Below are positions 1 to 30,620 of a stretch of DNA of 30,620 nt, piece after piece; within the stretch, counting starts at the first letter, position 1, and every line of letters begins with the position of its first letter. Under the pieces are notes generated by a model. It made no database searches. It was not told where the DNA came from and saw nothing but the letters and a program-made list of their open reading frames with translations. The position numbers and the translations under genes are program-made. Origin of the DNA: a virus; IMG/VR virus record IMGVR_UViG_3300033571_010974, positions 1 to 30,620 of that record. One strand, given 5' to 3'.

Positions 1-16
1 GCCGCGCAATGCCATT

Positions 17-48
17 CTGTAAGAAACCTATGCCCGTTTTTCTTACGG
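17..48 (-). promoter_or_regulatory. Leader hairpin, 10-bp stem
   Basis: Positions 17-26 pair with 39-48 (one G-T pair) around a 12-base loop. It has no T-run on either side, so it is not a standard terminator. The stem ends two bases before a possible ATG at 15 on the minus strand and could affect initiation there. A mutually exclusive 7-bp pairing (23-29 with 52-58) makes a two-state element conceivable. Confidence 0.4.
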
Positions 49-94
49 CAGAGGTTTCGTAACAGACTCAACACTGGTGCAAGAGCGACATACC

Positions 95-104
95 GTATCC
101 GGTA
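95..104 (-). promoter_or_regulatory. Recurrent GGATAC motif, copy at 95
   Basis: Minus strand TACCGGATAC followed by GG. It matches the common part (CCGGATAC) of the motif found in other gaps but differs in the first two bases. It is embedded in an inverted repeat, TACCG/CGGTA (91-104). It lies 79 bases before a possible ATG at 15, with a hairpin in between. Confidence 0.4.
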
Positions 105-128
105 TAGCCGTCTCTAAGGTGAAGAGCG

Positions 129-293
129 TCACTCTGCTTCGTCAATCGCCGCTTCAATGTCTCTCGCCCGGCCGAGCATCTCCCCAAACAACGCTTGCAA
201 CTCGTCAAACACGCCGGGCATCACGGCGATGCAACGCCAGAGGCAGTAGCCGCCGATGGCAGAGCAGAGAAGGAGTTCTAGGGTGTGTCTCAT
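129..293 (-). CDS. Small putative membrane protein (54 aa)
   Basis: A 54-residue ORF with ATG at 293 and TGA at 129. It begins MRHTLELLLCSAIGGYCLW, has a hydrophobic, cysteine-containing stretch at about residues 5-26, and ends in an acidic helix (RARDIEAAIDEAE). This layout, one short membrane segment plus a charged tail, is common in small phage proteins of the lysis or tail regions, but I recognise no family. No clear Shine-Dalgarno site precedes the ATG. It may be coupled to a 26-codon ORF (290-370) through an ATGA overlap. Confidence 0.45.
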   Translation of the reverse strand: MRHTLELLLCSAIGGYCLWRCIAVMPGVFDELQALFGEMLGRARDIEAAIDEAE

Positions 294-370
294 GCGGTTG
301 CACACGTTCGCCCGTTGGCCGCATATCTCTGGCTGACAGTTGATGCTACTGGGGATTTGAGTGATGGCAT
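290..370 (-). CDS. Possible tiny ORF (26 aa)
   Basis: ATG at 370, nine bases after the stop of the tail protein gene at 380; its TGA overlaps the ATG of the 54-residue ORF (ATGA). The peptide begins MPSLKSPVASTVSQRYAANG. The overlap is the only argument for it, the ribosome binding site is weak, and no homology is recognised. It could simply be a spacer. Confidence 0.2.
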   Translation of the reverse strand: MPSLKSPVASTVSQRYAANGRTCATA

Positions 371-379
371 TGTTTAACT

Positions 380-1303
380 CTATGAGTAGTTAATTACTAG
401 CGAACCCGCAGTGTCGATTGTGTTTATTACCCTGTCTGTGCCTGCGTTGTCTCCAAACAGATAAAGGACGATGGAGTTCCCTGGCGTCCAGCCCGATTGG
501 CCGATAATCTCCGCGATTACGGCAGTGCAGTCGAATGTCAGCGTGCCGTTGCTTGTGGTCACGCTTGCTGTTGCGCTGGCTGTTGTTGGGCTTGTGCCCT
601 GAAGCCCCTGACCAGCGTTAACCAACTGCGCCCCTCGCAGGACAACGGTGAATGCCGTGGGGTCAGTAGCCCATGTATACGGAAATGTGAATGTCGCGGA
701 AGCAATTGCACTCGGCTTGCTGGCAGGCGTGAATGTCGTTCTCCAGCCCGTGCTTTGCACGGTGGTCCCATCATCCCCCCTGCCGATCCATACTTGGCTG
801 TCTGTGTATCCTCCAGTTAACCACCGCCAGCTATTTGCGCCGCCGCCGGAGGCGAGGGTCGTGGAGAAACTTGGCGCGGCAGGCGTCACGCTGCTACTCG
901 CTGACGTGTACGGTCCAGCGCCAATAGCATTGACCGCCGCTACACGGAATACATACGCAACACCGTTGGTCAGTCCAGTCACGGTCGCGCTGGTCGCCGT
1001 TGATGTCCCGTCTGCGAACGTTGTCCACGTTGAGCCACTGTCGCTAGAGAACTGGACGGCATAATCTGTGATCGCCGTGCCGCCGTTGCTTGCGGGAGCA
1101 GTCCAAGTCAACGAGGCTTGTGCGTTCCCCCCCGATGCGGACAGCGAGGTCGGCGTTCCCGGCACAGTGGGCGCACTCGGCCAAGTCGCCGCCCGCTTCA
1201 GCGCCTCTGCTTCGCGCACCGTCCACACGCCGCTCGCCGCAGAGTTGAAAGCCGCACTCGCTGGCGTGACGTTCGCGCCGATGAATCCCCCTCGCGCCCT
1301 CAT
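380..1303 (-). CDS. Tail fibre-like protein with one fibronectin-III domain
   Basis: 307 aa. The N-terminus (about residues 20-41) contains a segment of the form ASGVWTVREAEALKRAATWP, which I associate with phage tail or baseplate-attached fibre proteins. Residues 46-140 form a fibronectin type III domain (LTWTAPASNGGTAITDYAV, then TVTGLTNGVAYVFRVAAVN). Residues 148-307 are beta-rich with many Ser, Thr, Gly and aromatic residues and could be a jelly-roll binding domain; no cysteine pattern or enzyme motif is visible. It likely takes part in host surface recognition at the tail. Its ATG overlaps the stop of the upstream gene by 4 nt, as in an operon. Its Fn3 domain closely resembles the third Fn3 domain of the 680-aa protein upstream. 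Confidence 0.8.
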   Translation of the reverse strand: MRARGGFIGANVTPASAAFNSAASGVWTVREAEALKRAATWPSAPTVPGTPTSLSASGGNAQASLTWTAPASNGGTAITDYAVQFSSDSGSTWTTFADGTSTATSATVTGLTNGVAYVFRVAAVNAIGAGPYTSASSSVTPAAPSFSTTLASGGGANSWRWLTGGYTDSQVWIGRGDDGTTVQSTGWRTTFTPASKPSAIASATFTFPYTWATDPTAFTVVLRGAQLVNAGQGLQGTSPTTASATASVTTSNGTLTFDCTAVIAEIIGQSGWTPGNSIVLYLFGDNAGTDRVINTIDTAGSLVINYS

Positions 1304-1755
1304 GCGTCACCTCCTGCGCTAGCAGCCGCACGGGCCGCGCCATAGCCCAACATCAAAGCCTCAAACTCCGCGAACGTCAGCGTGTGCCGCTCGCCGCTCA
1401 TATCAGTCACAACGCAAGGTTGCGTCATGCCCAGTTGATTCGCCCGTGCCGCGAGAACGTACAGCCCCGTGAGCAGGGCCACGTCATCGGCCTGCCAGCC
1501 GAGCCGCCAGCCGTCCGGCGTCTCATAGCCAGCCTCCAGCCAAGACGGCTCCTGCGGTGCGGGAAACATCGCGTCCAGATCGGCCTGCGTGAGCGTGGAT
1601 CGCGTCCAGCCGGTAGCAGCGAGAACGTCGGCGTCCTCGCTCCACTGCGAGGGATCGGTACGTGTCGTGCCGTCGGGCAGTCGCACGCGAAACGGCAGTT
1701 CTAGCGCTGCCACGCCGCTTGCATCGCGCCAGCATGGATCGTTGAGGCTCGGCAT
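1300..1755 (-). CDS. Tail assembly-type protein, DUF4376-like
   Basis: 151 aa, starting MPSLNDPCW. The frame is open further upstream, but this ATG follows directly on the stop of the preceding gene and has an AGGA element before it. The middle is rich in Trp, Leu and Ala. The C-terminal part (VVTDMSGERHTLTFAEFEAL, then a short Ala-rich helix) resembles the DUF4376 region of phage proteins encoded next to tail fibres, which are often annotated as tail fibre assembly or hinge proteins. Its position between two tail proteins supports a role in fibre attachment or assembly. The family call is from pattern memory and is moderate. Confidence 0.55.
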   Translation of the reverse strand: MPSLNDPCWRDASGVAALELPFRVRLPDGTTRTDPSQWSEDADVLAATGWTRSTLTQADLDAMFPAPQEPSWLEAGYETPDGWRLGWQADDVALLTGLYVLAARANQLGMTQPCVVTDMSGERHTLTFAEFEALMLGYGAARAAASAGGDA

Positions 1756-1756
1756 C

Positions 1757-2116
1757 TCAGGTGATTTCCTCGTGGGCAGTGGTGAAAACAATGTCGCCGT
1801 TCGCACTCGCAAGCCCTGCGAGCGTCCAGCCTTCCGCGAGGTGGATCGGATTCTCCCGACTGGCGATGACGAGCGTGGCGTCGGCGGGCACAGTCACCGT
1901 CGAAACGATGGCGTGCGAGTTCGTACCGTCGCTCGTCGTGACGGTAACGTCAGCGGCGTTGGTGCCGTCGATGTTCGCCGCAATAAGGCTTACGACGCGG
2001 ATTGCCCTATTGCTCGCTGCGCCGTTAGACACAATCGTCTGCGATGACGTCGTAGCGGCGAGGCGGACCGATTTGAACTCGACGCGAGTGGGACTGTTTA
2101 CGTTCGGCGCGGCCAT
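1757..2116 (-). CDS. Small conserved virion-type protein
   Basis: 119 aa, mostly beta-strand: repeated Val, Thr and Ala stretches around LIAANIDGTNAADVTVTT and TVTVPADATLVIASRENPI, ending ANGDIVFTTAHEEIT. Small proteins of this pattern (ATT..TIV.N, then NIDGT..ADVTV, then VPADATL, then a final EEI-like end) are common between tail or neck genes of environmental tailed phages and are usually listed as structural proteins of unknown role. It lies 2 bases from the next upstream gene and is part of the tail operon. No enzymatic residue is apparent. Confidence 0.65.
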   Translation of the reverse strand: MAAPNVNSPTRVEFKSVRLAATTSSQTIVSNGAASNRAIRVVSLIAANIDGTNAADVTVTTSDGTNSHAIVSTVTVPADATLVIASRENPIHLAEGWTLAGLASANGDIVFTTAHEEIT

Positions 2117-2118
2117 TA

Positions 2119-4161
2119 TCAGGTGCTCCAGTGGTACACGGGTGAGAGGGCTTCAACTTTCCAGAGGCTTGTTGCGGGCGGCGCGGGCGTTATGCTGCCC
2201 GTAGTCTCATAATTGCTGGTCCTAGCGCCGTTCGTGGCGGCTACCCGGAACAAGTAAGAAGTTCCATTGGTCAGTCCGGTAACGATCGCACTCGTTGCCG
2301 CAGACGACCCGTCGGCGAATGTTGTCCAAGTCGTGCCACCGTTTGACGAATACTCAACGATATAGTCCGTGATTGGGACACCGCCGGTATTTGAAGGCAC
2401 AGTCCACGACAGCGAGACTTGTCCGTTCCCCGCCGCGCCTGAAAGTGATCTCGGCGAGGACGGTGTATACGCAAAGATTACTGGCGCTGACGGGGCGGAG
2501 GCAGGCGAACTACCGGCTGGGTTGACTGCGTAGACGCGAAATTTGTAAATGCCGGGATTTGGTGTGCCTGATCCAAGTGAAAGTCCGACAACAACCTCGC
2601 CCTCTTCCTCAACGTAAAATGTAGAAGTGACAAAGTCGTTCGTGCTGCCTTCAACGCGGTAGTATTCGGTAGCATTGTTTCCTTGCTGCCATGATACCGC
2701 TATGGAGTCCGTCGTTGTATCAAAATCAGGTCCATCTACATCTATATTCCCACGAGTCAACGTAGGTGCCGGGAGTTGGCTAGGCGCGTTGCAGTAAAAG
2801 TCCCCCTGTTCCCGGTACTCCCCGCCTTCGCCGTTCGCGAATACTTCATATTCGTAGCAGTCGGCATCTTGTTCGGTTCGGAGAAGCGTTCCTTCTTCGG
2901 TGAAAGTTACGGCGCTCGCAGTCCCGCTATACGGCCCCACGCCTCCCACGCCTATCGCAGCAACACGAAAGAGGTAAGAAGTGTCTCCGCTCAAGCCATA
3001 GACTTCCATTGTCTCGCCTTCAGACCAATCACTAGCACTGGAAACTGTCCAGCTTGTGCCGCCGTCGCTGCTGTACTGCGCGAGGTAGCCAGTGATCGAC
3101 GTGCCCCCGCTAGGTGCAGTCCAGTCAAGTTGAACCCCGTCTTGGATTGCGGTTGCAGACAATCCTGTGGGGGCACCCGGCACAGCACACACGCCAGTCG
3201 TATTGCTAGTGGTTGTTCCCTCAACGATGCCGCACGCCTTTGAAGAATTGTTGAACGTGGCGTTGCCTTGCACGCCAGCGAAATCCGCTGTCGGAGCAAA
3301 TACTACAAAGGCGTTTGCAGAGTTGTTGTTGAACGTCGCGTTGCCACTCACTCGACCTCTGTTCGAGGAGTTGTCATTGAAGGTCGCGTTGCCTTCGACG
3401 CCATAAACCCAAGCATTGCCATCCCAGTACCCAAGCGAGGTGTTCGCAGAATCGTCGTTGAACGTCGCGTTGCCGGTGACGGTTCCGTCGCTGGCGTTTG
3501 ACGAACCGTCGTTGAAGATGGCGTTGCCGGTGACGGTGGCTTGGTTCTGCGACTGGTCATTGAACGTCGCGTTGCCAGTAACCTCGTATAAAAGTACGAC
3601 AGTGTCGTTAAAAGTGGCATTTCCTACCGCGTAGTAAATTGGGAGACTGCCAAAAAACTGCGCGTCTGGAGAGACAAAAGTACAAGCCCCCGTGTCAGTA
3701 AAATCAGTGAGGGTAATCGAACTGGCTGCCAGCCTAGTTTCATTATCAAAACCTTCGCCGCTACTGTTTGTCGCAACGATTGAGACGGCTTCTATATCGC
3801 AGTCCTGCAATGATACGTTGCTGAGAGTCACGGCACCCGCAGCCAGAATTTTCTTTTCGTAGAAACTGTAGAGTATTACGCCACTTGCAGTCAGGTTTCG
3901 GCATACGAAGATTGACGCAGCGTCTACGTTGTTCGCGTCTGTGAGAAAAACAACATCGTCTGCGGATGTCGGCATCGCCGTCGCCGGAATAGTGCAGGCG
4001 GCGTTCTGAAACCAGTTAGCGAGGTTCCACGCACTTTGATATTCGTCTGATGCTGAAAAGTACAACACCGGCGCGGCTGGCGGCGCAACATCCTGCTTCG
4101 GTCGCAGGATGCGGGCGGCCCCGCCAAAGGAGATCGTATTTTCGTTTGCCCAGAACGGCAT
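2119..4161 (-). CDS. Large tail protein: GNATFN repeats plus three fibronectin-III domains
   Basis: 680 aa. Residues 1-175 are a beta-rich head (VTLSNVSLQDCDIEAVSIV). Residues 180-305 carry seven GNA(T/I)FN(D/N) repeats spaced about 16-27 residues apart, typical of a beta-solenoid shaft. Residues 328-420, 464-560 and 567-660 are fibronectin type III-like domains; the first and third have the classical W, Y-xx-x-Y and G-L-x-x-x-x-x-Y-x-F-R-V positions. The segment between Fn3-1 and Fn3-2 (about 424-460) is acidic and holds two cysteines. A tail fibre or spike for host binding is the likely role. Its ATG overlaps the previous stop by one base (TGATG). Fn3-3 is nearly copied in the 307-aa downstream protein, suggesting domain exchange. 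Confidence 0.8.
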   Translation of the reverse strand: MPFWANENTISFGGAARILRPKQDVAPPAAPVLYFSASDEYQSAWNLANWFQNAACTIPATAMPTSADDVVFLTDANNVDAASIFVCRNLTASGVILYSFYEKKILAAGAVTLSNVSLQDCDIEAVSIVATNSSGEGFDNETRLAASSITLTDFTDTGACTFVSPDAQFFGSLPIYYAVGNATFNDTVVLLYEVTGNATFNDQSQNQATVTGNAIFNDGSSNASDGTVTGNATFNDDSANTSLGYWDGNAWVYGVEGNATFNDNSSNRGRVSGNATFNNNSANAFVVFAPTADFAGVQGNATFNNSSKACGIVEGTTTSNTTGVCAVPGAPTGLSATAIQDGVQLDWTAPSGGTSITGYLAQYSSDGGTSWTVSSASDWSEGETMEVYGLSGDTSYLFRVAAIGVGGVGPYSGTASAVTFTEEGTLLRTEQDADCYEYEVFANGEGGEYREQGDFYCNAPSQLPAPTLTRGNIDVDGPDFDTTTDSIAVSWQQGNNATEYYRVEGSTNDFVTSTFYVEEEGEVVVGLSLGSGTPNPGIYKFRVYAVNPAGSSPASAPSAPVIFAYTPSSPRSLSGAAGNGQVSLSWTVPSNTGGVPITDYIVEYSSNGGTTWTTFADGSSAATSAIVTGLTNGTSYLFRVAATNGARTSNYETTGSITPAPPATSLWKVEALSPVYHWST
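3247..3624 (-). repeat. Seven coding repeats (GNATFN units)
   Basis: Seven copies of a roughly 18-base unit (plus strand form gttgaacgtcgcgttgcc) begin near 3247, 3328, 3375, 3456, 3510, 3558 and 3606. They encode the GNATFN motif, and the spacers between them vary. The units at 3456 and 3510 are followed by the same ggtgacggt stretch, which suggests recent duplication. These repeats could expand or contract by recombination. Confidence 0.75.
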
Positions 4162-4439
4162 CAGAACGCCTGGACCGAGATGGTGGTGGTTCCCGACGAC
4201 ACAATCGCCGTAATGCTCCCCCGGAAAAGTTCTTTCTGGAGGTCCTGGTCACAGATCAGTACGGAGTCCACCGCGAGCGGGACGCCGTTTAAGGCTGTGA
4301 CGGCGTCGGCGTCCGGAACGAGCTTGAGGTATGCCTTGCTCGGGCCGTTGTTGCCGATCGCCACAAATGCCCAGGGCCTACCAGATGGCGGGGGGAGGAC
4401 CTGCACCTGGGTCGTTCCGACGGTGAAGCTCGCGATCAT
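4161..4439 (-). CDS. Small virion-type protein of unknown function
   Basis: 92 aa, beta-rich: MIASFTVGTTQVQVLPPPSG, then a middle with VAIGNNGPSKAYLKLVPD, then TAIVSSGTTTISVQAF at the end. No cysteine or catalytic motif is visible. Its placement between a membrane protein and the long fibre gene, with overlaps on both sides, suggests a small structural or fibre-associated protein. I do not recognise the family. Confidence 0.6.
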   Translation of the reverse strand: MIASFTVGTTQVQVLPPPSGRPWAFVAIGNNGPSKAYLKLVPDADAVTALNGVPLAVDSVLICDQDLQKELFRGSITAIVSSGTTTISVQAF

Positions 4440-4741
4440 TTGACTGTCTCCTTTTTTTGCTTCATCAACTCGTTGTGAATGTCTCTTTGGCTGACGGCAA
4501 TCTCGCGGAGCGTCTCCGCCTGTTGGTCCTGTGTCTTGCCAAGCTCATGGAGCGTCTGAGACGTCGCCTCCAGGAACTGCGTGTGACTTTCGACCATTGG
4601 AACGATTACGGAGTGATGAACCGAAGTAGCGGCCTCGCGGGCCATCCAGAGCATGGCTGCCAGGATTACGACTGGCAGGCCAAAACGCTCGGCAGCGCGG
4701 AGGGCCACGTCGATGATCGTCTGCTTTGTCTCGTCAGTCAT
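4436..4741 (-). CDS. Single-span membrane protein with coiled coil (holin or spanin candidate)
   Basis: 101 aa. One hydrophobic helix at about residues 20-36 (FGLPVVILAAMLWMAREAA) is followed by a long helical, Gln, Glu and His-rich segment to the C-terminus (HELGKTQDQQAETLREIAVS), probably a coiled coil, and a Lys-rich tail. This one-span plus coiled-coil form is seen in XhlA-like lysis proteins and in inner-membrane spanins, but no specific match is claimed. It overlaps both neighbours (ends inside the next start; begins inside the previous stop). Confidence 0.6.
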   Translation of the reverse strand: MTDETKQTIIDVALRAAERFGLPVVILAAMLWMAREAATSVHHSVIVPMVESHTQFLEATSQTLHELGKTQDQQAETLREIAVSQRDIHNELMKQKKETVK

Positions 4742-5105
4742 TCGTCAGGTTCCTCTTCCATCCCCGCATGAGGACGGCGTTCTTCGGCGATCTGAAATAC
4801 CAGTCCAAGAGTTTCTGAAGGATCGCCTGGAGCAGGGGCCCGATCAGAATCCAGAAGATCGGCCCAAACTGCGTCTCGTCCGTAGACTCCCGCATGAGGC
4901 AGTAGCCTCGCTTCACGCTTTGGCCCCAGGCCGCCAGGACGATCTCCTGGGAGTGATTGCTCGACGTGACGTGCCTGAATAACTCGACCGGAGACTGCTC
5001 GATCGAGACGGCGATCAAGTCGTTGATTCGATCCCGGCCGACGAGGTTTCTCCTGACGACAGGAAGCTGCTTCCATACGGTCGACTGAAGCTCGGAGATG
5101 GTCAT
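4734..5105 (-). CDS. Small membrane-associated protein of unknown function
   Basis: About 123 aa from the ATG at 5105, which overlaps the upstream stop as ATGA. An ATG at 5120 has the better ribosome binding site (AAGGACGGAAA) and would add five residues. The N-terminal two thirds are soluble-looking; a hydrophobic segment (FGPIFWILIGPLLQAILQKL) lies near residues 80-105 and is followed by a basic tail (RGWKRNL). It may be a peripheral or one-span membrane protein. It sits in a cluster of exported or membrane proteins and may belong to a lysis cassette; no family recognised. Confidence 0.6.
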   Translation of the reverse strand: MTISELQSTVWKQLPVVRRNLVGRDRINDLIAVSIEQSPVELFRHVTSSNHSQEIVLAAWGQSVKRGYCLMRESTDETQFGPIFWILIGPLLQAILQKLLDWYFRSPKNAVLMRGWKRNLTND

Positions 5106-5365
5106 TTCTTGATCGCGCATTTTCCGTCCTTGCACTTACACTTGCACGTTGCCGGGCACGGGCAGTCGACGATCGCGTGTCCGTCTCCGCTCCGGACTTT
5201 CCCTGTGTTGTTGCACTTTCCGCAGCACACGATGGGCGAGGGTGCCTTTCCTGCCTTGCACGCCTCGTAGGCGGCGTTCGAGAAACACTCGCAGAGCAGG
5301 TCCATCCGATCGGGAGGCGACCCGCACCCGGCCACGAGCACAGCGGCGACGAGGAGACGCTTCAC
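5102..5365 (-). CDS. Cysteine-rich lipoprotein
   Basis: 87 aa from a GTG at 5365. I chose this start because GGAGGAATTCT lies directly before it and the GTGA overlap with the upstream stop is typical of this genome; an ATG at 5383 is possible but lacks this. The N-terminus KRLLVAAVLVAG|C is a lipoprotein signal with lipobox LVAGC, so it should be lipidated and anchored in a membrane. The mature part has about 14 cysteines, including CCGKCNNTGK and CPCPATCKCKCKDGKC, a zinc-finger-like or disulfide-rich pattern. An outer-membrane spanin is one option by position, but the cysteine content is unusual for that. Confidence 0.75.
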   Translation of the reverse strand: MKRLLVAAVLVAGCGSPPDRMDLLCECFSNAAYEACKAGKAPSPIVCCGKCNNTGKVRSGDGHAIVDCPCPATCKCKCKDGKCAIKK

Positions 5366-6300
5366 AGAATTCCTCCCGTCCATCGTGGGAGCTTGCGGGG
5401 AGGAAATCCCTTGTAGCCCGAAAGCCCGTAGCTATCTCGGCCCTTGAGCATCCGGTCGACGACGTCCGCGTCGACCCAGAACGTGCAGCCCTCGAAGGCG
5501 GGCGGCATCTCTTTGCCGGGCACGCCTGAGTAGTGTGGGCCAGAGTTGCTCCTCGGACCCCAGGACTGCCAGTACAAAGCCCCGGGCCGCCGACCCATCC
5601 GCTTTCCGATGAAGGCAGTGCAGTGGGCCCACCCGGCATTGTTCGCCTTGCAGAAGCCGTCCTCGTCTCTCTTGAACACGAACCCCTGAACGCTGCACTG
5701 CGCTACGGGATATCCACTGGAGATCGCGTCGCAGAGTTGCTGGAAATTCGTGACGAGCGTGGCTGTCTTGATCGTCCGCTTCTTCGCGAACGGTTCGAGT
5801 TCATCGGGGAGGCCGCTCGAACCCCACTGCTTCTCTCTGGTGCCGGAGTATTCCTTGAAGATGGTTCCGTTGTAGTCGACGTCGTAGTGGAGACAGCCCC
5901 ACTGCGTCACGGCCGCCGCTGCGGCGGCTCCGTAGCTTCCATCCCCGCCGTAATTTCGAGTGAGCCCCCTGGCTTCGACTCTGGACAGGCTGTAGATCGA
6001 CGCCTCTAAGCATCGGCCGGGCCAGTCCTCAGCCTCTCCGTGAACGACGATTTCCGTCGAGGACAGGGCGTCAATACTTCCGGCGAAACCATGCCCAACG
6101 CACGATCCGATCGCTTGGGCGACGCGAGAGTAGTCAGGCTTCACCTTGAGGATCGCAGGCCAGAGGACGACGTCACGCTTGTCGTCGCTCTTGAGTTCCG
6201 GGCCCGCCTCGGCGAGGGTGGGCCACTTCAGGCTGGAGACGTATTTCTCGGCAGCCTTCGGATTGGGGACGTAGCCCTGGGGCCTCCACGGAGCGGACAT
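5362..6300 (-). CDS. Papain-like (C1 family) cysteine peptidase
   Basis: 312 aa. Segment QAIGSCVGHGFA (residues 62-73) has the oxyanion Gln62 and nucleophile Cys67; GWAHCTAFIG has the catalytic His226; YWQSWGPRSNSG (244-254) corresponds to the NSWG motif but with Gln245 in the Asn position. The order Cys, His, Asn/Gln and the GDGSYGAA...WG.L segment fit a C1A-type fold. No signal peptide is seen. It may cut a host or virion protein or the peptide part of the cell wall; it lies among membrane proteins, so a lysis or host-surface role is plausible. Start ATG at 6300 is adjacent to the preceding TAA. Confidence 0.75.
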   Translation of the reverse strand: MSAPWRPQGYVPNPKAAEKYVSSLKWPTLAEAGPELKSDDKRDVVLWPAILKVKPDYSRVAQAIGSCVGHGFAGSIDALSSTEIVVHGEAEDWPGRCLEASIYSLSRVEARGLTRNYGGDGSYGAAAAAAVTQWGCLHYDVDYNGTIFKEYSGTREKQWGSSGLPDELEPFAKKRTIKTATLVTNFQQLCDAISSGYPVAQCSVQGFVFKRDEDGFCKANNAGWAHCTAFIGKRMGRRPGALYWQSWGPRSNSGPHYSGVPGKEMPPAFEGCTFWVDADVVDRMLKGRDSYGLSGYKGFPPRKLPRWTGGIL

Positions 6301-6774
6301 TTACTGGTCCTTTCCGAGCCCCGCCCATGCAATCGCTTCGCACAAATCAACGGTAGACTTCCGCATCTCGGGCGTGAGAGGGCGAGAGTCGTCCGAGATC
6401 ACGCTGTTCATCGCATCGTCGATCGCGTCGGCGAGGCCCTCGTACTTCGAGGGGGAGTTATTCGCCATGCCCTTCCAGATGAACTTGAGCACGGCGACGT
6501 GGACGGCTCGAAGCGAGTCTGTCGACGTGATGGTCGACTCCTCGATGACCCCGTCGGCCGCCACGACCTTCGCGAAGTTCTGATAAATGTTCTGGAGCCA
6601 GAGCCTGTCGATCGGGCTCATCTTCGCGACGATCTTCACGACGGGCTTGACTGCGGTTTTCATTTCTTCAGAGGGCTCCGAGACACTGAGACTTGGCTGG
6701 ACCACGGGCAGTGACGGCAGGCCAAAGAGGCCAACCGCCAGGAGCGCGACTGCCGCGATGATCCGGAAGTTCAC
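6301..6774 (-). CDS. Exported or membrane-anchored protein of unknown function
   Basis: 157 aa, GTG start overlapping the upstream stop (GTGA). Residues 3-25 form a hydrophobic N-terminal segment (MNFRIIAAVALLAVGLFGLP), either a signal peptide or an anchor. The remainder is helical, with charged and hydrophobic alternation (PIDRLWLQNIYQNFAKVVAA), and may be a periplasm-facing domain. No cysteine pair or catalytic motif. It is in the run of small exported proteins beside the peptidase gene; possible spanin or accessory lysis protein, but no family recognised. Confidence 0.6.
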   Translation of the reverse strand: MNFRIIAAVALLAVGLFGLPSLPVVQPSLSVSEPSEEMKTAVKPVVKIVAKMSPIDRLWLQNIYQNFAKVVAADGVIEESTITSTDSLRAVHVAVLKFIWKGMANNSPSKYEGLADAIDDAMNSVISDDSRPLTPEMRKSTVDLCEAIAWAGLGKDQ

Positions 6775-7019
6775 TTCTTCGCCCCCGCCAGCATGGTGTC
6801 GATGATCGCTTGGCAGAGTTCGACTCCCTTGACGTTGCCGACGGCCTTGAGCCGGCTGGCGATCTCCAGGATCGTGTGGGCATCTGCCAGGGGGTCTACT
6901 TCTTTTGCGGCGACGGCTGGGAGCCGGACCGCCTTGGCGGCTGCCACCAGACGGGGGCCCGCCAGGAGAGCAACAGCCGCCACAACGGCGAAGGCGCGAA
7001 GAATGAAGTCATAGTCCAT
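6771..7019 (-). CDS. Small membrane protein of unknown function
   Basis: 82 aa. The ATG at 7019 overlaps the upstream stop (TGATG); a GTG one codon earlier is also possible. Residues 5-22 form a hydrophobic segment (FILRAFAVVAAVALLAGPRL), followed by an amphipathic helical tail (ILEIASRLKAVGNVKGVELC). It shares the layout of its 157-aa neighbour and could be a holin-size protein, though only one membrane segment is visible. Confidence 0.6.
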   Translation of the reverse strand: MDYDFILRAFAVVAAVALLAGPRLVAAAKAVRLPAVAAKEVDPLADAHTILEIASRLKAVGNVKGVELCQAIIDTMLAGAKK

Positions 7020-7288
7020 CACGTCTTACCCTCGATCTTGGCCGAGACCCAACGAAGCAGGGACTCGCCCTGGGGCGACTTGAGGACGGCCGTCAGGTGG
7101 CCGACAAGCTCGTCGTCGACACTCGTCTTCGACTTGGCCGCGAGCCACTCGCAGGCGTCGGCGACGATCACTGCCTTGCCGTGGGTGTCCCGCTCTGCCA
7201 GGAAAGCCTGGATGTAGGAGACGACAGGAGCCCACTCCTGAAGGATGCGGATTTTCTCCCACACTGAAAGATTCTTGGCCTCTGGCAT
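7019..7288 (-). CDS. Small soluble helical protein of unknown function
   Basis: 89 aa, starting MPEAKNLSVWEKIRILQEW, largely helical with several Trp and many charged residues (ACEWLAAKSKTSVDDELVGH), and no membrane segment. It is the first gene of the 7288-4436 membrane/peptidase cluster. A GGAGG site lies 9 bases before the ATG, and a motif copy lies 28 bases upstream (7317-7326), so transcription of the cluster may start here. Family unknown. Confidence 0.65.
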   Translation of the reverse strand: MPEAKNLSVWEKIRILQEWAPVVSYIQAFLAERDTHGKAVIVADACEWLAAKSKTSVDDELVGHLTAVLKSPQGESLLRWVSAKIEGKT

Positions 7289-7316
7289 GACCGACCTCCG
7301 TGTCTGTCGCCTACCT

Positions 7317-7326
7317 GTATCCAGAC
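7317..7326 (-). promoter_or_regulatory. Recurrent GGATAC motif, copy at 7317
   Basis: Minus strand GTCTGGATAC followed by AGGTAGGCG, in the 37-bp gap before the 89-aa gene; 28 bases to the ATG. It abuts the stop codon of the upstream HTH gene. Same core as the copy at 11066. The following GTAGGC also follows the copy at 25319. Confidence 0.6.
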
Positions 7327-7715
7327 TAACAGCGATCAGTGAGGTCCTCCAAGAACGTCGAAACGTCGCGGTCGACCTCGAATATCGCGTCCGGAAATGA
7401 GCGGCTCACGACTGGGTCAGGTTCAGGCTTCCACCCCACTCGCCTTCGAGCACGCTCTTCTTCGCTCCAGCCGGCCTGGAATTCCAGGCACTTCTGCCTG
7501 ATCTCGGACTCGGAGGGAATATAGGCTTTACGATGCCCCGCTTTGGCGCCATGCCAACTCTCTCGGCGGGGGAGCTTTAGCTCGCGTCGCGTGATGTCAC
7601 ACCGATCCGCTGATATCTTCAGCGTCTCGGCGATGATTCGAGTCGGCGTCCCCGCCAACCACATCTTCGTGAACGTCGCTGTGCATACGACGACCTTCGG
7701 CTTCTTGCCGCTCAT
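7326..7715 (-). CDS. HTH protein, paralogue of the one at 9799-10125
   Basis: 129 aa from ATG at 7715 (MSGKKPKVVVCTA). Residues 10-46 hold a helix-turn-helix of the form FTKMWLAGTPTRIIAETL. After a linker, SEIRQKCLEFQAGWSEEERA and RRRVGWKPEP form a second conserved block. The gene at 9799-10125 has the same two blocks (FEKLWLTTTPTEMAARYG; EEILERAAEVRKKWSHEEEQ, then RRLVG), so the two are paralogues. A small DNA-binding regulator or recombination-associated protein is likely. No good ribosome binding site is seen; its first 119 bases overlap the end of the upstream glycosyltransferase-like gene. A TTG at 7739 is an alternative start. Confidence 0.65.
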   Translation of the reverse strand: MSGKKPKVVVCTATFTKMWLAGTPTRIIAETLKISADRCDITRRELKLPRRESWHGAKAGHRKAYIPSESEIRQKCLEFQAGWSEEERARRRVGWKPEPDPVVSRSFPDAIFEVDRDVSTFLEDLTDRC

Positions 7716-8607
7716 GTTCAGGAATCCAGAAGGAGACAACCCTTGATGATGGGTTGACGTAAAAATCCCCTCCCAGAGACTTGTGAAATGGAACGTGCTC
7801 GCAATCCCCTCCCGTGTATTGTCCGGCGATGTAGTCCGATGCGCGGTACACGGCCAGTTGGCCGAACGCTGAGTTCATCCTCACAGGCGGCGAGCCGACC
7901 GGCGGATGCCAGAGATGGAACCAGAGCATGTCCTGGCGTTCTTTCCACCATGTCCATCGGCATGCCCATGCGTCGTAGTGGCAAAGAGTCGGCTGCGACC
8001 AGACGGGCGGCCCCCACTCGCACCACGAGTAGCTCGCCATGCCCGAAGCGTTGCTGTACTCCTTGAAGTCTTCGAGGTGCCCGATCGTGTTGGCGATGCC
8101 GTCGACGCTGAAGCCGCCCCAGGGATCGGTGTCGAAGACTACGACGTAGTCGGCGTTTGTCTTCTCGGCCACCCAGAGGCGGCACTGATTTCTGTACTCG
8201 GCCAGGGCGTGAGTTCTCTCGGCGGCCTTCGTGAAGTTCAGATGCGGCCGTCCGTTGTTTCGCATCTCGCAGTGTCGATCAGGCCCCGATTCTTTCCAGT
8301 GGGTGAGATAGTCCTTCGTCTCGTCCGTGGAGTCGTTCTCGTAGAGGAAGGTCCACGAGTGTCGAAACATTTCCCCGGCCTGCTCGACACGCTTGAGAGT
8401 GAACGGCAGGAATGGCATCGCATTGCGACAGATGCCGACGAATGCGACGGAGCGGAACTTCGCCGCCTGCTTGCCGAGCGAGACGCATCGATCGTACTCT
8501 TCGGCGAACTCGGGGTCTGGATTGAGGATCAGGTCGACGTCGTGTCTCTGAATCTCTGCGAGGCTCAGTTGAATTTGCACAGGTGCGTGTACCCCTTCTC
8601 TTCGCAT
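7597..8607 (-). CDS. Glycosyltransferase-like protein, GT69/CAP59-like
   Basis: 336 aa at most; a GTG at 8580 would give 327 aa and reduce overlap with the upstream gene. Segments include FVGICRNAMPFLPFTLKRVE, FLYENDSTDETKDYLTHW, YVVVFDTDPWGGFSVDGI and MNSAFGQLAVYRASDYI. The run of acceptor/donor-type motifs, an ENDS-D-T turn and a DTD (DxD-like, metal and nucleotide-sugar binding) resembles the alpha-1,3-mannosyltransferase CAP59 family (GT69). It would transfer a sugar to an acceptor glycan or protein. Its last about 40 codons overlap the HTH gene and look like shadow sequence (QEAEGRRMHSDVHED); a frameshift or a true long overlap is possible. Its neighbours are another glycosyltransferase-like gene and an FkbM methyltransferase. 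Confidence 0.65.
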   Translation of the reverse strand: MRREGVHAPVQIQLSLAEIQRHDVDLILNPDPEFAEEYDRCVSLGKQAAKFRSVAFVGICRNAMPFLPFTLKRVEQAGEMFRHSWTFLYENDSTDETKDYLTHWKESGPDRHCEMRNNGRPHLNFTKAAERTHALAEYRNQCRLWVAEKTNADYVVVFDTDPWGGFSVDGIANTIGHLEDFKEYSNASGMASYSWCEWGPPVWSQPTLCHYDAWACRWTWWKERQDMLWFHLWHPPVGSPPVRMNSAFGQLAVYRASDYIAGQYTGGDCEHVPFHKSLGGDFYVNPSSRVVSFWIPEHERQEAEGRRMHSDVHEDVVGGDADSNHRRDAEDISGSV

Positions 8608-9209
8608 TGGTGGCAGAGCACATACGGAGAAAGCTCGGCCGTGGTTAGCTCGGGGTAGCCGTAGTAGCCGTAGACATTCGGCCTATGGGGCCTGCTCTCG
8701 TCGGCGTGGACGTGGAACGTCTTGAGAGACAACGCCGGGTCCGCGATGCGGACTCCGTTATCCACCGCCCATCCCACGAGCACGTTGTCGCAGCCTATGT
8801 GGCCCATCGGAATCTCGATTTCGACCGACGGAATCGAATCGCCGACGAAGAACCAGCTATCCTGAGTGCCGCTAAAGAACTTCTCTTTATCGTAGTGGCC
8901 GAGCATTCTCGGCGTCTTGGGAGACTCCCACCGAGTCAACGCAAGCAGTGAGCACTTCTCAAGCAAGGATTCGGCCTGCATGCACGAGGCGTCGAAGATG
9001 ATGTCGCTATTAGCGACGACGCAGACTTCTCCTGGGAACGCCTTGTGGCACACGTCCATCAGTCCGCCGATCGTCCATCTCTCCTTGTCGCCGTCGACCG
9101 TCGCGATACGGTCGAAGACTCCGGACTCCTCGTTCTCCTTCCGGCACCGGGCGATCTCAGCGTCGCGAGCTTCGTTGCCGGTTGAGTAGGTCTGGAGGAG
9201 GAGGATCAT
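8565..9209 (-). CDS. Glycosyltransferase-like protein (GT-A type suspected)
   Basis: 214 aa, ATG at 9209 overlapping the upstream TGA (ATGA). It begins MILLLQTYSTGNEARDAEI. GEVCVVANSDIIFDASCM has the pattern of a GT-A strand ending in a D-I-x-F/D element, followed by SLLALTRWESP, DSWFFVGDSIP and GCDNVLVGWAVDNGVRIADP. Such N-S-D-I and C-D-N elements are common in sugar-transferring proteins of phages and capsule clusters, but no exact family is recognised. It precedes the GT69-like gene with a small overlap and follows FkbM, so all three probably act on one glycan. Confidence 0.5.
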   Translation of the reverse strand: MILLLQTYSTGNEARDAEIARCRKENEESGVFDRIATVDGDKERWTIGGLMDVCHKAFPGEVCVVANSDIIFDASCMQAESLLEKCSLLALTRWESPKTPRMLGHYDKEKFFSGTQDSWFFVGDSIPSVEIEIPMGHIGCDNVLVGWAVDNGVRIADPALSLKTFHVHADESRPHRPNVYGYYGYPELTTAELSPYVLCHQCEEKGYTHLCKFN

Positions 9210-9799
9210 TTCCCAATCGCCCAACAATGCCCAGGGTGAGCCCCAGGAATAGGATGAGGAATTCGCTCGACAGACTTGCCGAGCCTCTGAAGCTCAAGAG
9301 AGACTTCCGCAAAAGTATCGTGGCACTCGACGACGAACGATGTTCGCTTCCAGTTTTCGGTCTTCAGGCATCCACGAAGGGCACCGACCTCTCCCCCCTC
9401 GATGTCCATCTTCACGAAGTCGGCCCCTTCGGGGAACAGGTCGTCCATCGACACAACCAGGACGGTCGACGACTCGACGACCGGCGCCTCAGACTGACTG
9501 CCTGCGCCGACGGGGTGTGCTTCGAGCAGCGAGTTCTGGTCAGGGCTCGGGCGAAGGTAAAGAGTGCCAATGCCAGTCTTCTCGCCGACCGCGTAGGGTG
9601 CAACCGAGACGCGAGGGATTTCGCCAATCAGCGAATAGGCCCGCTCGTCGGGCTCGACGGCGACGACGCTTTGAAACTCGCTCGCTAGGGCGCGAGACCA
9701 GTCTCCGCGATTGGCTCCGATGTCCGCCGCCAGGGCACGCGAGGCAGGCAGGGCCGCCGAGACTGAACCAGAGAGCCAAGACTCGGACTGGACGTTCAT
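9206..9799 (-). CDS. FkbM-family SAM-dependent methyltransferase
   Basis: 197 aa. LAADIGANRGDWSRALA (residues 23-39) is the glycine-rich SAM-binding loop (D-x-G-A-N-x-G), VVAVEPDERAY (45-55) ends the second strand with an acidic ribose contact, and VSMDDLFPEGADFVKMDIEG (116-135) carries the FkbM signature VKMDIEGGE. FkbM enzymes O-methylate sugars or small molecules; with two glycosyltransferase-like neighbours, sugar methylation is likely. It starts at ATG 9799, overlapping the upstream stop (TGATG), with GAGG six bases before. Confidence 0.8.
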   Translation of the reverse strand: MNVQSESWLSGSVSAALPASRALAADIGANRGDWSRALASEFQSVVAVEPDERAYSLIGEIPRVSVAPYAVGEKTGIGTLYLRPSPDQNSLLEAHPVGAGSQSEAPVVESSTVLVVSMDDLFPEGADFVKMDIEGGEVGALRGCLKTENWKRTSFVVECHDTFAEVSLELQRLGKSVERIPHPIPGAHPGHCWAIGK

Positions 9800-10125
9800 C
9801 AAATCCTCGAAAACGAAGGAGCCTCTATTTCACCGACCTTGATCTCTGGGGCGATCCACTTTCTTCCCGTCCCCCGGCTTCCGACGAGGCGTCTTTGCTC
9901 CTCCTCGTGGGACCACTTTTTTCGCACCTCGGCGGCTCGCTCCAGGATTTCCTCGGCGCTTGGGCTCTCCAGGCTCGCCTCGATCTCCGCTCGCGTCGGA
10001 AGCCCGAACGATTTTGCTCGGTAGTAAATCGCCATCCGGGAGATGCCGTACCTCGCCGCCATTTCCGTTGGCGTTGTCGTGAGCCAGAGCTTCTCGAATT
10101 CGTCCCGCCGAATTGTCGTGTCCAC
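9799..10125 (-). CDS. HTH protein, paralogue of the one at 7326-7715
   Basis: 108 aa, GTG start with AGGAGG 8 bases upstream. The N-terminal half is a helix-turn-helix (FEKLWLTTTPTEMAARYGIS and RMAIYYRAKSFGLPTR). A second block, EEILERAAEVRKKWSHEEEQ and RRLVGSRGTGRKW, is basic and helical. Same layout as the 129-aa protein at 7326-7715; together they flank the three sugar-modification genes. Likely a sequence-specific DNA-binding protein; whether it regulates this cluster is unknown. Confidence 0.65.
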   Translation of the reverse strand: MDTTIRRDEFEKLWLTTTPTEMAARYGISRMAIYYRAKSFGLPTRAEIEASLESPSAEEILERAAEVRKKWSHEEEQRRLVGSRGTGRKWIAPEIKVGEIEAPSFSRI

Positions 10126-10180
10126 CGAAAAACCTCCTGATAAACCAGTCGAACATGGGATTCCTTTTCAAATGGCCCGC

Positions 10181-10213
10181 CCCCGCCGACGCCCTACCCA
10201 GACGTCAGCGGGG
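10181..10213 (-). terminator. GC-rich hairpin between CAP and HTH genes, possible terminator
   Basis: In the 110-bp gap after the CAP-domain gene stop (10236) and before the HTH gene start (10125), 10181-10191 pairs with 10203-10213 (11 bp, one mismatch) around an 11-base loop. No clear T-run follows on the minus strand (only TTTGAAAAGGA further down), so termination is not assured. The position is right for the end of an operon. Confidence 0.3.
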
Positions 10214-10235
10214 ACGGAACCACCGGAGGGGACGA

Positions 10236-10625
10236 TCAGGGCGCGAATTGCTGCACCCAGTAGGTCTTGCCGTCGGGGCCGACGAACCCGGCCACGCCGA
10301 CCTTGCTGTATCGACGATTCAAGATGTTCGCCCGATGGCCGGGCGAGTGGAGCCACACGACGACGGCGTCGCTCGCGAATGGCTGGCCGGTTGCGACGTT
10401 CTCTGCAACGCCGGCCGAGTGATAGAGAGCCATGTCTCTAGCAAGACGACGTGCATGGCGACGGGCCGAGCCCATCAGTCGGCAGTCAATCACGAGAGGC
10501 TGAATGCCGTTCGTGATTCGAGCCTCGTTTGTCTTCTCGACGAGTTGAGACTCGCCGGGAGTCAAGACTGAGCACGGCTCGCCTTCGCCTGCAAGGGCCA
10601 GAAGCATGAGCATGATGAAATTCAT
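10236..10625 (-). CDS. Secreted CAP-domain protein (SCP/PR-1 superfamily)
   Basis: 129 aa with a hydrophobic N-terminus (MNFIMLMLLALAGEGEPCS) that looks like a short signal peptide. The CAP fold is supported by LVEKTNEARITNGIQPLVID, HSAGVAENVATGQ, VVVWLHSPGHRANILNRRYS and a final GKTYWVQQFAP. His and Glu (HSAG.AEN) and H in SPGHR correspond to the usual CAP cavity residues. Bacterial CAP proteins are exported and bind or cleave extracellular ligands; activity cannot be told from sequence. Export from an infected cell or an envelope location is inferred. The ATG has AAGGAA 9 bases before it, inside the gap after the acetyltransferase gene. Confidence 0.8.
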   Translation of the reverse strand: MNFIMLMLLALAGEGEPCSVLTPGESQLVEKTNEARITNGIQPLVIDCRLMGSARRHARRLARDMALYHSAGVAENVATGQPFASDAVVVWLHSPGHRANILNRRYSKVGVAGFVGPDGKTYWVQQFAP

Positions 10626-10639
10626 CGCGAGTTCCTTCT

Positions 10640-11047
10640 CTACGAGTTTTCGATCCAGTCCGTCCCGCGACGCTCGAACAAGCGAACGTCACGGCATCCA
10701 ACGCTTCGTGCGATTTCCACGCAGTACGGGGCGAAGACGGCGACCGTCTCCTGTGTGTCGATGCAGCCTGCGGCCGCCAGGAGCGAGGTCGCCGCACGAG
10801 CGAGCCCACGGCGACGAAACGGCTCTCGCGTGAAGCCCTCGATCGTCTGCATCCCACGCCACTCGTGAGTCGCTGCCCAGGCGGCGATCGGCGACGCGGC
10901 GTCTCGAATGATCGCGATGGGCGTGGTGCTGCCCTCGCGATTCTTGACCTCTTCATGGAACTCGGAGCCCGGGTTCGTCATCGAGTTCACGATGACGCCG
11001 GCGTCCGAATCAGAGAGGCGTCCGACGGTAAGAACAACTGCATCCAT
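10640..11047 (-). CDS. GNAT-family N-acetyltransferase
   Basis: 135 aa. The acetyl-CoA binding motif (R/Q-x-x-G-x-A/G) is seen in FTREPFRRRGLARAATSLLA (residues 72-91), and the following strand and helix are VAVFAPYCVEIARSVGC. The final strand DVRLFERRG fits the GNAT fold. It transfers an acetyl group from acetyl-CoA to an unknown substrate, which could be a host or phage protein or a small molecule. ATG at 11047; the motif copy at 11066-11075 is 18 bases upstream, so this gene likely begins a transcript. Confidence 0.75.
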   Translation of the reverse strand: MDAVVLTVGRLSDSDAGVIVNSMTNPGSEFHEEVKNREGSTTPIAIIRDAASPIAAWAATHEWRGMQTIEGFTREPFRRRGLARAATSLLAAAGCIDTQETVAVFAPYCVEIARSVGCRDVRLFERRGTDWIENS

Positions 11048-11065
11048 GCGGTCGACAATGTACCC

Positions 11066-11075
11066 GTATCCAGAC
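11066..11075 (-). promoter_or_regulatory. Recurrent GGATAC motif, copy at 11066
   Basis: Minus strand TTGACCAATAGTCTGGATACGG. Core GTCTGGATAC followed by GGGTAC. It sits 18 bases before the acetyltransferase ATG. A TTGACC (11080-11085) lies 4 bases upstream, too close to act as a sigma70 -35 for a -10 at the motif. Confidence 0.65.
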
Positions 11076-11081
11076 TATTGG

Positions 11082-11183
11082 TCAACGGTTTTTCTCGATC
11101 TTCACACTTTGATCGTTGTTGACCTTGACCTTCACCGGCTCAGGTTTCTTCGGGGCTGAAACCTTGCGTTCAATCTTCACCAT
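11082..11183 (-). CDS. Very small lysine-rich protein (33 aa)
   Basis: 33 aa, MVKIERKVSAPKKPEPVKVK and VNNDQSVKIEKNR. ATG at 11183, with GAGG 9 bases before it; it overlaps the last 14 bases of the upstream 91-aa gene. Mostly basic and Pro/Lys/Val-rich; might bind nucleic acid or be a linker peptide. No family recognised. Confidence 0.5.
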   Translation of the reverse strand: MVKIERKVSAPKKPEPVKVKVNNDQSVKIEKNR

Positions 11184-11445
11184 CTTGAAACCTCGCAATA
11201 AAAAGGGGACCGTTCTCTCCGACGTAAGCTGAGAGCGTATTAAAACCCAGGAACTCCCTGGCCTCATCATCTGTCATTCCGTCCCTGGACACGAGAATGT
11301 CTACACACTTCTCGTAGTCGTAGGCGACGACCTGGGCGTGATGCTGGTTGACGACGTATCCGATGGCCGCGTCCTCGAACCCGTCCGCCAGGAGGGCGTC
11401 AGGGTTGATATCGGCAATCTCAGTCTTCCATGTTTCGGATTGCAT
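11170..11445 (-). CDS. Conserved phage protein of unknown function
   Basis: 91 aa from MQSETWKTEIADINP. Elements ALLADGFEDAAIGYVV, VAYDYEKCVDILVSRDGMTD and DEAREFLGFNTLSAYVGENG recall a small protein that recurs in many phage genomes, but its function is not known to me. AGGA precedes the ATG (11445) by 6 bases. It overlaps the end of the upstream 76-aa gene by 26 bases and the start of the 33-aa gene by 14 bases. Confidence 0.65.
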   Translation of the reverse strand: MQSETWKTEIADINPDALLADGFEDAAIGYVVNQHHAQVVAYDYEKCVDILVSRDGMTDDEAREFLGFNTLSAYVGENGPLFIARFQDGED

Positions 11446-11650
11446 TGTCCTGGTATCCGGAGGTGTCCTCGATCGCCGACCGACTGGAGCCCGAGCATCG
11501 CAACGAAGGCCAGTCGACCGTGTAGTCGACGACGTCAACGATCTCGCTCACCCACTTGCCATCCCGCAGAACCATCTTCTTTTCGGTCCTGATCACAGGC
11601 CGCTTCGACGGCTCGGGGGGCCAATTTTTTCTGGACGTGATGCAGCCCAT
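11420..11650 (-). CDS. Small protein of unknown function
   Basis: 76 aa beginning MGCITSRKNWPPEPSKRPVI, with a middle EKKMVLRDGKWVSEIVDVVD. The start ATG (11650) overlaps the upstream stop (TGATG). No signal or membrane segment is seen despite the early cysteine, and no family recognised. It is part of a chain of small genes 12108-11082. Confidence 0.5.
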   Translation of the reverse strand: MGCITSRKNWPPEPSKRPVIRTEKKMVLRDGKWVSEIVDVVDYTVDWPSLRCSGSSRSAIEDTSGYQDNAIRNMED

Positions 11651-12108
11651 CAGGAAAGCTCCTCAATCGGGCGAAGCGAGGCCTGGGGGACGAAGTAGGC
11701 GGCCGCCCTGCCGCCGTACTCCTTCTGAAACTCCGGTTTCTTTGCGTCCTTGCCGAGAATCCATCCGTGGATCGTGTAGCTCGGGCACCTGCCAGTCACG
11801 AGTACATAAGGCTTGTCGTCGGCGTCATGCTGACGGACGATCAGGTCGTAGTCGGCTCGGCTCCGAGTCCGGACATGGATGCCCGGCAGGTCGTCTCTGG
11901 AGAACGAGTTGACGCTGCCGTCCCAATAGACGCCGAGAGACTTGGCGACCGCCATCTCTCCGCAGGCGCCCTCGATGTGCTCGCTCCATCCTTCGCTTGT
12001 GCATCCGTAGGCGTCATGGAGACCGGCCTTAATGCTCGCGAGGTGTCGCATCCTGCCGACGTCGCTCGCCATCGCGGCTTCATGCCATGCCAGCTTGATC
12101 TCTTTCAT
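11650..12108 (-). CDS. Conserved phage protein, possible PD-(D/E)XK-like fold
   Basis: 152 aa, starting MKEIKLAWHEAAMASDVGRM. EHIEGACGEMAVAKSLGVYW, then SRDDLPGIHVRTRSRADYDL and KPYVLVTGRCPSYTIHGWIL suggest an alpha/beta domain with conserved Glu, Asp and Arg. The pattern E-x-A-x-A-K ... D-L-x-V-R-T recalls a nuclease-like core found in several small phage proteins, but the K of a D-x-E-x-K motif is not certain. It lies next to a VRR-NUC gene. Start has AGGA about 10 bases before. Role unknown. Confidence 0.55.
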   Translation of the reverse strand: MKEIKLAWHEAAMASDVGRMRHLASIKAGLHDAYGCTSEGWSEHIEGACGEMAVAKSLGVYWDGSVNSFSRDDLPGIHVRTRSRADYDLIVRQHDADDKPYVLVTGRCPSYTIHGWILGKDAKKPEFQKEYGGRAAAYFVPQASLRPIEELS

Positions 12109-12379
12109 CGAGAATCCTTTCCGCTTCCTGTTTGCTCGTCACGGTCTCCGCCGTGGCTCCTCCGACCGTCCTGATCTCGTGCATCCGCTGTTTCTGTAAT
12201 TCCGTCGGCTTCTTTCCGGGTTGCTTCACTTCGAGGAACACGGCCCGGCCATGCTTCACGCACAAGAGGTCCGGTATGCCCGCCGTCTGCATCGGGCCGC
12301 CCGCGATCTTGAAGGTCCACCAGCCGCGAGACTTGGCGGACGCGACGATCGACTTGGTTATCGTGGACTCAAGCGCCAT
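12080..12379 (-). CDS. VRR-NUC domain nuclease
   Basis: 99 aa from MALESTITKS (ATG 12379). The VRR-NUC core is RGWWTFKIAGGPMQTAGIPD, VKHGRAVFLEVKQPGKKPTE and LQKQRMHEI: Asp37, and Glu50/Lys52 in FLEVK, are the metal and catalytic residues of this PD-(D/E)XK branch. Stand-alone phage VRR-NUC proteins of about 100 residues act as structure-specific DNA nucleases, probably in recombination or branch processing. It overlaps the GIY-YIG gene end by 11 bases and the next gene start by 29 bases. Confidence 0.8.
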   Translation of the reverse strand: MALESTITKSIVASAKSRGWWTFKIAGGPMQTAGIPDLLCVKHGRAVFLEVKQPGKKPTELQKQRMHEIRTVGGATAETVTSKQEAERILDERDQAGMA

Positions 12380-12902
12380 CTCCCTTGTTGCACTTCCTAC
12401 CCCTCTCCCAGGCCGCCCTCTGCCTCTCGGCAAGCAGGCGTCTCGTCTCCTCGCTTACTGGCCTGCCCTTTGGCATTGCCTTGCCCGCCTCCGACAGATT
12501 TCTTTTGTGTTCCTCGGATAACTTCCTGCCAGTGAGGGCGAGACTGATCTTCCGGTTGTGCTCGATCGCGGTCTTCCTGTACTCGCTGATCTTGGCCTTC
12601 GCCTCGTCGCTCATCTTGTAGCCGTGGCCGCCTCGGCCGCCGGTCTTCAGGTTGTAGACGTCGTCTCTCGCACACCACTGCTCGTCGACGACGGCCGCCT
12701 CAATCAAGTACGCCTCCTCGGCCGTCTCGACTTCGATGAGTGTCGTCCGCTCGAAGTTCTCGCGTCCGTACTTTCGGACCGCTCGGCGGATGACGGCTCC
12801 GCTTCCGAGGTACAGTTCAAACTTAGGTCGAGTTGTCTTACAGACCCCGACGTATATCGATCCGGTGACGAGGTTTCTCGTCTCGTAGACAATCCACGGC
12901 AT
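12369..12902 (-). CDS. GIY-YIG homing endonuclease with NUMOD3 repeats
   Basis: 177 aa. The GIY-YIG N-terminal domain is seen in PWIVYETRNLVTGSIYVG (residues 2-19), followed by the YLGSGAVIRRAVRKYGREN segment and LIEAAVVDEQW. From about residue 93 three NUMOD3-type DNA-binding units follow (SDEAKAKIS; LTGRKLSEEHKRNLSEA; GRPVSEETRRLLAE). This is the SegB/I-TevI-like form of a free-standing homing endonuclease, cutting DNA near its insertion site to spread. It overlaps the 3' part of the GP88-like gene by about 199 bases on the same strand, suggesting insertion into that gene. Confidence 0.85.
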   Translation of the reverse strand: MPWIVYETRNLVTGSIYVGVCKTTRPKFELYLGSGAVIRRAVRKYGRENFERTTLIEVETAEEAYLIEAAVVDEQWCARDDVYNLKTGGRGGHGYKMSDEAKAKISEYRKTAIEHNRKISLALTGRKLSEEHKRNLSEAGKAMPKGRPVSEETRRLLAERQRAAWERGRKCNKGDGA

Positions 12903-13618
12903 TCCTTTGCCCTTTCAACGGCCCCTCCGTTGAAGCAACGCCTGCATCCCTCGCAGACGTTGGTGATGTCCTCGCTTGAATTGAGTGGGCAATCGTTTCC
13001 GTACAATGGCGACCCCTTGGGGTCGTAGCCGTCACGGAAGATCACCGGGGCGATGTCGCCGCTCGTGGGCTGCTCGCCCGCATCGCACTGATAGCTCCAG
13101 AACCACTGGAGCCCGTCGGGGACGAGCCCGCGAAACTCGTCGAGCCGAGCCCACGACGAGCGGTCGACGCTGAAGTGCAAGTAGACGTTAGGCCTGGGTG
13201 TGACCTGGGCCGCGAGCCTCGGAATGCGGCTCACGACCCACTGCGGGACGTCCGGCATCGCGGCGGCCACGGCGTCGAGGCAAACGACCGACTCCTCGAA
13301 CAGGTCTCCGCCGCCGTTCCAGCGGATGAACGTCATCCTCTTTCGTCGAGCGGACTTCACGATTCTCTCGGCGATGCCCTGGGGATCAGCCTTGATCGAG
13401 TTCATCAGTCTGTGTTGCTTCCTGAGACTTGCCGTCCACGTCGACGGGCCGGAAGCGAAGTAGCAGGTGTCTGCGCAGACAATCGTGGGCATGCACGTTC
13501 CGATGATCGGGACGTTCAAGCTGTAGCCCGTGACCTTATTCGTCGAGAACGGGTCTTCGTCCTCGGAGAGGAGGTCGGGGTATTGAATGTGTTTCTTAGA
13601 GAGAGTTTTGACCGACAT
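12704..13618 (-). CDS. GP88-like protein with extended or remodelled C-terminus
   Basis: 304 aa from ATG 13618. It has the features of the mycobacteriophage Gp88 / radical-SAM-like phage proteins: GTCMPTIVCADTCYFASGPS (cysteine cluster), a following helix with SLRKQHRLMNSIKADPQG, MTFIRWNGGGDLFEESVVCL, VPQWVVSRIPRL, VYLHFSVDRSSWA, and a final C-xx-C-xx-C (VCEGCRRCF, near residue 222-229). Function is unknown for this family; a metal or Fe-S cluster is likely. After about residue 232 the sequence turns Arg/Ser/Thr-rich and coincides with the GIY-YIG gene in another frame, so the natural end is probably near 12920 and the rest is read-through. ATG overlaps the upstream GIY-YIG gene by 23 bases. 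Confidence 0.65.
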   Translation of the reverse strand: MSVKTLSKKHIQYPDLLSEDEDPFSTNKVTGYSLNVPIIGTCMPTIVCADTCYFASGPSTWTASLRKQHRLMNSIKADPQGIAERIVKSARRKRMTFIRWNGGGDLFEESVVCLDAVAAAMPDVPQWVVSRIPRLAAQVTPRPNVYLHFSVDRSSWARLDEFRGLVPDGLQWFWSYQCDAGEQPTSGDIAPVIFRDGYDPKGSPLYGNDCPLNSSEDITNVCEGCRRCFNGGAVERAKECRGLSTRRETSSPDRYTSGSVRQLDLSLNCTSEAEPSSAERSESTDARTSSGRHSSKSRRPRRRT

Positions 13619-14318
13619 TGGCTTCCGTGCCGGTGGCGTCCTTTTCTTTTGCTGACTCAAGCATCCTGTGTGTAGAAATTCCATTCCCTGGAGGGTCCAG
13701 CATTGCTACAAAATATGCCTCAATTCTTCTTCGCTCATGTGGCTCGCAGCGAACAATTCCAATCCTTCTGTCGCCAATCTCTTTCCTGGCAGACTTGACC
13801 CTGTCCGGGACGTTTTCCGACTCTCCGACATAGTGACAAGAGCCGTCCTCGTTGAACGCGAAGTAGACTCCACAAAATCGCGGCATGGCCCTAATTTCTT
13901 GTACCGTGTGCAGACTCACTGGCTCTGCCGGCATTTCGGAAATCTGATCTGCGTTCATTGTTTTTATTTCCGCACCTCCTGTTTCCGGAAACTTGGCCCA
14001 CCCCATGTACCTGAACGCATCGCGGACGATGTTCTTGGGCCAGTGAAGTCTCTTTCTTTTTCCTGAATTGACGTCCACCTTTCCGCCGCCCATAGCGACG
14101 CGAATGACGCCAGACGAAAACTCAGGCTGATCCTCGCATCGCTCAAAATCAAATGTCGCGTGAGACCACCCTTCCTCTGGCTTGATCAAATACAGTTTCG
14201 CGATCGTAGGATCGGCTTCTTCGTCAAGGGTCCAGAAGAGGTCAACCATAGTGAAGCCGGCGGGGCACTGAATTACGCTGATTGAATCATTGGGCCAAAC
14301 TGCAACAACTAATGGCAT
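13596..14318 (-). CDS. GIY-YIG nuclease with an unidentified N-terminal domain
   Basis: 240 aa. The C-terminal part holds GVYFAFNEDGSCHYVGESEN (150-169), VPDRVKSARKE with Arg173, and HERRRIEAYFVAMLDPPGNG with Glu200, the full GIY-YIG catalytic set. Residues 1-140 form a separate domain (VVAVWPNDSISVIQCPAGFT; FWTLDEEADPTIAKLYLIKP; GVIRVAMGGGKVDV) with no recognised family. No NUMOD repeats. Start ATG has AAGGAGG seven bases before; motif copy 14341-14350 is 22 bases upstream. It overlaps the start of the GP88-like gene by 23 bases. It may be a homing nuclease, a repair nuclease or a defence function. Confidence 0.75.
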   Translation of the reverse strand: MPLVVAVWPNDSISVIQCPAGFTMVDLFWTLDEEADPTIAKLYLIKPEEGWSHATFDFERCEDQPEFSSGVIRVAMGGGKVDVNSGKRKRLHWPKNIVRDAFRYMGWAKFPETGGAEIKTMNADQISEMPAEPVSLHTVQEIRAMPRFCGVYFAFNEDGSCHYVGESENVPDRVKSARKEIGDRRIGIVRCEPHERRRIEAYFVAMLDPPGNGISTHRMLESAKEKDATGTEANVGQNSL

Positions 14319-14340
14319 TGCGGCCTCCTTGCCTGTGCTT

Positions 14341-14350
14341 TTGTCCGTAC
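14341..14350 (-). promoter_or_regulatory. Recurrent GGATAC motif, variant at 14341
   Basis: Minus strand GCATAGTACGGACAAAAGCA; core GTACGGACAA. It lies 22 bases before the ATG of the GIY-YIG nuclease gene, after the stop of the 165-aa gene. The variation is in the last three bases of the core. Confidence 0.55.
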
Positions 14351-14368
14351 TATGCAGCCAGAGTCATG

Positions 14369-14866
14369 TCAGCCGTCGGAGTGTTCCGTGTATTGCAGCA
14401 TCAGCCCCGCGAACTTGTAGAAGTCCTCAAGTTCCATTGTGTCCCTGTGCCCCACGCCCAGTGCGTCCCAGACGAGGAACCAGTAGTCGACTCCGTGCAT
14501 ATCCCAACGCTTCAGGGCAGCTACCGTCCTTCGCCATTCGCTTTTCGGTATCGCTTCTTCTCTCGCGAATTTCTCGACGATCTTAGGGACTACGGTTTTC
14601 AGGTAGTTGATCGACTCCGCCGGAGTCGTCGCCGCGCTTGGGAGGGGGCAAAGAACCAGCCTTGGGTAAATTGTCCGGATGGCCGCGTCCGCTTTCGCAA
14701 GACTGTCTTTCGTAATCCTTCCGAAACAGCGTGCGACTGCGTGATCGCAGTCCGTGTAATCGCTAGTCTTCTGCGTCCTTGGCTTCAGGGGGAATTTTGG
14801 CTCTGCGCGGTAGCAACTCCTCCACGCGTCGGCGACCGACCAGTTTTCAAGACAAGAAATCTTCAT
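14369..14866 (-). CDS. Unknown protein, paralogue of the one at 16087-16566
   Basis: 165 aa, ATG with GGAGGG 9 bases before. Begins MKISCLENWSVADAWRSCYR; also ALKRWDMHGVDYWFLVWDAL and LEDFYKFAGLMLQYTEHSDG. The gene at 16087 shows the same order (LDNWTVAQAWEHCY; LRRWELEQLDADDWELIYES; VWNFYKFAQSHVLYS), so the two arose by duplication. Both are helical with many Trp and acidic residues; no known motif. They bracket a bacterioferritin-like gene and a DNA methyltransferase. Function unknown. Confidence 0.6.
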   Translation of the reverse strand: MKISCLENWSVADAWRSCYRAEPKFPLKPRTQKTSDYTDCDHAVARCFGRITKDSLAKADAAIRTIYPRLVLCPLPSAATTPAESINYLKTVVPKIVEKFAREEAIPKSEWRRTVAALKRWDMHGVDYWFLVWDALGVGHRDTMELEDFYKFAGLMLQYTEHSDG

Positions 14867-14888
14867 CACTAAACCCTCCAGTAAGTGA

Positions 14889-15620
14889 CTAAGCCAACCC
14901 TTGGGCAACGTGCCCGATTCTTTCGTTTGCGATCTCCGCATAGTCGGGATTGAGTTCGATGCCGATCGCCTCGCGGCCCATCTCGTTAGCGACGACAGGC
15001 GTCGTGCCGCTGCCGGCGAACGGGTCGAGCACCGTGTCTCCAGGATTGCTCGACACGCCGATGATCCGGCGGACAAGCTCGGACGGGAGTTGCGTCGGCA
15101 CTCCCCGTATCCGTTCTTTGAAAGTGCCGCAGACTCGATTGATCTGCCATACGTCTCCCATGAGCTTGCCACCTGGAGCAGCGCGGCGGTCGCCGTACTT
15201 CTCCTGGCGAGCCGAGGGGACGGTGACGGCCTGCTTGTTGAACGTGAAGTGCTTCGAGTCCTTCACCGCGTAGAAGACCGGGCGAGACGTGCGCCCAAAC
15301 TTGTTGTGGCAGTAGACGCCGAACGTCTCATGCCAAGTGATTCGATTCCTCACCGTCAGTCCCTCCAGTTGCAGTGACAGATCGATCTCTGCCCCGTGCT
15401 CCTGACCGCTGATGATCCAGATCGACCCGTGTGGTTTAAGGACCCGGTTGCAGAGGCAAATCCACTTCCGGCACCACTCCCAGTAGTCGCTCCTTCGGTC
15501 TGCCTTCTTGCCCTGTCCGTAGTCGATGCCGATGTTGTACGGCGGGTCGGCTACCACGAGGTCCACGCTCTCCCGGGGGAGCTTGGCGAGGACTTCGCAG
15601 CAGTCGCCGACGTGAATCAC
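14889..15620 (-). CDS. DNA adenine/cytosine-N4 methyltransferase (beta class)
   Basis: 243 aa. Catalytic motif IV DPPY is at residues 25-28; the SAM-binding motif I DPFAGSGTT is at 199-207 near the C-terminus, followed by IGIELNPDYAEIANERIG. Motif IV before motif I marks the beta class, like many phage orphan methyltransferases that modify adenine N6 or cytosine N4 in a short recognition site. No restriction nuclease is visible here, so protection of phage DNA from host restriction or regulation is the likely role. GTG start overlaps the upstream stop (GTGA). Confidence 0.85.
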   Translation of the reverse strand: MIHVGDCCEVLAKLPRESVDLVVADPPYNIGIDYGQGKKADRRSDYWEWCRKWICLCNRVLKPHGSIWIISGQEHGAEIDLSLQLEGLTVRNRITWHETFGVYCHNKFGRTSRPVFYAVKDSKHFTFNKQAVTVPSARQEKYGDRRAAPGGKLMGDVWQINRVCGTFKERIRGVPTQLPSELVRRIIGVSSNPGDTVLDPFAGSGTTPVVANEMGREAIGIELNPDYAEIANERIGHVAQGLA

Positions 15621-16084
15621 GTCAGATTCGCCAAATAGTTGTCGATTCCGATCTGCCCGATGATCTCCTGGATCGCCTCGATCTCGATGAGCGAGGCTTC
15701 GCTCGAAGCGAGGTTCGCCCTGAAAATTTCAGCCGAGACCGGGTCGTCTGACGCCAGGGCAATCGTAAAACCGCTCCGCTCGACAGTCGCAGCCTGAGTT
15801 TCCATCTCGTAGTTGGATTCGAGCGTCCCCAGGAAGTCGTGGCGGGGCCACATTGCCTGATCGTGATCGGAGTCGGGGGCGACGTTGAAAAACTCCAGCC
15901 GCTCAATGAGACGCTTCGCGTGAGCCGTCTCGCCCTCAGCCTCTTCGGCGAGCTTCGCTGCGAGCTTTGGATAACCCCAGGTCGCGAAGTGAACGCTCTG
16001 GGAGAGGTACGCCTCGACTGCCGCCCAGTGGATGCGGAGAGACGACTGGAGAGACTCGATCACCTGCGGATTGCCTTGCGGCAT
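15617..16084 (-). CDS. Bacterioferritin-like four-helix protein, ferroxidase site apparently degraded
   Basis: 155 aa, about the length of Bfr, ATG 16084. PQGNPQVIESLQSSLRIHWA, WGYPKLAAKLAEEAEGETAH and the end IGQIGIDNYLANLT match bacterioferritin in order and spacing. From memory of E. coli Bfr, the diiron ligands are Glu18, Glu51, His54, Glu94, Glu127 and His130. Here Glu52, His55 and probably Glu95 are present, but His19 stands for Glu18, Ser128 for Glu127 and Ser131 for His130; the haem Met52 is Thr53. It may bind metal weakly, or be a cage or scaffold with a new role. It is in the methyltransferase operon between two paralogues. A phage ferritin is unusual. Confidence 0.7.
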   Translation of the reverse strand: MPQGNPQVIESLQSSLRIHWAAVEAYLSQSVHFATWGYPKLAAKLAEEAEGETAHAKRLIERLEFFNVAPDSDHDQAMWPRHDFLGTLESNYEMETQAATVERSGFTIALASDDPVSAEIFRANLASSEASLIEIEAIQEIIGQIGIDNYLANLT

Positions 16085-16086
16085 GA

Positions 16087-16566
16087 CTAGCTCCAATCTG
16101 AGTACAGGACGTGGGACTGTGCGAACTTGTAGAAATTCCAAACGAGCATGTCTGTGCAGTTTTTCCCGCTCGTGCCGAGCGACTCATAAATGAGTTCCCA
16201 GTCGTCTGCGTCGAGTTGCTCAAGTTCCCATCGACGCAGGCAACTCAGGAGATTCTCGTAGCAGCTATGCGGCAGCCCGCAGTATTCCTCGACGCAATCG
16301 CTCACGACCTCGGCGACGTGCTGACGTTGCCGTTCAGCCGGGCCGGGGGGAAGCTGCGAGCGGAGGAGCCTGGGCTCAAGGTAGTGAAGTGCTGCGGCGG
16401 CCTTCTTCCGGCCCTCGGTCGTCTCGTCGCCGAAGTAGCCCGCGATGACGGCGTCGATCTCGCACAATTCAGACTCGACGACGTCCTCGGGCTGAGGGCG
16501 GGGCCGGGAGCCGTAGCAGTGCTCCCAGGCTTGAGCGACAGTCCAGTTGTCGAGGATTTCAGGCAT
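16087..16566 (-). CDS. Unknown protein, paralogue of the one at 14369-14866
   Basis: 159 aa from ATG 16566; an ATG at 16593 inside the loop of a hairpin would add nine residues. Motifs LDNWTVAQAWEHCY, IDAVIAGYFG, LRRWELEQLDADDWELIYES and VWNFYKFAQSHVLYS are shared with the 165-aa paralogue. Helical, acidic, Trp-rich, with several Cys. The start is odd: 16566 is preceded by TTTTTCTTT (no Shine-Dalgarno), the U-run of an intrinsic terminator. So this gene may be controlled by termination or read-through; see 16576-16616. Function unknown. Confidence 0.6.
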   Translation of the reverse strand: MPEILDNWTVAQAWEHCYGSRPRPQPEDVVESELCEIDAVIAGYFGDETTEGRKKAAAALHYLEPRLLRSQLPPGPAERQRQHVAEVVSDCVEEYCGLPHSCYENLLSCLRRWELEQLDADDWELIYESLGTSGKNCTDMLVWNFYKFAQSHVLYSDWS

Positions 16567-16575
16567 AAAGAAAAA

Positions 16576-16616
16576 GGCCGAGAGGCCAGCCATTCCGTTG
16601 CGCTGGCCTCTCGGCC
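16576..16616 (-). terminator. Intrinsic terminator between motif and gene start
   Basis: On the minus strand, GGCCGAGAGGCCAGC pairs perfectly with GCTGGCCTCTCGGCC (15 bp, 11-base loop), followed at once by TTTTTCTTT. This is the form of a Rho-independent terminator. It ends 10 bases before the ATG at 16566 and lies downstream of the motif copy 16647-16656. It either ends transcripts of the gene ending at 16642 or, if transcription starts at the motif, acts as an attenuator of the following operon. Confidence 0.85.
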
Positions 16617-16641
16617 ATACACACCAATCCGTGGCGTTGGG

Positions 16642-17151
16642 TTACTGTATCCGGACTTTAGATTCTGTCAACCATTTTGCGGCGGCTTCCGCCAAGACTG
16701 TGCGATTGGACTTTTTCACAAGCCCCTGGATGTACATCAGTCCGACTTCAGTCCCCGAAATCTCGTCGAAAGTCTTCCCTGCAAACAGGCCTTCGCGGAC
16801 GCGAAACACTTCCGCCTGCGTGTCCCTGCGGTCCTGCTCGTCGAGCAGGCCGGGGATAGGGTCGACGAGCCATGAGTGCATGCACCACCACCCGCAAGTC
16901 ACGAGCCATTTCTCGTGGCCGTCGACTTTCCTGACCTCGACAAGGTCCAGGAGAGTGATCCCGCACTTGTCGCACGAGTAGTGCCCGTCGATCGAGGCGA
17001 GGTAGCCCTTTGCGTCGGCCGGCACCCATTCGGTCGCCGTCGAGACAAAAGCCTCCGCCTTTTTTGGGGCTCGCTTCGCCTGCTTCTTCGACTGCCCGTC
17101 TCTCTCCTCGGGGGCGATCTCGAAGAGCAGTCCGCTATTTTGTTCGCTCAC
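16642..17151 (-). CDS. Zinc-ribbon-like phage protein of unknown function
   Basis: 169 aa from GTG at 17151, chosen because AAGGAG precedes it by 9 bases and because further upstream the frame is only shadow of the protease gene. Lys/Ala-rich linker (GQSKKQAKRAPKKAEA), then GHYSCDKCGITLLDLVEVRK and HEKWLVTCGWWCMHSWLVDP: four or five cysteines (C-xx-C and C-xxx-C) can form a zinc ribbon. The remainder FRVREGLFAGKTFDEISGTE is helical. It overlaps the end of the serine protease gene by 17 bases. Possibly nucleic-acid binding. Confidence 0.65.
   Translation of the reverse strand: MSEQNSGLLFEIAPEERDGQSKKQAKRAPKKAEAFVSTATEWVPADAKGYLASIDGHYSCDKCGITLLDLVEVRKVDGHEKWLVTCGWWCMHSWLVDPIPGLLDEQDRRDTQAEVFRVREGLFAGKTFDEISGTEVGLMYIQGLVKKSNRTVLAEAAAKWLTESKVRIQ
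16644..16671 (-). promoter_or_regulatory. Promoter candidate: TTGACA-N16-TACAGT, includes GGATAC motif
   Basis: Minus strand TTGACA (16666-16671), 16-base spacer, TACAGT (16644-16649). The motif copy GTCCGGATAC (16647-16656) overlaps its -10 half. It is in the short gap after the Zn-ribbon gene stop (16642) and before the terminator hairpin, so it would make a leader of about 70 bases carrying that hairpin. At other motif copies no comparable -35 is found at this distance. Confidence 0.5.
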
Positions 17152-17860
17152 GAATCCACTCCTTGTACGCACTGATTCGAGTGTGGCCCGACTCTTCGCC
17201 CCACCGAGACGTCGGCGAGCGGCCAACGGCCATGACGACCGAGTTGATGCCCGCAAGTTCGCTTCCAATGAACAGTCCCCCCCCTGAGTCTCCTGGGGCA
17301 ATCAGAAACTCAAGCTCCGTCCTCCGCACGCCACCGATCGAGCAGACCAGGAGCCCGCGAGAGTCGGCGTGGTCGATCACGTTTGATCCGGCTCGCCTCT
17401 TGCCGTCGCTCACGACGTGACCCGTGTCGAACGTCCCGGAAATCCCGTACCCGCAGATTGAGACGACACGCCCCGCCTCGTCCTCGTGTCCGTACAAACC
17501 AGGGAAGAAAGGCATGTCAAACTTTCTTTCGGAATGGCCGATCGCTATGTCACTCACGCCACCGCTCGCGAAGTCCTCGTGGACGATCACTTTATCGAGC
17601 GGATACTTCTCTCCAGCAACGTAGACCGTCCAGGCCTCGGCGTCGGCGACAACGTGGGCTGCGGTCACGATCCAGTGCTCCGAGATGATCACACACGAGG
17701 CCCAGGCGTCGATGCCTGTCTCTTTCTCAACGCATCCAATCTTGGCGACGCAATCGAAGTGCTTTCCGTATTCGATGTGCTTCGAGTCTGGCGTCCGTGG
17801 ATCAATGGTTCCACCGATCGCGATTCCGGCCGTCAGAAGAAACGCACAAAGAGTTTTCAC
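17135..17860 (-). CDS. Secreted trypsin-like (S1) serine protease
   Basis: 241 aa, GTG start in a GTGA overlap with the helicase gene. Residues 1-17 are a signal peptide (KTLCAFLLTAGIAIGG). The triad is complete: His69 in VTAAHVV, Asp104 in VSDIAIGHS, Ser192 in APGDSGGGLF. Six cysteines may form disulfides. It would cut proteins outside the cytoplasm, perhaps to act on the host surface or envelope during infection. Its place beside a helicase gene is not obvious; it is likely an accessory gene in the operon. Confidence 0.8.
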   Translation of the reverse strand: MKTLCAFLLTAGIAIGGTIDPRTPDSKHIEYGKHFDCVAKIGCVEKETGIDAWASCVIISEHWIVTAAHVVADAEAWTVYVAGEKYPLDKVIVHEDFASGGVSDIAIGHSERKFDMPFFPGLYGHEDEAGRVVSICGYGISGTFDTGHVVSDGKRRAGSNVIDHADSRGLLVCSIGGVRRTELEFLIAPGDSGGGLFIGSELAGINSVVMAVGRSPTSRWGEESGHTRISAYKEWIRERTK

Positions 17861-20367
17861 GGTATCTCCAGTCGGTATTTGCCTCCGTCATCGACCACTA
17901 CCAGATTCTCTCTCGCCCGGGTGACAGCAACATAGTTCACGCGGCATTCCTCGTCCCAGCGGGCCGCGAGCGAAAGCCTCGCCGTCTCGACGGCCTTCGA
18001 CGACACGGTCGACAGGATCACCGTGTCTCCTTCGCAGCCTTTCGCCGAGTGGATCGTCGACAGCCTGACCTTCGGGTTCGTCGCAAGCTCGGGGCCGTGG
18101 GCCGCCGCGCACCGCCGCCAAGCGTCGGCCTTCCCGGCGTGCTTCGTGTCCATCGCCTCGGCCCAACGCCCAGACTTGATCAGGTCGATGAGCGGCTGCT
18201 CGCACCCCGCCATCGTCATGTACTCAGGGACTGGGAGGACGAGATCGATGTCGGATCGGCTGCCCTTCGCCCAGGCCGTCTTCTCGCCGTGAGCGAGGAG
18301 CTTGCCGAGTTCTTTGTGCTTCACAGCGAGGATCGAGACGGCGGCCGCCCACTCTTGTCCGCTCACGACTTCACCGTGTTCGAGGTCCCACAGGCACCGG
18401 TATCCGGACAATGCGGAGCCGCCTGGGGATGCGTCTATCCACGAGTATGGGATTCCGGAGGACGTGAGTTGCGACTCGTAGTCAGCGAGCGAGAACGCAC
18501 ACCGGCCGAGTATCAGGACAGACTTGTCAGGCCTGATCTTCGAGATCGCGTCGTGGACGTCGAACGCTTGCTCGACTCGCCCTTCATGCTTTGCGGGGAT
18601 AATGCCACGATCGCGATATCCGGATCGCATTTGCCGGATGCAGGCCTCGCCGAGCTTCATCACGACAGGCGGGCACCGGTATGACTGCGGCATCGTCTTC
18701 TCGACGGCGTCCCACGAGAGGAAGTGGCGGAAGTCGGAGCCGCCGAAGCCGAAGATCGAGTTCCCAGTGATGATCCCGTTTTCGGTGACGTAGGTGTGAT
18801 GCTTTTCGACGTTCAGGCTGTAGACGACGACTTTTTCGCCGGGCGGGAACCTGCGAATCGAATCGACGCCGACCCACTCGATCTCTTTTCCGTTGAGCTT
18901 TGGGACGACGTGAATGTCCGGAAGCAGGTTCGCCGCGTAGACCTTTCGGCAAGCCTTCGAGCCGTTCTTGCTCCTGTCCGCTCTCTCCAGGAAGGGGAGA
19001 TCGAGCGACAGATAGTGAGACGCAAGGCACCTCTCGGCGTTCGCCGTCAGGTCTCCGAGCGTTGCAAACACGCACTCGATGAACTCTGAATCGAGGTTAT
19101 TTTTGCTCCCGCAGGGAGGCCGAAAAGTGACCTGGGGAATTCCAAACCTGAACGAAACAACTTGCTCGTAAACACGGGCCTCCCTGTCAGTGTCGAAGAA
19201 CTTGAGGACCCACGCCGCGTCGGCCGATTCCTGGTTAACGCGAAACTTCAGCCGGAAGTCGCCGTTCTTGTCTGAGCAACTCTTGCTGTGCGTGGCGAAC
19301 ATCTGGACCGTGCCGATCCTGAATCGGCCGCCCTTCCTCATCAGGTACGTCGCGAAAGCCTTCCGCTTCTTCGTCCTGACGATCCACTGATGATTCTGCG
19401 TGCATACGCTTTTCGTGCCGTCGCTGAACGTGATCTCGAACAGCGACGATGAGTCCACCTCCCTCCAGGCCTTCTGAAACTTCGTTCTGCGGTAAACGCG
19501 AGACTCTTTCTTGCTGTAGGCCACGACCCGGTCCGTCTCGGGGTCGATTTCTTCGATCGCCTTATACCCGCTGTCAGTGAGCACGGGCGTGCCTGCGGGC
19601 TGGCATTGGTACGGGTCTCCAACGATCAGGACTCGCTCCATGTTGGGCGACGACGCGAGACGACGGCAGATGCGGTCGACGATCGCGGACGAGTCCTGAG
19701 CCTCGTCGATCGCGAGGACCTTGAGAGACTCGGGCACCTCGCCGACAGGGTCGACCTCGACGGGCCCCTCGCGGGTCGTGTGCTTGACGCCGGCGTAGAG
19801 GCTCACGAGATCGGTGAAGTCGAGCCGCCCCTCGCGAGTCTTCGCCAACTCGTACTTGTCCACGATCGTCTGGGCCTCGCGGAGCATGGGGGCCTCGTCT
19901 CCGATGCTCGACCAGAGTTGGATCACGCTGGAGAGCGTTGTCATGGTTTGGCGGGCGAGTTCCCAGGCCTTGAGCGAGAGGGTGGCGGAGTTGTTGCCCT
20001 CGCCCGACTCGAACTCCGTCTCCCCGTCCTGGTTCCGCTTGGCGATGATCTTCTGCCCGATCGCGTCGCCGATCCACTCGGCACCGTCACCACCTTCGAG
20101 GAGCCGGCCGTCCTCGACGCCGGCCTGCTTGAACGCGATCGAGTGGGCTGTCCTGAACCAGCCGTGACGAGTCAGGGCCTCTGGTTCGCAGCCCCAGGCC
20201 GCAGCTACTCGCTCGGAAAGCTCCGCTCGGCCGGCGCGGGTGAAGGTGCAGCACCCGACCTCCGCAGTCGAGAGGCCGAGAGCCTCGCGGCTGGCGGTCA
20301 ACTCGCCCTGGATGAGGCGAGTCTTTCCCGTCCCAGGTCCACCAATCCACCTCTCTATCCTCGCCAT
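17857..20367 (-). CDS. UvrD/PcrA-type superfamily 1 helicase with intein
   Basis: 836 aa (ATG 20367, GAGGAGG 9 bases before). N-terminal extein: Walker A GGPGTGKT (9-16), CTFTRAGRAELSERV (motif Ia-like), LDFTDLVSLYAGV, and Walker B LAIDEAQD. Motif III is split: VLIVGDPYQ ends at residue 254 and SIFGFGG resumes at 537, with a 282-residue intein between. C-terminal extein: RCPPVVMKLGEACIR (motif IV-like), TIHSAKGCEGDTVILS (motif V-like), and NYVAVTRARENLVVV (motif VI). ATP-driven 3'-5' unwinding in replication or repair is expected after splicing. A TTGAGA-N17-TATATA promoter lies upstream. Confidence 0.85.
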   Translation of the reverse strand: MARIERWIGGPGTGKTRLIQGELTASREALGLSTAEVGCCTFTRAGRAELSERVAAAWGCEPEALTRHGWFRTAHSIAFKQAGVEDGRLLEGGDGAEWIGDAIGQKIIAKRNQDGETEFESGEGNNSATLSLKAWELARQTMTTLSSVIQLWSSIGDEAPMLREAQTIVDKYELAKTREGRLDFTDLVSLYAGVKHTTREGPVEVDPVGEVPESLKVLAIDEAQDSSAIVDRICRRLASSPNMERVLIVGDPYQCQPAGTPVLTDSGYKAIEEIDPETDRVVAYSKKESRVYRRTKFQKAWREVDSSSLFEITFSDGTKSVCTQNHQWIVRTKKRKAFATYLMRKGGRFRIGTVQMFATHSKSCSDKNGDFRLKFRVNQESADAAWVLKFFDTDREARVYEQVVSFRFGIPQVTFRPPCGSKNNLDSEFIECVFATLGDLTANAERCLASHYLSLDLPFLERADRSKNGSKACRKVYAANLLPDIHVVPKLNGKEIEWVGVDSIRRFPPGEKVVVYSLNVEKHHTYVTENGIITGNSIFGFGGSDFRHFLSWDAVEKTMPQSYRCPPVVMKLGEACIRQMRSGYRDRGIIPAKHEGRVEQAFDVHDAISKIRPDKSVLILGRCAFSLADYESQLTSSGIPYSWIDASPGGSALSGYRCLWDLEHGEVVSGQEWAAAVSILAVKHKELGKLLAHGEKTAWAKGSRSDIDLVLPVPEYMTMAGCEQPLIDLIKSGRWAEAMDTKHAGKADAWRRCAAAHGPELATNPKVRLSTIHSAKGCEGDTVILSTVSSKAVETARLSLAARWDEECRVNYVAVTRARENLVVVDDGGKYRLEIP
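18760..19605 (-). other. Intein in helicase motif III (282 aa)
   Basis: Encoded residues 255-536 of the helicase. N-terminal block A CQPAGTPVLTDSGYKAIEEI has the nucleophilic Cys1; block B SVCTQNHQWIV carries the TxxH-type His; block F/G is VYSLNVEKHHTYVTENGI ending ITGN, with Asn as last residue and Ser as +1 of the extein. The usual penultimate His is Gly here. No LAGLIDADG motif is visible; the middle part (WVLKFFDTDREARVYEQVVS) could be a remnant or another nuclease type. The insertion is exactly after GDPYQ in the nucleotide-sensing motif, a typical intein site. Confidence 0.85.
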
Positions 20368-20428
20368 CTTGCCCACCTCCTCGAAAAATGAACTTCCTGA
20401 ACCTAAGAAAAAGACTCAAAGTTCTCTC

Positions 20429-20457
20429 TATATAGGAGCCCTAAACCCTTATCTCAA
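20429..20457 (-). promoter_or_regulatory. Sigma70-like promoter for the helicase gene
   Basis: Minus strand TTGAGA (20452-20457), 17-base spacer, TATATA (20429-20434). About 60 bases before the helicase ATG at 20367. The -10 is part of a palindrome-like element (TCTCTATATAGGAG), so a regulator could bind over it. Confidence 0.6.
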
Positions 20458-20529
20458 AAAGACTTCTGACCCGAAAATGGTGTGTTTGAACTTTGAACTT
20501 TAGATTTTGAGTTGGCTGGGTCTGTAGGG

Positions 20530-20543
20530 TCCCTATATAGGGA
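20530..20543. repeat. Perfect 14-bp palindrome with TATATA core
   Basis: TCCCTATATAGGGA. A similar imperfect copy (TCTCTATATAGGAG) lies about 105 bases away at 20425-20438. The pair could be operators of one regulator or origin sites. Confidence 0.6.
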
Positions 20544-20553
20544 AAAGTTCTTT

Positions 20554-22173
20554 TCACTCGATCGACAGCTTCTCCAGGGCGCGGAGGTGGTCCTCCGTCC
20601 AGACGATCCACCGAGAGCGGTGTCCGCCGATCGTCTCCAGGCGGTCCTGGAACCGGTCCAGGCCGGGGCTCACGGCGTTCAGGAGCCGCCGACGCAGGTC
20701 GACCACGTCTCGGTTCGTGATGAACGGCCAACGCTTCTGGACTGACTCCCAGGTCGACTCCCATTTGAGGAGCAACTCGTCCTTGCCCGACCGCTTGTTC
20801 TTGATCCACTTCGGCGTCCCGCTTTCCGCCAGTTCGTCGTCGTCGCTGTTCGACGCCTCGAACCGCTTGAGGTAGCCCAGGAGATACCCTGCCGTCCGCG
20901 AGTACGTCCTGCACTCTGCCGGGGGAAACTCCTCCTCACAGTCTTCGAGCAGCCGGACCAGGAGGCCTTCGGTATGCCGCCACGGCCCGCCTTCCTCGCG
21001 GGTGCTCTCTCCGTCCCAAGTCTTCGCCCAGGAGGTCTTGGACGGGTTCGAGGGGTTAAACGAGCCCGTCGCCGCCAGGATCGCGTCCGCCATCAGGTTC
21101 GATGACCTGAGCGTGTGGGCGTCGACGAAGACGTTGACTCGCTCTCCGCGAACACGGGGGTGCAGGATCGAGAGCCTGTAGCTCTTCGGGTCGCTATGGA
21201 TGACCGCCAGCCGCCACTGCCCAGGCTCGTACTCGCCTGTCTCGGCGTTGTACACGAGCCCGATCCTCTCCAGCGGCCGACGGGCCCGCCGCTCCTCGGC
21301 TCTCGTCATGTAGAAATCAAACTGGCTGTTCACGATCGAGACCACCTCCTCGCGAGACTTGGGCGGGACGCAGTGGCGATCGTTCTGGGAGAGCATCCAG
21401 TCGATGACTTCCAGCTTATTGGCCTCGGTGTACTCCGGCCGAATCAGCCAGCAATATCGAGACGCGAGCCCGACAAGGAACGCGTGGCGGCCGCCTGTCG
21501 CGACCTTCTGCACCTCACCGTCGACGCCACCGGCGCAGACTTCGCGAGCCTGGGCAACGGCGCCGCCGGTTCCTTGGCGACTCTTTTGAAAGACTTTCTC
21601 CAGGAACTTCGCCGGCAGTCTGGCGGGCGGCACGTCGTCCGGCGATCGGCCGGGAAGCCACTGGTACTGAACGCCGGTGCGGTGCCAGGACATGGGGAAT
21701 ACGCTTTGCGTCCCCTTCTCGCCTCCGCCGATCCGGACTTCGAGGCCGTCGACTTTCACGACGCCGCTCGCGGGCATCTCCTCCTGGTACTCAAACAGGT
21801 AGTGAGGACCTCGCGAGCCCATGTAGGCCGTAGTGTCGATTCGGTCGAGGCCGAACTCCCGCATGACCCGCAAGGCGTTTTCGTCGTCAGCCTCGACGTC
21901 GATGATCCCAGACGCGGGGCCGAGCCGGACGCCAATGTTCCAGCGGACGTTGGCGTTTATGTTCTCGAACCACCCGGCGATTGTGTTCTCGTCGTCGGTC
22001 GCGTGAGTCTGCCACTCATGTTCCACGGGATGCTTGCCGGCCGACGGGCAACTCTTGCCGCGAGCGCATGTGCATGAGAGATCGTCTCGCAGGCCGTAGA
22101 TTTTCACGACCTTCCACCCCCGGGCCGCGAGACTTGCGGCCGCTGCGAAAACTTCTTCTGCCTTGTACTCCAT
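20554..22173 (-). CDS. Bifunctional primase-polymerase (Prim-Pol) protein
   Basis: 539 aa. Residues 5-190 form the Prim-Pol domain (PF09250-type): LAARGWKVVKIYGLRDD, C-x-C-x5-C at 34-42 followed by SAGKHP, the catalytic acidic cluster GIIDVEADDENA (about 89-100), RGPHYLF with His124, and GLEVRIGGG. It makes primers and may extend them for phage replication. Residues 200-310 are a helical linker; the rest (to 539) includes DVVDLRRRLLNAVSPGLDRF and is likely DNA-binding or helicase-like but has no Walker motif that I see. AAGGAGG lies 9 bases before ATG 22173. Leader hairpin and motif copy precede it. Confidence 0.8.
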   Translation of the reverse strand: MEYKAEEVFAAAASLAARGWKVVKIYGLRDDLSCTCARGKSCPSAGKHPVEHEWQTHATDDENTIAGWFENINANVRWNIGVRLGPASGIIDVEADDENALRVMREFGLDRIDTTAYMGSRGPHYLFEYQEEMPASGVVKVDGLEVRIGGGEKGTQSVFPMSWHRTGVQYQWLPGRSPDDVPPARLPAKFLEKVFQKSRQGTGGAVAQAREVCAGGVDGEVQKVATGGRHAFLVGLASRYCWLIRPEYTEANKLEVIDWMLSQNDRHCVPPKSREEVVSIVNSQFDFYMTRAEERRARRPLERIGLVYNAETGEYEPGQWRLAVIHSDPKSYRLSILHPRVRGERVNVFVDAHTLRSSNLMADAILAATGSFNPSNPSKTSWAKTWDGESTREEGGPWRHTEGLLVRLLEDCEEEFPPAECRTYSRTAGYLLGYLKRFEASNSDDDELAESGTPKWIKNKRSGKDELLLKWESTWESVQKRWPFITNRDVVDLRRRLLNAVSPGLDRFQDRLETIGGHRSRWIVWTEDHLRALEKLSIE

Positions 22174-22203
22174 TGCGAAAATCCTCCTTGAATGAGACGG
22201 AAC

Positions 22204-22234
22204 GGCCCCGAGCAGCCCAGTGCTGCCCGGGGCC
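22204..22234 (-). promoter_or_regulatory. Leader hairpin before primase-polymerase gene
   Basis: GGCCCCG/CGGGGCC (22204-22210 with 22228-22234) continued by GCAGC/GCTGC around a CCAGT loop: a 12-bp stem with one mismatch. The motif copy 22236-22245 ends one base before its first stem base on the minus strand. No T-run follows; the gene's AAGGAGG lies after it. It could protect the 5' end of the RNA. Confidence 0.7.
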
Positions 22235-22235
22235 C

Positions 22236-22245
22236 GTATCCGTAC
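22236..22245 (-). promoter_or_regulatory. Recurrent GGATAC motif, copy at 22236
   Basis: Minus strand GCAATTGTACGGATACGGGC. Full consensus GTACGGATAC, followed by GGGCC, which opens a strong hairpin. 62 bases to the ATG of the primase-polymerase gene. Confidence 0.7.
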
Positions 22246-22251
22246 AATTGC

Positions 22252-23022
22252 CTAGAAAGGCACGGCCGAGTCGTCCGCCACGCGGGCGGCGACCGGCGAG
22301 GTGCCCCCGGTGAGCACGGGCGTCAGGGGAGCCGTGAAGAGGCCCTTGGCCCGCTCACCGTCCTCCTGGCTCACGGTGCCGACATGACGCAGCACGATGG
22401 CGGCGTAGTCGGCGTTCGAGCCCTTCTTCTTCTCCAGCGTCAGTTCGACCACCGCACGGTAGTGCGGGACGAACTGAGCGGCGAGAGCACGCAGGAAGTC
22501 TTCGACGGGCTTGAGGCTCGTCGGCGAAACCTGCACGAACAACGGCGAGGCATCATCCTCGCGGAGAACACCGAGCACGCGGCTCGGCTTTGCACGCGGC
22601 GGCTTCCTGTCCTGCCACTGGCAGTACGGGATGTCCTTCCAGCGATAGGTCCCGTCCGCGTTCTTCGCGGCCTCGATCACCTTGAGGTCGAGATCACCGT
22701 GGTCGCTGCCGACCTTGTGACCCGTCACTCCGTCGAGGCTGCGAAGGTACGGGAGGTTCCCCGGCTTCGCAGTCGTCTGCGGCCAGAGATTGAACTCCGT
22801 CCGCGTCGCCACCACACACAGGCCGACGATCGCCTTCTCGGCGAACTCGTTGCCTGCGACACTCCACACCCACCGGGTGCTGCCGCCGGTCGGAATCTTG
22901 ACGAACGTCAAGTCCGAGCGGCGAAGAGACCCGCCACCGAGATTAGCCGCGATGACCTCCGCGATCTCGCTGTTGGGCGAGAGAGCACGGAACGAACCAG
23001 GAACCGCAATTGCTGTCGACAT
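22252..23022 (-). CDS. DNA metabolism protein with SSB-like acidic tail
   Basis: 256 aa, ATG preceded by GGAG. It ends VADDSAVPF, which resembles the C-terminal D-D-x-x-x-P-F tip of single-strand DNA-binding proteins used to recruit partners. The middle has WKDIPYCQWQDRKPPRAK and FVQVSPTSLKPVEDFLRALA; no known motif. It lies directly between the nuclease and primase-polymerase genes. A role as single-strand DNA-binding or annealing partner is inferred from tail and position, not from a recognised fold. Confidence 0.5.
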   Translation of the reverse strand: MSTAIAVPGSFRALSPNSEIAEVIAANLGGGSLRRSDLTFVKIPTGGSTRWVWSVAGNEFAEKAIVGLCVVATRTEFNLWPQTTAKPGNLPYLRSLDGVTGHKVGSDHGDLDLKVIEAAKNADGTYRWKDIPYCQWQDRKPPRAKPSRVLGVLREDDASPLFVQVSPTSLKPVEDFLRALAAQFVPHYRAVVELTLEKKKGSNADYAAIVLRHVGTVSQEDGERAKGLFTAPLTPVLTGGTSPVAARVADDSAVPF

Positions 23023-23097
23023 GAGTCAACTCCAAATTGCCTACCAACCATAACGAGAGACAACACCGCCGCGACGCGGACGGGTTCCCTCGCTGAA

Positions 23098-23934
23098 TCA
23101 ACCAAGGTCCAAAACTTCTTCTTCGTGGTACGAGTCGGGCGCCCACACGCCCGTCTCCTCGCGACGACGCATTTCGTAAAGCGTCTCGTCAATCTCTTGG
23201 CGAGCACGGTCGACCGCCTCGGGTGTCAACGAGACGACCTTCACGTCGTAGGGAGCGAACGTCTGCACGACGATGAAGCGAAACGTGAACGGCTTCCAGC
23301 CGGCTGCGATAGCCGCGTCGGTGTACCAAGCCGCTTGCCAGTCGTAACCGTATCTCCTGAAGCTCCACTTCAGTTCATGCCACTCGCTCGACGTGGTCTT
23401 GAGGTCGAACCACTCCGTCGCGGTCACGCCGTCGGCGCGGGCCTTCAGTCGGTGGCCGTTCTTGTCCTCGCGGAACACCGAAAGCTGGGAGTGAGTCACG
23501 GCCTCCATCAGTTCGTTTGCGAGTCGGTGCTCGCGAAGTGATGCGACCATGTCTCCGACCTTGCCGAAGTCGGTTTCGTTGCATTCGACGGCTCCGGCCG
23601 GGAGGCTGGCCTTCCAGGCCTTGAACGCATTGCCCCGCCGCGACCCGTCGGCCGCGAGAGCGTCCGGGGGTGGCACGATGCAACGCTTCCTCCAGTCGAT
23701 ACCCCGCACCTCGGCCTCGAACGCGGCGTCGACGAGCGAGCCGAACGAGGTGGCCGAGTTGCCGCCGAACAGCGACTTCTTCTCGACCTCCGCGTACCGC
23801 TGCGCGCGACCGCCGCGAGGACCGCGATAGCGGTGAACCTGCGAGCGACTCTTGTGAGTCTTCTCGGCGTGGTAGTCCTCGTTCGTCATGTCGAAATCAA
23901 TCCGAATACCCGTTTCCGTACTAATAACCAGCAT
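23098..23934 (-). CDS. PD-(D/E)XK nuclease, RecB/Cas4- or RecE-like
   Basis: 278 aa, ATG 23934 with GGAGGG before it. N-terminus IRIDFDMTNEDYHAEKTHKS resembles the start of exonuclease VIII-like phage nucleases (N-E-x-YH). FGSLVDAAFEAEVRG (64-78) is the helix with conserved H/D, KARADGV and EWFDLKTTSS (D168; D177, K179) the active-site D...DxK, and YDWQAAWYTDAA with Gln200 and Tyr204 the RecB-family helix. It should degrade or resect DNA ends with the neighbouring putative ssDNA protein. It overlaps the SNF2 gene end by 14 bases. Motif-like GTACGGAAAC (23912-23921) lies in codons 5-8. Confidence 0.75.
   Translation of the reverse strand: MLVISTETGIRIDFDMTNEDYHAEKTHKSRSQVHRYRGPRGGRAQRYAEVEKKSLFGGNSATSFGSLVDAAFEAEVRGIDWRKRCIVPPPDALAADGSRRGNAFKAWKASLPAGAVECNETDFGKVGDMVASLREHRLANELMEAVTHSQLSVFREDKNGHRLKARADGVTATEWFDLKTTSSEWHELKWSFRRYGYDWQAAWYTDAAIAAGWKPFTFRFIVVQTFAPYDVKVVSLTPEAVDRARQEIDETLYEMRRREETGVWAPDSYHEEEVLDLG
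23912..23921 (-). promoter_or_regulatory. Weak copy of the recurrent motif at 23912 (inside coding)
   Basis: Minus strand TTATTAGTACGGAAACGGGT; core GTACGGAAAC followed by GGGTA. It falls at the junction of two genes, within the first codons of the nuclease. If the nuclease started at ATG 23890, the motif would be 21 bases upstream; but the ATG at 23934 has the better ribosome binding site. Confidence 0.35.
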
Positions 23935-25300
23935 GGGCGCCAACCCTCCGTGTAAGACGACTGAACACAGACTCGGCGACGTCCGCCTTGTCTCTCAAAG
24001 CTCGGTAGATCGATTCGTCGATCGTGTCTTTCGCGACGACGTGGTAGTAGCGGCAGCACTTCGTCTGCCCTGGACGGTGAAGACGCCCGACGGCCTGCTC
24101 GAAGTCGCCGAGCGAGTGGCTCAAGCTGTAGAAGACGCAGTAGCTGGCCCTGGTGAGGTCCACGCCCGCGCCGCCTGCTTGTTGCTGGACGACGATCACG
24201 TCCGTCTTGCCGTCCTGCCATTCCTCAAGTTGCTTCGCATGCCCGCAGAGGAGGGAGACCGTCCGTCCCGACGCCTCGCAAGCCTCGGCCACCTCTCTCA
24301 AGTCTTCGAGGAACCGAACGAATACGACGAGCGGCTCTCTCAACGGGAAGTCTTCGAGCCAGTCTTTAAGCCAGCCCCGCTTGTCGGGCTCTCCACAGAT
24401 GCGGTGAAATCGATCGCCGTCGTCGGGCTTCGCGTGTCCGCTCGCGGCGAGATGGAGACGTGCAGTTACGACCATCCTGTTCGCTGCCGTGACGACCTCG
24501 CCGCTCGCAATCCGTGCGATCATCTCCTCTTCGAGGACGTCGTAGAACGCCCGGACGACGGAGTTGAGTTCGATGTCGATATGCGTGTGGATCGCCTCCG
24601 GCAGCGTGAGCACGTCGGCTGCCTGGACGCGGTGAACGTGCTCGTCGATCCTGGCCGCGAGGGCCTGGAGGCCTTCGCGTTTCCAGTCGAGAATCCAGCC
24701 CTTGTACTGCGGATGAAGGACGCAAAGCCGCTCTCGGAGGGCCCGCTCGCTCGTGCCGAGGATCGAGTCGTCGAGAAAGCGGAACTGCCCGAACCAGTCG
24801 AGGGGATTGTTTGGCGTCGGCGTCCCCGTGAGGCAAATACGCTTCGCCTCCGGCCGGGCCTTGCCCAGCTTCCAGAGGAACTTCGAGGCGCGGCTGCTCC
24901 CCGACTTGATCCGATGAGACTCGTCGCAGACGATGGCGTCCCAGGCCGTTGCCTGAATCAGCTTGCCGATGTCGCCACGGTAGATCGAGTCGTAGTTGAT
25001 GACGATCGCGACCGGCCCGCCGACGGCGAGCCCGTCGCGAATCGCCTTGATCCGCTGTGCCGCCGTGCCCTTCACGGCGACGACGAACCGACGGCCGCCG
25101 TCAAACAGCCTGCCCTGCTTCGCCCAGGCGGGCCCGACGGCGATCGGGCAGACGACCAGAATGATCTTTTTGTCGGCCAGGGCCATCAGGGTCGTGCGGG
25201 TTTTTCCGCAGCCGACCTCATGGTTCAAATGACCGAAACGACGAGGCATCAGCCAGTCCTGGGCGGACCGCTGGTGCCCCCATGCCTGGGAGACGTCCAT
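23921..25300 (-). CDS. SNF2-like superfamily 2 helicase
   Basis: 459 aa. Walker A HEVGCGKT (27-34), motif II VCDESHRIK (DESH, 124-132), motif III LTGTPTPNNP (157-166), motif V QQAGGAGVDLT (373-383) and motif VI EQAVGRLHRPGQ (401-412) place it with the Swi2/Snf2 branch. It uses ATP to translocate on double-stranded DNA; phage forms occur with replication and recombination genes. Its length is short for the family, with no extra DNA-binding domain. ATG 25300, motif copy 18 bases upstream (25319-25328). It is followed directly by the nuclease gene. Confidence 0.85.
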   Translation of the reverse strand: MDVSQAWGHQRSAQDWLMPRRFGHLNHEVGCGKTRTTLMALADKKIILVVCPIAVGPAWAKQGRLFDGGRRFVVAVKGTAAQRIKAIRDGLAVGGPVAIVINYDSIYRGDIGKLIQATAWDAIVCDESHRIKSGSSRASKFLWKLGKARPEAKRICLTGTPTPNNPLDWFGQFRFLDDSILGTSERALRERLCVLHPQYKGWILDWKREGLQALAARIDEHVHRVQAADVLTLPEAIHTHIDIELNSVVRAFYDVLEEEMIARIASGEVVTAANRMVVTARLHLAASGHAKPDDGDRFHRICGEPDKRGWLKDWLEDFPLREPLVVFVRFLEDLREVAEACEASGRTVSLLCGHAKQLEEWQDGKTDVIVVQQQAGGAGVDLTRASYCVFYSLSHSLGDFEQAVGRLHRPGQTKCCRYYHVVAKDTIDESIYRALRDKADVAESVFSRLTRRVGAHAGY

Positions 25301-25318
25301 GTCTTTGCCTACCTACTT

Positions 25319-25328
25319 GTATCCGTAC
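25319..25328 (-). promoter_or_regulatory. Recurrent GGATAC motif, copy at 25319
   Basis: Minus strand AACAAAGTACGGATACAAGT; full consensus GTACGGATAC, preceded by an A+T-rich tract (AATAAACAAA) and followed by AAGTAGGTAGGC. 18 bases to the SNF2 helicase ATG. Confidence 0.7.
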
Positions 25329-25349
25329 TTTGTTTATTGAGAGCGGAGA

Positions 25350-25652
25350 CTAACCGACGACTGCGGGGTCTTGCAAGTGGCTCGAACGAATTTTTTCGAC
25401 GAGCCGATCCAAGCCTCGTGAAATCTCAGCACGATACTCCTCGATCCTCTCGATCAATCGCTCGGCCGCTTCCTCGGGAGTCGCGAAAAGCTCGCGAGAC
25501 TTGACGTTGCAGACGAAGCTGGCCGAACCGCCATACCGAACGATTGTCTCGTCGGTCGCGGCTGTGTTTGGCCCGACCACCTCGATCTCGACGACGCTCG
25601 CGGACGGGAGCCCGCGATAGTCCGCCATCGAGAAGAACTGTGCGTAGTGCAT
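25350..25652 (-). CDS. Small protein of unknown function
   Basis: 100 aa, ATG 25652 directly after the upstream TAA, GAGGAGG before it. Begins MHYAQFFSMADYRGLPSASV; middle VRYGGSASFVCNVKSRELFA is beta-like and the C-terminus (AERLIERIEEYRAEISRGLD) is helical. No recognised family or motif. Co-transcribed with the TPR-like gene and upstream of the SNF2 gene. Confidence 0.6.
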   Translation of the reverse strand: MHYAQFFSMADYRGLPSASVVEIEVVGPNTAATDETIVRYGGSASFVCNVKSRELFATPEEAAERLIERIEEYRAEISRGLDRLVEKIRSSHLQDPAVVG

Positions 25653-25973
25653 TTAAACTTCCTCCTCGTAATAAACTGGGATTGCGTCGGCCTTCTTCTC
25701 GCACGCTTCGACTTCGTCATGCTTGCCGAGCAGCGAGTAGCAGTCGGCGGCGTCCTGGTAGCTCGTCGCGGAACACAGGCCGAGACCTGCCCGTCGGTAG
25801 AAGCCCGCAGACTTGAGGTACAGCCTCGCCGCCTGCTCGTACCGGGACGGCTTCGCGGCGCCCTCGCCCACAAGCTCCTCGGCCTCGGCGACAAGTCTGT
25901 CCCCCTCGGCGATCCACGTCTGACGCCACTGCGAAAAAGGCCACTGGAACGGGCTGTGCTTTTTTTTCTTCAC
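25653..25973 (-). CDS. TPR-like helical protein
   Basis: 106 aa from GTG at 25973, chosen because AGGAG lies 8 bases before it. Basic start KKKKHSPFQW, then helical pairs YEQAARLYLKSAGFYRRAGL and ATSYQDAADCYSLLGKHDEV that follow the TPR pattern (W/L-x-x-A, Y-x-x-A, G/A, P). It may be a protein-binding adaptor. It is the first gene downstream of the motif copy and hairpin at 26004-26050. Confidence 0.55.
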   Translation of the reverse strand: MKKKKHSPFQWPFSQWRQTWIAEGDRLVAEAEELVGEGAAKPSRYEQAARLYLKSAGFYRRAGLGLCSATSYQDAADCYSLLGKHDEVEACEKKADAIPVYYEEEV

Positions 25974-26003
25974 TGGTATCTCCTTGCGTGTGTTAGGGGC
26001 GGC

Positions 26004-26035
26004 CCGGCGGGGAGGCCTCATGCCAACCCCGCCGG
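26004..26035 (-). promoter_or_regulatory. Leader hairpin after motif copy 26041
   Basis: CCGGCGGGG (26004-26012) pairs with CCCCGCCGG (26027-26035), 9 bp, with a 14-base loop that has an inner GGC/GCC. GGG(C) and GCCC outside may extend it. It begins right after the motif on the minus strand, as at 22236. The gene starts 30 bases after it. Confidence 0.65.
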
Positions 26036-26040
26036 TGCCC

Positions 26041-26050
26041 GTGTCCGTAC
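26041..26050 (-). promoter_or_regulatory. Recurrent GGATAC motif, copy at 26041
   Basis: Minus strand TTAATTTGTACGGACACGGG; core GTACGGACAC followed by GGGCACC, the start of a hairpin. 67 bases to the GTG of the TPR-like gene; immediately after the DUF932 gene end (26060). Confidence 0.65.
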
Positions 26051-26059
26051 AAATTAAAA

Positions 26060-26818
26060 CTACAACGCCAGCAACTGGGGGCCAACCTCCGCGTCGATGA
26101 CGCCGTGGAGGCGTTGAGTCCGACGCTGGAGATCGCCGTACTCCTTCAGGGTCTCCGTGACCGCGTTGAAGAGAGACCAGCCCGTCGGGGCCACGAACTC
26201 CGGGTGACGGGGAGCCTCGAACTCCTCGATCACTCGCGGGATCGCCTGGGCCGGGATCGCCTGAGCCCGGTAGGCCCGGAGCACGAGGTCATGCAGGTGG
26301 GCCTGTCCGCGAATCTCCAAATCCTTGTAGGCCTCGATCCGACGGTGCTGGTTCTGCCGATGAGACACGAGTTGCGACACGCCGTCCGCCACGAGACGCG
26401 GGAGCCTCTCGTAGATGTAGCGAGTGTGCTTCGACGCGATGTTCACGTCCGAACTGAATGCGAGATTGTCGCACACGAAGACGCGAGAGCCGAGGGCGAG
26501 GCCCACCGGGAACGTCTTGTCATGCGAGTTTCGCAAGCCGATCGTCACCGCGTAGTCCGGCTGGTCACTGCCGAGCGTGATCAGACCAAACAGCCTCGAC
26601 CCGTCCTTCGTCAACGCGAAAGCCCGATCGGCGATCGACAGGCCGCTGCCGAGAATCGAGTTCTCGACCGCGTCGATCACGGCACCGTGGGCAACCGGCT
26701 GCCACAACCTGTTCTTGATAGAGATCGTCGGTTCCGGAGTTGCCACCGCGTTGACCGCTTCGCGGTCGACCAGGGCGGCACCGGCGTGAAGGCACAGCTT
26801 GTTTTTGATCTCGCTCAT
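26060..26818 (-). CDS. DUF932 protein
   Basis: 252 aa from MSEIKNKLCLHAG. The DUF932 (phage/plasmid-like TIGR03299) pattern is clear: DAVENSILGSGLSIADRAFA, GLRNSHDKTFPVGLALGSRV, FVCDNLAFSSDVNIASKHTR and a long helical C-terminus. Members occur in phages and plasmids with recombination genes, with unknown function. An upstream ATG at 26860 would lie inside the motif and is not favoured; a weak GGAG precedes the chosen ATG. Confidence 0.8.
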   Translation of the reverse strand: MSEIKNKLCLHAGAALVDREAVNAVATPEPTISIKNRLWQPVAHGAVIDAVENSILGSGLSIADRAFALTKDGSRLFGLITLGSDQPDYAVTIGLRNSHDKTFPVGLALGSRVFVCDNLAFSSDVNIASKHTRYIYERLPRLVADGVSQLVSHRQNQHRRIEAYKDLEIRGQAHLHDLVLRAYRAQAIPAQAIPRVIEEFEAPRHPEFVAPTGWSLFNAVTETLKEYGDLQRRTQRLHGVIDAEVGPQLLAL

Positions 26819-26848
26819 TTCAATCGTCTCCGTGTGGTTGAGGTTCAC

Positions 26849-26858
26849 TTGTCCAGAC
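26849..26858 (-). promoter_or_regulatory. Recurrent GGATAC motif, variant at 26849
   Basis: Minus strand TACAATGTCTGGACAAGTG; core GTCTGGACAA. It directly follows the -10 (TACAAT) of the promoter at 26859-26886, so it covers the start-site region there. 30 bases to the DUF932 ATG. Confidence 0.55.
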
Positions 26859-26886
26859 ATTGTAGAAAATCAACAGCTATTGTCAA
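26859..26886 (-). promoter_or_regulatory. Sigma70-like promoter: TTGACA-N16-TACAAT
   Basis: Minus strand TTGACA (26881-26886), 16-base spacer, TACAAT (26859-26864), in the gap before the DUF932 gene. The best sigma70 match in the window. A variant of the recurrent motif follows it at once, as an operator would. Confidence 0.7.
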
Positions 26887-27194
26887 GGCTTTGCGATAGC
26901 CCGCTTTTTCCCGGTGATTGTGTACGGCCGAGCCACGAGCGAGCAGTCGATTCGCTTGCGGCGACCCTCGACGTGGAGCACCGCGAAGCAGCCTTCTTTG
27001 TCCACGCACTCGATCCAGCCGACGGCGCCTCGCCTGACGTAGGCGATGAATTTGAAGGGCCCGCTCGAAGACAGGCGGACCTTCGTTCCATCGCTGGATT
27101 TCCAGTACGGACCGCCCTTCGCGCGGAAGGACTCTCCGGCCCGAATGACGACGCGTTCGCTGACTCGATACTCGTGCTCGCGGATTGTTTTCAA
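26883..27194 (-). CDS. Small beta-rich protein of unknown function
   Basis: 103 aa with a TTG start at 27194: AGGAGG precedes it by 9 bases and TTGA overlaps the upstream stop. KTIREHEYRVSERVVIRAGE, then GPYWKSSDGTKVRLSSSGPF and AVLHVEGRRKRIDCSLVARP; beta-strand-rich with basic residues, resembling a small SH3- or Tudor-like barrel. No family recognised. Its end (26883) overlaps the -35 of the next promoter. Confidence 0.55.
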   Translation of the reverse strand: MKTIREHEYRVSERVVIRAGESFRAKGGPYWKSSDGTKVRLSSSGPFKFIAYVRRGAVGWIECVDKEGCFAVLHVEGRRKRIDCSLVARPYTITGKKRAIAKP

Positions 27195-27538
27195 GTCTCG
27201 GTCCTCCTGATTTCGAGAAACAGTTCCTGCGGAGCCTCGGCGAAATACTTGAGCAATGCAGGGCACAGCCAGCCCTCGAATCCAAGCTGCTCACACCAGT
27301 ACCAGTTGCCGCCGTGCTCCTCTCGACGCCACTCCATGCGAGCCTGATGCCCTGGGAATGGCGACCCGCTGAACAGCACCGTGAACGCCTTTGAGCACCC
27401 GGGCACTCTCTGTGCCAGGAGCCCGAGGGCCACGTCCGCGCCGGCCACGAACGGCTCGCGGACGAGACCCACGGCTGGGTCGTCGAACACGAGGGCGCCG
27501 TCCTCCCATCGCGGATGGATGACATGGATCGAGTTCAC
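27191..27538 (-). CDS. DUF6717-like protein
   Basis: 115 aa, GTG start with GAGGAGG 9 bases before and GTGA overlap with the upstream stop. IHPRWEDGALVFDDPAVGLV, REPFVAGADVALGLLAQRV, FSGSPFPGHQARMEWRREEH, GNWYWCEQLGFEGWLCPALL and KYFAEAPQELFLEI follow the order of the DUF6717 family (known to me from cyanobacteria and planctomycetes), of unknown function. The family call rests on memory of its pattern. Confidence 0.6.
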   Translation of the reverse strand: MNSIHVIHPRWEDGALVFDDPAVGLVREPFVAGADVALGLLAQRVPGCSKAFTVLFSGSPFPGHQARMEWRREEHGGNWYWCEQLGFEGWLCPALLKYFAEAPQELFLEIRRTET

Positions 27539-27831
27539 GAAGGCACCTCCTCTGCGGTGATGACGGCTACAACGACGCTCATGTCGCTCGCGAGTCCTCG
27601 CGGGCTGATGGGGCGATCCGGAATCTCCCGGAGAGTCGCGAGCCCGCCGTAGGGCTGGATCGTGTAGCTACCCAGGCGGCTGCTTGCGAAGTCCTGGCAT
27701 TCGAGCAGGACGAATCCGGTCGGACTGAACAGCCGCCGGCGATGCCGAAGAACCTCGGCAAGCTCGTCGGGCGTGCTCTCCTGCCGCTCGCAGTAGCGTT
27801 TTGCAAACTCTTGGAAGTTGACGTGTTCCAC
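27535..27831 (-). CDS. Small protein of unknown function
   Basis: 98 aa, GTG at 27831 with AGGAGA and AGGAC elements before it. Helical start EHVNFQEFAKRYCERQESTP, then LFSPTGFVLLECQDFASSRL and ASDMSVVVAVITAEEVPS. No recognised family. First gene after the motif copy at 27866-27875; overlaps the next gene start. Confidence 0.6.
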   Translation of the reverse strand: MEHVNFQEFAKRYCERQESTPDELAEVLRHRRRLFSPTGFVLLECQDFASSRLGSYTIQPYGGLATLREIPDRPISPRGLASDMSVVVAVITAEEVPS

Positions 27832-27865
27832 TGTCCTGTCTCCTGTTGGGGGTGAGTGTGTACTC

Positions 27866-27875
27866 GAATCCGTAC
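27866..27875 (-). promoter_or_regulatory. Recurrent GGATAC motif, variant at 27866
   Basis: Minus strand TTGACGCCAAAGTACGGATTCG; core GTACGGATTC followed by GAGTACAC. A TTGACG lies 5 bases upstream, similar to the copy at 11066. 34 bases to the GTG of the 98-aa gene. Confidence 0.6.
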
Positions 27876-27882
27876 TTTGGCG

Positions 27883-28272
27883 TCAAGAGATCGCCCACGG
27901 GGCCTCTTCGTATCCGGGGAGGGCGTTGATCGCGGCGGTGATGATGCTCTTCAGGATGCGGCACGCCTGGGCGTCCTCCCAGTCGTCCGTCTCGCACGAC
28001 TGGTAGTCGAGGCACTGAGCTAACTTGATCACAGCGACCGGCGTGTAGAGGATCGTGTTGCGACCGTAAGGCTTGAGAAAGTCTGCGTAGTTCTCCGCCT
28101 TCTCATCGGCGTAGCGGTGACAGACGGAGCGGACATTCTCGGCTGCGAGGGTTTGGTAGATCGACTCGAAGTCGCCGCTCCCGGCCGAGCGGGTGCCGAG
28201 CCAGACCTTATGGGAGACGGCGAAGTTGGCGAGGGCGGCGACGTGCTTTTTGCTGACGACGAAGGCTGACAT
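27883..28272 (-). CDS. Conserved phage/plasmid-type protein of unknown function
   Basis: 129 aa, MSAFVVSKKHVAALANFAVS. ENVRSVCHRYADEKAENYAD, PVAVIKLAQCLDYQSCETDD and INALPGYEEAPWAIS follow a pattern I recall from many phage and plasmid proteins (MSAF-V ... EN..SV..RY ... YQS-CE ... LPGY), function unknown. ATG with AAGGAGAG 10 bases before. A strong promoter lies at 28312-28340. Confidence 0.7.
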   Translation of the reverse strand: MSAFVVSKKHVAALANFAVSHKVWLGTRSAGSGDFESIYQTLAAENVRSVCHRYADEKAENYADFLKPYGRNTILYTPVAVIKLAQCLDYQSCETDDWEDAQACRILKSIITAAINALPGYEEAPWAIS

Positions 28273-28311
28273 GGGTTTGACTCTCCTTGTTTGTTGTCTC
28301 GAACTGCCCCA

Positions 28312-28340
28312 AGTATAGCACCGAGCTAGGTGCATTGCAA
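28312..28340 (-). promoter_or_regulatory. Sigma70-like promoter: TTGCAA-N17-TATACT
   Basis: Minus strand TTGCAA (28335-28340), 17-base spacer, TATACT (28312-28317), in the 104-base gap after the excisionase-like gene and 40 bases before ATG 28272. No motif copy is near. Confidence 0.7.
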
Positions 28341-28376
28341 GTGGGCTAAATCCCGCAAGAAATAGGCCTTTTTCAA

Positions 28377-28613
28377 CTATGACACAAGATCAGGCTTGAA
28401 GCCGCCCGGGTGGGCGCCTCGAATCTTGCCCTTCTTTCGACCGTCGGCTTTTGCCTTGCCGTAGGCCTTCACGTCGGCGAGCGAGAACGCCAGCGTCGGC
28501 CCCCAGGCCACGGCCTTGAGGAGCTTCTTTCTGGCGAGCGTCCGAACGTGACTCATGCTCATGCCGAGCACCTTCGCCGCGTCGCGAGTTGAGATTGCGT
28601 CTTTGGGCAACAT
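28377..28613 (-). CDS. Excisionase/MerR-like HTH protein
   Basis: 78 aa, ATG 28613 with GGAG 10 bases before; a promoter lies 28 bases upstream. DAISTRDAAKVLGMSMSHVR and TLARKKLLKAV form the HTH_17-type winged helix of excisionases and AlpA-like regulators, with LAFSLADVKAYGKAK as the strand-turn part and a basic tail (DGRKKGKIRGAHPGG). It may bind DNA as a recombination directionality factor or as a regulator. No integrase is in the window. Confidence 0.7.
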   Translation of the reverse strand: MLPKDAISTRDAAKVLGMSMSHVRTLARKKLLKAVAWGPTLAFSLADVKAYGKAKADGRKKGKIRGAHPGGFKPDLVS

Positions 28614-28640
28614 GAATTTTACTCCAGGGGTCATTGGTGG

Positions 28641-28669
28641 ATTATCTCCGATGAGGGTGTATTGGTCAA
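28641..28669 (-). promoter_or_regulatory. Sigma70-like promoter: TTGACC-N17-GATAAT
   Basis: Minus strand TTGACC (28664-28669), 17-base spacer, GATAAT (28641-28646); 27 bases before ATG 28613 of the HTH gene. It overlaps the last bases of the 51-aa gene. TTGACCAATA is also found before the motif copy at 11066. Confidence 0.65.
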
Positions 28670-28821
28670 TCGTTTTCTTTCTGCCATTCTCCGCCGACTT
28701 CCTTTTTCCAAATCTCGCCTCCGTTGGCCCGCTGCCACTCGGCGGCCGACTCGCGGTCGGCGAACTGAGCCATGAACGGCCGTCCGCTTTCGAGCTTCGT
28801 GACGACGACGTAGATGGTCAT
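28666..28821 (-). CDS. Small protein (51 aa)
   Basis: 51 aa: MTIYVVVTKLESGRPFMAQF, ADRESAAEWQRANGGEIW, then KKEVGGEWQKEND. ATG 28821 with GGAGGAGG 6 bases before and an ATGA overlap with the upstream stop, so translation is well supported. A beta-alpha fold with charged surface; no family recognised. Confidence 0.65.
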   Translation of the reverse strand: MTIYVVVTKLESGRPFMAQFADRESAAEWQRANGGEIWKKEVGGEWQKEND

Positions 28822-29156
28822 GCCTCCTCCAGCGATTCAAACTCAGGCTTGACGTACTTATTCCAGGCGTACCCGAGCCCGACTCGCAGCCGCAGTGCGA
28901 CGAACGCTGCCGTGAGATAAGCCCTCCCGAGCGGCGTCGAGAAGTAGAACGAAGCGGTGTCGTCGACGTCGTTGAAGTGCTGAAGCGAGCCGCACAGAGA
29001 CTCGTACTGCTTCTGCTTACCAAGGAAGTGTTCTCGCTTTTCCTGGTCTCCCTCCGCCTCGGCGTCGGCGGCGCACTTAAAGGAGGCGTCCGCCATCGCC
29101 TTCGCGAGAGCGGGGATCACTTGTGATTGCTCTTCGTTCAAAAAAAGAATGTTCAT
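28818..29156 (-). CDS. Small helical protein of unknown function
   Basis: 112 aa, MNILFLNEEQSQVIPALAKA; helical with acidic and basic stretches (DAEAEGDQEKREHFLGKQKQ), then SFYFSTPLGRAYLTAAFVAL (a hydrophobic stretch that might associate with a membrane), and an acidic end. ATG overlaps the previous stop (TAATG). No family recognised. Confidence 0.6.
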   Translation of the reverse strand: MNILFLNEEQSQVIPALAKAMADASFKCAADAEAEGDQEKREHFLGKQKQYESLCGSLQHFNDVDDTASFYFSTPLGRAYLTAAFVALRLRVGLGYAWNKYVKPEFESLEEA

Positions 29157-29371
29157 TACTTTCTCTCCGGTGGTGAAACGAACTCGACCGTCACTGGCTT
29201 GGCGTCGGTGTATCCGTACAAAGACGCATCGTAGACCCACTCCCTTGTCAGACAGTCCTCCAAGATTCTTGGCGTCACAACCTTGTGCAGCCGGTTGCCC
29301 AGTCGGACGATGCTGCCGGGGGCGATGGTGTCGAGAGAACTCAGGACGACTCTTGCGGTGCGATAACTCAT
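29156..29371 (-). CDS. Small protein of unknown function
   Basis: 71 aa, MSYRTARVVLSSLDTIAPGS, IVRLGNRLHKVVTPRILEDC and EWVYDASLYGYTDAKPVTVE. Beta-rich. ATG 29371 with GGAGG 8 bases before; ATGA overlap with the upstream stop. It contains a copy of the recurrent motif (29210-29219) in its coding sequence. Confidence 0.6.
   Translation of the reverse strand: MSYRTARVVLSSLDTIAPGSIVRLGNRLHKVVTPRILEDCLTREWVYDASLYGYTDAKPVTVEFVSPPERK
29210..29219 (-). promoter_or_regulatory. Recurrent GGATAC motif, intragenic copy at 29210
   Basis: Minus strand GTCTTTGTACGGATACACCG; full consensus GTACGGATAC, encoding YGY in the 71-aa gene. It is 53 bases before ATG 29156 of the next gene. It may be a true site or coding coincidence. 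Confidence 0.4.
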
Positions 29372-29739
29372 GCGATCCTCCGTGTGACAAAAACAATAGC
29401 CTTCAAGCAAGTCTTGCAAGTCACCTTGGCGACGTCTGTCGTCGTCTTCGCGTTGCCGAGTTGGTCCGCCTTCAGCGTCGCCTCCGGGGCGAGGTACTTC
29501 CGGCAGTACGCCCCGCAGCCCGCCGGCCGGTAGTGGACGTCCGGGTGCCGTCGCCGGTTTGGCTCGCTTCGCCTTTCGATATTCTTCACGGCGTCAGGAT
29601 AGTGCTCCATCATGCCCTCTACGGTCGCGTAAGTCGCCTCGTACTCATAAGAGCCGTCCTGCCGTGGCAGGTGAACCGTCACGCTGTTGCCGTAATGCGT
29701 ATAGACAGGTCGGCCCTTGCCTTGTGGGTCTTGGATCAT
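29368..29739 (-). CDS. Small protein with cysteine pairs, unknown function
   Basis: 123 aa, MIQDPQGKGRPVYTHYGNSV. C-terminal half has GCGAYCRKYLAPEATL and DVAKVTCKTCLKAIVFVTRR: paired cysteines that could bind zinc. ATG 29739 with GAGGAGGG 7 bases before. Overlaps both neighbours (ATGA). No family recognised. Confidence 0.6.
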   Translation of the reverse strand: MIQDPQGKGRPVYTHYGNSVTVHLPRQDGSYEYEATYATVEGMMEHYPDAVKNIERRSEPNRRRHPDVHYRPAGCGAYCRKYLAPEATLKADQLGNAKTTTDVAKVTCKTCLKAIVFVTRRIA

Positions 29740-30053
29740 CGCTTGCCCTCCTCTTCTTCAACTCGAACAACGGCCCCTCCCGGCAACCGGCCGGCGTTGG
29801 CGTAAGCCGCAGCCTCACTTGCCCGGACGCCGTGAACCTGAACGCTGCCTGGAATCGTGATGTATTTAAGGCTCCCGTCCGGCTGCCTCTCCCAGCGGCA
29901 AGCCGTTTTTACAACGACCCAATCGCACCTCGCGGCGCGGCCCCCGGCGACGATCGCGATCCCGTCCTTAGGGTTCGCGCCGCCACCCGCGTGAGTTACT
30001 CCCTCCACGAGGATGGCTGTCTGGTTCTTGATTGAGACTCTCCTGGCCTTCAT
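29736..30053 (-). CDS. Small beta-rich protein of unknown function
   Basis: 105 aa, MKARRVSIKNQTAILVEGVT, HAGGGANPKDGIAIVAGGRA, DWVVVKTACRWERQPDGSLK and VHGVRASEAAAYANAGRLPG. The strand-rich form with a GGG turn is not assigned. AGGTGG lies about 10 bases before ATG 30053. Overlaps the downstream start. Confidence 0.55.
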   Translation of the reverse strand: MKARRVSIKNQTAILVEGVTHAGGGANPKDGIAIVAGGRAARCDWVVVKTACRWERQPDGSLKYITIPGSVQVHGVRASEAAAYANAGRLPGGAVVRVEEEEGKR

Positions 30054-30054
30054 G

Positions 30055-30225
30055 TCAGACCACCTTTCTCTCGAAGATTTTTTCGTACAGACTCTCGCAC
30101 GCCAACTGAATCTTGCTCGGTCGCTTTCGTCCGAGCCACCTCTTGGCCTCGTCGGCCGCGAGCCCCGCGATTGCCCGTCGCAGGGCCTCCTTCTCGGTCG
30201 CCGTGATTTCGATTTTGAGTTTCAC
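30055..30225 (-). CDS. Small helical protein (56 aa)
   Basis: 56 aa from GTG 30225 (GGAGG 8 bases before, GTGA overlap with the upstream stop): KLKIEITATEKEALRRAIAG, LAADEAKRWLGRKRPSKIQL, ending SLYEKIFERKVV. Amphipathic helices with basic residues suggest a nucleic-acid or protein-binding peptide. No family recognised. Confidence 0.55.
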   Translation of the reverse strand: MKLKIEITATEKEALRRAIAGLAADEAKRWLGRKRPSKIQLACESLYEKIFERKVV

Positions 30226-30545
30226 TGCTTGTCCTCCCATTCTTTGAGCACTCGATCGAACTCGTAGATGTCGACGCAGAACACGTCCAGGCTCCGCTCG
30301 GATGAGTGTACGCGGACGCCACGTCCGTGGAGCCAGACATGCACGCCGGCAATGACTCGCTGGTCCAGTCGCCACCGTGCGTGGGCCAGGAGCCACAAGT
30401 CACTCCTGGCGATGTGATCTTCCCAGCCGCCGGCGTCGCCCCAGGCCGGCGGCGACCCTTCGAGCACGGCGTTGGCGAGGTATTTCGCCAGATCACCGTC
30501 GAGCAGGGACGCGGCCCATTCACGGACTTCTTCGGGGTTGTTCAC
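30222..30545 (-). CDS. Small protein of unknown function
   Basis: 107 aa, GTG start 30545 with AGGAGG 8 bases before. VREWAASLLDGDLAKYLANA, SDLWLLAHARWRLDQRVIAG, VHVWLHGRGVRVHSSERSLD and VFCVDIYEFDRVLKEWEDKQ; mixed helix-strand, Trp-rich. No family recognised. It overlaps the stop of a partial upstream gene. Confidence 0.6.
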   Translation of the reverse strand: MNNPEEVREWAASLLDGDLAKYLANAVLEGSPPAWGDAGGWEDHIARSDLWLLAHARWRLDQRVIAGVHVWLHGRGVRVHSSERSLDVFCVDIYEFDRVLKEWEDKQ

Positions 30546-30620
30546 GTCGCCGCCTCCTGTGTCTTCGATCGAGTCTCAAAATCCTTGCGGCACAGCGACG
30601 CAAGTTTCGTGTACGAACGC
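30542..30620 (-). CDS. Partial gene, C-terminal end only
   Basis: The frame that reads RSYTKLASLCRKDFETRSKT and QEAAT, then TGA, is open to the window edge and overlaps the next start codon as GTGA. The N-terminal part lies outside the window. Nothing about function can be said from 25 residues. Confidence 0.5.
   Translation of the reverse strand, partial: RSYTKLASLCRKDFETRSKTQEAAT

Follow-up and report, generated by a model that had tools for sequence, protein, structure and literature searches.

An asymmetric one-way motif as a probable operator and stoperator site in a family of uncultured phages

We describe a directional motif of about 19 bp that recurs between and inside the genes of an uncultured phage, represented by a 30.6-kb IMG/VR virus record (60% GC; "the window" denotes this whole stretch of 30,620 nt), and that is present in every near relative found in IMG/VR (up to 96 kb). 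With a probability of roughly 0.7, we read the motif as the asymmetric binding site (~18–19 bp) of a phage-encoded repressor, used as both operator and stoperator by a temperate phage. At the minority of sites that lie in or on a sigma70-type promoter, the bound protein would keep host RNA polymerase out, while at most sites, which lie between and inside genes in one orientation, it would stop or slow the elongating polymerase. Together, the 35–40 copies could silence an almost entirely one-directional genome.

Sequence, number and orientation of the motif

The minus strand carries 51 of the 52 genes of the window according to our own codon-usage gene caller; gene and promoter calls are our own and consensus-based throughout, and the contigs are fragments. 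The exact pattern GTHYGGATAC has seven occurrences in the window, all of them on this gene strand; the plus strand has none, and the pattern read backwards, which served as a control, has no match in the window. Using a weight matrix of 20 positions trained on relatives, we identified 16 window copies with a score >13 on the gene strand versus 0–1 on the other, where first-order random sequence predicts 0.25 copies per strand. The directional motif of the original prediction is therefore real and stronger than claimed. Its copies at 7317, 11066, 14341, 16647, 22236, 23912, 25319, 26041, 26849, 27866 and 29210 were recovered by the matrix scan, a degenerate copy proposed at 95 falls below even the loosest matrix threshold, and five copies inside genes (12762, 12995, 15107, 17486 and 18400) had been missed. 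The motif had been placed in intergenic gaps, which is correct for the 9 of 16 copies that touch non-coding DNA (10.7% of the window); the others lie within coding sequence. All of these are sense, and the claim that every copy faces transcription thus extends to the copies inside genes. The copies and the sigma70-like promoters associated with them, all on the minus strand, are as follows.

7310..7329, minus strand: motif copy, gap site; core 7317-7326, GTCTGGATAC; score 22.1
11059..11078, minus strand: motif copy within a sigma70-like promoter, in its spacer; core 11066-11075, GTCTGGATAC; score 26.6
11057..11085, minus strand: sigma70-like promoter TTGACC-N17-TACATT, 9 nt ahead of the start of gene 10640-11047, with the motif as its spacer; same arrangement in G001, G004 and G005
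12755..12774, minus strand: motif copy in a gene; core 12762-12771, GTACGGACGC; score 19.8; kept in G001, G002, G003 and G005
12988..13007, minus strand: motif copy, in a gene by homology; core 12995-13004, GTACGGAAAC; score 22.6; kept in G001-G005
14334..14353, minus strand: motif copy, gap site; core 14341-14350, GTACGGACAA; score 20.1
15100..15119, minus strand: motif copy in a gene; core 15107-15116, GAACGGATAC; score 17.8
16640..16659, minus strand: motif copy within a promoter; the leader that comes next contains a terminator hairpin; core 16647-16656, GTCCGGATAC; score 24.7
16644..16671, minus strand: sigma70-like promoter TTGACA-N16-TACAGT; the TAC of the -10 is motif positions 8-10; also in G001, G004 and G005
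17479..17498, minus strand: motif copy in gene 17135-17860; core GTACGGACAC; score 22.4; position kept in G001, G004 and G005
18393..18412, minus strand: motif copy in the UvrD-like helicase gene 17857-20376; core GTCCGGATAC; score 21.5; position shared with G001-G006
22229..22248, minus strand: motif copy 6 nt past a stop codon; core 22236-22245, GTACGGATAC; score 22.1; a hairpin, kept in relatives, starts directly after it, ahead of a primase-like gene
23905..23924, minus strand: motif copy where an exonuclease-like gene starts; core GTACGGAAAC; score 19.3; kept in all close relatives
25312..25331, minus strand: motif copy ahead of the SNF2 helicase gene; core GTACGGATAC; score 24.6
26034..26053, minus strand: motif copy followed by a conserved hairpin; core GTACGGACAC; score 20.7
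26842..26861, minus strand: motif copy directly 3' of a -10, covering the expected start site; core GTCTGGACAA; score 19.1
26859..26886, minus strand: sigma70-like promoter TTGACA-N16-TACAAT
27859..27878, minus strand: motif copy with TTGACG 5 nt upstream; core GTACGGATTC; score 24.0
29203..29222, minus strand: motif copy in gene 29156-29371; core GTACGGATAC; score 21.0; kept in G001

Close relatives (G001–G005, two of them 94–96 kb long) were reached through the SNF2-like helicase (23921-25300), while TerL as the query yielded 34 loci (67–100% identity) and a two-domain HTH protein, described below, 26 loci. The coding strand of each of G001–G005 carries 8–16 exact copies, and the opposite strand has none. 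At a score >11, six genomes together hold 157 sense versus 4 antisense copies, and the 94–96-kb genomes have about 35–40 copies each, compared to 0.25–0.65 copies per strand per genome expected from first-order random sequence. Copies are concentrated in the 9–11% of these genomes that is non-coding, many of them 18–45 nt ahead of a start codon. The late tail-gene regions of some genomes are free of copies (for example, 79–94 kb in G005).

Alignment of 114 non-redundant copies gave the consensus AWWGTMYGGAYACGnKnAC (~19 bp), with information spanning -2 to about +16 and a purine preferred immediately after the core. Nothing is conserved further upstream, and there is therefore no fixed -35; this part of the original prediction stands overall, but in the window three or four copies do lie within or on a promoter of sigma70-like type. 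The two clades of relatives differ slightly: clade 1 is rich in C at position 4 and in T at position 8, clade 2 in T at position 4 and in A at position 14. Genes starting 14–19 nt past the motif without a ribosome site, as leaderless starts would, showed a non-significant excess (4:5 versus 31:96).

The motif is also a simple signature for finding members of this uncultured family. A phage collection contained no DNA match to the window, the helicase, primase and capsid proteins have distant matches only, with no isolated phage close, and the two-domain HTH protein has no match among isolated phages. A search of 84,980 species genomes with TerL and integrase queries returned no relative, integrase matches in plasmids and phages were too weak for naming a host, and a viral scan with the UvrD-like helicase likewise returned no relative.

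Copies inside genes and in promoters

About half of the copies lie inside genes, where they are maintained via selection on synonymous codons. When synonymous codons were permuted genome-wide, 0.33 in-gene sense copies with a score >14 were expected in G004 and 0.91 in G005, versus 16 and 19 observed, and the same shuffle test counted no in-gene antisense copies at this score in either genome. In-gene copies are found in all three codon phases, and several keep the same position across genomes, including the divergent G006, as in the UvrD-like helicase gene. In 16 of 16 relatives examined, the portal gene contains a copy ~30 nt past its start codon with the next gene >3 kb away, and among the 34 TerL loci, nearly every one that extends over the portal start has a copy close to it. 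At such a distance from the next gene a promoter makes little sense, whereas a roadblock would. Equal density and orientation of the motif within coding sequence had been named in the original prediction as evidence against it; density in coding DNA is indeed high, but orientation is one-sided, so the motif stands and a simple gap promoter is argued against.

Copies are also enriched in promoters. Across five genomes, 10 of 21 clean intergenic sigma70-type promoters overlap a copy versus 1.3 expected, a count in which homologous loci are not independent, and 13 of 27 do so in a larger clean intergenic set (TTGACn-N16-18-TAnnnT); several strong sigma70 promoters have no copy. Intergenic copies, but not in-gene ones, have an excess of TTGAC upstream, at -14 and -10/-9. 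Forward copies occur in two registers, with the -10 at motif positions 8–13 (window 16644-16671) or 14–19 (window 11057-11085). In essentially every clade-2 locus read, the promoter located right after the two-domain HTH gene (TTGACn-N16-TACAnT) has its spacer and -10 occupied by a reversed motif, and a second clade-2 promoter (TTGCnn-N16-TACAnT) carries a reversed motif in the same register; these two are early promoters. Because the motif can lie before, in or after the -10, and in both orientations, the registers point to occlusion by a bound protein and not to activation.

Integrase and a candidate binding protein

A tyrosine integrase is encoded on the opposite strand in G004 and G005 and, by similarity, also in G006; the window, a fragment, includes neither an integrase nor the gene discussed next. 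Adjoining the integrase in relatives is a protein of 141–149 aa with two tandem HTH_17 domains, which Pfam detected above its cut-off in three of five such proteins and as two stretches in the G010 protein. It is encoded at 39174-39623 in G005 and at 80949-81380 in G006. An AlphaFold model (pLDDT 80) displays two repeated wHTH units and a basic tail. The nearest solved folds according to Foldseek are phage Xis (Pukovnik gp37) and BldC (4j2n with probability 1.00 and 1.5 Å over 48 columns; BldC 6amk and 6ama). The E-values, none better than 0.01, are weak, which holds for any small domain.

A motif copy is located 12–45 nt upstream of the two-domain gene in 24 of 24 loci read. In most loci an intrinsic terminator is followed by the motif, a ribosome site and the gene start, and in most loci read no promoter of the gene's own is visible, with terminator, motif and ribosome site directly preceding it. 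We infer from this arrangement that the two-domain protein is a candidate binder of the motif, in which case the repressor would be the tandem winged-helix protein encoded beside the integrase. With equal likelihood it may be an excisionase or serve in both roles, and the excisionase role is plausible given the position beside the integrase and the likeness to Pukovnik Xis. Other HTH proteins are encoded in the window at 9799-10125 and 28377-28613, with nothing found to tie them to the motif.

We also searched for proteins that would use the motif as a promoter. No sigma70 region 2 protein was found in 13 records, while control genomes were positive, and Pfam scans of the scanned G005 proteins list no polymerase family. 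The T7-type polymerase family PF00940 was absent from six records, a weak result because its control matched nowhere. A giant portal-adjacent protein, considered as a virion RNA polymerase, gave no match and has no convincing catalytic motif.

Alternative readings and known systems

One orientation, sites in and between genes, selection on synonymous codons, promoter copies facing both ways, an integrase and a two-domain protein with its own copy together support the stoperator-like option that the original prediction had raised, and suggest that the bound factor represses transcription and blocks elongation. The other option raised there, a promoter for a phage-specific polymerase or a sigma/activator complex at T7-like intervals along the genome, now appears unlikely. 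T7-type promoters are one-way, ~20 bp long, spaced along the genome and sometimes in genes, and the motif is alike in these respects. Its single orientation, the many copies 18–45 nt from a start codon, the purine favoured right after the core and the hairpins that begin directly after it at some copies would all suit a promoter, as would the two-domain gene, which has a terminator before the motif and nothing else promoter-like ahead of its start. However, no sigma70 region 2 and, as a weak negative, no T7-type polymerase was found in the searches above, copies occur deep within giant genes and just within the portal gene, and the motif overlaps sigma70 promoters in both orientations, with reversed copies placed exactly in host-type promoters.

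The motif could instead work at the RNA level, in the transcript, for instance in nut/put-like antitermination or in processing, as its orientation tracks transcription and copies lie in transcribed DNA. This is very improbable: a promoter does not transcribe the copy that lies in its own spacer, reversed copies would be missing from sense RNA, random windows fold more stably than the sites (-26.5 versus -22.3 kcal/mol) and the window has no Rfam match. We give as little credence to a Chi-like or KOPS-like role of the motif as a polar signal in DNA recombination, replication or packaging, in which case its orientation would be set by the genome and not by transcription. While the two polarities are confounded because nearly all genes run in one direction, the conserved reversed copies stand singly among forward ones, exactly within promoters, and copies cluster in the 9–11% of the DNA that is non-coding and overlap sigma70 promoters more often than expected. 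Overall, the lack of a detected phage RNA polymerase or sigma factor, the promoter overlap and the reversed copies favor the operator and stoperator reading over all three alternatives.

L5-type phages carry 20–30 asymmetric one-way sites along transcription. Some are in promoters but most are not, and one precedes the gene of the repressor (PMC6550527), a monomeric protein carrying two DNA-binding domains (PMC9283540). With this cluster A system (L5 gp71 and the TipsytheTRex immunity repressor), the phages described here share an asymmetric site in 20–40 copies per genome, mainly along transcription; some sites in promoters and most outside (counting consensus promoters only in our data); a copy ahead of the gene presumed to encode the repressor; a temperate phage with an integration system; no phage RNA polymerase found, here in the scans above, of which that for PF00940 is weak; and two DNA-binding domains in the candidate binder. 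They differ in belonging to an unrelated uncultured family, in a different and longer motif (~19 bp), in having about half of the copies in genes where L5-type sites are mostly in short intergenic gaps, in the reversal of some operators relative to their promoter and in a candidate that, unlike gp71, is a tandem Xis/BldC-type winged-helix protein. The L5 stoperator consensus is 13 bp long. This consensus has three matches in the window at ≤2 mismatches versus 1.5 expected and is not enriched, and a profile search of the PDB with the candidate binder gave no L5-type repressor match. The binding protein probably differs from the L5 repressor. The layout is the same in kind, and we claim a similar way of working but not membership in the L5 family; the resemblance is best read as convergent rather than homologous.

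BldC recognizes direct repeats of 9 bp, on which it is arranged head to tail in a fixed direction, with the optimal site CAATTCGGACAATTCGGACA (PMC5859096). This site resembles the AWW...YGGAYA part of the motif, and the BldC/phage Xis fold is predicted for both domains of the candidate binder. Unlike in BldC and Xis, however, the two domains are fused in one chain, and the motif is no plain 9-bp repeat.

More tentatively, at somewhat less than even odds, these observations may reflect a new repressor family, in which two fused Xis/BldC-like winged-helix domains bind an asymmetric site and silence uncultured phages of ~100 kb by one-way elongation blocks placed by selection in ORFs and gaps alike, as a convergent form of stoperator control outside cluster A. 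Elongation control by many one-way repressor sites has been documented chiefly for cluster A actinobacteriophages, and a further such system, built on a different motif and a different candidate protein, would demonstrate repeated evolution of this strategy. With its in-gene sites and two-way operators, this phage family would also provide a comparison case for whether polarity is needed for the control of elongation but not of initiation.

Further proteins of the window phage and its relatives

Two small helix-turn-helix (HTH) proteins are encoded in the window, and both are kept in relatives:
9799-10125, minus strand, small HTH protein weakly matching the D5-like regulator phrog_323
28377-28613, minus strand, small HTH protein of the HTH_17 type

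In close relatives, a giant protein carrying repeats of RAFCPTGEGGGxxNSC is encoded after the portal gene or, in G004, is fused to the portal:
G005 2141-12315, portal gene and giant protein region
G004 14115-21284, portal gene and giant protein region

Sequences adjoining the motif and the integrase

One motif-bearing promoter is followed by a leader of ~75 nt. This leader holds a CCAAGGATTGG-like box that is conserved and, directly 5' of the next start codon, an intrinsic terminator:
16560-16671, minus strand, motif-bearing promoter and leader, with counterparts in the close relatives G001 (21349) and G005 (67807) and the divergent relative G006 (16321)
This leader looks like an attenuator or a small RNA. 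Strong, conserved hairpins also begin immediately 3' of the motif copies at 22236 and 26041, placing them between each copy and the gene that follows, and are accompanied by a T-run in some relatives (for example, G002 7565).

Separately, a conserved block, TTGAnn...AATGGCGGGGAC, lies between the integrase and the two-domain HTH gene (G004 47733-47890, with an equivalent in relatives), and has the appearance of a leftward-promoter spacer or part of attP.

A structured non-coding element

In relatives, a non-coding element is conserved, and its copies usually stand in tandem, as at the following locus:
L202 11470-11625, non-coding element
The same element is found in L192, L195, L196, L197, L199, L203, L206 and L207 (G010), and as a single copy in G004 (51487). 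A promoter covered by the motif lies upstream. The element comprises an outer closing stem and inner pairing, with the sequence CGTAGCGAAG-GCTTCGG-TTA-CTTCGCT...ACCGAAGCCGCTTGTTCTCG, and possibly a pseudoknot. Folding was far better than that of shuffled sequences (z -4.4 and -4.0), and no matching Rfam family or tRNA was found. We consider this element a candidate new phage RNA.
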